From Certhia americana (Eukaryota > Chordata > Aves > Passeriformes > Certhiidae): a stretch of DNA of 64,000 nucleotides. Shown in pieces: positions 1 to 64,000 of the stretch (position 1 is the first letter of the stretch; every line of letters begins with the position of its first letter). A program made the position numbers and the translations under genes. A model generated the notes under the pieces. That model worked only from the letters and a program-made list of their open reading frames with translations. It searched no databases and was not told the DNA's origin. The DNA lies in assembly GCA_018697195.1 (NCBI GenBank), contig JAGMWU010000085.1, positions 22,361 to 86,360 on the forward strand, read 5' to 3'.

Positions 1-360
1 ATGGGATGGGATGGGATGGGATGGGATGGGATGGGATGGGATGGGATAGTGGGATAAAACAGGGTTGGGATGGTTTGGCTGGATGCGGCCCAGGGGAATG
101 GGAGTGGGGATGAAGACCAGAGGAATGGGATGCTGAGAATGAGAATGGTGGGGATGGGGTGAGACAGTGGGAATGGGCATGGTGGGATTAGGATAGAGAG
201 AATGGATGAGATTGGTGGGGGTGGGAGAGAGGGGTGTGTGATGGTGGGAAGGCAATAGTGGGGATGCAATGGGTGTGGTGAGATGGGAATGCTGTGGAGA
301 GGATGTGGATGGTGGGCCAGGAAAGCAAGCTGGGAAAGTTGAAGACACCCCCCCGATGCT
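1..360. repeat. G-rich intronic tandem repeats
   Basis: A perfect ATGGG pentamer array fills positions 1-45. It fades into degenerate GGGATGG-type sequence up to the first TAP2 exon. No coding exon is visible. It is most simply TAP2 intron sequence, because the first exon recognised here starts mid-protein. Confidence 0.8.
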
Positions 361-367
361 GCCACAG

Positions 368-3300
368 GCACTTCAGCAATCCATGCTGGAAGCATCTGCC
401 CGGACAGCCTCAGGGGTGCAGGAATCTGTTGCTGCCATCGAGACAATCCGTATCTTTTCGGCGGAGGAGGAGGAGGAGAAGCAGCACAGCCAGAACCTGG
501 CCAAGGAGCTAAGGCTGAAGGAGTGGATGGAGCTGGAGCTGGCATTCTTCACCCTTGTCAAGAGGGTCAGGGGGGACTGGGAATGGGGACACCAAGGAAT
601 GGGGATGCCAGGATCAGGGATGAGGGCGCTGGGAATGAGGATACTAGGAATGGGGACACTGGGATCAGGAATGGGAAACCAGCAGCTGAGATGGGGGCAC
701 TGAGAGCAGAATGCGGACACCAGAACAGAGACATTGGAATCAGGAACGGGCATGCCAGGAATGGGAATGATGACAATAGAAGCAGGATGGGGACATTGGG
801 ACAAAGGTTGGGGAACATCAGGATCAGGAATGAGGACATCAAGGGAGAGATGGGGACACCAGGACTGGAATGAGGACACCAGGAACAGGAATAATGACAC
901 CAGGAGTGGGATGGGGACAGGCAGAATGGGAGACACCAGGAGTGGGTTGGGGGTACCAGTATCCCTGTTCCCACCCCCAGGTACTCGAACTGGCCATCCG
1001 GGTCCTAGTGCTCTTCCGGAGCCACCAGCAGCTCCATGATGGATACATCACTCCTGGGGTCCTCGTCACCTTCCTGCTGTACCAGGACACGGTTGGCACA
1101 CATGTCCAGGTGATCTCATGGAATCCACATGTCTGTCTGTCCATCCACCCATGCTTCTGTCCATCCCAGTGCCATCCCCTTCCTTCTTCCCAGGTGCTGC
1201 TCTACGGCTTCAATGACTTACTGACCAATGCAGCTGCCGGACGGAAGATTTGGGAATACCTGGATCGGGCACCCACAGGGGATGTCGGGGGCACACGGGA
1301 GCCCCCCGAGCTTCAGGGCCACGTCACTTTTCAGAAGGTTTCCTTCACATATCCTGGGAATCCAGAGCACCCTGTGCTGAAGGTGGGTCTGGGGCAAGGT
1401 GGGGTTTCCCAGGGATGGGAATTTTGGCATCACCTGTCCCCATCCCACAGGACGTGACCTTCGAGGCGCGTTCCGGGGAGGTGACAGCACTGGCGGGGCA
1501 CAATGGAAGTGGGAAGAGCACGGCCGTGGCACTGCTGGGGCGGCTGCGGGATCCTGGGAGTGGGAAGGTGCTGCTGGATGGGATCCCACTGCCAGAATAT
1601 GAACATCAGTACCTGCACCGGAAGGTGGGGACAGCAGAGACACTGGGAACACTGAGAATGGAATGGGAACAATGGGGAAAAGGCTGGGGATGCTGAAATG
1701 GAACTGGGACCAGGGAGGCATGGGTGGGACCATCAGGAGCAGGAATGGGGACACTGGGAAGAGGGATGGGGACAACATGACATGGGATGGGAACACTAGG
1801 AAATGGGATGGGGATGACAGGGATGGGGAACGTGGGAAGTCAGGGATGGGGATATAGACGGGGACAATGGGATCAGGGATGGAGGCCATAGGGACACCAA
1901 GGTGAGATGGGGTCATGGAACAGGGATGGGGATACCAGGAGGCAAGACAGCATCACAGGGCTTGGGGCTGGGGCAGGTGGTGCTGGTGGAGCAGGATCCC
2001 GTCCTGTTTTCTGGAACAATCCGTGAAAACATCGTGCTGGGGCTGGAGCACTGCAAAGAGTCAGAGCTGCAAGAGGCTGCCACTGCTGCTGGAGCCATGG
2101 ACTTCATCCAGGGGCTGGAGCAGGGCTGGGACACCGGTGAGAGCTGTGGGGAGAGCCCCCAAGGAATCCTGGGGCTTCATCCTGGGGTTGAAGTGGGGCT
2201 GGGACACCAGTGAGAGCTGGGGGAGATGGGCACCCCTAGCATGCATCTCCCTGATCCAAGGATCCTCTAGCAGAGATGGGGGAGCGTGGTGGGTGGCAGA
2301 TGGTGGAATGTGGGGGGATCCCTGAGGTCAGATCCCACTGATCCCATGGGATTGGTCCCGCAGTGGTGAGGGAGAGTGGGGGGGAAGGGGAAAGCAGGGG
2401 TCCTCTCAGGCTGGGATCCCACTGATCCCAGGACCCTCCCCCGAGGTGGGGGAGCACAGGGTGTGGGGAGAAGAGGGGGAACGCCAGGGCTGGATCCCAC
2501 TGATCCCATGGGATTGCTCCTGCAGAGGTGGGGGAGCGTGGGGGGCGGCTGGCGGCAGGGGAGCGGCGCTGTGTGGCACTGGCCCGGGCTCTGCTCCGAC
2601 ACCCGGCCGTCCTCATCCTCGACGAGGCACTGGATGATGGAGACGAGGGGGCGGTGAGTGGGGTGGGAGAGAGGGAGGGAGCTGGTTGGAACAGGGCTGC
2701 AATTGATGAAAATGGGGTGTGGTGGTATGAGAGTGAAAGGCTGGGGTGGCTGAGATGGGATGGTGGGATGGGGACTGGAGAGATGGGGTGGTGAGAATAA
2801 TGTAGACAGGGATTGGATGGGGTGGTGTGGGTCACAAGGTGGAGAAATAGGACAGGATGGTAGGATATGAATGGTGAGGATGGGATGGAGACCAGGGGGG
2901 TAGGATGGCAGGAAAGTAGGATGAAGGGATGAAGACAAAGAGATGTGATAAGCTGGGGTGGGATGGGATGGGGTGGGAATGGAGGGGTAGGAATGCTGGG
3001 ATGAGGACAGAGAGATGGAATACAATGGGAAAGGTTGGGGTGGTGGGAGTAAAATGGGATGGGACTGGGGATGGGGATAGTGTGGACAGGATGGCATAGT
3101 GGGCATGGGGATGGGATGGAGAACAAGGCGGTGGGATGGTAAGAATAGGATGGTGTGGTTAGGGTGGGACTGAGAGGAATGGGACAGTGGGGTGGGATTG
3201 GTTGGGATCGGCGGGGGATTGGGTAGGACTGAGTTGGATGGGATGGGATGAGGGTTCTCTGGCCCCAGGCACAGCGCTGGGTGCGCACTGGGCTGGCCCA

Positions 3301-3517
3301 GACCGTGCTGGTCGTGTCCCACCGGCCGCGGGTGCTGGATGCAGCCGACCGCCTCGTGGTGCTGGAGCACGGAGCCGTGGTGGAGACAGGAACACCAGCG
3401 GAGCTGCGGGGACGCTGCGAGGCCTACAGCCGCCTGCTCCTTGGAGAAGGCAGCAGTGGGGGGCCCGAGGCCCCCAAAATGGGCAGAGAGAAGGGGGCTG
3501 CAGCTGGCAGGGAATAA
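368..3517 (+). CDS. TAP2: TAP2-type antigen peptide transporter, 3' part
   Basis: This is half of the TAP1/TAP2 ABC transporter, which moves cytosolic peptides into the ER for MHC class I loading. Seven exons join in frame: 368-565, 981-1109, 1194-1382, 1451-1624, 1977-2136, 2526-2653 and 3269-3517, giving 408 C-terminal residues. The N-terminal membrane part lies off the left edge. Exons 1-3 cover the end of the membrane domain. Exon 4 holds Walker A (GHNGSGKST), exon 5 the Q-loop ([12 protein letters not shown]), exon 6 the signature LAAGE and Walker B ending VLILDEA, and exon 7 the SHR switch histidine. TAP2 rather than TAP1 is supported by the EHQYLH segment, the degenerate LAAG signature and the FSGTIREN region. 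The D-loop reads LDDGD rather than SALD. Introns are short and G-rich. Splice sites are GT-AG, with one weak GTCAGG donor after 565. Confidence 0.9.
2240..2540 (+). repeat. Tandem repeat containing copies of a TAP2 splice acceptor
   Basis: A unit of roughly 80-95 bp recurs about four times before the sixth TAP2 exon. Each copy has a GATCC..TGATCC motif, a pyrimidine stretch, an AG or near-AG, and a G-rich start resembling the exon (GGTGGGGGAGC). Copies centre near 2275, 2365, 2445 and 2520. Only the last, with AG at 2524-2525, opens the correct frame. The others are decoy-like duplicates of the exon's 5' edge. Confidence 0.65.
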
Positions 3518-3518
3518 A
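3513..3518 (+). terminator. Poly(A) signal overlapping the TAP2 stop codon
   Basis: AATAAA lies at 3513-3518 and the TAA stop at 3515-3517 is inside it. If it is used, the 3' UTR would be only about 15-30 bases. Another AATAAA lies at 3821-3826 and is the alternative end. Confidence 0.5.
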
Positions 3519-3519
3519 G

Positions 3520-4285
3520 GGGAATTAGCCCCAGTGTCCCCATTCCTGGTGTTTGTGTCCCCAGCCAGCTCCAGTCACAGCGTCCTGTGAATTCTTTATC
3601 CCCATGTCCTCTGGATCCCCAGTCCCTGTGTTACCTTGTTCCCTGTGTCCCCCCCAGGTCAGCCCATTCCCTGGATCTCTGTGTCCCTTGGATTTCTACT
3701 CCCTATGTTCCTGTATCCCCAAAGCACAGATCACCTGTATCCAAGCCCCACCATGTCCCTGTGATCCCTGGTCCCCACATCCCCCATGTCTGCTCCTGGA
3801 CAAGGGACACAGAGTGGGAAATAAATCCCAAGGGATAGACCTGAGTGTCATATCCTCATCCCACTCCTGCTGTGCCCACTCCAAGTTCCTGGTGTCCCCA
3901 GTCCTTTCTGAGTGTCACCATCCCTATCCCCAGTGTCTTCATCTCAGTTCCCCATGTCCCCTTTTTTATTCTGCACTGGAAGAGGGAACTGGGATTTATT
4001 GCTCAAACCAGGGTATTTTCACACAAGAGTGAAAACACTTGGAATAAATGTAATTTTATTTAAAACATGGGAAAACAGGAAGTCAATCTGTTGGGAGGGG
4101 CTGCTGCATGATGGTGGGAGCAGCAGGATGAGTTCTGCCAGCAATTTGCAGCTTTGTGCAAGGAGAGGGAAGGGGTTGGACCTGGAACCATGGATCATGC
4201 AGGTGGTGATTCCTGCAGGGATGAGAGTAAGGCATAAGGGGTGGCTGTGGGGTAGCTGTGGGGTGCACTGGGGCAGATCTTGTCT
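3520..4285. other. Intergenic stretch, no gene seen
   Basis: Pyrimidine-rich sequence with repeated TCCCC(A/T)TGTCC-like words follows TAP2, then about 300 bp of mixed sequence. I looked on the minus strand for the next integrin alpha-I exon and found nothing convincing. Open frames here look like by-products of low-complexity sequence. Confidence 0.6.
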
Positions 4286-4544
4286 CACACAATGAAGCCA
4301 ATGGCACCAAAGGTGTTAGTCAGGCCCCTGCTCTGTCTCAGCCCCCGAAGCAGCTCCTGAGACTGTGGGGGACCACAAATTCCTCCAGCATGAAGACAGT
4401 CTGCATCCCAGCTGAGAACTGTACCGCCCTGAACTGCTTGCATGAGGCTCTGTCAGTGCCCACCCTGCCAGGCCCCACAGGGCCCAGAGCCCCCTATAGC
4501 CTCCTATGGCCCCTGACCCCATAAAATGTTACCCATAGCCCCCA

Positions 4545-4850
4545 TCATAGCCCCCACCGTGTTTCCAATAGCCCCCAGAGGCACATCCTCCCCACAGTGT
4601 TCCCCATAGCTCCCATCCTCCCCATAGTGTTCCCCATAGCCCCCAGAGCCCACATCCTCCCCATATTGTTCCCCATAGCATTCTCCATAGCCCTCAGACC
4701 CCCCAAGTGTTCCCTATAGCCCCCAGAGCCCATATCCTCCCCACAGTGTTCCCTATAGCCCCCATAGGCCCCAGACCCCCATAGTACCCCCAGCCCCCCC
4801 AGTGCCACTCTAGTCCCTGTATTTTCCCCATTTCCCTCTCCATAACACCC
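4545..4850. repeat. CCCATAG-type minisatellite
   Basis: Degenerate repeats of a CCCCATAGTGTTCCCCATAGCCCCCAGAG-like unit fill the intron between the two alpha-I domain exons of the integrin fragment. It has no coding content. Confidence 0.7.
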
Positions 4851-5559
4851 CCTAGAACTCCCAGTCCCTCCCAGGTGCACGTGGATTGAGGTGTTCTCCA
4901 GCTTCTCCATCACGTCCACCATGAAGTCCTGGATGGCCCCAAACTGGGAGGGGTTCATGCTGCTGGAGCACTGGAACAGGAACCAGGTCCACCATGCCCT
5001 GTTGGCCACCTGGGGACCACGGGGGGATTACTGGGGTGGGGTCACCACTGGGGTGGTGGGGTGGGTGCATGGGGAATGGCCCCAGGGGTCAGCCAGGGCC
5101 ATCCTGGCCCCAGGATGGCCTCCATGGGTCAGCCATGGTTTCTGTGTGTCAGTCCTGGGTTCCCCATGCTCTCCATGGGCTGGGGGGCCACCTCTGGGGT
5201 GGTGCCTCACCTTGGTCCAGGTGTCAGCTCCTGCCGCAGCCTCAGCTGAGGGTGGAACAGGAGGCAGAGTTGGCTCACGCAGATGCTGCAGTGACAGATG
5301 TGGGTCCAGCTGGAGTCACAGGGAAGGGGGCAAGAAAGGAGCAATGGGCAGGGCTGAGGGGAGGAGTAGGGTGGGGCTGAGGGGGGAGAAGCAGGGTGGG
5401 GCAGAGGGTGGGGCAAAGGGAGGAAGGGGTAGGAGAATTGTTGGACTCACAACAATGCCGTTTCCATCCGGGGCCAAGGCCGTTCCTATGTGGGTCCAGG
5501 TAATGTTCCCTGGAGAAGAGGTTTTAATCCTAATCCCACCACGATCCTGCTTTGATCTG

Positions 5560-6030
5560 CCGTAATCCCACCCCTCTCCATTTTAAATCACATCACACGC
5601 AATTCCAGTTCCATCACCCCTTCTAATCCTGCCCTAATCTTACCCTAATCTTGCTCCCACTCTAGTCCTGCTCTCACTCTAATCCCACCCCTAAAATCAC
5701 CCTCCCCACACCCACCTGTACCACAATCTCACCCTAATCCCACCCCCATTCTAATCCCATCCCCAAATCCTTTCCACCCCTAACCCTAATTCCACTCCAA
5801 TTCCACCCTATTCCCAGTTCACTCCACTTCTCCTCCACCCCAATCCTGTCCCAGTCTTGCTCTAATCCCGCCCCTAGAACACCTGAACCCCCACCCACCC
5901 CCACCCTAATCTCACCCAAATCCACTCTAATTCCTCTTCAATCCTACTTCTAAACCTGCTGCATCCTCTCTTCTAATTCCACCCCGTGCCCACCCCGACT
6001 TCCATCCCAACCCCTCCTAATCCCTCTATT
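5560..6030. repeat. CTAATCC-type minisatellite
   Basis: Degenerate CCACCCCTAATCC / TCTAATCCCAC repeats fill the intron between integrin-like exons 6036-6129 and 5451-5509. It has no coding content. Confidence 0.7.
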
Positions 6031-6399
6031 CTCACCTTCCAGCTCCACCTCCCAGCACTCTCCATTCTGCACCACACACTGGCACAGCTGCCCCCCATCT
6101 CCCACCTCTGATGAGGTCCCCACCAACACCTGGGGAGAGAGGGTTATTTCAGGCCCCCCCTAACCCTAACCCAGGATCCCCAGATAGCTGAAATGTCCCA
6201 GGGCCCTGGGGGTGGCCCCGCAATTGTGGTGACTCAGATATCCAGGTCCCCATCTCCCATCCAGTGGCAGCACTTGGTGCTCAAAGCTCTGGCTCCCACC
6301 AGGGGTCAGGACCCAGTGTGGGGCCAGGTGGATGCTGAAGGCTTTGATGTTGGGCAGCTCCGTGAGGCAGAGAGGGGAATGGGTGAGAGACAGCTTCCC

Positions 6400-8325
6400 C
6401 AGACTGACACAGCGAAGGCACCCAGGTGTCCAAGCCTGGGACCCCTAAATGAAGGGTCCCAGGTGTCTGAGCCCTACAAGGCAGGGGGCACCCTGCCTTG
6501 GTTCTCATGGTGCCCATGTGGGGCTCCACTTCCTTCCCCAAGCAGGATCTGGGCATGCAAGTGCTCCTCCCTCACCCACAGCTGGTCAGGGACTCTCATT
6601 CCCCACCTACTGTGGGACAGGAACCCCCTCTTCCCCCCTCCATGGGTCAGGGCCCCAAGTCCCCACCTACCAGCCACCAGAGCCTCAGTGATGAGCCCCA
6701 GAGAGTGAGCCAATGATGTGCCCCAGAGCCACCATGTTGTCACACTATGGTGTCATCCCACCCCCTGGATTTCCTGTGACAAATGGGTGTGAAACATCCC
6801 ACACAGAACTGAGGGCCCCAGGCAGACAGAGCTGCTTGAGGGAAATAGAACTGAGGGGGGAGATAGAAATGGGGGGTGCAGGCATCTGGGACACAGAATT
6901 GGGGGTCCCCAGGCAGCCAGGACTTGCCTTTCATCACTGGAGGGGCTCAGCAAGGGGTGTCACTGTAGGGGGGGGTAGGGTTGGGTTGGGTTGGGTTGGG
7001 TTGTGCCAGGGGTTGTATCAGGTGTTGGGGTTGAGCTGGGGGTTGAGTTGGGAATGGATGAGGGTCCTGATAAGGGCTGTGATGGGTGTTGGGAGCTTGT
7101 GGAGGGTGACCCCAGCCAGATGCTCCCAAAATCTCTTCCCTCCTCACCTGGACAAGGGAGGAAAAATAGAATGTGCAATCCATTGCTGGGATGGGGACAG
7201 GGGATTTGAATTTGGGGTTGGGATATGTGGGGTGGTAGAGGAGCACGGTAGAGGGCTTTGGAAGAACTGGCCAGGCTGTCAGAAAACCTGAGGAATCAGC
7301 AAATCCTAAAATAACCACGGACTGGTGTTTCAAGAAGCAACCAGTGAGGGCAGGAAGACATCAGTAAATCCTGGCACATCCTGTGGTCAGAGAGAGGTTG
7401 GGGAACAGCAGATGGTTAAAGCATGCAGAGAAAGAGCAGAAGCATCAGGCAGTGTGGGACAGTCTGTGGCAGAGACAACCAAGGGCCTTGTTGGGGCTGG
7501 GCACCCCCACATTTTCCAGCTGTAACAAGAATCTCTGACTTCCTGCTTTACCAGAACCTGGGGACAGTGTCCTTCTCTGGTCATGGCCTCACTGGGCTCT
7601 TCAGTGATGACCTTCAGTGGGGGCAGTCAAACCCTCAGAGTCTTGGGGGTTTCAACTGACTTTGACTTTGACTTCTCAGGAATTTCAGTTTCCCAAAGGT
7701 GCAGTTCAGGGGTTTGGCAGCACAGGGTGCAGGATTATACTGAGTGCCTGAACAAGCCTGAGCTCTGGGTATGATTTTCTCAGTTCCCCAGTTCTCACGC
7801 AGTTAATTGGAACAGTTTCACAAGCGCTGTCAAAGTGAAAAGTCTGAAATCAAATAACAAAAAAGCATTTTTCTAGTTTTTCTGCCAACAGAATATGCAG
7901 TATCCAGAGTTTCTGATTGAAGTGTATCTTAATGAAGTATGAGCATAGAGCAAGGTCAGAACTGTAGGGAATTTTTAGTGTACCCCTTCAGGTGAATTGA
8001 ACACGTTTTTGCTTAAATACAAACCCAAAAAAGCTGCCCCACAGAGCTTTGGGTAGAATCCGACCACCATAAGCTGTTCTCCAAGGACTCTGCAGAGACG
8101 TGTCCAGAGCTGACCTCCCACAGACAGCTGCACCAGCTCAAGGCACCTGAACCCAACCTTGTGCCATCCCTGAGCCCAGCTCTGCTACCTGAGATGGCAA
8201 TCCCACTCCAGCATGCTACTGGACAATGTCGTGGCTGTTCATTATCACCAAGGGGATTTTCACTCCCTTACAGTCTTTCGGTCTCATAGGAAAGATGGGT
8301 GAGTTTATGAACAACTCAGTGGCTG
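6400..8325. other. Intergenic stretch between integrin fragment and left repeat arm
   Basis: No supported gene. A short TTGGG array lies at 6974-7002. A possible integrin leader exon on the minus strand near 6670-6743 (hydrophobic, followed by GGTAGGTG) is too weak to call. From about 7300 base composition shifts from GC-rich to AT-rich, marking the edge of a different sequence domain. Confidence 0.5.
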
Positions 8326-8327
8326 GG

Positions 8328-11300
8328 TAGCTGTACCTCACCAATGATAATTCCACATTTGATATGGGTAATTCAGCACAGAGAGCTGAGCTGTGCCTCA
8401 CTCAGATGCTCACACTGGCGTTGATGTCTTGCTCTCACCAGAACAAGTGCACAGTGAAAGTGTTCTGAACACACACTGAGTTATGGGAATTCAACAAATT
8501 TTTTTTTCATGTCAAAGCTCCTTATGACAATGTCTCGAGATCCAAATGGGGTATTTTGCACAGCAGATGAGTTGTGCTGTTTAAAGGACAAATTTCTTGT
8601 GACTTAAAAACCTTGAAAGAGGGTATTTTCCTGCTGAAACATAATCAGATATGGTTTAGAACTGCCCTTGGAAGTAAAGTAAAAAAGAAATACCAACTGC
8701 TGGTCTTCAAAAAAATAATTTGGCTTCTTGAATCCTTTACCATGCCCCAGTGCACAGACAAGCAGGAGCTGCTGAATTCCGTGCATTGAAAACTTCCCTT
8801 TGGCCACAGTCTATAAAGCAAACTGCAAAAGACCAGCAGTTCAATAAACCACTGGGAAGTAAGAAGCAAATGAGTCCCAAAGCCATCACCAGTACCTTGG
8901 CTTTGAAAATTGTAGGCAGGTGATGTATTAATAAAAAATTCTATTTTCACATCATCTGTAGGTTTTTTTCCCCTGGATTTTATAATCCTTCTTTACCAAT
9001 CTACCCATAAGGAACTAATTTTTAAATTTGTGCAGGGTTTTAGCAAATGCTCAGATGATGATTTGAAGTTGCCATTCGATGTGTCGAACCGTGGCAAAAT
9101 CACTGATTCAGGTAAGACTGAAATATTTGCCATGCACATTCTTTACATTTTTTATATTGTCAAGTTTTAATTTTCATGAGTAGTCTCACAGTTTCATATC
9201 TGAAACACTGTTAAATACAGTTTCACTGTTACTTTTTTTTAGCAGTACATTGATCAAAATCTCTTTGTGTTTCAGATACAATCTCGCAGCAAGTAAAACT
9301 TTGCTCTGAAGTCGATGAAGAGGTCAGCTAAGTATCAACTCTACATATCTAATTTCTTGGGATCTTTGACATTTGTTCCCAAATGGTGCCTAAAGGCTTT
9401 TTCAGGCACTAGATATTTCAGGATCTATAAAGGAAGTAGTCAAAAGGAAGTAATGTTTTGTCTCCTGTTTAAAGTTGAATCACTTAGAGGAGAGATTTGT
9501 GATTTAGTGAATGTGCCTGGTGAGAAATCTTTATAAATTAAGGCAATTGCAACGTTGTTTGTTGTTGTTTTTTTCTTTTTTTGAAGTGCCTGTGACATCT
9601 GTAAGTTTTAATTAGAGTAAGATTTAAACACTAAAGTATTTTTGTGGAACTAGTTCTGAATATTCTCTTGAGATGCAGAATGGTTGAAGTCCGAGTATTC
9701 TTTGGAAAACAAGTAGATTATCCCAATTGCCTTGTCTGGTTTTGTTTTACCTGTAAAACAATGAATTTTGTGGTTTCCTCAAGCACTGGATTCTTTTCAC
9801 AGCGTCCTTACAGGCATATTTCTGCTTTAGCACAACTCAGTAAAGCTCATTTTTTTTGCAATAGCTTCTGTACTTTGCAGCTACAAAACGCTCTTTGCTG
9901 CCACAATGTAAACCACGTTTCTTGCTCTCCCCCTGCTGATTTTCCTCTCCCTGAGGACTGTTCTCCTTTTAATCCTAGCAGCTGTTGAAGTACCCTCAGG
10001 ACTGTGACAGTGTCGTGATGCAGCCAAGACAAGGACGGTTTTAGGGGGTGTCATCCATAAACCAAACTGCCCTGTGGGCTCCTGGGTTGCTCTTCCCTGC
10101 CTCGACCACCGGCCCAGAGCTGCTTGTAGGACACTTTCAAAGTGTTCCTAGAGCACAAGGGTGGGTGTTTTTAATTCCTGCTCCGTGTCTGTGTTAACAG
10201 CAATATCACAGGAACTCTGGGGCAAAGTCCCTGAGGCTGCTCGTTCTTAACTCAGCATTGTCTGTCAGAAGGAAAGGAAAGAAATGGTGTGAAGAACCTC
10301 CTCGAAGGAATTTTGGCTTGCCTGATAATTTTAGCCAAACTTTTATTGCTTTTGGTGGATTGCAGTTATCCATGTCTTTAAGGCCAGCTCTTTGGTGATG
10401 TCTGAAGGCACTTTGGGATCTTTCATGGTATTTGTGTCTCCTATGTGCTCTGTAATGCCTTTTGATATATACACAGTGGATGCACAAAGATTTAAACTTT
10501 GGCTCCTGAACAGATATGACCTTATATCACCATCTGTGGAAAAATATTCTTCTTGTGATGTTTCTAAGAGAGAAATATGTTAGCTACAAGAGTATTAATT
10601 GGATAGTATTTGAGATGAAATTGTGGAACCTGTTTTAATAGAATACCGAAACAATGAATGAATTGTTCTCCAAACTCTACAAAGAGGCTGAGAAGATCAA
10701 GCAGTGGAAACTGGCTGTGGAATCAGAACTAAACCAGAAAGAAAGAAAACTGCAAGAAAACAGAACGATTCTTGAAGCACGGAATAAAACCATTCAAGAA
10801 CTGCAGGCATGTATTGTAGACTAGAGACTGAATAGATGAAGTGAAGTGCTTCCTGATGTAGTAGGACAATATTATTGATACAATTAAATATTAAAGAATG
10901 TTGCAGTTTGGTTTGTGCCTTGAGAAAATGATTCTTTTGAGCAGGTGTGTGCACCTGTCCTGTACCTGTGTGTGTGTTTGTAGAATGTACCTGCAAGTGT
11001 CTCAGTTGCTGGTAAATTATTGTTTGTTAATTATTACGTCTTTCATGCAAAAGATGACTCAGCATGTAATACCAGATAAAACAGACTTCTGTGTACTGAT
11101 ACCCAAAATTATTTTTTCATGTGGAATTTGAGAAGTCGAAGTGTATTTCTAATATCCTTTTCAATAACAGTGTCTTTTTCTGTTTGTTCATTATGCAATT
11201 AGTTTGAAAATGAAAAACTCCATTTGAAGCTGGAAGATATGTGAAAATAAAGATCTCTTGAAGGAGTGAGTAATAAAAACAAATAGATATTTTTGTTGTG

Positions 11301-12520
11301 AAAGTGATCAGTTTTCCTGTGTGCAGTTTCATATAGCTGTTAAACTGTGAAGATCATTTACATTGTTACTCCTTAGGTACATAAAATACTGTGCACTCCT
11401 GTGCAAACATGGTATTTTTCCTTCCTTTAGAGCCAGTGATTCAAGGCATCTGTGTAATCTGCTCCAGGAAAGCTACACTCACCTCACAGAGAAGACCAGC
11501 AAATGTAAATGCTTTTTTATTTTTGATTTATGAGATCAAATGTACTTCCAGCTTGCTCTAAATTCACGAATGGATAAATGTTCTTGTGCTGTTCCACATA
11601 TGTCCTCCAGTTGAGATTGCCTGGATGTGGCTCCTCAAATGAGAAGTGAATTTTAAGTGTCTCACCAAATTAGAAGTGAAGCCACAGGTCTCACACACAT
11701 ATGTTTTATAATGGCTGAATCCAGAGGACTTTTGAAGCCAGTGAAATTGTTTGCTGAAAGGTTGCAAGCCTGGGAGCTGTTTGGGTGCCTGAACACTGAT
11801 AGAGGTTTGAGGCAGTGTCAACAGCCCTGATTAGCCTCTGGCAGCCACTCCAGAGCAGTGCACGTCTCCTCAAGTCTGGTCAGCCCCTTGAAGGTTTTCA
11901 GTCCCATCCAAATACTGTGATATTTTGGGAGATTCAAAGTGGCACTTCATGCCTCTTTTTAGCCAGTAGAATCTACTCTGAATTCCCAGCACACTTGAAC
12001 AAATTTCCAGAGCTGGCATTTCCTGTTTGTGGCAATTACACATTTTTGGGGGAAAAAAGAACTTAACCCAAAGGTATAATGAGAAACTAGGATTCTTCTT
12101 GCAAAACTGAACAAGCCAAGACAGTTGGATAACTTAATGAATTTAAATTCTTGAGGTTTTAAAACATGTTCTTGATTGGGAGTTTTACTTTCTATACAAT
12201 TTAGAATTGTTATTGTAATCATTGAAATTTTATGAACTAGATCCAGGATACTTTAGAAGTGTCTGTTTTAGCCTCAATCCTAGAAACACTGGTGTGTAGA
12301 TGTACTGGGTTTTTTGATAGCTGTGTTTCTTACTGTTCTCTTCTGTAATTGTTTTCTTAGGGAAAAACCGTATCAATTACAAAAGTGAAAGGCAAGAAGG
12401 AAAATATGGACATGGAGTGTTGTTGCAATTGTATAATGTCAGTTCTGTGGTCATAGGTATCTACTGATAGGAAGAAATTCAGTGCTAAACCCTACATTGC
12501 AGTTTATCAAATACTGACAG
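8328..12520 (+). repeat. Left arm of a 4.2-kb inverted repeat
   Basis: Read on the + strand, this arm matches the reverse complement of 31520-35713 along its whole length, introns included. Outer homology starts at a GTACCTCACC motif near 8330 (35713 in the partner). Inner homology ends within CAAATACT near 12520 (31520 in the partner). Exons 2 and 4 of the SYCP1 copy look identical between arms. Exon 3 shows one difference (CTCGCAG versus CTCACAG). The duplication is therefore young, or kept alike by gene conversion. The unmatched loop is about 19 kb. Confidence 0.93.
9036..11504 (+). pseudogene. SYCP1: SYCP1 5' partial copy, exons 2-6, broken
   Basis: Five exons of the minus-strand SYCP1 gene recur here on the + strand: 9036-9111 (GFSKCSDDDLKLPFDV), 9276-9322 (TISQQVKLCSEVDEE), 10642-10806 (ELFSKLYKEAEKIKQWK), 11203-11265 (FENEKLHLKLED) and 11431-11504 (SRHLCNLLQESYTHL). 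The fourth has lost 5 bp against its partner (63 versus 68 nt), which changes LEDKIG to LED-M-stop. Exon 1 with the start codon and promoter lies outside the duplicated arm, and exons 7 onward are missing. This copy cannot make SYCP1. It is the left arm's cargo and could be transcribed only from a foreign promoter or as antisense of read-through transcripts. Confidence 0.92.
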
Positions 12521-13922
12521 TATTTAGTTGGGATGAACACCCACCTGCATGTGGGAAGCACAGCGTCAATTCCTGGGTTTGCTTCCTTGCACAGCATTTC
12601 CTTGCCCCATGGACCTGTCTGTGTCTGAGCCCTGGAGTTTGGTCTCGTTCACTCTCTGGATTCTCCCCCATCAGGTGCTCCAGCCCCAGACACAGAGAGA
12701 TGTAGCTGTGGACTTGTGCCACGGCAACAAGTTCAGGGACCCTCAGTCAATTTACAGACTCAGGCACAGAAACAGGCAGACAGGACTCTACAACCTTCCC
12801 TGCTGTTTGCATTTCCTGCAAGCTTTCTGAAGCGTTGCTGGCAGCACATTTTTGTCATTTTTCAGGTGATTTACACAACACCTCAGAGGACTCACTCATG
12901 GTATCAGGAGAATTACCTGATATGCCATGGATTCATGTCCCTAGAAAATACCAAGGTTCCAATTGATTAGTTACTGTCTGAGTCTAGAAGTGGGCAGTAC
13001 AGACTTACAATGTTTTGCTTTCAAGTGCTCATGGGGAAAGCACAGTACATTCTTCCAGATCTCTGCCCAATATTTGTTAGTTACAAACAATAAAAAATCT
13101 TTTTTACATCACTGGTCAACAGCTCAACATAAGGAACTGAAACTACTGGCCTATCTATGAGATTACACAAAAAGAATGCAACAAACATGTTTTGCTTCCC
13201 ACTTCAGATGAATCTGGAATTTTTGATTTTTCACTGCATTTGAAGATGTACTTGTAGTGTTCTTGTTATCTCTAGGCTCTGAAGTAGGGTTTGTCCTTGT
13301 TGTGAAATCAAGATTAATCAAGGATTAATACAGAAATAGATGTTCTAATCTATCCTTACACTTCTGTGGCAGAAGCTGCTGGTCCCTAGGAAGGTGATTT
13401 CCGTCTGTGTTCAAATATTGAAAGCAACAACATTTAGTCCCACACGTTCTATTTCAGATAAACAATTTAATGGCATCCTAACATTGTTTTCACAATCTTA
13501 TAACATACATATTTACTCCTTATGAAGCTGGAATCTTTTCAAATACAAGTAATTCTATTGAAACTTCAATTTTAGAAACTTCAAACCCGTTTTAACACAC
13601 AGAAAATGAAACAGTCTAAAAAGACAGGTCTAACAGCCATTCAAATGCAGGAAAAAGCAAGAGGACTTCAGGTAAAAGTGCACATATTTAACAGCTACAT
13701 TTCTTTCACTAAGTACTATGCATTAAGAAAAACAAGAGTATATTTAAAAGGAAAGTTAAGCCCAGAATTTCTAATGACAGAAACAGCTTTGAAACAACTT
13801 TCTGTGTAATTACACTTATTTCAAAATTCATAACTGGCTAATTTGTGTCCCAACATTTTGCAGCAAAAGGGAGGAAAGGTGGAAAATATGCTGCAGGGGG
13901 ATGCAGTTATAGATCTGTAAAG
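12521..13922. other. Spacer between left arm and SYCP1 3' end
   Basis: AT-rich unique-looking sequence separates the inner edge of the left arm from the SYCP1 poly(A) region. Apart from the exon-like block at 13576-13671, I see no gene, RNA or clear repeat. Confidence 0.5.
13576..13671 (+). other. Orphan exon-like block, coiled-coil type
   Basis: A 96-nt open block starts after TTTTAG and ends CTTCAG|GTAAAAG, in phase at both ends. It encodes 32 residues rich in K and Q (KMKQSKKTGLTAIQMQEKAR in the middle). I do not recognise the protein and no companion exons were found nearby. It may be a stray exon of another coiled-coil gene or a chance open stretch with splice-like edges. Confidence 0.25.
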
Positions 13923-13928
13923 TTTATT
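13923..13928 (-). terminator. Probable SYCP1 poly(A) signal
   Basis: TTTATT on the + strand reads AATAAA on the minus strand, about 136 bp downstream of the SYCP1 stop at 14064. It is the first such signal after the stop in the gene's direction. Confidence 0.5.
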
Positions 13929-14063
13929 TGTGTAAAGAAAATGAACATAGTATTAAACACACTGAGTATGACAGAGAAATGCAACAAAGTACTGACTCTG
14001 CGAGAGGAACAACCCTGTGGTGGCACCAGCAAGCAATGCCAGGGCACTGGGTATTTCTGCATC

Positions 14064-17000
14064 TTAAGAAAAGAATTTTACAGCTTCTTTAATTTTTCTT
14101 TTCCTGTCCATTTTGGAGACTGCAGTCCACCCCGCCTCACGGATTCTCCTCATGGTTTTGAGTTTCAGTGCAGAGCCTGGAGATTTCACACTGGATGGAG
14201 CTGGTGTCTAGGAAGGAAAAGAAAGCCATCTGTTTGTTTCTGTAAACAATCTGATTAACTGTTTGGTTTAATAATATAAAAGGCTAACATACCTTTTTTG
14301 GTGCTGTGGAATGCAATTGTGAAGCTTGTGGATAGTCTTTGTACAATTTCTTAAACGTTTCTTCTTCTGAGACTATGCTCTAATAAATTAAAAAGTTACT
14401 TAGTGACACCATATTAAAAAATATTTTGTCTTTCCCCCCAAGGATATTAAATTAGGAAAAAAAAAAAAAAAAGTTAAATGTCATTATGAGACATAACAGT
14501 TCAATAAAAAGAATGCATCTTATGTCCGTACGACCACAATTCCAGACAGAACCAATTAAGTAAAAATAGACACATAAATATTGGCTTGAATGTGGAAGCC
14601 CAAACTCTTTATCTTCACTCTCAGACACAGCAGTGAGCACAAAGAACAGTTCAGTATGAGATTTGTTCTCTGACTCTTACCAGGAGGTCAGTGTGCTCAG
14701 AGCTGTCCGACTGAGTATCCAGATGGAGAAGCACTTTTTGTTTTTTCCTTGTGCTCTGCTCTGAAGGCAGGTTTGTGCTTCTTCCACCTTGCAGTTCATC
14801 TGTTGGAGGAGTCTTTATAATATATGTCTGGGAAAGAAAATGTCCATATTTTTCAATTATATTTTATGGGGTAAGTATTGAATCTAAACCCAAATTCATG
14901 ACCCAGTTTACAGTCTGAGTGTCCAAGGAGACACCTGAGAGGCGTGGTGCAACTATTATCTTTCCATCCCAATGTGAAGCAAAGACCTAAACAAAGTGGG
15001 GTAGGGTGGAAATATCTTTTTTTGGTTGCCAAATGAGGAGAATGAACAGGGAGCTGTGGAAGAGCTGAGCTTCATGGCGCATTGTATTTAAGTTCTTCAT
15101 GCCTATCTGCAGAAATTCAGGTTATTCTCAACTGTTGCCACTACATGTGAACTGTATCAAACACCTAAGAAAATGGAAACAAGCAAAACTGCAGGAAAAG
15201 GCTTTCAGAGAAAGATTGATAGTGATATCAACACTGGTGTTACTTAGAATAGTCCTTTCACTAGAAGTTAAACTGACAAACATTGCAACAGTCCAGTGCA
15301 GTCCTTTTTTAGAAAGATAACATCAAAATGGTCGTGGATTCTATTGTTCCAATATCAAAACTGCAAGCAAACTCCAGACAGGGAAGAAGGGTAAATTCTG
15401 CAGTCAGGAATGCTTTGATCCTTTGACAGTTTTTACAGCTATATAAGCTTTTTTCCTTTCCATAGAGAAGAGAGTGCCCTTACAAATGGACACTTTTGAA
15501 GACTTAGTGAAACAATTCTAGAGACATACAGCAACAACAGAGCATGAAAAATGACACATTGGGAGCCCTTGCACAAACTGCTGTCTAATATCTCCATGGA
15601 ATGGTATCACCCTTTAAAATCCCTGCTTATCCCAGGAGAAAAGAAGTATGCATCTACAGAGAGGTAAGAAAGACAGGCAGGAAAATGCAACAATAAAAAT
15701 TCACTCTTAGGAGATAAAACACTTCAATGCTGCCACCGAAGGAGACATGTGTTTCTTTTCCACCATGTTGACTTCCATAGGAATGTAATTTGGAGACTTT
15801 CTGTTTTTAATATGAAGAGATTCACTGTCTAGGTCTAAACAAGGTTTAGGAGTCTCAGGGACATAGGTTTGTATTTTCTATATGTTAAAAGGTTTTAAGT
15901 TAAAAGCAATCCAAGATCTTTTGTTGAATGCAAATAAATTATCATGGCACTACAATTGATTCTACACACATAAACACTACCAAATTTTAAAACTAATTAA
16001 GAAGTTAAAGTTACCTTGTGTTTCTTTTCACTTTCAGGAATCCTGTTTCGAGAGTGCTCTTTTACAAGATTCTCCTAAAAAAGTTATGTGATAGGAAGTA
16101 AGTATTTATGTGAATTCAGTTGTTAAAAATCTGAAATTACAGAACACAGCCTATAATCACAGACTGTTACAAAGTTTACACAAATCTATGACCAGATTTA
16201 GCTCAAAAGTCACCGTTTTCCCGTTCAGTTTCATTTCTTATACAGCTTCTCCCAGAGCACAAGCCCAGGCCACACCTCTCACCCACACTGTTGAGTTAGT
16301 AAAAAAACTTCACCTTTTCTTCAATTTCTGCTTTCAGTTGTTCCTTAAGGGACAACAGTTCACTTTTCAAACATGACAGCTCATTTTCCTAGAAACAATT
16401 AAATAAAAGATGGGGTAAATTAAGCACAACCTGGAAAAAAAGAAAACAGTCCAAAGCGAGACAGTAATTCATAGGGATACTCATTAGATACAAAAGATAA
16501 TTCTATTTGTTTTTCAATCCTATACTTGAAGCTTTGCTTCAGCTTGTTTAAAAAAGACTGAAGTACTATATGAAACAGGTACTTGATCAGAAGTGTTCCA
16601 GGTAAGACCTTAAAACAGGGAAAACAGGGGGTGAGAGGGCAGAATGTTAACTGTTGAAAACAGGAGTTCCCTATTCAAACTGTGAAGTCAGAACATGACA
16701 CACTATCTGGAAGAGTAGACACAAAGACACCGCTAGTCCAATTTCTTTTTACAAACATTTGCAGTGTTTAGTGCCCAGAATAAGATCTATAAGAAAATAA
16801 AAGCAACCAAATTAGGGGCCTGATTTTTACTGTTCAGTCACACTAAAGCAGACAGTTAACCCCTCCACAAATATTCATTAGGAAGAAGTAAAATATGGCA
16901 TTTGTAATTATATTACACTTCGAGGTGTGTTGGTTTAACACAGCTTGGCTCTCAGTGCAGGTGGAGGAAGCCACAGAAGCGGCTGCTGAGAGCAAAAGCT

Positions 17001-20000
17001 GCTCAAAGTTTCTGCTGTGCCCAGCAGAGCTGATTTCTGAAGGTGCTGATGCTGGACATGTTGCTGGCCCAATTTAAAAAGTTGGTAACGCCTCTGTGAT
17101 GACATATTTAAGGAAGAAAAAAAACCTGTGCACTTTTGCAAAAAATGTTTTGTTCTTCTTCCAAAGGATGGAGAGCTGCGTGCCGGGGCCATGCGGCCGC
17201 CACCATCTCAGCACAGCTCGTGATGTACTTTGCCTGAGAAACGACAGTCACTTTTAAAATTTAAGAGGTTTATTAAATTTTAATAAAACTACAGTAAAAG
17301 ACTGAAAAAGGAGAAGTCACAGCACTGTGAGTGACCATGACTAGCAGCCACATGCTTGTCTACAAAAGGGATGCTCTGCCTTTTATAGTCCTAGCCCCTC
17401 TCAAAGTCTTGTCAGCCAACTCCTTCTCTGCTGTCTGTTGCTGGAGATTACTTTCTCACATCTGGATTTCAGGTCAGGTGTCATTATGCCATGCCTCCTG
17501 GTAACAAGCCAGCCATCCCCAAATGCCCTGACTACCAAGGCTATAACAAGGAGAAGTGTCGGAAATCAAGGGACAGACAAACCTGAAAACCTGATGTCTA
17601 CGGGCCCAGACTTGGAGATGAACAGAGGATTTAATCTGAGACCCTGGAAAAGGCTACCAGACTTAGAGACTAGAAGCAAAAATGTAGATTTGTAGTTTAA
17701 GCAGAAACATGTCAAGCTAGGTAATGGAAAGTTTAGAGTTTAAAGTCTAAGAGACAGAAATAGTTATAAAGATAATAAAAAGTTTTAAGGTGTAGTACTG
17801 TAAGTTTGTGCATCGCTATATGATTGGTTAAGAAAGTCTGCACAGTGGCAAAATATGTAAACCAAAATCATTAACTGTTGGGTTAAAGAAATAAATAATC
17901 TTTGTGGCAGTATTCTATTGACTAATAAATCTTCAAAAGGCTTTGTAGCTAGAGCTCTTGTGACCTTTGGACTTCTGTGGTGAAGGTTATTAAGATAACC
18001 TCACTCCTTCCCTGAGACTGTACAAGGAAAAAGCAATAAATCATGTTTTAACGCATCTAACACTGGTCCCGTCTCTCTCTCAAAATCCCAGAAAGGGAGA
18101 GGAAAGCGCACTATGGGAGGACAGTGTGCAAATACATAATTATGTATCTACAAAACTTCTCTTAATATACACATAATATTAATCTCTTAATTGTGAGAGC
18201 CAACTATCACGTGGCTGACAGCGGGGGCATGGAGAGCAATTCCTCAATGCAGAGTCCAGGTGAGATCAACCTTTCAGAGCTGCAGAACCCTGTAAGAACT
18301 GTTCAATTGATAGAACCTGAGGCAAAACCAACCTGCAGACAACGATTTTCTCCTGAATCAGAGAAAAGGAAGAAGTGAAGACACATGAAAAGAACAACAT
18401 GGTGATGTTGAAGTCAGTGGGGGGAAGGAAGGACAAGAAGTGCTCCGAACGTCAGAGCTGAGATTCTTCTGCAGGTCATGGTGTTATAAAAAGGCTAAAA
18501 TATAACACTGGCTTTCACACCTATTTATTAGCTCTTGCATGTTAATATTGATCATAAGTACTTGGATACAGTACAATGTTTAACTCTATTTAGCTGTTTG
18601 TTAGTGTAACACAATTTAGCAGTTTCAATATGTACTGTACTGCTTATAGAAATAATAGTGTGATGAATGTATTATACCACAGGCCTTAGCAAAACACGAG
18701 ATGTTAAGATGCTCCTAGGTAACCAAAAAAATGGTGCAAAACAATGAGGCTGTTTCCTCCACATCTGCTGACTGGCCTTTCCAAGGGATAAGATAACCGT
18801 GTCACAAACCAGAGCACCAGAAAGTAATTAGGGAATCACATGTCAAACTCGAGGAAAACATGTTCAATACTTAATGTTAAATCATCAGACGATGTAAAAC
18901 CATCAGATGAAGACACAAGAAGAAATAAAACATATTCACCTGGTTCAAAAGATGTCATGTAGATAAGTCAGAATGTAAAGAAACCATACAAAAGAGTTCC
19001 TGAAACATCAAAAGCTCTCAAGAATGTTTGAATAATGTACTAACACACCAATATGCATTTTCCTCAGCAATGTAACAGTACATGGATAACACAATTTGAA
19101 TTTACCGGTGTGGTTTTGGGCAAATAGGCAGAAACACCTTAGCATGCTGAACATTGTCCCTTTTTATCCCTTATTAAACTTTAAAAAACTCTGAAGCGTG
19201 AGCTTCATTTTTCACACATAGTGAGGACTGTAATACCACAAACTGTCTCCTTGTAATTCACGAGGCACAGGGGGAATGCAGAGATCCACTCACAGCCTGT
19301 GAGAAAAGGTGCTCATGCTGGAGTGAGTGGATGCTAAAAAGCTGTCACCTAGTGGGAAATTCAAACAGAGAGAGAAGATAGAGAAAGAGGACCCTTGCTT
19401 CCAAACTAGAACAGCTCATCCGTAAAAGAAAACACCCTGTGAACATTCGTTCATGACCCATGCAAAAGAGTTGGGGGAAGAAGACTGGTTGCCTGAGGGA
19501 GGGACTGCTACTCCTAAAAATTAAAACCACGCTGCTAAAGTTCAGAGAAAACTGTCTCCTGTGGGAAAGACCCCATTGCAAAGCAAGAAAAAGAAACTTC
19601 CTAAGCAAACTGAAAAAAGGTTTTTAAAAGCAACAAACTGATTAAAGGTGACACATTTTGTCTCTCTGCGCTGTTGGTTGGCAAGAGGGAGGGACTGGGA
19701 AAAAAGGTGTTCCAAAGGTTTATTTTAATTCTCATTACTCACTTTCAATTCTATTAATAATAAATTTTCTTGATACCATTTAGGTTTCAACCTGTTTTCC
19801 CCTCAAAGTGTTTTTCTCTTAATCCTTATCTCAACTCATGAGACCTTCAGTTTTTCTTTCCCCTCCTCTGCTCCAACCATAGAAGAGATAAATGAGTGAA
19901 TAAATGAGAGGGTATTTTGTGCGTGTCTGGTGCTTAGTCAGGATGAAACCACTACACAAAGACATCAGCTCCTTCACTGAATTATTTAACATTGGAAAGT

Positions 20001-23000
20001 ACTCCTTACCAGTGCTCTTTCTGATGATAACTGCTTTTGCTGTTTAATTTTATATACTTTTAACTCTGCATCTTTTTCTTCCACCACTTTATCATATTCG
20101 TTCTGTGTTAAAAAAAACAAACCAACAACAAACTCAAACCATGTGATTAAATGTGACAATTATAGATCAATCCAGTCTTAAAACATCAGTCATTTTTCCA
20201 ATCCAGGCTCTCCAGAAGATTCAGAAAGCACCATGAACAAGCACTGATGCCTCTGCAGAAACCATAAAACAGAGAATGCTCAGTATTATTTTGTGGACTG
20301 GCAGAAAGTGCTTTATTTCTATGCAGCAATGTGTGTTCAGCACCTAAGAGCCAGCTGTGCTGTTTTTAGCAGTGAAATCTGCTAAAGATATTGCAAAAGA
20401 AGAGTAATGGAAAGGTAAACTAAAATGTGTCAAGCTAAACTGCTGACAGTCAGTCAGAAAGATGGTATCAAAGGAAGCCTGAATTTAAAATAAGAAAATC
20501 AAAAATCCTAGGAGTTTATATAAATGGAATTTATCGGCCCATAGGCATGTTTTCAAAATCTTCAAATGATTTGATTTTGGATGATGAAAAGTCAAGCATG
20601 TGGTCAGCTTCCTTTTCCCAGATTCAGGCCTTTTTCTGGTTTTGAAAGGTTCTGAACACCTTGCAAATCACAGCAATCAGTAAAATCCCTTACCTTGTGC
20701 TTTTCCATCAGTGCCACCATTTCAGTTATCTTATGCTGACATCGGATATCAGTTTCTCTCTGTATCATTGTTGATTCATCATAAAGCAACCTCATCTTTT
20801 CTACCTGTTAGCAATAAATTCCATTTCGTTCATAAATGTAACTATATATTTTTTTTTAAATATTAATTTAATTTCTTCTTCCCCCTGTGGGTGCAAAGTC
20901 CCACTTGGACTTTATTTGCTTTTGAAATCCTTTTCAAATCTGACATCTTCTATGCAGATTGCTAAAATGGACAAGATTAAAGGGACATCCATGGCAGGCA
21001 AATTCACTTCCACCCAAAAGGCCATTTCAAGCACTCTGCCCTAACATTTCTTAGCATTGCCATCAAAAATTGTGAGGGCAGAAAAATACTAATATGGGAG
21101 TAGTTCTAATCTAATTTAGCTATGCTGACTTTATACCAAGGGTAGAATTTCTTTGAACTGTATCTTGAAAGAAAGAATTTTTAACTGGGTTCTCATTTTC
21201 AAAGACATATTCAAATTCTTCAACTTAAGCACCTAATGTACTAAAGCTTTGCTCACAGGCACACACAACAAGTTCCACTTATGTTGATAAGACTGACATG
21301 TAAGAGCAAGGACTCTGGCCAATAAAACTTCATAAAAACATTTCAAATTAAAAAAAAATTAAATTGCAGTAAAAAATAACACCTCTCACCTCTTCATGAA
21401 GTTTATTTTCATTTACTTTTCTTCTTTCTATGTCTTTTTCATAGATGTCAACTGCTTCCTTATGTTGCTGGCTCATATTTTCCATCTCTAACTGCAATTT
21501 ATTCACCTTTGGAGAATGCAGAATTGCTGCTGTTACTTGTTTAGCAATTAATGTGTTAATGATCTCTTTTTTACCTCTTATTTTGGAGCAGAAACACACT
21601 GTTACTTTTCAGGTACATGATCAAAATGTTTCCTATGCAGAAATTCAGCTTTTTTGTTTTATAAAGAGTTGAACTTTGGCCTGAAGTGAGTTAGAAAATA
21701 CTCAAAGAAACAATGTCAACAGCACAATGGGAACGACTGCCCTAAGCAGACACCTCAATGCTGTGAATTCCTTGGGAAAAAACAAACAACCAGTGGAGAT
21801 TTTATTCCCTCTCTTGTAAATCTATGTAAGATTTTCACAAGTTTTATGGTATGTCTTCCTCCCAGCTGTACATTTTGATTACAGTTTTTCTCTTGTGAAT
21901 AGCCTCAAAAAAGTCCACTTCTTTCTTCAAGTGCAGTACCCAAAGCTGGACACAATATTCCCATCAGATTCCCACTGCAGAACACATTCAAAGAACAGCC
22001 TGAAGTGAGTAATATATGTATGTCTTTTAAATGCTTTTCTGTCAAAATATGGTTACTGTTCAGTCCACTATCAACAAAAGAAAAACAAAGCAAGGAACTG
22101 ATTAGAAATATAATTAATTGTGATGTGAAGTCCATCTCCTTTAAATGTCCAATAGTCAGTGCCCAATGATTATAAATGGAAGCATCTTCTAAAAACTAAG
22201 AACTCATTCCTGCAAAATCTGTATCCTAGATGCATAAACCAGTTCAGAATGTATTTAACAAGTATCATCATTAGTTTCACTGGGACTTAAAAATACTCAC
22301 CTCCTCTTCTATGTGATGTTATTTAAACCTACCTTCCCTTCATAAATACTGCTTTTCTTGCTTTCTGCAGTAATTTTCTTTTTCAGCACCTTATTCTGTT
22401 GAAATAAAACAAAACAAGAAGTGTACCTTAGTAAGTTAAAAGAATTATGTAATGATTTAACTGCATCAAGAATGTCAGAATCTTCAAAATTCCAGCTTTC
22501 ATTAAACAAATAACTCTCTGTTGTGCAGTTCAGCTTCCAGAACACTTCTCCAAAGAAAAGAATGCTCAGCTAATTCCTGTGATAGTACTCTTTCTTCATG
22601 ACCTTAAGAAAGGCTCCTCCTGAGCAACAACAGGGTACAGAATGGGAATTAAAACTAAGACACTGCTGACACAAGGTGTGAAGTTGTCATGACAAAAACC
22701 ACAAGTTCTATGTTTTTACAGTGAAGTTACTCCAATTCTTGCTAGTGCAGAACTCTTTTCTACTAGTGATAACTGAAATAGATCCTTATTACAAGCACAT
22801 AAACAATACTATGTACTAAATGAAAGAAAGCAGAAGTTGATTAAAGATATTATTTTTGTAATTGCTTTTTTCAAATTAAGGCTAAGTTAACAAATCAAGT
22901 GATTCCAAAGATAACTTGCTCAGAGTTAGGTTAAGAAAGGAAAATTCTTAAATTACATAGGTGTATCTAAAGATATCAAAAGACATAAACTGCTGAAAAG

Positions 23001-26000
23001 CCACCCCAAAATACTGTGCCTTTATGTATTTGTGACATTCAATATCTCTACACACCTCCTGCTGCAACTCTTCAATGGATTTGGTTTTATTTTCCACCTG
23101 TTTCTTTAAATTATTCATCTGAAAGAGACATTTCAAACATTAATTAGTTATTAAAGTCCTAAAAATTACTCCCTGTGCTAGTGATTCCTATCAACATTCC
23201 CAAACACACACTTGTACCAGGCTGGTTTATTCCAATGGGGCTGAAACATAAGCTGATGTGTTAGAATGATCAGAGTTTTAGCCATGAAGTACTGCAAGAT
23301 ATTAATTAATAGCAAGAAACAATATAACCTTTGTGGTTATCGAGTTAAGGAAGAAGAAAAACAACCCCAGTGTCTTCACAATTTAAAAAATACACTTGTA
23401 TGAAGTTCCCAAGAATCCATGAAAAAATGCATTTTCCCAATAATTTTCTAGAATCTTAATTGCTTTTCCTTCCTTGAAATTTCATTTTCAATACCCTCAA
23501 CCTGAAATAACAATTGTAAATCTTTGACTTTTACAATGAAATTCTGAAGTCCATTCTAATGCTAAAAACCCCAGGTCGCTTTGAAACCATAAAAAGAAAG
23601 TAAAAATATTTGAATCTACTTAAGTTAAAACTCACGTTACATATAAAAATCTAATCCATCCATCACTCAGTGGGTATAAGAAAAGACAAAGAAAAGCAGT
23701 TCTCTGTTTGCCTGAAATCAAACAAATCTTTAATATTAAACTTCCAAGCAAAGACTATCCCAGTGATTGTGCTTGTCTTTCAAAGTAACAGGGCCCAGCA
23801 TGTGGACACACAATGTCACAGCTGGCAGCAGCTGTGAAAGAAGAAAGCCTCTGACAGAGACCACAGCCCGCAGGCAGAGCTTTGCAGAAAAGATCCCAAC
23901 AAATATTTTACATTTAGATTCTGTCCCACAGGTTATGTAGCATATTTTCATGACACATGACGTGACGTACGTGTTCTTCTCTTTCATCCAGTTTACTTTT
24001 GATCTCTTCACCTGTCTTTGCCATTTTCTCCTTCAAAGACTCCAGTTCTTTTCTAAGGGCCAAATTAACAAGCATTAGTAAATATTGACTTATTACCTTT
24101 AACAACTTCTCATTACTGCTAATAAATCCTTATTTTATTTTATAAAAAGAGCAGCTACTGTTGATGAGAACTTCATAAGCTGCTCAAGGAAAATGTTGTT
24201 AAAATGAAGCCACATGCCTAGTAAGTCAATGTGTGAACTGTCTATACTTCTTTTAAGTAGGGAAAGATGTTCCAGCTGACCTAAGGAAAATACACCCTAA
24301 TCTGGAATATTGTAATGCAGCTATGCAACATTGGAGGTTGCCTGTCTATTGAACTGATGGTACAGAGACCTCTGCAGAGAGTAACACTTATCCAGTTTTG
24401 CCTTGTCACATTTAATCCATAACCATTATGGATCCAAATCCATTTCCTTCACACCTAAGATGTCTAATGCAAAACAGGACAGCTCTTTCTATGTAATACA
24501 AAATGATGGCAAACATTGTTCCTGTAGCAATAGGGATCTGAGAACAGCACTACTGGATAGTTTCTGTTTAGCTATATAATCTAGAAAAACTTTAATCAAA
24601 AAAATCCCAGAAAGCAGCATATGAACACAACTATTTAAGTCTACTTCTTCTAACAGTATCAGATATTAATATTTGTTTTTACTTGCCTTAGCTGGTCATT
24701 TGCCTCTTCTAGGTTTACAACTAACTGCTTTGTATTTTCTTCTTTTTTCTTACTATCCTAAATACAGACCCGTGTCAGCAAAGAAATAAAATTCAAAGCG
24801 ACTTCTTAAAAAATTCAAGGACATCCAAAGCACGTTGACTTGCCTTATTCACAAGCTTTCCAATTCAAACACAAAAATAGTTTAGGCACTCTACAGAACC
24901 ATGTCATGTTGCAGTTTATCATCTGATTTGTAAAATTAAGTAATTTGTAAAAATGAGCATTGTCCTTTACAAAAAAGCTGGAACTTTACAACTTGCCTCT
25001 TGTTTTTCTTGCAGTTTCTTGAGTTCTGCAGCCACACCATTTTTCTCTTGTTCTAGTTGTTCTTTCTCTAGTGAAAGCTCATTGAGACGCACTGTTAGTT
25101 GTTCATTCTTTAACCTAATTTAAAACAAATGCCCAAGAGGAATAAGAACAAGCATTTTGAAATCTCCTTTTAAGTTAAATATCCTCATTCTCAAGTGTTA
25201 CTCCATGCTGAAAAAGGGCCAGGCCTTTATCTACAAATACAAGCTTTGCAGCAAAGTCACAGTGATATAAAAAGGTGACAGAAGAAGTAAAGAAATCCAG
25301 AGTCAACTTTTATATAAATATAATGGCTAGTGAAGATGATGTAGTTCAAAGCAGGATTAACAATGAATTCAGAAACTTTCTCTTCTTTTTAACAAAGTCA
25401 AAGAGATATGGAACAATGACACATTCCACCAATACATGCAAACAGAGAAAGTGCAATTTACAGATGTAATTTTATCATTAATGTCATACTGCATGGTTCA
25501 AAACTTTCATTAGAAAACAATCATAGTTCATTTCACTATGTATTAAAGTAACTTCTGTATAACACCAAAAAAAATTAGATACTATATTTTCAAAATGGTC
25601 ATACGCCTCTTGTTCAAGATCTGTTTTCAGAGTCAAAAGCTGGTTTAAACAATCCTGTTCTTTTTCAGCTGTACTTGTCAGCTGTGCTTTCAAATCATGG
25701 ATTTCTTTCTGCAAAAGGAAAAGGAAGAGTTTTGAGTATACATGTGGAAACTCCAACTCCTGGAAGTTATCAGACATGAACTAACAGCACAAGGCTTTCA
25801 GAAGAGCCAAACTATATCCAGATCATGGATTATCCAGACTGCATCTCCACAGATCTCTGGTGGGATAAGGGAGCAGTATGAGATAGTGAACTCTGCTACC
25901 AGTGCTGTACATGTCCCCTGCTGTGAGTTTAATTACCTAGTCTGCAAAACTACTCAATTAAATTCCTTGGACGTAATTTTAAATAAAGACATTTGCTTCA

Positions 26001-29000
26001 GACTTCACAGGCTTTTGCATTCATCTAAGTAAAAAAGACTAAAAAAACACTAAATAAGAATTCCAGTTCTCTAGGATAGAACAGAAAGGCAATCATCAGG
26101 GCTGTGTCTTCATCCTTAGCACAGCTACTGCAGGAGTGCAAGGGGCAGCAGTCAGGCTCTTGTGTACAGGAGGAGAGAGGATCTCCTGCTGTCACTGCTC
26201 TGAGCAGAGCAGTTCAGGGTGGGACACTGCTCTCTGTGCTATTTCTTATGCACTTGTATGCAAGTGATGATCTATATCTTCCCTGTTTATAAAAACATGT
26301 TACTATTGCCTTATTTCAGACCTCTCAGATTTGGAGAGCATTTTCATTAATCGCTCCCAATTTTTCTCTCTCTGCAAATGTTCTATGGGACCCTCAAGAT
26401 CCTTCTTCAGTAAGAATCTTCCAATTTGCCCATTTTAGAAAAATAGTGATACCCAGTTCAGAACACTTAATGCACAAATTATAACAAACAAGCAGTCATG
26501 GTAAAATGTGCACCTGATTTCACACTACCTTAACTTTAGTTGATGGTTTCTTGTTAGACTTGTACATATGTAAACATAAAATCATAATGAAAAGAAACCT
26601 CTATTAAGAGTGCACTTCATATAGTTTAGACTTCTGTGACATAAAATGGGCCTGTGTCACAGTACAGTAGGGTTCACAGAGGCCAGAGTTAATTACCTTC
26701 CTATAAGTAAGAAAAAAATGGGAAAACTTGATATCCAGAGGGAGTGGCATTTGAATGGGCATGAATGAAGAAGGAGATAACCAAAAACCTTGACAAGAAA
26801 AACCAAAACATGGGAGACAAGAAAAACCAAAAACATAGGAGACAAGAAAAACAAAAGAATGGCAGAGAAGAAAAAGAGTGGCAACAAACAAGTTCTTCAA
26901 AGAAAACACTGAAATTGTGTGTGAGAACGTTTAGTAGAAATGTGTTTACTTATGGCATTTAGGATACTTACAAAGCAAGAGGAATTTTATATGAAGAGCA
27001 AAAGCCATGAGATTAAGAAAATGAACATTTACCACTGTTTCTGACAGCTCTTCAAGTCGCACTTCTTTGTCACATTTCATTTTAGTCATCTCTTCTACAG
27101 CACATGTAACGTAAAATCAATGGAACAGAAATAATTTTTCATGTTCAGCAGGCAGTATAAACACTTATCCTTTTGCAATACCCCGTTCTCAAAACCTACT
27201 GGATTAAGTTCAGAAACTGTAATTCATGACTTAATCTAAATGCAGACTTGAAAAAACGATTAAGAAAGACATTAGCAAATCTGTATCTGAAGAGAAACTA
27301 ATTCTTTATCTTAAAGAAAATTCAGAGCCTAATACTAGTTAGTTATTACTAACTTCCAAATGTTTTCTAAGTGCACATTCACAATCCTGGTATTTTCTGC
27401 AAGTACTCAACACCAAGGTTGTGTTTGCTGTGGGCTTCTCACAGTCTCATCTTGCCTCGTTCTGGACAAGCATCAGCAGTTCACTTTTGAACACTTCCCT
27501 AGAGATGCCCTCAGTGCAGATGGAGACACCCAAGTACGTTTCTCATCTGTCAGATGAGATCTAGGGCCACGTGCTGCACAGCAGGAAAACAGTCCTGAAG
27601 GCAGATCTCTTACTCTGGGGGCTAAGGAGCACATCCCTAGAAACCACATGGCATCAAAGCAGTATTCAAAGATAACCCCTGTCACATGCAGCATGGGGAG
27701 GGCCTACAGAAAACGTAATGGGAGGGTTTTAGCTCTGCTACAAGCTACAGAAGTCACTCCTGGCACCTGCAGTGCTACTGGTATTAGCCGGAAACCAAAA
27801 TTACTTCCATGAGAATTCATGCGTGGATGGTCTTACCACTGGAGCTCTGCACAGCACTGCCCTTTGGCTGTTGCCAGTACCAATGACCAGCAAAGAAAAG
27901 GCAGTCAGATGAGGAAAAACAACTTCAGGCATTCCTGAGAGCTACAGGTACTGTAAAATCCTTTCTCCAAGTACTAGAGACAATCCATTTCCAGAACACA
28001 GCAGAAAACATTTTTATTACTGCCTAGCTCATTTACTGCTGTTCTACAAGCCTTACCCAGTTCAGTGGACTTATTTTGGAGCTCCAAGGTAAGCAGCTTT
28101 GACTCAGCTTCACATTTCTTTAACCTAAGAAAACGATCATGTAAAAGCCCCAAGTGTAGAGTACAAAACACTGCATTTGAAACTTAAAGGACAATAAGAC
28201 AAAGTCTTACCACAAGCACTTTCAGAACATTTACTTTTCAACTGGCAGATGAGAGATCTGCCTGCGACACGCATCAAATTTCATTTCACAACTTCAGAAC
28301 AGTAGACATCAAAGTAAACAAATATATACTTACAGAAATTTGTATTTCTTGAAGACAGAATTATGGAAGTTGGAAGGGGCAAAAATTGACTTTTTATAGA
28401 CCAGTATCAACCAGTACAACTAAAAAAAAATACATTAAATTCTCTGCATTTAGGTCACTGTATCAAAACCCCTCCGAATTTCAGCTTCGTTTCCAATTGT
28501 TCTTGATTTTGTCATAGACTGCAACCTCTAAGATGACTCTTTGAATCTAAACTATTCACCTATTTACTATTATTATTATTGAATTTACCGATTTTGCTCC
28601 TCTTGCAGCAAACTTTTCAAATTGGCAATAGAAGTCTCAGACTCCTCTGTCTGGGTTGCAAGCAAAGCCTTCAGTTTTTTACATTCTTCCTCTTGTGCTT
28701 CCTTTTCTCCAGTGACCTGCATTAATGTTTTCACTGTAGTCTGGAATTCGGTTTCTAAGTTCTTTTGAGTAACCTTCAAAACAGGATATAATTTCCAAAA
28801 ATGTTTTGCAACAAACAGACATAGATGTTTCCTATCTAAACTGAGTCCATAGTTAGTTATGCAAATCCTCATCTAGTCTATTTATACTGTAAAACTAGAA
28901 GCAAGGTCTACCTCTGCCTTTTGCAATGAAATTTTAGCCTCTTCCAGCTCTGCCCTCAAATGCTCTTGACTGACCTGGAATTCCTTTTGCATTTCTTCTT

Positions 29001-32000
29001 CACGTACTAAGCAAAAAAAAAGGTATGTTTATAGTTTTAAAAACAGGATATTTACTAAAAAACGCTGCTAAACATGGAAAATCACACACATTTATAGAAT
29101 TTAACAAAGACCAATGGTATTGCCATCATATACTATAAATACTTTGAATATACATGGCTTGAAAATATTGAAAATCTAATTCTGAAAAGTAAGTGTCCTC
29201 AGTGGCACCTGCCTGACTGTAAATTTGCGAAACTGAAGTAACTTATTTTCTCCTCGTAATTTTCTAAAGCTCTCACTGCTTGATTCACCCTAAAAACTAT
29301 CCTTCCAGACCTGATCCCACATAAGCAGCCTCTGTTTCAAACAAAAAAAAAAGGCCTTCAAGGCCCCAAAATTCTGCTGCTGACCAGCAACAGAACAAAA
29401 CTATCATGACCCTGATTCCTATACTTCTATGAACAATTACATTTAAACATAGACAGAACTCTTACATTTTGCCTCCATTAAGTCAGCAATCTTATTTTGT
29501 GATGTCTGCAGCTGAACCTTGATGTCTTTTATTACACCATCTCTTTCATCTCTCTGTATGGTAAGAGCTGCAATCTGGAAAAATTAAAGAAATATCATTA
29601 TGAAGTCTGGAAAAGGGACAGATACTCATTTTCATTTCATTTTCATTTTCATTTGTACCCCAGGTATGATAAGCAGACACACTGCTATCGAATGGTTTAA
29701 TCAGTTGTGAAGTTAGATAAGGCTGTTGATCTTAGCCAAATATTGATCAAGTCTCTAAATTAACATTACCCTAAATGAAAAAGTTCTGCAGTTCAGAAGC
29801 AAACCATGAATTCCTTTAGTAGACTAAAGGTACTGAAACATCACTAAACTTAGCAGAATCTGACGTCAAGGCAGCTTCAGCTCTTATTTTGTCTTTTCTA
29901 TTAATACCCAGAAACACTTCTTGGCTCTTGCATTGCCCCTTTAGTCACAAATAAAGCTGTACATATCAGATGGTAAAACTGAACAAACCTGCTCTTCCTT
30001 CTGACTGACTTCCAGTTTGCATTCTTTTTCAAACTTGTCCACTTTTTCTGCTTCTTCTTTTACTTTTGAGACACAGTAATATCCAGAGTTAACATTCTGG
30101 CTGAAATATACTCCAGGTTCAATACAACTTCCACTTTAAGATGGCTGGTCATTGTACAGCTCTATAATTTGTTTCCCAAGAGTAATTGTTGAGGCAATGT
30201 TTGATTTTAGAATCAAAATACCATTTTTTTTGCCAGCTTTCCACAGAATTAGTCCATTACTCCATGTTTGGTATAAGAAACTAACAGAAAAGAGCATGTG
30301 AAAATGAAACAGGAACATAGCAGCCTGTATATGTAGAGAGAACATTTGGCTAGAGTTTCTGTAGCTATACACTAGAGCATTCTCATTTAAATAAACTAAC
30401 TACTTGAAATAAGTATGGATCTCTAGACTGTACTTTACAGACAAAACTTGGACTTTGAGTGACTGTTTGAAAAATAAAGTTCCAAATTTGGCCCAGTGGA
30501 ACAACACCAGAAGGGGCCAGGCAGTGAATACAGGCAGCATGAATAAAAAAGGGTCCCAGTGTGACCTGCTTACCACTCGAGCACTTCACACCTGTCTGCC
30601 CTGACACTGCACACGTAATAAAAACTAGGAAGTACAAAACTGTTCAGCCAGCAGCATAAACACAAAAAGCAGAATTCTCACATTTGAAACTCATTTCCGA
30701 TCTGTCGTTCTCGGCTTGCACACGAAGCTCTTGAAATGCCACTGTCATTCTCTAAGAATAAAATTTAATATTTGAAGCTCAATATTGGCAGCTCTAGAAG
30801 TTCCCCAGGGGCTGCTGCCAAGCTCAGCCATTCTGAGAAATCACCAGGTAGGTGAAATAGAGTCCTAAAAGAAGACAGAAGTTCTGGCAGCCACCCAGCA
30901 CATATCACACAGACCACATGGACAACAACCCACACACTGCTGCCCTTTCTGCACTGAATGTGCTTTATATAACACAAAAATAATTCTTGAAAAGGGACTG
31001 AAAACCTGACTTCCTGCATCACACATGACATGATATGCACACATGATGGCTACAAACAGTATCTCAACATAAACATGTAACTCAGCTCAGCATGTCCACA
31101 TAACTCACATTCCTTTTAGCAAGCTATGTCACTTACTTCCAGGTTGCTGTGAAGTTCCTCATACAATTGTCTTGTTTCTTCTTTTTCCTGTTCATCTATC
31201 AAAGCAGGAATATATAAGATTTTCTTTTGAAAAAGAATTGGGCCAGTTGTCCAAGTCATTATACTTAATCATCATAATGAATTTTAAAAAAAGGAATTAT
31301 CAGCTCCTTTCTTATTAAATAAGTCAGTCTGAAATATGGTGCCAAAAGTTATACAATTTAGGGAAAATGTGTATTTTATTGAAACATTAAGCAAGCTCAG
31401 CTTTTAAATTACCTTGCCAATACCACTTTTTCTGTGAGAAGTGTATTTCTGGATCAATTTATGTAATCATGTTAATTCTTACGGTATTAATATCATTGAA
31501 TAATAATGTATCACAACTGTTAGTATTTGATAAACTGCAATGTAGGGTTTAGCACTGAATTTCTTCCTATCAGTAGATACCTATGACCACAGAACTGACA
31601 TTATACAATTGCAACAACACTCCATGTCCATATTTTCCTTCTTGCCTTTCACTTTTGTAATTGATACTGTTTTTCCCTAAGAAAACAATTACAGAAGAGA
31701 ACAGTAAGAAATACAGCTATCAAAAAACCCAGTACATCTACACACAAGTGTTTCTAGGATTGAGGCTAAAAAGAAATAGACACTTCTTAAGTATCCAGGA
31801 TCAAGTTCAGAAAATTCCAATGATTACAGTAACAATTCTAAATTGCATAGAAAGTAAAACTCCCAATCAAGAACACGTTTTAAAACCTCAAGAATTTAAA
31901 TTCATTAAGTTATCCAACTGTCTTGGCTTGTTCAGTTTTGCAAGAAGAATCCTAGTTTCTCATTATACCTTTGGGTTAAGTTCTTTTTTCCCCAAAAAAT

Positions 32001-35000
32001 GTGTAATTGCCACAAACAGGAAATGCCAGCTCTGGAAATTTGTTCAAGTGTGCTGGGAATTCAGAGTAGATTCTACTGACTAAAAAGAGGCATGAAGCGC
32101 CACTTTGAATCTCCCAAAATATCACAGTATTTGGATGGGACTGAAAACCTTCAAGGGGCTGACCAGACTTGAGGAGACGTGCACTGCTCTGGAGTGGCTG
32201 CCAGTGGCTAATCAGGGCTGTTGACACTGCCTCAAACCTCTATCAGTGTTCAGGCACCCAAACAGCTCCCAGGCTTGCAACCTTTCAGCAAACAATTTCA
32301 CTGGCTTCAAAAGTCCTCTGGATTCAGCCATTATAAAACATATGTGTGTGAGACCTGTGGCTTCACTTCTAATTTGGTGAGACACTTAAAATTCACTTCT
32401 CATTTGAGGAGCCACATCCAGGCAATCTCAACTGGAGGACATATGTGGAACAGCACAAGAACATTTTTCCATTCGTGAATTTAGAGCAAGCTGGAAGTAC
32501 ATTTGATCTCATAAATCAAAAATAAAAAAGCATTTACATTTGCTGGTCTTCTCTGTGAGGTGAGTGTAGCTTTCCTGGAGCAGATTACACAGATGCCTTG
32601 AATCACTGGCTCTAAAGGAGGGAAAAATACCATGTTTGCACAGGAGTGCACAGTATTTTATGTACCTAAGGAGTAACAATGTAAATGACCTTCACAGTTT
32701 AACAGCTATATGAAACTGCCCACAGGAAAACTGATCACTTTCACAACAAAAATATCTATTTGTTTGTATTACTCACTCCTTCAAGAGGTCTTTATTTTCA
32801 CCTATCTTATCTTCCAGCTTCAAATGGAGTTTTTCATTTTCAAACTAATTGCATAGTGAACAAATGCAAAAAGACACTGTTATTGAAAAGGATATTAGAA
32901 ATACACTTCGACTTCTCAAATCCCACATGAAAAAACAATTTTGGGTATCAGTACACAGAAGTCTGTTTTATCTGGTATTACATGCTGAGTCATCTTTTGC
33001 ATGAAAGACATAATAATTAACAAACAATAATTTACCAGCAACTGAGACACTTGCAGGTACATTCTACAAACACACACACAGGTACAGGACAGGTGCACAC
33101 ACCTGCTCAAAAGAATCATTTTCTCAAGGCACAAACCAAACTGCAACATTCTTTAATATTTAATTGTATCAATAATATTGTCCTACTACATCAGGAAGCA
33201 CTTCACTTCACCTATTCAGTCTCTAGTCTACAATACATGCCTGCAGTTCTTGAATGGTTTTATTCCGTGCTTCAAGAATCGTTCTGTTTTCTTGCAGTTT
33301 TCTTTCTTTCTGGTTTAGTTCTGATTCCACAGCCAGTTTCCACTGCTTGATCTTCTCAGCCTCTTTGTAGAGTTTGGAGAACAATTCATTCATTGTTTCG
33401 GTATTCTATTAAAACAGGTTCCACAATTTCATCTCAAATACTATCCAATTAATACTCTTGTAGCTAACATATTTCTCTCTTAGAAACATCACAAGAAGAA
33501 TATTTTTCCACAGATGGTGATATAAGGTCATATCTGTTCAGGAGCCAAAGTTTAAATCTTTGTGCATCCACTGTGTATGTATCAAAAGGCATTACAGAGC
33601 ACATAGGAGACACAAATACCATGAAAGATCCCAAAGTGCCTTCAGACATCACCAAAGAGCTGGCCTTAAAGACATGGATAACTGCAATCCACCAAAAGCA
33701 ATAAAAGTTTGGCTAAAATTATCAGGCAAGCCAAAATTCCTTCGAGGAGGTTCTTCACACCATTTCTTTCCTTTCCTTCTGACAGACAATGCTGAGTTAA
33801 GAACGAGCAGCCTCAGGGACTTTGCCCCAGAGTTCCTGTGATATTGCTGTTAACACAGACACGGAGCAGGAATTAAAAACACCCACCCTTGTGCTCTAGG
33901 AACACTTTGAAAGTGTCCTACAAGCAGCTCTGGGCCGGTGGTCAAGGCAGGGAAGAGCAACCCAGGAGCCCACAGGGCAGTTTGGTTTATGGATGACACC
34001 CCCAAAACCGTCCTTGTCTTGGCTGCATCACGACACTGTCACAGTCCTGAGGGTACTTCAACAGCTGCTAGGATTAGAAGGAGAACAGTCCTCAGGGAGA
34101 GGAAAATCAGCAGGGGGAGAGCAAGAAACGTGGTTTACGTTGTGGCAGCAAAGAGCGTTTTGTAGCTGCAAAGTACAGAAGCTATTGCAAAAAAAATGAG
34201 CTTTACTGAGTTGTGCTAAAGCAGAAATATGCCTGTAAGGACGCTGTGAAAAGAATCCAGTGCTTGAGGAAACCACAAAATTCATTGTTTTACAGGTAAA
34301 ACAATACCAGACAAGGCAATTGGGATAATCTACTTGTTTTCCAAAGAATACTCGGACTTCAACCATTCTGCATCTCAAGAGAATATTCAGAACTAGTTCC
34401 ACAAAAATACTTTAGTGTTTAAATCTTACTCTAATTAAAACTTACAGATGTCACAGGCACTTCAAAAAAAGAAAAAAACAACAACAAACAACACTGCAAT
34501 TGCCTTAATTTATAAAGATTTCTCACAAGGCACATTCACTAAATCACAAATCTCTCCTCTAAGTGATTCAACTTTAAACAGGAGACAAAACATTACTTCC
34601 TTTTGACTACTTCCTTTATAGATCCTGAAATATCTAGTGCCTGAAAAAGCCTTTAGGCACCATTTGGGAACAAATGTCAAAGATCCCAAGAAATTAGATA
34701 TGTAGAGTTGATACTTAGCTGACCTCTTCATCGACTTCAGAGCAAAGTTTTACTTGCTGTGAGATTGTATCTGAAACACAAAGAGATTTTGATCAATGTA
34801 CTGCTAAAAAAAAGTAACAGTGAAACTGTATTTAACAGTGTTTCAGATATGAAACTGTGAGACTACTCATGAAAATTAAAACTTGACAATATAAAAAATG
34901 TAAAGAATGTGCATGGCAAATATTTCAGTCTTACCTGAATCAGTGATTTTGCCACGGTTCGACACATCGAATGGCAACTTCAAATCATCATCTGAGCATT

Positions 35001-36127
35001 TGCTAAAACCCTGCACAAATTTAAAAATTAGTTCCTTATGGGTAGATTGGTAAAGAAGGATTATAAAATCCAGGGAAAAAAACCTACAGATGATGTGAAA
35101 ATAGAATTTTTTATTAATACATCGGCTGCCTACAATTTTCAAAGCCAAGGTACTGGTGATGGCTTTGGGACTCATTTGCTTCTTACTTCCCAGTGGTTTA
35201 TTGAACTGCTGGTCTTTTGCAGTTTGCTTTATAGACTGTGGCCAAAGGGAAGTTTTCAATGCACGGAATTCAGCAGCTCCTGCTTGTCTGTGCACTGGGG
35301 CATGGTAAAGGATTCAAGAAGCCAAATTATTTTTTTGAAGACCAGCAGTTGGTATTTCTTTTTTTACTTTATTTCCAAAGGCAGTTCTAAACCATATCTG
35401 ATTATGTTTCAGCAGGAAAATACCCTCTTACAAGGTTTTTAGGTCACAAGCAATTGGTCCTGTAAACAGCACAACTCATCTGCTGTGCAAAATACCCCGT
35501 TTGGATCCCTACACATTGTCATAAGGAGTTTCGACATGAAAAAAATAACTTGTTGAAATCACATAACTCAGTGTGGGTTCAGAACACTTTCACTGTGCAC
35601 TTGTTCTGGTGAGAGCAAGACATCAACGCCCATACGAGTATCTGAGTGAGGCACAGCTCAGCTCTCTGTGCTGAATTATCAAACGTGGAATTATCATCGG
35701 TGAGGTACAACTATAACACAGAGCAGATGCTCGAAAAGATGATTCCCTTCAGTTTTGACAGAAAATTACAGCAAAAGTCATTGAAATTCAAACCGAAGTT
35801 GCTCCCCCGGCACCAGTCCAGGCATATGCAGAGGAATGAGTCCAGCGCAGAAACCCATGCGTGTGTGTGTGCTGCAGCTCCCGGCTCTGCCGGGGCACTC
35901 CCCGGGCACAGCTCTGTCCCCGTGTCCCAGGAAAGGGTCCCTGCGGTTTCCCCTCAGCCCCCTCCTCAGCCACGGCCTCCAGAGCACCACAGCACGAGGG
36001 GGCGGCTGGGGACGGGCCGTCCTCAGCGGCCCCGCGGCCGAGCGCTCACCTGGGATCTGTCCGCAGACACCTGCCCAGTGCTCAGACGCGGCGGCATGAA
36101 CAATTGAAACCGGTTTTCCTTCTCCAT
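14064..36127 (-). CDS. SYCP1: SYCP1, synaptonemal complex protein 1
   Basis: SYCP1 forms the transverse filaments that zip paired chromosomes in meiotic prophase. Twenty-nine exons are recognised: 36050-36127, 34935-35010, 34724-34770, 33241-33405, 32777-32844, 32538-32611, 31137-31195, 30682-30751, 29989-30062, 29466-29574, 28912-29006, 28589-28773, 28057-28124, 27033-27094, 25605-25708, 24997-25114, 24687-24757, 23971-24052, 23056-23118, 22333-22395, 21390-21506, 20694-20804, 20010-20102, 16314-16388, 16015-16074, about 15723-15877, 14681-14827, 14293-14379 and 14064-14207. They give about 905 residues, against roughly 976 in human. The N-terminus is MEKENRFQLFMPPR. KLYKEAEKIK opens a long coiled coil, with CQHKITEMVALMEKHK near its end. 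The basic tail ends MDRKRKIKEAVKFFS. Phases agree at every junction except after 15723. About 36 residues expected between 27033 and 25708 were not found. Exons 2-6 lie in the right repeat arm. No stop was seen in the joined frame, so the gene may be functional. Confidence 0.93.
16925..17225 (+). mobile_element. LTR-like fragment in a SYCP1 intron
   Basis: A TGTGTTGGTTTAAC start, a GTGATGACATATTTAAGG promoter-like box near 17100 and a GC-rich tail with GCGGCCGCC resemble avian endogenous-retrovirus LTRs. No coding part is seen. The call rests on resemblance only. Confidence 0.4.
17226..18110 (+). mobile_element. Possible retroviral remnant in the same intron
   Basis: The stretch ends with GCAATAAATCATGTTTT followed by a TCCCGTCTCTCTCTC segment, a layout typical of an LTR poly(A) signal and U5. 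No gag, pol or env frame is visible. It could equally be unrelated intron sequence. Confidence 0.3.
18486..19222 (+). mobile_element. Solo LTR-like repeat, copy 1
   Basis: About 740 bp are homologous along their length to 37608-38322 in the same orientation. Shared landmarks are GATCATAA-TA-TT-GGATA, AGAAATA-TAGTGT, AACATCAAAAGCTC followed by AATAATGT, and TTATTAAA then CATTTTTCACAC at the 3' end. Two diverged copies of non-coding sequence, one inside an SYCP1 intron and one beyond the gene, point to a dispersed LTR family. The class was not determined. Confidence 0.65.
26765..26890 (+). repeat. Imperfect A-rich tandem repeat
   Basis: Three or four imperfect units built on ACAAGAAAAACCAAAACATGGGAG occur in a SYCP1 intron. 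The open frame across it is only a consequence of the repeat. Confidence 0.6.
31520..35713 (-). repeat. Right arm of the 4.2-kb inverted repeat
   Basis: This is the partner of 8328-12520, in reverse orientation. It contains SYCP1 exons 2-6 and their introns as part of the intact gene. Exon 1 (36050-36127) is outside the arm, and exon 7 (31137-31195) lies about 320 bp beyond its inner edge. The intact exon 5 (68 nt) shows this arm is the unmutated copy. Confidence 0.93.
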
Positions 36128-36537
36128 GGCCCTGATAAAAGGGCGGGCGGGCGGGCGGGCCCCGGCGCCGGTCCCGCTCGGCGGCTGCTGAGGGAGAGCG
36201 CCAAGGGCGGGAAGCTCGGCGGCCCCTCAGAGCAGCGTGGCGGGGGCGCCGCCCAGCGGAGCGCTGACCCGCGGGAGCGGCGCACGGCCCGGCCCGGCTC
36301 GGCTCGGCCGGGGAGAGGCGGGAGCGGGGCCGGGGAGAGGCGGGAGAGAGCCGGAGAGCGGCTGGAGAGAGCCGGAGAGCGGCGGGAGCGGGGCCGGGGA
36401 GAGGCGGCAGCGGGGCCGGGGAGCGGCGGGAGCGGGGCCGGGGAGAGGCGGGAGCGGGGCCGGGGAGGCGGCAGCGGAGCCGGGGAGCGGCGGGAGCGGA
36501 GCCGGGGAGCGGCGGGAGCGGAGCCGGGGAGAGGCGG
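36128..36537 (-). promoter_or_regulatory. GC-rich minisatellite in SYCP1 upstream region
   Basis: Upstream of the SYCP1 start codon is a CpG-dense stretch. From about 36300 it becomes a tandem repeat of a roughly 20-24-bp GGAGCGGGGCCGGGGAGAGGCG unit. Its position suggests promoter or first-exon surroundings. A repeat this G-rich could affect transcription, but that is inference. The array is cut off sharply at 36537 by an LTR-like sequence. Confidence 0.6.
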
Positions 36538-37177
36538 GTGTTAGGAATAAGTTTGCTAAATTGGTTGTAATAAGTTCCTAAGTTTATTAAATTAGTTGTT
36601 AGTTGATGCTGTTCCTAAATTCATAAGTTAAATCTCGTGTTAATTGTTAATAGAATAAATGACCTTGTCCCCCCAACTGTACTTTCCCTATCCCGTCGGG
36701 AAATGCCGCCGCTGCTGCGTCCCAAAACAATGCCGCCACTAAGGAGGGGGAGATAACCACCGTGAATATGCAAATGTGAAAGATGCAAGAGCCCATTTGA
36801 CACCAAATGCCTCTAAAACAAGGAGCCTACATGACATCTCGAAAAACCAACAACACACTGCACCTGAGAAAAGGCTGAGCAATCCCCCACGGCACTTTCC
36901 AGTTCGGAATGTAGTCACCATAACCTAGTGGGAATCGACTAGAGTGACACCGCCGGACTGCGAGCGAGTCATTGTCCACCCAAGGACTCTCGTGAGGATG
37001 GAAGCCTCAGCTCTGCCCTGAGGCAAAGCTGCCAAATTTCTCCTTCTCTGCGTTGTCTACGGGAGCAGCAGCGACGGTGTGCGCAACACCTTCGGACACC
37101 TACCCCAAAGAACTGATTTCAATAAAGGCCCTTGGAAAGGAGCTGGTTTCCTGGCCTTTTTTTAATTTATATCTGAG
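36538..37177 (+). mobile_element. LTR-like insertion inside the GC minisatellite
   Basis: A block of about 640 bp with ordinary base composition starts TGTTAGGAATAAG. It contains a TTCAATAAAGGCCC poly(A)-type signal near 37120. It is bordered on both sides by the same GC-rich repeat, with GCGGG directly before it and again just after it. This is what an insertion would leave. The 3' boundary is uncertain because no terminal CA was identified. Confidence 0.5.
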
Positions 37178-37607
37178 CGGGCGCGGGGCCGGAGAGCGGC
37201 AGGGCTGCCGGAGGGGTCGGGGATGTCGCCGTGGTCGCCGACCGGCGTGGGCACAGCGGGACTTTGGCTTTTTCGGCGGCGAAAAGCGGGAGAGGTCTGG
37301 GGGGAACGGGGGGGCCCGGCGGGGAAGTGGGAATAAATTCCCTACCTGTAGAGGGAATAAATGGGGGACCCCTGTCCTCCTGTGAACACCCGTGTTGTAA
37401 ATCGCTCCGCCAGAAACGTCGGTGTTTGCAATGTCGGGCGCTGGGAGGCTGGGTGCTGTGGAAGGAGCCAAAGCAGAGAAAGTGAAAGGGCAAAGAGCTG
37501 AAGGGAGGCCGAGCCTTTGCAGTGAGGAACATGGTGAGTGCAGGGCAATGCAGGGGCACGTCCTGGAGGCATCTCCCACAGCTGGCACAGGGGGCCGTCG
37601 CGGGTGT

Positions 37608-38247
37608 TAAAAATGACTAAATAATGTTGGCTCTTGTGTTTATGTATCAGCTTTTGCATGTCGGCTTTGATCATAAATATTTAGATATGGTATGCATTTT
37701 AACTCCTTTTAGCTGCTTGTTAATATAACATAATGTCACAGTTTGTGTTGTCCTGTTTTTAGAAATAGTAGTGTAATAAATATAATATCTATGCATCACG
37801 TATGAAGAAGTGGTAATGTGATGCATAGACGCTAAGAAAACATAAGATGTGAAAAAGCTTTTGTGTAACTAAAAGGACTGTGTAAGATCTTCAGTTAATT
37901 GACCGGTCCAAATGATGACAGTGACACAAGACAGAGCACCGGAGAGGATGGGAGGAGAACTCATTATTTTCTCTTCCCAAGAGGAATGTGAAACAACAGG
38001 AATTATATCATGGGAAGAAATAAAATTTATTGATGTCCTACAGATAAGCAAAGATGGGAAAAATCAAACAGAAAGAACCGCTGTAACATCAAAAGCTCCC
38101 AGGAACGTTTAAATAATGTGTAAGCTAATGAATATGCGTGTAATCCCAGCAATGTGCCTGTATAGAGACCTGAATTTTAAGTGTTTGCAGTGCTCTTTGG
38201 CTGTTTGTCAAAGGCACCCCAGCACTGGAAATACTGTCATGTTTATA

Positions 38248-38280
<33 letters not shown>

Positions 38281-38322
38281 ACTTTATTAAATTCCGAAGC
38301 ATGAACTTAATTTTTCACACTA
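37608..38322 (+). mobile_element. Solo LTR-like repeat, copy 2
   Basis: This is the second copy of the repeat at 18486-19222, in the same orientation. It carries an (ATT)n run at 38243-38279 absent from copy 1. The sequence TTATTAAATTCCGAAGCATGAACTT before CACAC matches copy 1's end. No coding part is present. Confidence 0.65.
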
Positions 38323-38324
38323 GG

Positions 38325-38600
38325 AAGGGATCTGTGGAGGTGGGGAGGTTATGGAAGGGATCTGTGCAGTAGGGATGGATCCTGGGTGGGATCTGTGGGG
38401 TTTGGGAGAGTTATGGCAGAGATCTGTGGGGTCTAGGGTTCCTGGAGCAGATCTGTGAGGTTTGGGGGAGGTCATGGAAGGGTTGTGTAGGGTTTAGGGC
38501 TCCTGGAGGGGATCTGTGAGGTTTGAGGGAGGTTATGGCAAGGATCTGTGGGTTTGGGGATCCTGGAGGGGATCTGTGGGGTTTGGGATTTGTTGTGAGA
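38325..38600 (+). repeat. GATCTGTGGGG-type minisatellite
   Basis: About seven units of roughly 36-38 bp share GGGATCTGTGAGGTTTGGGGGAGGTTATGG. It resembles the G-rich intron repeats in TAP2 and may be intron of the unidentified + strand gene that follows. Confidence 0.7.
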
Positions 38601-39714
38601 CCCTCAGAGGGGATCTCTGGGTCCTGCATGGTCCATACAGGGAGGAGCGGTGTCTGTGGGGCTGGGGGTGACCTGTGGAGCTCAGGTGACCCCAGGGGTT
38701 TGCAGTGACCCCTGTGGTGACCCCATGGGTGATCCTGCAGTGCCCCTTCCCCCGGAGGCCCTGCACACCTTCCCCTAGCTGCACACTGAGCCTGGAGAGT
38801 CGCTGGTGAAGCTGCACACGGGGAGGGGGAACCCCTACAACCACAAGACCCTCAGCAAGGTCAAGAGGAGTGTGGACAAGACGCAGCTATGGAGGTACAG
38901 GGGGTCCCTGAGGGTTTTGGGGTGTCCCTGAAAGGTCACAGGGTTGTTTTGGGGGTCAGCAAAGCAGTCACAGGTGGGTTTTTGAGGTCCCAGAGGGATC
39001 ACAGGTAAGTTTTGGGGGCTTCCTGAGGGTCCTGGGGAGTCCCAGAAGGTCACAGGGCTGTTGTGGGGGTCACTAGAGGGGTCACAGGTGGGTTTTGGGG
39101 GCTCCATGGGGTTCTCACAACCTCAAAACCCTCAGCAAGGTCAAGAGGAACATGAGCAAACCCCAGGTATGGGGGTCCCAGAGGTCCCAGAGGGGTCCCA
39201 GAGAGGTGACAGGGCTGTTCTGGGGGTCAGAAAAGGGGTCCCAGGTGGGTTTTGGGGGTCACCAGAGGGGTCGCAGGTGGGTTTGGGGTGGTCCCTAGAC
39301 AGGTCACAGAGGGGTTGGGTGGGTTTTGGGGAGTCCTAGGGGTCTCCCAGTTACAGAACTCCCAACAAGAGCCTGGGCATACCCCACTTTGGGGGTCCCT
39401 GGGGGAGACTCCTGTAAGGAACCTCAGGGGTCTCTGGTGCCTTAGAGTTGTTTGGGTGTCCCTGGGAGTCTCAAGTGGGTTTGGGGCGTCCCTAGGGGTC
39501 TCAGGTGGGTTTGGGGCATCCCTGGGAGTCTCAAGTGGGTCCAGGGGGTCCCTGGGGGTCCCTGAGCCCGCATGTCCCCCCAGGAGTTCAAGGTGGAGGT
39601 GAGAAATTGTTCCTGTACACCTTGTACCACTCACTGCACCACTCCAAGTACCACACCTTCCTGTGCTGCAAGGAGGAGGGGAGGGCACCTGGGCCACCTG
39701 GGCCACCCTCTGTC

Positions 39715-40060
39715 ACTGGGGCCACCACCCTGTCACCTGAGCTACCTCCCCTATCAGCTGGGTCACCCTCTTGTCACCTGGGCCACCTCTCTGTCACCTA
39801 AGCCAACCCCCCATCACCTGGGCCATCCCCCTGTCAGCTGGGCTACCTCCTCTGTCATCTGGTCCACCCTTGTCACCTGGGCCACCGCTCTGTTGCCCTG
39901 CATCTCCCCTCTGTCACCTGGCATCCCCTATGTACCTTTCTGTGCTGCAGGTACAAGGTGAGGGCACCTGAGCCACCCCTCTGTCACCTGGGCCACCCCT
40001 CTGTCACCTCACATCACCCCTCTGTCACCTGGTGTCATCACATGTCCCCTGCTGTACTTT
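39715..40060 (+). repeat. CTGTCACCTGGGCCACC minisatellite
   Basis: About fifteen degenerate units of 20-24 bp (CCTGTCACCTGGGCCACCCCT) lie between exon-like blocks 3 and 4. Confidence 0.75.
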
Positions 40061-40129
40061 CCTGAGACTCAAGGATGAGTTGGCACCTGTGACACCTGGG
40101 CCATGCTCCTGTCACCTGTGTCCCTCCCT

Positions 40130-41030
40130 CTCACGGTGACCGTGCTGGTGGTCACTTCATCGCAGTGACCATCCCCCTCATGGCGGTCATCCCGTTGGCT
40201 GTCCTCTCCATCCCTTTGTGGTGGCCATAGCATTGACTGTTCCGTCCATCCTACTGACCATCACCCTCCTGGTGGCCATGGCATTGACCTTCCTCTCCAT
40301 CCCACTGGCCATTCATCCTCATGGTGGCCACCAGGATGACTTCAGCTGTGTCCTATTGGCCATCCCATTCGTGGTGGCCATGACACTGACCATCCCTTTC
40401 ATGGTGGTTACACATTCACCTTCTCCTTCATTCTATTGACCACCCCTTTCATGGTGGCCATGGCACTGACTGTCCCTGTCACTGCCCCTCCCCTCCATCC
40501 TGCTGGCCATTCCCCATCCCGCTGGCCATTCTGTGTCCCACTGGCCATTTCCCGTCCCACTGGCCATCCCACTGGCCATTCCCCATCATGGTGGCCATTC
40601 CCCATCTCACTGGGCATCCCGCTGGCCATTCCTTGTCCCACTGGCCATTACACTGGCCACTCCCCATCCCCTTGTCCATCCACTGGACATTCCCCATCCC
40701 ACTGGACATCCCGGTAGCCATCTCCCATCCTGCTGGCCATTCCCCATCTCACTGGCAATTCTCCATCCCACTGGCCATTCCCCATCCCACTGGCCATTCC
40801 TCATCCCACCAGCCATTCCCCATCCCACTGGCCATTCCTCATCCCACCAGCCATTCCCCATCCCACTGGCCATCCCCATCCCACTGGACATTCCTCATCC
40901 CACCAGCCATTCCCCATCCCACTGGCCATCCCCATCCCACTGGCCATTCCTCATCCCACCAGCCATTCCCCATCCTGCTGGCCATTCCTTATCCCACGGG
41001 CCATTCCCTGTCCCATTGGCCACTGTGGCC
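40130..41030 (+). repeat. CCATCCCACTGGCCATTCCC minisatellite
   Basis: A long array of an 18-21-bp unit shows higher-order pairing (TCATCCCACCAGCCATTCCC alternating with CATCCCACTGGCCATTCCC) from about 40800 to 40980. The long open frames on both strands here are repeat artefacts. Confidence 0.85.
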
Positions 41031-41204
41031 ACCTCACTGATGGCGGCCGTGTCCCTGCAGATGATGGCAATCGAGGGCTGAGCTGAGGACCTGGGCCAGG
41101 AGGAGGTTGTGCAGCGCTGCATGTGCAACCAGCCCTGGCTCGAGTGCCTCTTCAACTCCTTCAGCGACCTCCTGGCCCAGGCATGGGTCAAGTATGCCTG
41201 AACC

Positions 41205-42150
41205 CCCCCTCCCCCAAAAATGGGGACCTCCCCAAAAATAGAGTGACACCCCCAGAACTGTGGGGGGATGCCCCCAGGACAAGGACTGAACCTCCTGCCA
41301 TGGGGACGGGGATGGAGCTCCCGGCATGGGGACACCAATGGAGAGGGGAACACCTGGATGCCCCCACCAGGGTGTCCCAAAATACGGGGGGCAACTCACT
41401 CAAAAATCCAGGACCATCCCAAAAGCTGGGGGGACCCCCCTCGAAATGGGGGGAGGGCACCTCTGGGATAAGCACTGAACCTCGTGCAGTGAGGATGGGG
41501 ATGGATCTGTTGGGGTTGGGGACACCAGTGGGGGGGGGGAACACCTGGACGCCCCCACCAGGGTGTCCCAAAATATAAGCCCCCTCCCCATCAAAAGTCC
41601 CTCGAAATGGGGAGAGGGTACTTCTGGGATAAGGACTGAACCTCATGCAGTGAGGATGGGGACGGAGCTGCTGGGATTGGAGATACACCTGACACCACTC
41701 CCTGGGCACCCCAAAACTCAGGGGAACCCCCCAAAAAGATGGGGTGAAACCCCCAAAGGAGGGGGAGTGGGACAGACCATCCCGCCCCAGAAACAGGAGC
41801 TCCTGAGTTGGGGGACTTTTCTGGGGGTGGGAGGGCACCCCAAAAATGGGAACACCCCCAAAGATGGGTACAGCCCAAAAACAGGGTCAGCTTTGGGGGA
41901 ACCCCCCCCTCCTCCTGACAGGGTTGGGGAACCCCCAGGTGACAGGGACACCTCCCATGAGGACAAGGCCTCAGCCCTGGGGACAGGCACCCCACCCACA
42001 AACATTTAGAGATCCCCGCCCTTTGGGCACAGCCCCTCTCTAAAATTGGGGACACCCCCTTATTAGGGACCTCCCAAAATCACCCCAACAGGGTCTGTGT
42101 GTCCCCCCTCACCCCTTTTCTCTGAGAGGGTGGCTCTGGCCATTGGCACA
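41205..42150. other. Repeat-rich non-coding stretch
   Basis: Two or three diverged copies of a roughly 180-210-bp unit (CCCCACCAGGGTGTCCCAAAAT...GGGGACGGAGCT) occupy 41260-41700. Mixed C- and A-rich sequence follows. No gene was found. Confidence 0.55.
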
Positions 42151-42164
42151 AACACAGAGACACC

Positions 42165-42295
42165 ACCAAAAAAAAATAAAAAAAAAAAAAAAAAGGGGGG
42201 GGGTGGCCCCAACCCACACAAAAAAGGAAAGCCCCCCCCCCCCCCCCGAAACCCCCCCCCCCGCACACCCCCCCCCCCCCCCCCCCATTTAGATG
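42165..42295. repeat. Homopolymer cluster
   Basis: Runs of A, then G, then several C runs of about 10-20 bases follow one another within 130 bp. Such stretches are hard to sequence, so lengths here and frames across them are unreliable. Confidence 0.85.
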
Positions 42296-42299
42296 TATG

Positions 42300-44135
42300 T
42301 ATAAATGTCTATTAACAGCCCCCACTGTCTACTGGGGAGGGGTCCCAATTTTGGAGGACCCCAATTTTTGAGGATCCCCCAACATCTGCATCCCCTTGGG
42401 GTCTGCTCAACCCCAGGTAGCCCACAGGCTTATTGGGGGGGAGGGGTTCCCCCAGAATTTGCCACCTCCCCCCAACCGGGACTACCCCTCACCCCCCCTC
42501 CAGGGGAACCTGTAGATAAATTAGGAATTAGGGGGGGAAGGGGGCAGGGGTGTTCAAAGTGGGAGAGCCCTGCCAAGGGATAGGGAGGGGACCCCAAAAC
42601 CACCATCAGTCCCCACCCCAACCCCCCCTTGCCAGGCTATTTATTATCAAGTTGCCCCCCCGGATGGATTTGGGGGGAGTTAAAAGGGAGAGGACACCCC
42701 CCATGCCTCCCTCCCGGGTTCTGGGGAGTGGGGGACCCCCTTTTTCCTCCCTCCAGGATTTTTGGGGGGGCTGGAAATAGTGCATATTGTCAAAGTCTCT
42801 ATGTATCATATTGTATTTGCCCCCGGCCCCCCTGGGATCTCATTTACCCCCCCGGGGCGCACTTACACCCCCCAGGGGTACATTTCCCCCCCCCCCCCAA
42901 TTTGCCCCCCCTGGGTGGGGGTCGAATTTACCCCCCCTAGGTATCCAACACACAACCCCTCTGCCACCACAGGAGGGTTATTTGCCCCCTCTGAGGATTA
43001 TTTGCCCTCTCTCTCAATGCACCCCCCTTCTCAATTTGGGGGGGGGCTCCCTTCCTTCCCCCCATTTTTTTGTTCCTTTCGGGGTTTTTTAATAATTACT
43101 ATTATAATTATTATTATATATATTTGAGGGATTCCATAGCCCTTCCCCCTGATCCCCCTTCCTCCCCCTCCCCTCCCACAGGACTTTTAGAGGGATGGGG
43201 GGGTTTGAGGGGCCCCCCACTGGTACTCCCACCCTTTTCTACGGGCGTGTCATTTTTTTCTCGGGTTTTACTGAGACTTTTTTATCATTCCTGTAGCTCC
43301 ACAAGATTTTTGGCGGAAAAGGCGGAATTGGGGTGGGGGGAGAGATCGGTGAGATTTAGGGGGGTCACTCATCTACATGGAGACCAAATTTGGGGGGTCT
43401 CATTTTTTTGGGGGGATCATTCAGATTCCAGCAGAGATCATGAGAATGGGGTACAAATTTTGGGGGGTTACATGAGTTGGGGAGCTTCAGTCTTGGTGTT
43501 TTTTTGGGGGAATCACATAATTTTGGGTGGGGGTAAAATTTGGAGGCCTTGGTCATGGGGGAGTCTCATGATTTGGGGAGGAGGACCCCCAAATTCCTGA
43601 GGGGAGTGGGCAAAGAGGGAACCATCCAAAGCAGCCTTGCAAGGATTTGCTTTGGCCATGGCAGAGTTAAGGAAATGAAGCACCCCTGGTCTCATATAAT
43701 TTTTCTCACAATTTTCCTTATTTTATTCATGTTTCTTGTAGAAATACAGCTGGAGGGCAGGGCTCAGAGACCTGCTCAACTCATGACTGAAGTGAATGTA
43801 CTAAGTTTGGTAGGCCACAAGTCCTGGCAAGCCAAGACAGAATCCTGAAAGGAGAAGCAAAAGTTGTGCTTGGTGTGCTTCGTTTAAGATAAATCATGCA
43901 AGACTATATGTGCCTATGTTGGCCCTTACAAGTCTGTGCAAAAGCTCTATGCAGAGCTCTGATTAAATAATGTTACTTAAAAACACCTATCATGTGATTG
44001 TGCTATTTTTAGCTATAGTTGAAAAGGTAAGTATATTGATATAACCGAATCAATAAATCAGCTTTATTCTTGCATCAGCCTGGGGTTTTGTCTCTTCATT
44101 ATGAAAGTAGGGATCCCATCTCATTGTAAATCGCC
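42300..44135. other. Non-coding stretch, possible repeat remnant at its end
   Basis: Positions 42300-43640 are rich in C and G runs without exon-like structure. From about 43640 composition becomes ordinary, and AATCAATAAATCAGC near 44045 looks like a poly(A) signal, perhaps the 3' part of an LTR or of a lost transcript. No protein was recognised. Confidence 0.4.
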
Positions 44136-44139
44136 GTCA

Positions 44140-44560
44140 TCTCAAATCACTTTTCCCCTCATGCTTCCCACCCTTCTGTCCCCTCACATTTCCCATTATT
44201 TTTGGCCTCATGTTGCCTGCTTTTCTTCCCCTTACATTTCCACTGATTTTTTCTCCCTTTCTCCCATTTCCTAACTTTTTCCCCTCATGTTTCCCGCCCT
44301 TTTCTCCCCTCACATTTCCTGCCCTTTTCTCCCATTCTCTTTCTTACCTTTTCTTCCTCTCATTTCCCATCGTTTTCACTCAAGTTTACTGTCCTTTTTC
44401 CCTTCCAATTCCTGTCTTTCTCTCCCCTCATGTTTCCTACCCTTTTCTCCCCTCACATTCCCCACCATTTTCTCCCATCATGTTCCCCACCATTTTCTCC
44501 CCTCACATTTCCCACCCACAAATCTCACTTTTCCTCCCCAAGTCTCTCTGTGAGCTTTAA
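44140..44560 (+). repeat. CT-rich tandem repeat, copy A
   Basis: The unit is about 22-26 bp, CCCCTCATGTTTCCCACCCTTTTCT, highly degenerate. The same family occurs at 49240-49405 in this orientation and reversed at 52480-52790, so related arrays lie on both sides of and inside the MROH gene. Confidence 0.75.
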
Positions 44561-44684
44561 CGTAATCGCTTCCACATTGCTTCAAAAATGGTGCACTTTA
44601 CTCACAGGTAGAGCCCTTCGTGAGGTGCATTCACTACCATTTCTGTAGTCCATTTGAGTAGATTTTTTATTTCCTTAGAAAAGC

Positions 44685-44845
44685 TAATATATATTTAATA
44701 TATATATTACGATTATATATATTCATAATATATATTATTTATATTTGCAATATATATTACACATATTATTTACTCATATAATTTTCATATATATATAATA
44801 TCTATATAAATCTTCTTTACTTATATAAATTATATATACAAGGTA
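44685..44845. repeat. TATA-rich microsatellite
   Basis: Nearly pure A/T with ATATATT and TATATA runs, directly next to CT-rich repeat copy A. Confidence 0.85.
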
Positions 44846-45124
44846 ACTAAGATTCTAGAACTATGGCTGGTTCCAAAAGAGGTCTGTGGCTGGGCTTGGC
44901 TCCGGCCACATCAACGCCTCTCCGAGGATTTTAGACAGCCAGGTCCAAGCACCCAGGATCCTTCTCTCTGGCCCACAGTATTTCAGATTCTGTGACAGAA
45001 GCAGAGCCCACGTGAGGCCCCGTGTCTGCACACAAGGGGCCATCACAAGGCCCAGGAACACCAGCAGATGCAGTGGGGGGATGTGGCCGTGTGCAGGGAC
45101 ACAGCCCACCACAGCTTTTCTTAC

Positions 45125-45295
45125 CTTTCTGCTGGCAGATGAACTTCTGCTGGCAGAAGTGGGTGCAGAGATCATGCAGAGCCATAAAGCAGCCTTTTCT
45201 CTCTTGAATGATCTGAAAAGCTGTCCCAGCAGCTTCCCAAGGACTTCGATCCAGATCTCTCCACAGGCAGCACCTCTGTTCTCATTTTGACCAGC
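45125..45295 (-). pseudogene. Duplicated MROH exon, frameshifted
   Basis: This is a paralogue of the MROH exon at 49744-49909. Both begin after a CAG with AG-x-NE and share VLGKLLG, and both end in a K codon followed by GTAAG. It is 171 nt against 166 and needs a frame change midway (EIWIEVLGKLLGQLF, then MALHDLCTHFCQQKF). The flanking intron on the 3' side is also shared (GGGGCCATCACAAGGCCCAGGA at both places). It marks a second, decayed MROH copy beyond the 3' end of the intact one. Confidence 0.7.
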
Positions 45296-45596
45296 CTGTG
45301 GGAAGCAGGCAGAAGAGCAGAAGGGCTGTGGGAGGGCAGCTGTGCCATTTGGCAGGAGCCAGGAGGGGACTGGCCACAACCCCAGGGTTATTCTAGACCA
45401 GCTCACACCATGCTCAGGGGCTGTGGGGAATGGATCCCTACCAGTCACAGTGATGGCAGAGTCAGCGGCCATGGAAATGCTGGGTTGTGCTTTGAGAAGG
45501 ACCTTAGAAAGCCAGGGCATCCTTTCCACACCTCAGGATTCAGCAGGTGTTTCAGTTTGTGTCCCTGACAAGACTTATGTGAAGGCCCCTCTCTGC

Positions 45597-48500
45597 TCAG
45601 TGGCACCAGCAGCACAGCGTGCTCAGGGAGAATCCTGATCTTTGCTTCTTCCCCAGAGATTTCAGAATGAAGCTGGTCTGAGCTGCCAGGCAACAGATGG
45701 ACACATTCTTCTCTCTTGCTTGCAGTGTGTCAAGTTCTACAACAGAAACAGAGCCCAAATGAGCCCCTGTGTGTGCAGAAACCAGCCAGCTCCCCCGAGC
45801 CCTGGCTCCCCACTCACCCAAGAGGACCTCAGCCACGGTGTCCTCACTCTGCTCGGTCAGGTGCCGTGCAGCCAGCCCTGGGTACAGATCTCCATCAGCC
45901 CCTGCTCCCCAGAGTGCTCCCAGCAGCGTGGTCCCCAGCCCTGCCTGACCCCCTCAGCAGCCCTGGGGTGGTACTGGGCAAGGTGGCCACCAAAGCAAGC
46001 TGTGTGAGCACGGTGGGCACAGAGAGGCTGAGGCCCTGCCCATGGCAGTCCCAGGGCTGGGGGGGACAGGGCCAGGCTGCCCCAAGATGGACCCTGGGGC
46101 ACGAGACTCACCAATGAACCTGAGGGCTGCCTCTCGCATGGGGGCCTGAGGGCTCAGCAGGTAGGGCTGGCTCTGCCACACGAACCGTTCTGCCTGGCTG
46201 CTGTCCTTAGCCAGCTGCAGAGAGAACAAGGGTGTGGGCATTTCTCAGAGGCCCCCAGGTGGACAGAGCAGCCCCTCCTGCCAGCAGCCCCATGGCTCTG
46301 AGCCCTCCTGCCTCATGCTGGGGCCATGGAGGGGACATGGGCCTGGAGGAGGCTCCTGTTCTTGACAGGGGCAAGGCAGCAGCTTTGGGCCCTGGGCTGC
46401 TGCAGTCCAGGGGAGGCCCAGCTGCAGAGTTCACAGCCCCGGCACGCGGTGGTGGGCAGCCCTCATCCAGCCTGGGGCTCATCCTCACCAAGCACTCGCC
46501 CATCCTCCATTTCTGCTCTGTCTCTGCCAGGTGCCTGAGCTCCTTCCATTTGAGGAGCTCTGCAATAGCCAGGACGGCTTCCTTGGAGGCCTGCGGGACA
46601 GAGGCTGTGAGGTGGCAGCAGGGCCTGTGGAAGGAGCCCTCTCCACAACACCCAGGAGTCCCTGGGGGTGTCCAGGGGCCCACCACCCCTCTCTGGGTCA
46701 GTGCTCAGCCTGGACATCAGTACCTTGGCCACGCTGGGGACCTGGTCACTCATGTGCAGCAGGAGCCGGACCAGGGCCTTCCAGGAGTTTCTCCTCATGG
46801 CCTTCTTGTCCCTCCACTCCGCTTTGCCCAGCAGGTCTCTGAAGAGGCAGATGGAGCGCTCCCGCACACAGTCTTCCTTCTGGGAGGAAGGAGGAAAGGT
46901 GAGCTTCGCACACAGCGGCTCCCTGCCTGCGGCCATGAGGGGCTGAGCTGAGGGCTGAGGTTCCAGGCTCCCAGCCCAGAGCGGGCAGAAGCAGAGCTGG
47001 GTTCCAAGGCCTGGAAATCCATGCCAGGAGAGCCCAGGGGAGAGGAATCCATGCTAGGAGAACCCAGGGGAGCAGGGCCTGCTCCCAGTGCTGCTCCCAG
47101 GGCTGGGCTGCAGGGCACCCATCATTGCCCATGGCCTCTCTGCAGGACTCAGGCTCCCACACGAGCCTTACCGCATCAAAAAGGCGCCAGAGCCTCTGCA
47201 CCACCATCACAGCCATGGTGCTGGCCTCTCTCTTCTGCAGCTGCCCCAGCACATTTTGGCAGGTGTCCATGGCCATCACTGAAATGTCCCAAGACCAATT
47301 CCACAGGTATTTCAGTAGCTCAGGCAGCAGGCCCTTCATTTGCCTTGCCTGTGTAAAAGACAGTTTCCATTCACTGACAATTTCTGTGCCTGGTTGGTCC
47401 CCAGGCAGCCAACAGGTCACACCATGGCAGGGAGGGCATTTGGAGCAGTCACCCCAGCACACGACTCCCAACCCAGGCCAAGCCACCACCTGCCCTGAGT
47501 CCAAGTGCCACGTTCTGCCCCTAAGAGCAGCCTGCTCACCGTCTCGGCCTGCTCCGACAGTGTCACCAGGGCCCTGAGCACCAGAGGGACCATTTCCATT
47601 TTTGGAGAACTCAGAAGACTCAGATTTTTGTACAGTGGCCCCACTTTGTTCTCCAGCATGTCACCATAGGCCAACATCTGGAAGAAAGCAGCAGAGTGCC
47701 CGGGCAGAGCTGGCAGGGCTCCCCTGGCACAGCTGAGGGCAAAGGGCATGTGGGCTTCTCCTGCTGACGCACAGACAAGAAAGCGAGGCAAGACTTCTGC
47801 TGCCATGTGAAGACGTTCTTATACCAGTCCTGGATTTGGATTTGCAGCTCCTTCAAAACCTTCTCCAGAGTCTGGCGCACGGAGAACATCGCCTTCCACA
47901 GATAGACTTTGCTGCTGCAAGGCAGACATCTGTCAGCATGGCTGCTTTGGCTGCCACCTCAGCGCAGCCTGGGCCGGCCCTGCAGGGCTTGGGATGCCCA
48001 GGGACCCTGCCCAGGCAGGTGGAGACGGCTGATGGGGTGTTCCCTGGGGGGCTGGGAGCTGCAAGCTGGCTCTGGACTGCCTGGCCAGCTTTGGCTGCTG
48101 TGCACCTGGGCTGGGAAGCCTTGTGGGATGGAGGGCCCTGCTCCCTTTGGGGGTCCTGCAGTGCTCCTTGGCTCTGGCAGCCAGAGAGTCTCAGGGCCCC
48201 TGTCCCCACAGGGAACAAGCTCTCCAGCTGTCAGGGCCAGTACCTGAATATTGGCGCGACCTCCAGAGCTGTGGCGACAACTCGCCTGGGCCACTTATTC
48301 GCCATCAGGACAAGCAGTGAGCCAAAGCTGTGAGCTGTTGTTGTGTTTTTCTCATCACAGTACTCAAAGATGTGTCCCACGACCTTCGGCACCTGAAGGG
48401 AACACAGGTGAGGGTGGTGCTGCCACTGCAGTGCAGCTGTGTCTTGGGCTGTCCTGCCCATGCCTCTGTCAGCACTTCAAGAAGGCAGTTAACTCATCTC

Positions 48501-51500
48501 AAAGCACTGCCAAAGAAGGAAGTTCTCATAAGATAAGCTACCACACCAGCTGCAGGTGGCAAACAGGAAGGCGCTAATTCCAGAACTGAACGGAGCTTTG
48601 GAATTAGCACACCAGACAAAATGCCACTGTGCAGACTGTGGGAAAAGCACAGACAGCAACAGCAGCAGGACAGCACGCCTGATGAGGCAGATCTGGGCAA
48701 GCTGCTCTGCTGCCTCAAGGTGTCTTCAGGAGCCTCACACACCTGGATTTGGGAGGGAGAGAGGGAGGCAGGAACCTGACAGGGCTCAAGGGCAGGGCAA
48801 TCCAGCCACAGGCCACTTACATCCATCAGCCACAGGTCAGGGGATTTCATGACCGATTCCAGAAACTCCATTGGTGCTTTCTTGTCCATGAGGCTGGAGT
48901 GTCCCAAGATCTCAATGACAGCAAGGACAATGCCTGTCCTCTCAGCAGGCCGGAGGTATCTCTCAAAGGCCTGTGAGAGGAAGGAAGGGATCAGAGGCCA
49001 GTGCCAGCCACTGCACCGAGGGTGCTGCCCAGCTGGGCGGTGCTGGCGGCAGTGGCCGCAGGAAAGCTGGCAGCAGTGCCCCAGTCTCTATGAAAATGAG
49101 GATGAGGATAGCCCTGGGGCACTGAAGAGGGCTGGGCTCCCAGGCATGGAGCACAGGCCCTACTGAGACCCAGGGCTCACTGGTGGCCAGCAGGGCTAGG
49201 GAGCTGCTGCTGGGACACCACAGTGTTCCCTGTTCATGGACAGCGGGAATCCTTTCCCACCCTTCTTCCCCTCAAGTTTTCCACTGGTTTTCCCCTCACG
49301 TTTCCTACCCTTTTGTCCCCTCAGGTTCCCCACCATTTTGTGCCCTCACATTTTCCGCTCTTTCCTCTTCACATTTCCCATCGGCAATTTCTCGCAATTC
49401 TCCTTTTCCCCAGGGACAGCCCCGCTGCTTCTGCGCCCCTTTGCACACACAAATTCACTGCTGATGCCACGGATGACAGGTCCAGCAAGGGGAAAAGCTC
49501 ATTACCTGAACTCTCCAGGGGCTAGGTGTATTCAGCCAGGAGGTGATCTCGGATTCCCAGTACACTGGGAGCAGGCCATGAACCCCTGGCACTGTGGCAT
49601 CTAAAGAGAAGGGATGGCAGTGCTGGGGACATGGTGGCACTCGCACCAAGGACAAGGGGCCATCACAAGGCCCAGGAAGACAAGCAGGTGTATCTGGGGA
49701 TGTGGCTGTGCACAGAGATGCAGCCCACCACAGCTTCCCTTACATTTCTGCTCAGAGAGGAATGTCATGAGGGAGCACAGAATATCCACCACCACTGAGC
49801 TGGTTTCTTCTGTCCTGAACAACTGTAAAAACACATGGCCCAGCAGCTTCCCCAGGACTGGGATCTGGATCTGTCCAGTGACAGAACAGCTGTCCTCATT
49901 TAGACCAGCCTGGTGGAGGCAGGCAGAAGAGAAGGGCTGAGGCTGGGCAGCTGGGGCCTGAAGGCATTTGGGGCTGTGGTTGTGCCAGGGCACAAGGATG
50001 GCCTGGCAGGAGGGTGGCTGGTCCTCACTTGCAGAGTGGAAGAGCTGGCCAGCAAACGGCTCAGCAGCCTAACCCTGCCCATGACCCTCTCCTGCACAGC
50101 CACTCTCTCAAAGAAGAAGTAGCCCAGCAGAATCTGGGAAGAGAGAAGAGAGCAGCTGCAGGTGAGCCCCCCAAGCAGACACCCACTCCAGCAGCAGCAG
50201 CAGCGGCTCAGCCCTGCTCTTGAGACACAACTTGCACCATCCCTCCCGCCTTTCTCTGCCCTGAGGGGTGTCCAGGTCCTGGCTGGGACAGGCTTCCTTT
50301 GGCAGGGGACAGGACAAGACTGGACACAACCCCAGGCTCCTTGCCCTCCAGAGTGAGGAGCAGTCCTCTGAACCCCTGCTCTGCACAGGCCACACCTCCA
50401 AGATGTCCTGGAAAGTCCTGCTGGTTTTGGCGGCAGGAGAGCTGAGCAACATCACCTCCAGCATGGTGTCCATGGCATGCAGGGCCTGAAAGGATGACAG
50501 AGAGCAATGGCTGTGATTCTGCTGTCCCTCCCACCCCCAGAAGACTGATGTGAAATCCCAGTGTGAGGGGAGTGCCCCAGGAACAGGCTTTGTGCTGGGG
50601 GCAGAGCAGTGAGCAGTGCTGGATGTGGCTGAAGCCTCGCAAGGGATGAAGGGACGAGGGTAGGAAAGTGAAGCTGAGACCATGGCCTGCTCTGGATCTT
50701 TGGTCCTAAGGCAGCACGGGGTGGCCAGGAGCAGCCCAGAGGAACCAGGGGCTCCTCCAGCTCTTACCTGAGTATAGAGGGACGCTTCCAGGCTCTGCAT
50801 TTCCACGAGTGGACGAAGGAAAAAGACGCTGTCAAAGCATAGTTTTAGGAGTTTTCTGGTCTCTAGCTCTGTCCCAATGACACTGCCAAGAGAGAGGGGC
50901 ACAGTTGGATTCTGGGTGCTGGCAGCACTGCCTCAAGGTCTCCTGCAGCACTGGGGCAGGGCTGCCAGGAGGGGTGGGCAGGTGGGCACGGAACACTGGG
51001 CAGGGGTCTGCAAGCCCTTGGGCCAGTACCTCAGTCCGGCGAGGGCGAGCATGGCGAGCCGCCGCACCTGGGTACGAATCTCGTACTTGGGCTCCAATTT
51101 CAGCAGCACCTGCAGAGCACAGCTGGGCTGGAACCCGGCAGCTGCCAGCACCCACTGCCACCAGAGCCTTGCCCTGCCCAAGCGCTGCCCTCATATGCTG
51201 CCTGGGGTCCTTGTCCCCTTCCCCAGAGCACCGCATGCCCCCTCACCTGGATGATCTCTTCCAGCTTGTATCTGCGGGAAAAATCATCCAGGTCCTGGGA
51301 GAAGTTACTGAGCTTGGCATCTCTGCACAGGGTGCAGATGTTGTGGAGGAACTCAAGCTTCAGGTCCTTGTCCAGGAACTGGGGGACAGAGGCAATGGGG
51401 CAGTGTGAAGCAAAGACACTCAGCCAGCAGGACCAGAGCCCTGGGCTGCAGTGCCCTGTGGGAGCAGCTGCTCCACAGAGCCAGCATCCCTGGCTAGGCA

Positions 51501-51960
51501 CAGCCACCATCCAAGGGGCCATGGGTACCTGTTTGGGGCTGCTGACAAAGGCCCGGATGAAATCCATGGCTCCCTGTGCGCAAACAGGTACCTGGCTGGC
51601 ACCTGAAGGAGGGGGAGAGAAGGCAGAGCATCAGAGGGTGCAGCGACAGGAGAGAGCAGAGGAAGGAGCAGGAGCTGCTCTCCCCCTGCTGGGCAGAGCC
51701 TGTGCCGGGGTTGGTGTCCTGCCCTGAGGGACAGCCCCGGCACGCCGGCCTCCCTCCCACCCCGTTGATCCCCACTGCCATGGAAAGCTGATCCCAGCGT
51801 GGGGACCCAGCCCTGCCCAATCCCACAGGGCCCCTCACTCACTAAGCTGCAGTGGCTCCACCATGGTCACCTCGTAGGGCTCCGGTGCAGAGCTGCTCTC
51901 CTGAGGAGAAGCATCCTCCTCCCAGGCCACCCTGGGCTCTTTTGGGGGTCTCTTCTCCAT
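45597..51960 (-). CDS. Maestro/MROH-family HEAT-repeat protein
   Basis: MROH proteins are built from HEAT-like helical repeats and have no known enzymatic activity. Bird genomes often hold many copies. Nineteen exons join with matching phases into one open frame of 757 residues: 51843-51960, 51529-51602, 51247-51378, 51030-51109, 50768-50882, 50396-50485, 50029-50133, 49744-49909, 49506-49600, 48821-48970, 48244-48392, 47773-47914, 47540-47677, 47172-47348, 46724-46879, 46489-46590, 46112-46214, 45818-45877 and 45597-45718. The start is MEKRPPKEPRVAWEEDASP. Family-like segments include SFGSLLVLMANKWPRRVV, WKAMFSVRQTLEKVLKEL, QAPMREAALRFIGLAARHL and the C-terminal SICCLAAQTSF. No membrane segment or signal peptide is seen. 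The donor at 47773 (GTGCGT) and the last acceptor are less certain. I cannot assign the family member number. Confidence 0.85.
49240..49405 (+). repeat. CT-rich tandem repeat, copy B, in an MROH intron
   Basis: Same family and orientation as 44140-44560 (CCCCTCA(C/A)GTTTCCTACCCTTTTGT). It sits in the intron between MROH exons 49506-49600 and 48821-48970. Confidence 0.7.
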
Positions 51961-52479
51961 TCTAAGGAATAAAGTGAAAGGGATGAATATAGGGAAGGGG
52001 GAAAAAATGGTAAATACCTCACTGCTGCAGGGCAAGATGTGAGCTGTGCTCCCGTCCTGTCCCATTGCTGTCCTGCCGGACACTGAAGGCTGGGGGCTGC
52101 TTCCATATCAACAAAGCCTGGGAGTTGCTAGGGGAAGGTGGCAGGTCACAGGTGACCCTTTGTGACACCGCAGTTTTCCCCAGGGTGGTGCTCCCACTGA
52201 AACTTTCCAAACCAGGCACTGCTCCCTCCTCCCACTCCCCCTGCCCTTCCCTCTGCAGTGGGATGGAAAAGAGAACTTCAGGCAAAAAAAAAGAAAGGTC
52301 ACAGGTTGAGGTAAGAACAATTTACTAAAAGCAGCTATGAAACAAAGCAAGAGCCCTGAGCCACCAAACCTTATGGCTGACAAAGGAGATCAAGGGCTGT
52401 GATGGCAGCAAGGTGGATGGACATGGAGACAGTGAGCAGGAGTGGACAATTTGAGATGAAAAGCACAACTTGTGAGAGG

Positions 52480-52790
52480 GGAAACATGAGCAGACAAAAC
52501 GACAGGATCAGGAAGGGGAAAAGCAGTGGGAACTGTGAGGAGAAAAGGGTGCAAAATTGAGGTAGAAAATGGGAAATAGGAGAGGAAAAAATGGCAGAAA
52601 CGTGAGGGGAAGAAAGGGTGGGAAACATGAGGTTCAAAAATGGGAAATGTGGGGGGAAAATGGCAGGAAACATGAGGGGAAACAATGGTGATAAATGTGA
52701 GGGGAAATAATGGTGGGAAACATGAGGGGAAAAAAGGCAGGAAATGTGTGAGGAAAAGGGAAAATTGCAAGAGAAATGACATGAACTCAA
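52480..52790 (-). repeat. GA-rich tandem repeat, inverted copy C
   Basis: The unit GGAAACATGAGGGGAAAAAATGGC is the reverse complement of the CT-rich family at 44140 and 49240. It lies just upstream of the MROH start codon region. The long frames across it are repeat artefacts. Confidence 0.75.
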
Positions 52791-52794
52791 GGGT

Positions 52795-54178
52795 CCTTGG
52801 TCAGGGTCCTTCTTGGATGCAGCAGCTCAAAATATTCCTGTGTTTGTGAATAAATGGCTTTGCAGAACAAGACATCTGAGACCCCGCCATGGGAAACCTG
52901 GCGTTGAAGTGGTGAGGAAAAAAACGAGCCTGACCTGGAGAATCCAAAGCTGTGTCCCATTCCTACCACCTTTTTTTTCATGGAAGAGAATTGCTGCTTG
53001 GCGCGAGCCGATGCAAGAGAAACGGATCACAACGGGAAGATGGAAAATCACAACAGTTTTATTCTTGGAAAGGGATTTCAGTGCAAGTTGGAAGGTGCAG
53101 TCAGATGGTGGCAGGGCCCAGGCAGGGGTTGAGGAGCTTTGGGGTGGTTCTGGAGGGGTTTGAGGGGATGAGAGGGGTTCTTATAGGGAGGCTGAGGTGG
53201 GAGAAGGGGAAAGGGAGGTGTGGAGTGATTTGGGGCAAAAACACCATGATTTGGGGAAGTTGTGTGGGTGGGAATGGCTGGGGTGAGGGAGTAGAGGGGG
53301 CCATTGAGAGTATTTGGGGGTATTGGGAGGGATTTGGGGTGTGAATGGGGGATTTTTGGTGTGGGAAGGGGAAATTTGGTGTGCATGGATGGAATCTGCA
53401 GGCTTGGAAGCAGGATTTGGGGTTCAAAAGGGTCTCCTTGAGGCCAAAAAATGTGAGAAAGTGGAAAATTTAAATTGGGTGTCATGGGATGTCACAGGGT
53501 GTCACAGCCCTGGGACCTTGGAGACTTTTGTCCTGCCAGGGGCAGGGGACAGGGGCATATGGGGAGGGACGGGGACACACAGAAGGGGACAGGGATGCAT
53601 AGGGGAGATGAGGACAGGGACTCACAGGGAGGACAGGAACACACATCAGGTGACAGAGAGCCACAGTGGGGGCTAGGGACATATGGAGGGGAGGGGACAC
53701 AATGCCAGCAGGACACACATCAGGGGACAATGTTGCCACACCTCTGAGGATGCTGCCAGCAGGACATCTTCAGTGACACCCAGTGTATGGCCATGTGACC
53801 TCCCCAGGTGGCACTTGTCCTGTCCCCAGGGGTAATTGGGGTCCCCTGAGCGCGGTGGCCCTGGGACACCCTGGTGGCTGTCACTCGCTTCTTGGCCACT
53901 TGTCACCAGCTGAACAAGTTCCCCATCCCACCCTGGTGGGGAGTGACATTTGGCTGGGACACCGTGGTGGTGACAATGGGAATGTGGTGGCAGGGACTGC
54001 ATAGGCAGCGTTTCACCATGGCCAAGATGCAGGTGCTGGTGGCACTATGGTGGCACAGGAGGTAGCTTTGATGCTGTCCCAGTTCATGTCCCCATCCATG
54101 GCCATGTCCCCCCATGAGGGAAGAGCTTCATGTGCCCACAAAGCTCCTCCTGCACTTGGGGCACTCGCGGGGCTTCCC
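52795..54178. other. Intergenic region / zinc-finger 3' UTR
   Basis: No protein-coding gene is supported. On the minus strand a possible poly(A) signal (TTTATT on +) lies at 53058-53063, about 1.1 kb past the zinc-finger stop, so part of this may be its 3' UTR. G-rich repeats run from 53110 to 53450. Just past the zinc-finger stop the frame would continue as a half finger (GKPRECPKCRRSF). Confidence 0.5.
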
Positions 54179-55749
54179 TTAGTAGTGCCTCCGTTGGTGT
54201 TGGGTCAGGTTGGATCTGTGTAAGAATCTCTTCCCACACTCAGGACACTCGAAGGGCCTCTCCCCAGTGTGGGTGCGCTGGTGGGAGATGAGGGTGGAGT
54301 TTTGCTTGAAGCCCTTCCCGCAATCGGGGCAGCGGAAGGGCCTCTCCTCTGTGTGAATCTGCTGGTGTATGATGAGACTGGAGCTGGTCTGAAACCTCTT
54401 CCTGCATTTATCACACTCGTAGGGCCTCTCCCCAGTGTGGCTCTTCTGGTGGCAGATCAGGTGGGCGCTTGACATGAAGCTTTTCCTACACTCCCCACAC
54501 TCGTAGGGCCGTTCGCCTGTGTGGCTCCTCTGGTGGACAATCACTTCAGAGCTCGACCTGTAGCTCTTCCCACACTCCTCACACTTGTGGGGCCATTCCC
54601 CTGTGTGGATTCCCATGTGGTACAGCAGTTCAGAGCTTGTCCTGAAGCTCTTCTCACACTCCTGACACTTGTAGGGCCGTTCCCCTGTGTGGATTCTCAT
54701 GTGGCGGGTCAGGTGGCAGCTCCGGCTGAAGCTTTTCCCACACTCCCCACACTCGTAGGGTCGTTCGCCTGTGTGGCTCCTCTGGTGGATGATCAGTTCA
54801 GACCTTGTCGTGAAGCCCTTCCCACACTCCCCACACTTGTAGGGCCGTTCGCCCTTGTGGCATCTCTGGTGGGCAGTCAGGCTGGACCTCAGGCTGAAGC
54901 TCTTCCCACACTCCTCACACTCATAGGGCCGTTTGCCCGTGTGGCTTCTCTGGTGGGAAATCAGGTTGGAATTCTGTGAGAAGCTCTTCCCACACTCCCC
55001 ACACTTGTAGGGCCTCTCCCCAGTGTGTATGCGCTGGTGGTTGACAAGGATAGATCTGTGCTTGAATCCCTTTGTGCAGTGGGGGCAGCGGAAGGGCCTC
55101 TCCTCTGCGTGAATCCGCTGATGCCTGCGGAGGCAGGAGCTCGTCTGAAATCTCTTCCTGCATTTATAACACTCATAGGGCCGTTCCCCTGTGTGAATTA
55201 CATAGTGGCGGATCAGGTTTGAGCTCTGACTGAAGCTCTTCCCACATTCCGAGCACCTGTGGAGCCTCTTCCCAGCCTCAACCTGCTCATGCACCCCCAG
55301 CTCCGAGTTCTGGCTGCCTCCCTGGCTCAGGCTGGGTCTTTCCTCCTCCAATCCCCGTGATCTGCGTTTGCAGCCCCTCCTCATGCGGGATCTCCGGGGA
55401 GTTTCCTCCCCATTGGATTCTTGTGCCGTGGAGCCGCTCAAAACAGCCTCTTCCATGAGCTTCTGCTGTGGGGATTTGTCCTCCCTGGGCTCCAGCCTCA
55501 GCTCCTTGTCTGGGGGAGGAAGGACAAGGACAGCATGGGATTTGCCTCCGTGCCACACAGAAGGGGATGGAGATCCCCCCAGCCTGTCCCCAGCAGGACA
55601 GCAGCAGCAGCGGGGTTATCCTGCACCTTGGGCCATGCTGGGCTGGGAGATAGAGCAGGACAGAGAGGGAAAGGGGCAGGGACTTCCTCCTCACCTGCCT
55701 GCGGCTCCTGGGACATCTGCCTCTTCCTCACGGCCTCCTCCTCCTCCAT
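54179..55749 (-). CDS. C2H2 zinc-finger protein, 13 fingers
   Basis: Probable nuclear DNA-binding transcription factor. Two coding exons, 55695-55749 and 54179-55509, give 461 residues. Exon 1 starts [19 protein letters not shown]. The join GCAG|AC restores [17 protein letters not shown], so I prefer this start over a start at 55558, which lies in the intron. A basic stretch ([15 protein letters not shown], about residues 70-85) precedes 13 tandem fingers that run to the C-terminus with typical HTGERPY linkers. There is no KRAB, SCAN or BTB domain. Linkers are altered in places (HAEERPF, HTGKRPY, HKGERPY, HTGEWPH). Fingers 2-3 and 11-12 are near-duplicates (CRKRFQTSS, then EERPFRCP). This architecture is common in bird zinc-finger families. 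The target is unknown. Confidence 0.9.
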
Positions 55750-55759
55750 TGGGCCAAGG

Positions 55760-56280
55760 TTTGAGAAATGGGAAATCCTGGTTTTGGGGGGAAAACCAGG
55801 GATAAGCGCGTTGGGTTTGCTGTTCCCGCTGGCCAAGTAAGCTGGAGAAGTCAGCGCTCCTTTCAGCCTCGGGGTCCTTCCTTTCAGCCCGCTCAAGTGC
55901 AGCGTCCCCCATCCCTCCAGGCTGCCGGGAGTCCTCTGGCTCCGGGATTGCCTCTCTGTGCTCTCCCCACTCTGGGGCTCCCGCGTTTTCCCCCCGGCTC
56001 TCCCAGGGATCCCCAAACCCGATCTCACCCCCCCTCCCTGCCGGTACCGGGGGATCGCCACGTGGGACCCACCAAGATCCCTCCAGGGCCATTTGCAGCT
56101 CAGCTTTGGGGTCCTGCAAGATCCAAACACCCCCTGCCCCGCAAAAAAAAAAAAAAAAAAAAAAAGACAGCCCCGATGGATTTGGGGTGAGCTCCGCCTC
56201 CCCGCTCACCTGCGGGATCCGGGGGTGCGATGCTGCCGGAGCCGGGTGAGCTGCAGCTGAGCGGGCGGGTGGGCAAACCG
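55760..56280 (-). promoter_or_regulatory. 5' region of the zinc-finger gene
   Basis: CpG-rich sequence upstream of the zinc-finger start contains a CACGTG at about 56059-56064 next to a CCCGGTACCGG-like motif. The same ordered motifs recur on the + strand at 61203-61245, so this is a duplicated gene-family 5' region. An A tract of about 23 bases lies at 56143-56165. Confidence 0.55.
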
Positions 56281-56713
56281 CGTGGTTCGGCGGCTCGTTC
56301 TACGGCTCCTCCTCTTCCTCTGCTCCTCCTCTCGTTTCTCCTCCTCTCTCTCGCGCTCTCGTGTTTTCACTTTCCTTCTCCTCCTGCTCCTGTGTCCTTC
56401 CTCTCGCTCCCTCTCCGCTCCCAGCCCGGCCCGGGCGGTGCCGACACCCAAAAGCAGCCGCACTCTGCGGGGGTTCCAAAGCAGCCCCGCCTCCCGCGGC
56501 ACTGGGAGTGATATTGGGAGCAGTGGGTATGATACCGAGAACACTGGGGTGGTCCTGAGAGCAGCGGCAAGGAATCGGGAGCGCTTTCCCTCCCAGCGCC
56601 TCTCTTACTGGGAGCACTGGGAGCGAACTGGGAGGAATCAGCGCCCGGACACGGCTGCAGCCGGCGGGGGGCGGGGCCAGGACAAAGGGCGTGGTTATGT
56701 AAATACAGGAGCG

Positions 56714-56801
56714 ATGGCGCGCTGTGATTGGTGGGCGGGAGGAGCGCGGTTTCCTGGTCACGTGAGGGCCTGGGGGGCCGGAGCGATGGCGGCGGTGTCC
56801 G
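56714..56801 (+). promoter_or_regulatory. Compact promoter and six-codon first exon
   Basis: Within about 75 bp on the + strand are ATTGG (inverted CCAAT, about 56726), GGGCGGG (about 56733), CACGTG (about 56759) and an ATG at 56786. The ATG opens MAAVSG and reaches a GTGAGA donor after 56801. This is the layout of a housekeeping-type promoter with a very short coding first exon. The next exon was not identified with confidence because a minisatellite follows. Confidence 0.5.
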
Positions 56802-56809
56802 GTGAGAGG

Positions 56810-57560
56810 GGACGGGGACCGGGAATGGGGACAGGGACCGGGAATGGGGACCGGGAATGGGGACAGGGACCGGGAATGGGGACCGGGAATGGGGACAGGG
56901 AATGGGGACCGGGAATGGGGACCGGGGATGGGGACCAGGAATGGGGACAGGGAATGGGAATGGGGACAGGGAATGGGGACCGGGAATGGGGACCGGGACC
57001 GGGAATGGGGACCGGGAATGGGGACCGGGACCGGGACCGGGACCGGGAATGGGGACCGGGAATGGGGACGGGGACCGGGAATGGGGACCGGGAATGGGGA
57101 CCGGGACCGGGAATGGGGACCGGGAATGGGAATGGGGACAGGGATTGGGGATAGGGAATGGGGCCAGGGACCGGGCATGGGGCCAAGGACTGGGCATGGG
57201 GACAGGGAACAGGATGGGGCAGGGACAGGGATGGGGACAGGGACCGGGAATGGGGACCAGGATTGGGAATGGGTACAGGGACCGGGATGAGGCAGGGACC
57301 GGGATTGGGGACCGGGATTGGGGCCAGGGAATGGGGCCAGGGAATGGGAATGAGGCAGGGACAGGGATGGGGACAGGGAATGGGGACAGGGGCTGGGAAT
57401 GGGCACAGTGAGTGGAATGGGGCAGGGACAGGGATGGGGACTGGGAATAGGGACAGGGGCCGTGAATAGGGAACAGAGACCGGGAATGGGATCAGGAATG
57501 GCGACAGGGACCAGGAATGGGTAATAGGACCGAGAACAGGATCTGGACTGGGATGGGAGC
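56810..57560 (+). repeat. GGGAATGGGGACCG minisatellite
   Basis: About 50 units of a 14-bp sequence (GGGAATGGGGACCG / GGGAATGGGGACAG), with 6-bp GGGACC spacers, are clean until about 57140 and more diverged to 57560. Runs of G make it a strong quadruplex candidate on the + strand. The 100-460-residue frames on both strands (GMGTGNGD... and SRSPFPVP... types) come from the repeat. Confidence 0.9.
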
Positions 57561-57696
57561 AGGATGGGACCAAGAGATGGGACATGGGAACGGGTGGGGG
57601 GTGGTGCAGAGGGGGTAACAGTGGGGAGTGGGGCATCCGTGCCGGGGAACACCAGGAATTGGGATGGGGAGACATGGGGACACATCAAGGGCAGGG

Positions 57697-57776
57697 GGGC
57701 CTTGAGCAGCTGCCCCAGAACCTCTGCCAGGATCTCCCTGTGCAGCCGGAGCTGCTCGGCCTGGGGTGCCTAAAAC
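57697..57776. other. Exon-like block of uncertain strand
   Basis: On the + strand it reads GGLEQLPQNLCQDLPVQPEL then LGLGCLKP-stop, with a CATCAAG|GG edge that would be in phase with MAAVSG. On the minus strand it reads APQAEQLRLHREILAEVLGQ then LLKAPLP, after a GGGTTTTAG acceptor. The minus reading has a regular amphipathic helix pattern. I cannot decide between them or name either. Confidence 0.3.
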
Positions 57777-57886
57777 CCTGAGCAACCCCCAAGTCCCTCC
57801 CAGGAACCCTCAACTCCCTCGAACCCAGCATCCCCCACATGTCCTGGAAGATCCCCCCATATCCCCATCCATGTCTTAGTTCAAGG

Positions 57887-58225
57887 TCTTTATTTTTACC
57901 CTGGTTTTGGGTGTTTTGAAAGGACAAATTAAAATGAAATTAAAGGAAAATCCAGGCCACGGAGAGCCAGGAGGATGAGGAGCCCCCCAGACAGGTGTCT
58001 TCCCACCACGGATCACTGGCACCACGGATCACCAGGGCTCTGCCCACTGGGGGTCACTGGGGATCATCCAGCATGGATCCTCCCATGGGAGATGGAGCTG
58101 GAGCAGTGCACAAAGCTCTTCCTGCACTCAGGGCACTCGCAGGGCTTCCCTTAGTGGTGCCTCTGCTGCAGCTGGGTGAAGGCTGTCTGTGTGAGAAGCT
58201 CTCCCCACACTGGGGACACCCGTAG
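57887..58225 (-). pseudogene. Zinc-finger gene 3' remnant
   Basis: On the minus strand RPYGCPQCGESFSHRQ begins a C2H2 finger. A frame change is then needed to reach FTQLQQRHH-stop, followed by GKPCECPECRKSF. This is the same stop-then-half-finger arrangement found after the intact gene at 54179. A minus-strand AATAAA lies at about 57890. Only the last finger survives. Confidence 0.65.
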
Positions 58226-58229
58226 GGCC

Positions 58230-61195
58230 TGTGACATCACAGGAGCAGGGCTGTGATGAGTTCATCTCATGGACAGCAGTTCTTCACAAACTGCTGCAAC
58301 GTGGGGCACTCTTCTGTGGGCTCACAAGTCCTATCAGCTCATTTTGTTTCTCTCCCCCTTCCCTGTGGCCACAGACTGTGTCAATGAGGGGCTGTACTCT
58401 GGGTGTCTTTACCGGAACTAAAGGATGTGCCAGCAGAGTTTCCTGCAGAGATGCCCCTTTGATTGCCTTCTGTGGAGCTGCAGCAGCAATGTCTGTGTGC
58501 AGAGGTGTGTGCAGATGAGTGCTGTGCCAGCAGCTGTGTCCAGGAGCAGCAGCACTCGGTGTTGGCAGTGCTGCTGCCGTGGCCCTGCCCCGCTGCCCTG
58601 CTGGCCCTGGTGTTGCTGCAGGGCCTGAGTGCTGTCAGGGCCGGGCACAGCCCTGGGGGTGGCAGTGCCGGGGCTGCAGCAGGGACAGGCCATGGGCACT
58701 GCTGGGGCAGCGCTGACACCTCAGGCCAGGGCCTGGAGGCTGCAGGCTCCTTGCCCAGGCTCTGTGCACAAGATGGCCAGGCCAATGGTGAGCAGAGCAA
58801 AGGCCCAGGCTGAGCAGCCCCAGGGGGGCTGTGGGCAGGCTGGGGGCAAACAGCATGGCTGGGGCTCTGCAAGGGCCCTGCAAGGGCAGATGGCAAGGAG
58901 CAGCAGAGCAGGGGCTGATCCATCCCCACTGCGCTGCACAGCCCAGCCCAGCGGGCCACAGCGTCCTCAGGCACCTGCCAACAACATCCCCCCTCTGCAG
59001 CCCTGGCCTCTGCCCCAGCTGACACAGCCGCCGGCTCCTTGCAGGCACACACACGGCACCACTGGCTCAGGAGCCCCTCTTGGCATTGCACACAGCAGGC
59101 CTCAGCACCCACAGGCTCTTGGCGTGGTCACAGCAACCTGAGGGAGCACAAATGCCATCAGCCCCTGGGGACACCAAGGGCCGCGGGATGCCAGGGAAAC
59201 CACTCAGCTTTGTCCTGGCCTCTGCACTCACACACAAAGTTTGTTCCCAGCAGCTGGCAGTTTCCTGTGCCACTGCAGACGTTGTTGCTCAGAGCCAGGG
59301 CTGCCTGGCAACCACCCCCAAACTGCTCTGAGCTTTCCCTTTGCCTCACCTTCGCTTTCTTTACTCTTCCTGGGACAAATTTCATTCTGTTGCCCACCCC
59401 TGTTCCCTCCCCTGCCCACAGCCCATCCCTGTTTGTCCTTTCCTCTCTGGCCCCACTCCCAATTTCAGTTCCTGAGCTGGCACCATGCTCCAGCGTGGGC
59501 TCCTCTCTCCATGGGTTTGCAGGTCCCTGTCAGGTCCCTGCTCCAGCACAGGTTTCTCATGGGGTCACAGCCTCCGCTTAGGCATCCCCTTGCTCTGGCA
59601 CAGCCTGCTCCAGGTGCTGCAGGTGTATCTCTGCACTCTGTGCCCTCCATTGGCTGCAGGGGCCTGGCTGCCTCACCATGGACTGCACCACGGAATCTCA
59701 GGGCAATTGGAGTAGCTCCTGCCCCTCCTCCTGCCCTGCCCTGGGTGTGTGCACAGTTGTTCCCCTCACGTGTTCTCACTCTGCTCTTCCCTGCTCACAG
59801 TTACAACTGCACTATAACTGATTTTCTTATTCTTAAATCTCTTATCCCCAAGGCATTATCACCATTTCTAACTGGCCCACCCTTGGTTGGTGGCCAGTCC
59901 ATCCTGGCCAGAGCTGGCTGGCCTTGGCTCTGTGGGACATGGAGGAGCAGCTGCTTCCAGCAGCCTCTCACAGAAGGCGCTCCCAGAGCCCCCCCCCCCC
60001 GCCCTTACCAAAGCCTGGCCATGCAAACCTAGTATAAGTATGGTAGGGTTTTTAGTACCTTAATTCATTCTTATTGCTATTATCTCTATTATTGCTATCA
60101 ACATTTCAGTTATTGTTATTATTACTACTAGTATTTTTAGTCTTTTTTACTCTATTTTAATAGTGGCTATAGTAGAACTGGAATCACAGTTCTTAGTTGC
60201 AAGTAGAAGCTGCAATTTTGGCAGCTTCTTGCCCTGCCCTGTTCTGTGTCATTGCTGTGTGTGAAGCTGCTGCTACCAGGGCTCCCTATTTCCCTCGTTT
60301 GGGAAATTCAAAGGCATTGCTCACACATCAGAAAGAAAGGGCTCATTCCAATCTCATGCATTGCCTGAGCTCTTCTAGTCCCAGTGTCAGAATCTTGTTT
60401 TCTAACGTTGTTGACTTTCTCAGCTTCTGTTAATATTTGTGATTTTATAGCAAAACGTTCTCGGATGCGATTTTGCAAGATTACGGAAATCAGCTTTCAG
60501 TTTTCCTCTTGGATTTCTTAATGGTGTGTCAGAACTGAGGGCAGCATTTTGGGTGGGAAGCCTTCCGTCTGAGCTGAGATTGTCTCAGCAGTATCTGTTT
60601 TTGCACATGTAAGCAGAGATAACAAAGATTCCATGAACAGAATATTGTGCCTCGTTGGGGACCCGCCGGTGCCTGACCCGAGGGAGCTGCGGTGGGAGCC
60701 GCAGGTTGTGCCGGGGGTGGGGAATGGCCGGAGCCCCCTGAGAGGGGCCGGCAATGGACACTGACCCTTTGCTGAGCAGGGGCTGGGGGCCCGGTCACAC
60801 CGGGATTCTGCGGGAGCCGGGAACAGCGAGAGAACCCGGGCCGAGCATCAGCCCCGGGGCAGGACGGGCCCGCGGTGCCTCCCTGGTCCAAAGCCCCGGC
60901 TGCGACCGCGGGGCAGCTCCGGGATCTGTGGGGCAGGGAGGAGCCGCAGGCGGGTGTTCCAAGTGCCTCCTTTGGGGCAGGATTTTGTGCGGGGGAATTC
61001 CCGAGGGCCGGGCGGGCTTTCCCCGTTAGCCCCCGGGCAGAGCTCTGTGCTCGGGGCCAAGGGCCGGGCGCCCGCTCGGTGGCTCTGAGAAGGCAGAATT
61101 TTTGGGGGATGTCGGTGTTGGCTGCCGGCAGAGCCCCGGCGCTGGGATTCTCCCGCGGTGAGGCTTGGGCTGTCCGGGTCGGGCTCTGCATTGTC
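58230..61195. other. No supported gene
   Basis: GC-moderate sequence carries several long but unconvincing frames rich in A, P, S and C. A T/A-rich patch lies at 60040-60180 and CpG-rich sequence from about 60650. The region may contain old dispersed repeats that I could not classify. Confidence 0.5.
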
Positions 61196-61199
61196 AGCC

Positions 61200-62010
61200 C
61201 GGAGCCACGTGGGGATCGCCCGGTACCGGCGGGGGTGCGGGTCCCCAGAACCCGGCGGTACCCCGGAGCTGGGGGACCCTCTGCAGCCTGCGGGGGACCA
61301 AAGTGCCACTGAAGGGGACCACCGGGACCCGGGAACGTGGAGCTCGGCTAGAGGAAACCCCAGCAGTCTGGAGATGTTGGGGCTATGGACGAGGGAGAGC
61401 CATGGGTACCCCAGGGCCCTGAAACAGGGACCCCAGACAGGCGGCACCCCTGGAGCCCTTCTGACACCCAGCTGGGGACCCCAGAGAGGGGGAACCTCTG
61501 GGACTGCCAAGAGCCCCAGCAGCCCAGAGAGAGGGGGTACCAATACACACTGGAGCTGTGGAAACCCAGACAGGAGGGACCCCTGAACCCCAAAGTGGAG
61601 AGATCAGAGAGGGGGAATGCCTGGGTGGATGGGGTTTTGCAGAAACTTGGTAGTTTGGGTTTTTTGGAGGGTGGCTGAGTCTTGGTGATCTGGAGGTTTT
61701 TATAGACACCAGACAGCTGGTGACTTCTAGAGATGGACTTGGGCAGGAGGAACACCCAAGCCAACACACTCAAACCTTGGTTTTCCTCCAAAACAGGAAT
61801 TTTAGTTCCCAAACTTTGGCCAGATAGAGGAGGAGGCTGCAAGGAAGAGGAAGATGCTCTAGGAGCCCCAGGCAGGTGAGGAAGAAGTCCCTTCCCCTTT
61901 CCCTTCTCTCCTGCTCCATCTCCCAGCCCAGCATGGCCCCTGGCTGCAGGACAACCCTGCTGCCAATGGTGTCCTGCCAGGGGTGGATTGGAGAACTGTC
62001 TTTCTCCTTC
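61200..62010 (+). pseudogene. Decayed 5' region and leader exon of a zinc-finger gene
   Basis: This is a + strand copy of the minus-strand 5' region at about 55560-56100. The CACGTGG-GATCGCCCGGTACCGG motif is at 61207. TTGGTTTTCCTCCAAAACAGGA is at about 61780. The leader exon is at about 61820-61877. Its start codon is ATA instead of ATG, and KRKM is followed by L and a TAG stop before QAG|GTGAGG. Intron sequence after it (CTCCCAGCCCAGCATGGCCC) also matches. No finger exon follows before the window ends. Confidence 0.75.
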
Positions 62011-63550
62011 TGAAGCACTAAAGGTGTGCCAGATGGACAAAAAACCTCTCAACTGATTTGAAGTTGAAATCTTTGTGTATTTATTCAGTACTGGAGCACA
62101 GAGGACTAGCATCCTAAAGGCATGTGCTGAATTCACCAAGTATCAGTTTTCTATAGATTTCAAAAAATCATACATATTCATAAAATTGCCTAACATGTCT
62201 ATTCATATGCAGTACTTATCTTCACCTTGTGTTAAAATTAGTTGGATGTTCTTCGCATCTGCACAGACCTCCATTTAATTGAGGTGGTGATCCTTTTGAA
62301 TTGGGTCAGTGGTCCGTGGGATGAAACAAAGTTGTCTACCTCATAGATTTGTCCTGTTGCCAGGTCTTTGTGACCTCTTGATTATGATCCAGGTTCTTTT
62401 TGCCTCTGAGTATCAAAAGTCTTGGTTTTCTGATTTCTTACAATGCTAAGTGTCAGATACATGATAGATTGTCTTGCTCTATACTTATATATTAATGATT
62501 AAATCCTTAGTTTCTTCTTTGATCCCTTATTATTATGCTAGGCTCTGCTATTTGACATGTTGTTTATATTTTTGCTAGCTGCATTTCTAATTCCTAAAAT
62601 CTTTTAACCCTTTGACTCACTTCCCTCTGGCACAGAAATAAATCTCATTCCCTCCTTCCTTCCTTCTGTCTTCTTGTCTTTCTTTTTTTGTTCTGTCCTG
62701 TCCTTGTCCTTCCTCCACTGGAAAACTTCCTCCTTGGGGCCGAAGGAAAAAGAGGCAGATCCTGCAGCTGGAACAGTGCTTGGAGTCAGGGCAACGTCCT
62801 GGAAGAGAGCAGGACATTCCCATCCCCACGGATCCTATCCCCAAAATCCCCTTCTTGGGATCCGTCATCCGTCCCTGCAATCCCCGCTCCAGCATCTCCA
62901 GGCCTCTGGAAAGAGCCCGAAACCTGGAATTTCCCTCCCAGGGGGGGACAGCAAGCGCCAGTTTGGATCTGCAGCCCCCAGTCTTCCCAGTTTGCCTCTC
63001 CTTTTCCCAGCGGGTGGGAGCAGCCGAGAGCCCCATGCTGCCCATCCCGACGTGTCCCGGCTCCATCCCCGCTCCTGCCGCGGGCTGCGAGGGCTCCGGG
63101 ATCGGGGCAGGAGGAATGGGGATGGTGGAGCGGTGATGGAGAAGCAGCAGGAGAAGGGCTGGAGGGATTAAGAGAAGGAGGAGGCGGCGTGGGGGAGGAG
63201 GAACAGCGAAAGGAAGAGGAGAGGAAGGAAGACCTGGGACAGAGGAGGAAGAGGAGGAGCAGGAACTGGAAGCGGAGGGAGCCCGCGGTGCAGCCCTGGC
63301 TGTGTCCGCAGCCCTCCCGGCCCCTGGGGCATTGTCCGCCCCCATCTCGCAGGTGACCGCGGAGGGGGGGCTCGCACAGATATCCTGGGGGCTCCGTGGG
63401 AGGGTATTTTTAGGGGTGGCTGTATGGGGGAGAGAGAGGGGGACTTTTGGAGCTAATCTGCAAATGCCCTTTGGGGAGATTTTGGGGGTTCCCGGGAGGT
63501 TGTCTTTTCGGGCGAGGGAGGGGCAGGGGAGGGGAGAACCCTTGGACACC
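62011..63550. other. No supported gene; CpG-rich patch
   Basis: AT-rich to about 62620, then GC-rich with GA-rich runs at 63120-63290. Frames on both strands are open for long stretches because of composition. Neither has recognisable motifs or convincing splice structure. Confidence 0.45.
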
Positions 63551-63559
63551 TAAGTGTGC

Positions 63560-63930
63560 AGCCCAAAGAGAGGAGACCCCCAGGATTCAGCCTGGAGAGG
63601 GGAACATCCTGGAGCTGCCGGCAGCCTGGAGCAGGGGAACCGGGAGTGCTGGGACCCCAAGAGCCCCAGCATCTCTGAGTGTGAGTGCAGAGGGGGGGAG
63701 CTGAGAACCCCCAGGGGCTGCAGGGAACGCCCAGCAGCACAGAGAAGGGGGAGCCCCAGAAACCCAAGGTTGGAAGAGCAGAGAGGGGGGACTCTAGGGA
63801 TTCCTGGGACCCCTGAGAGCCTGTAGAGAGTGGGGACCCTGAGGAGGAGAGCCCTCAATACACACAGGACCGCCAGAAATCCAAAGTGGAGAAACCAGAG
63901 AGGGGGAACTCCTGGGGACCTTTTTTTTGG
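63560..63930 (+). repeat. Second copy of zinc-finger-upstream repeat
   Basis: It shares AATACACAC..GGA, CCAAAGTGGAGA-A-CAGAGAGGGGGAA and CCCCAAGAGCCCCAGCA-like words in the same order with 61480-61625. It appears to be a tandem duplicate of the 5' flank of the decayed zinc-finger unit. Confidence 0.55.
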
Positions 63931-64000
63931 ATGGTCGTGATCCATTCAAGTCTTGTTAGTATAGGGTTAAATGTTTTGAAAATCTTGTATAACTAAGTTG

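Follow-up and report, generated by a model that had tools for sequence, protein, structure and literature searches.

Here, we present an analysis of SYCP1, the transverse filament of the synaptonemal complex, in a window of 64,000 nucleotides from Certhia americana. SYCP1 is displaced in this bird: the intact gene adjoins TAP2, a remnant lies beside TSHB, and a frameshifted, inverted copy of exons 2-6 lies past the 3' end of the gene. We consider it very probable that SYCP1 relocated, that exons 2-6 were then copied in inverted orientation, that conversion has acted between the two arms, and that an inversion between them would be harmful.

SYCP1 and its inverted partial copy

Spliced alignment and a check against bird SYCP1 proteins gave the gene model below, which is listed with the arms of the inverted repeat.

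14064..36127, minus strand: SYCP1 gene, start to stop codon (29 exons, 901 residues, intact open reading frame)
36050..36127, minus strand: exon 1 of SYCP1, which includes the start codon, beyond both arms
31516..35713, minus strand: right (native) arm, exons 2-6 and introns of SYCP1
12522..31515, minus strand: spacer of 18,994 bases, carrying SYCP1 exons 7-29
8328..12521, plus strand: left (derived) arm, carrying a copy of exons 2-6 in inverted orientation but no exon 1, 1.5 kb past the SYCP1 stop codon
11203..11265, plus strand: exon 5 as copied in the left arm, frameshifted by a 5-base deletion and bearing two mismatches

The splice sites have AG acceptors and GT donors, except for three GC donors, and the only stop is the terminal one. 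Along residues 1-901, the protein is 85% identical to SYCP1 of the crow Corvus brachyrhynchos from end to end; identity is 81% to a wagtail and 70% to a suboscine. A first model had 32 exons, of which exon 4 (33791-33759) was dropped as missing from the 11 bird SYCP1 proteins compared, and two doubtful exons (26392-26322 and 26070-26040) were dropped as well. In the corrected model, one exon lies outside the arms, five are in the right arm, and 23 are in the loop, the same loop count as given in an earlier note on this DNA; exons 1, 2-6, and 7-29 are colinear in the assembly.

Self-alignment of the window by BLAST, a check proposed in the earlier note, matched 8328-12521 (plus) with 35713-31516 (minus) at 97.908% identity over 4206 columns (68 mismatches, 7 gap openings, 7175 bits). 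This bears out the two near-identical facing arms described there (8328-12520 and 31520-35713), and the 19-kb loop agrees with the measured spacer. The strongest inverted match in windows shuffled in 2-base blocks (n=20) reached 41 bits, and chance was rejected as the source of the arms. At both edges, the flanking sequence of one arm is unlike that of the other. Introns are present in both arms and, as had been claimed, match as well as the exons; because introns are kept in both arms, and also in the copies on C27 and C28 (see below), a processed retrocopy was rejected. The right arm is the original, because matches to C27 cross both of its edges and a match to C28 crosses its outer edge. 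When the arms were translated with stops read through, the Pfam SCP-1 family (PF05483) was detected in the right arm (E 6.8e-24) and the left arm (E 3e-19). Four of the five left-arm exon copies have zero or one mismatch each, the frameshifted copy of exon 5 being the fifth. Judged from its sequence, the left arm is a pseudogene, because exon 1 is absent and the frame is broken. The earlier reading that SYCP1 carries an inverted duplication of its own exons 2-6 is supported. The description of SYCP1 as enclosed by a long inverted repeat of itself does not hold as worded, since it conceals that the right arm belongs to the gene and that exon 1 sits beyond the two arms.

Between 36.2 and 64 kb of the window, Pfam searches of either strand at E up to 0.01 gave only C2H2 zinc-finger families above the curated cut-off. 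A tenascin-C probe had no match in the window or in the other loci examined.

Mosaic divergence of the arms

Substitutions separate the arms at 68 of 4186 positions, with indels in addition, and divergence in successive segments is 6.9, 0.5, 4.2, 0.7, 4.8, and 0%. The principal tracts, given without strand, are as follows.

8328..8700: outer divergent tract, arms 6.9% apart
8701..11120: long homogenised tract over the copies of exons 2-4, arms 0.5% apart
11121..11360: divergent island holding the frameshifted exon 5 copy, arms 4.2% apart
12121..12370: divergent island within an intron, arms 4.8% apart

The dispersion index of the differences is 4.22, which none of 10,000 random placements matched; the longest identical run between the arms (367 bases) was reached in 253 of 2000 simulations and is unremarkable alone. 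Polarised by C27, 33 differences are left-like, 25 are right-like, and 7 are neither, which points to no clear donor arm. The frameshifted exon sits in one of the three divergent islands. Ectopic gene conversion requires a patchwork of near-identical and divergent tracts, and such a patchwork is present. We infer conversion, its direction, and its timing; the argument for conversion comes from the clustering of the differences, which uneven constraint or mutation could partly mimic. We suggest that the arms are an older duplication that was homogenised in part, probably by gene conversion. The earlier proposal that the duplication is recent or maintained by conversion is thereby narrowed to this older, partly homogenised duplication. 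Two points need correcting in the earlier note: divergence is uneven, ranging from 0 to 6.9% by segment, and the arms are not equivalent, since the left arm is a frameshifted partial copy that lacks exon 1.

According to the favored account, replicative template switching would most likely have produced the left arm: after the relocation, and in this lineage, a 4.2-kb piece containing exons 2-6 would have been copied in reverse to a site 1.5 kb past the SYCP1 3' end. The arms would pair and swap short tracts by ectopic gene conversion, which would keep most exons of the dead copy identical to the live ones. If the arms crossed over, the loop would be inverted and SYCP1 broken; in the assembly, the chromosome is uninverted. 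For SYCP1, the repeat appears to be a liability, because inverting the loop would separate exon 1 from exons 7-29. The earlier suggestion that the repeat could promote inversion of the loop is possible in principle; however, the gene is colinear as assembled, and inversion would sever exon 1 from exons 7-29.

Other origins of the repeat were considered. It is improbable that the left arm is an assembly artefact, i.e., a second haplotype or a fold-back read placed inversely. Sequence of the MHC-related chromosome of the zebra finch is described as hard to assemble in the text of PMC2907588, and stretches of C85, the contig of the window, that precede the window carry 4053, 4366, and 2360 Ns, which stand for gaps or for sequence that was withheld. 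However, the window itself contains no N, the differences between the arms are clustered, and only one side is frameshifted; moreover, fold-back reads would be expected to show near-identity and allelic copies to have flanks in common, whereas the flanks here differ at both edges. Under a staggered-break inversion, the loop would have been inverted once and the arms would be the duplicated breakpoint; such events leave inverted duplications at both ends in Drosophila. The colinear order of exons 1, 2-6, and 7-29 argues that the enclosed segment is not inverted, and we rejected this origin as extremely unlikely. The least likely of the alternatives is functional retention of the left arm, in which read-through transcripts of SYCP1 would form double-stranded RNA with it and dampen SYCP1. 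The geometry would suit such a function, the left arm being antisense, downstream of the SYCP1 stop codon, and still similar; however, the arms have diverged in three tracts, and their similarity would need no explanation beyond conversion.

The displaced SYCP1 locus

The displaced locus is a larger feature than the repeat and was absent from the earlier note. The neighbor of SYCP1 in the window is as follows.

1234..3416, plus strand: 3' part of TAP2, with nucleotide-binding domain exons at 1451-1624, 1977-2136, 2526-2653, and about 3269-3416 (exon edges approximate, modelled from a human TAP1 probe)

A protein search with this ABC transporter gave passerine TAP2 as the best matches, with up to 88% identity, and its assignment as TAP1 was rejected. 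A TAP1-like domain lies upstream on C85.

Further contigs carry SYCP1 sequence. The TSHB-TSPAN2 site on contig C28 contains pieces of both genes and a decayed SYCP1 remnant with 6 of the 29 exons; C27 carries a second degenerate copy, and C9 a fragment. SIKE1, CSDE1, NRAS, and NGF probes had no match in the 50 kb of C28 searched (4735001-4785000), so that only one side of the old neighborhood is seen there. A search of C27, extended by a further 6 kb, did not find the last SYCP1 exons. C27 differs from the arms by 12.7-12.9%; for C28, the difference is 24% after column filtering (2634 of 3727) and 32% over all 3727. Because divergence falls from C28 to C27 to the arms, we place their origins in that order. 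A stop codon occupies the same position in exon 5 of both the C27 and the C28 copy; by distance, C27 is nearer to the window than to C28.

SYCP1 trees were built from 35 hand-picked proteins out of the best 120 of 635 matches, plus C27, with the window represented by its uncorrected 32-exon version and the alignment trimmed from 1427 to 853 columns. With one shearwater as the root and supports read after rerooting, so that they may shift by a node, the window protein falls in the passerine clade with support 100, the oscine node has a support of only 50, and C27 groups beside corvids with a support of 49, which does not fix its origin. Placement of the window SYCP1 among passerines is strongly supported by these sequences, and placement among oscines (songbirds) is supported by identity.

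The NGF-TSPAN2-TSHB-SYCP1 order is named for gar and human in one sentence of PMC9309457, and another sentence describes human as without the part with tshb. In the open-access literature searched, we found no mention of a move of SYCP1 to TAP2. SYCP1 and TSHB are on equal-sized contigs in two raptors, Buteo buteo (23,950,067) and Aquila chrysaetos (20,993,271). SYCP1 and TAP2 are on equal-sized contigs in Vidua macroura (476,383). We read these equal sizes as linkage, which for TAP2 covers one passerine only, most non-passerine TAP2 contigs being too short to inform. We infer the date and breadth of the relocation: SYCP1 would have moved from beside TSHB and TSPAN2 to beside TAP2 in a passerine or oscine ancestor, and the old copy at the TSHB site would have decayed after the move.

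TAP2 is expected on a standard chromosome; it adjoins SYCP1 here, and Vidua appears to carry the same pair on one contig. Moreover, a genome search with a 1-kb query returned no copy above 89% identity besides the arms, the C27 and C28 copies are decayed, and the C9 copy is a fragment. These observations argue against C85 being a germline-restricted chromosome with the standard SYCP1 elsewhere, which we regard as very improbable, even though SYCP1 is known on the germline-restricted chromosomes of the blue tit and nightingales from the text of PMC10172847.

Related systems and implications

Ampliconic palindromes of the sex-chromosome type have arms that are more than 99% identical and a small spacer; the present repeat, with 97.9% identity and a spacer of 18,994 bases, is not of this type. 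It resembles sex-chromosome palindromes homogenised by conversion in its facing arms, its tract-wise homogenisation, and a gene in or near the arms; in contrast, its arms are 4.2 kb long and 97.9% alike, the spacer exceeds the arms, and one arm is a broken partial copy. As a dead copy adjoining an essential gene, the inverted copy offers a natural test of the interplay of conversion and selection.

According to the text of PMC10172847, the blue tit has two SYCP1 paralogs on standard chromosomes, and the germline-restricted chromosomes of the blue tit and nightingales show an enrichment of synaptonemal-complex genes. The present locus is like the songbird paralogs on standard and germline-restricted chromosomes in having extra SYCP1 copies; unlike them, the partial inverted copy adjoins the live gene, and the live gene is beside TAP2. 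The main text of that paper has no occurrence of 'tap1' or 'inverted'. As described in PMC8893315 and PMC2907588, the TAP1-TAP2 locus is translocated in passerines, with the TAP genes away from MHC class I and, in the zebra finch, on a microchromosome. The present locus is like it in having TAP genes away from MHC class I; 'sycp' does not occur in the main text of either paper.

We see about an even chance that in all passerines the only working SYCP1 adjoins TAP2, after a move that disrupted a linkage conserved from bony fishes onward, and that the protein then evolved faster and the gene was duplicated repeatedly (a chickadee cluster, a sparrow copy, the germline-restricted copies, and the present inverted copy). 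If so, SYCP1 would be evolving in linkage with an antigen-processing locus, in a group that includes songbirds with a germline-restricted chromosome, and a displaced, faster-evolving, and repeatedly duplicated passerine SYCP1 would bear on the enrichment of synaptonemal-complex genes on the germline-restricted chromosomes of the blue tit and nightingales.

Inverted copy of SYCP1 exons 2-6

Self-alignment of the window revealed a single outstanding inverted repeat, in which 8328-12521 matches 35713-31516 with 97.9% identity over 4206 columns. Scoring 7175 bits vs 41 bits for the best inverted match among 20 shuffles, the similarity of the arms is far beyond chance. The window contains no N, and at neither edge are the sequences flanking the two arms related.

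The SYCP1 gene model was built by spliced alignment with a human sequence as the query and then compared with bird SYCP1 proteins. The corrected model lies on the minus strand (36127-14064) and has 29 exons, 901 residues, zero internal stops and standard splice sites apart from three GC donors. The end-to-end identity is 85% to crow, 81% to wagtail, 70% to a suboscine and 71% to shearwater. Exon 1 lies beyond the arms, giving the following layout:

8328-12521 (+): left arm, derived copy
12522-31515: spacer with 23 SYCP1 exons
31516-35713 (-): right arm, native exons 2-6

The arm positions and the exon count of an earlier note, which described two exon 2-6 arms facing each other with the 23 other exons in the loop, are both borne out.

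Judging from the alignments, the right arm is the original copy, because matches of a decayed SYCP1 copy on contig C27 of the same assembly run through both its edges and a match of another on contig C28 runs through its outer edge. The left arm lies 1.5 kb past the SYCP1 stop codon and lacks exon 1; its exon 5 copy has 5 bases deleted, and the remaining four exon copies have 0 or 1 mismatch each. The left arm may have arisen by template switching. Altogether, part of the gene has been duplicated in inverted orientation, probably with conversion; events of this kind are known, and the gene affected is unusual.

The arms and SYCP1 are covered by a low-GC stretch (8-36 kb; 0.34-0.41 in 2-kb steps; surroundings 0.48-0.64), the edges of which are not sharp at 250-500-base steps. 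Just upstream of exon 1, a very GC-rich minisatellite (36306-36538; 22-base unit, ~11 copies) falls within a GC peak of 74-84%. Other minisatellites are present at 40495-41022 (19-56-base units) and 56808-57521 (13-45-base units), and an array of C2H2 zinc fingers with an 84-base repeat at ~54205-55093 (-) has a related array farther along the contig (L012:509-1776).

Divergence between the arms

The arms differ at 68 of 4186 positions, and these differences are strongly clustered, with divergences in successive segments, the borders of which were set after inspecting the data, of 6.9, 0.5, 4.2, 0.7, 4.8, and 0%. The dispersion index, which is independent of these borders, is 4.22 and was equalled in 0/10,000 random placements. 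A run of 367 identical bases, the longest, is unexceptional alone, as 253/2000 simulations reach it. Our reading of the clustering is that conversion tracts overlie an older duplication. Polarising the differences with the C27 copy as the outgroup gave 33 left-like, 25 right-like and 7 neither, which does not settle the donor. The frameshifted exon 5 copy sits in one of the three divergent islands; this location fits the removal of conversions that bring the deletion into the live gene, although with three islands it is suggestive only.

According to the map of exons and arms, inversion of the spacer would break the gene: a crossover between the arms would attach exon 1 and exons 2-6 to the gene's wrong end and place exons 7-29 behind the copy lacking exon 1.

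SYCP1 copies elsewhere in the genome and the TAP2 neighbourhood

Searching the bird's own genome with a 1-kb query gave, beyond the two arms, matches on contigs C28 (74%), C27 (four pieces, 84-89%) and C9 (81%):

C28:4755401-4767544 (L022, L023) and L024: SYCP1 remnant with TSHB and TSPAN2 pieces, from exon matches and neighbouring genes
C27:15663210-15697500 (L016-L019): second SYCP1 copy, ~12-18% diverged by piece, many stops
C9:21968105-21968779 (L026): SYCP1 fragment around exon 2, ~18-21% diverged

Of the 29 accepted exons, 6 have a match in the C28 remnant, which contains a stop and indels. TSHB follows ~6 kb after it on the same strand, with three TSPAN2 pieces farther on. This locus is the probable ancestral SYCP1 site. 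SYCP1 and TSHB are neighbours in the human genome. A passage of PMC9309457 names the order NGF-TSPAN2-TSHB-SYCP1 for gar and human; another sentence of it gives the human region without the tshb part.

The C27 copy matches 24/29 accepted exons (25/32 of the first model) with extra sequence between exons; the SYCP1 3' end and last exons were not found in the stretch of C27 examined. The distance from the arms is ~24% for C28 in the 2634 of 3727 columns left after removal of poorly aligned stretches (32% over all 3727), ~18% for C9 (651 columns) and ~12-13% for C27, which orders the copies as C28 > C9 > C27. The exon 5 copies of C27 and C28 have a stop at the identical codon, though the distances do not pair these two. 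Past the C27 copy, L029:134-758 is 87% identical to 61999-62619 in inverse orientation, perhaps as a dispersed repeat.

On the SYCP1 contig (C85; 164,811 bases), the stretch at 1-8.4 kb of the window matches a single Pfam family, an ABC transporter (E up to 0.01). The closest relatives of this transporter are passerine TAP2 proteins (<=88% identity), and a TAP1-like domain lies upstream in the opposite direction (L010). The departure of passerine TAP genes from the MHC class I region is already known from PMC8893315 and PMC2907588. No paper describing an SYCP1-TAP neighbourhood or this inverted copy was found among the matches listed, which cover the main texts of mostly open-access articles. 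PMC10172847 places SYCP1 on the germline-restricted chromosomes of blue tit and nightingale and two paralogs on standard chromosomes in blue tit.

SYCP1 in other birds

In a 37-sequence tree, support for the passerine clade (28 tips, the decayed C27 copy included) is 100 and its stem measures 0.090; passerine tips lie 0.226-0.326 from one shearwater vs 0.054-0.150 for the eight other birds. Because support is 50 at the oscine node and 60 at the node that groups the window, Catharus and most other oscines, the tree gives no close placement of the species. SYCP1 is listed among positively selected zebra finch genes in PMC2911116. Among the matches listed, Poecile atricapillus has four SYCP1-like proteins, all with a contig of 1,848,639 bases, which are probably separate genes, and an Ammospiza nelsoni SYCP1-like protein on an 18-Mb contig groups with other Ammospiza. 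These chickadee and Ammospiza proteins (P0002, P0011, P0012, P0023, P0074) are signs of repeated SYCP1 duplication.

Linkage was judged by equal size of the contigs holding each protein, compared by eye; equal size is strong but indirect evidence for one shared contig, and unequal sizes may also reflect different assemblies of one species. Vidua macroura, the sole passerine in both the SYCP1 (best 120 of 635) and TAP2 (best 120 of 4874) lists, has both on a 476,383-base contig. The sizes differ in 10/10 non-passerines for which both lists give a contig size; only Calonectris, Alca, Aptenodytes and Charadrius, the four with TAP2 contigs of at least 39 kb, carry some weight on separation. The same SYCP1 list shares four species with the TSHB list (all 67), three with both contig sizes: these are equal in Buteo (23,950,067) and Aquila (20,993,271), and in the suboscine Chiroxiphia, SYCP1 is on a contig of 770,156 vs 6,921,628 for TSHB. 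Because the Chiroxiphia contigs differ, the data weakly suggest that SYCP1 moved before the oscine-suboscine split. The displacement of SYCP1 to a site next to TAP2 is a more interesting result than the inverted repeat and is directly testable.
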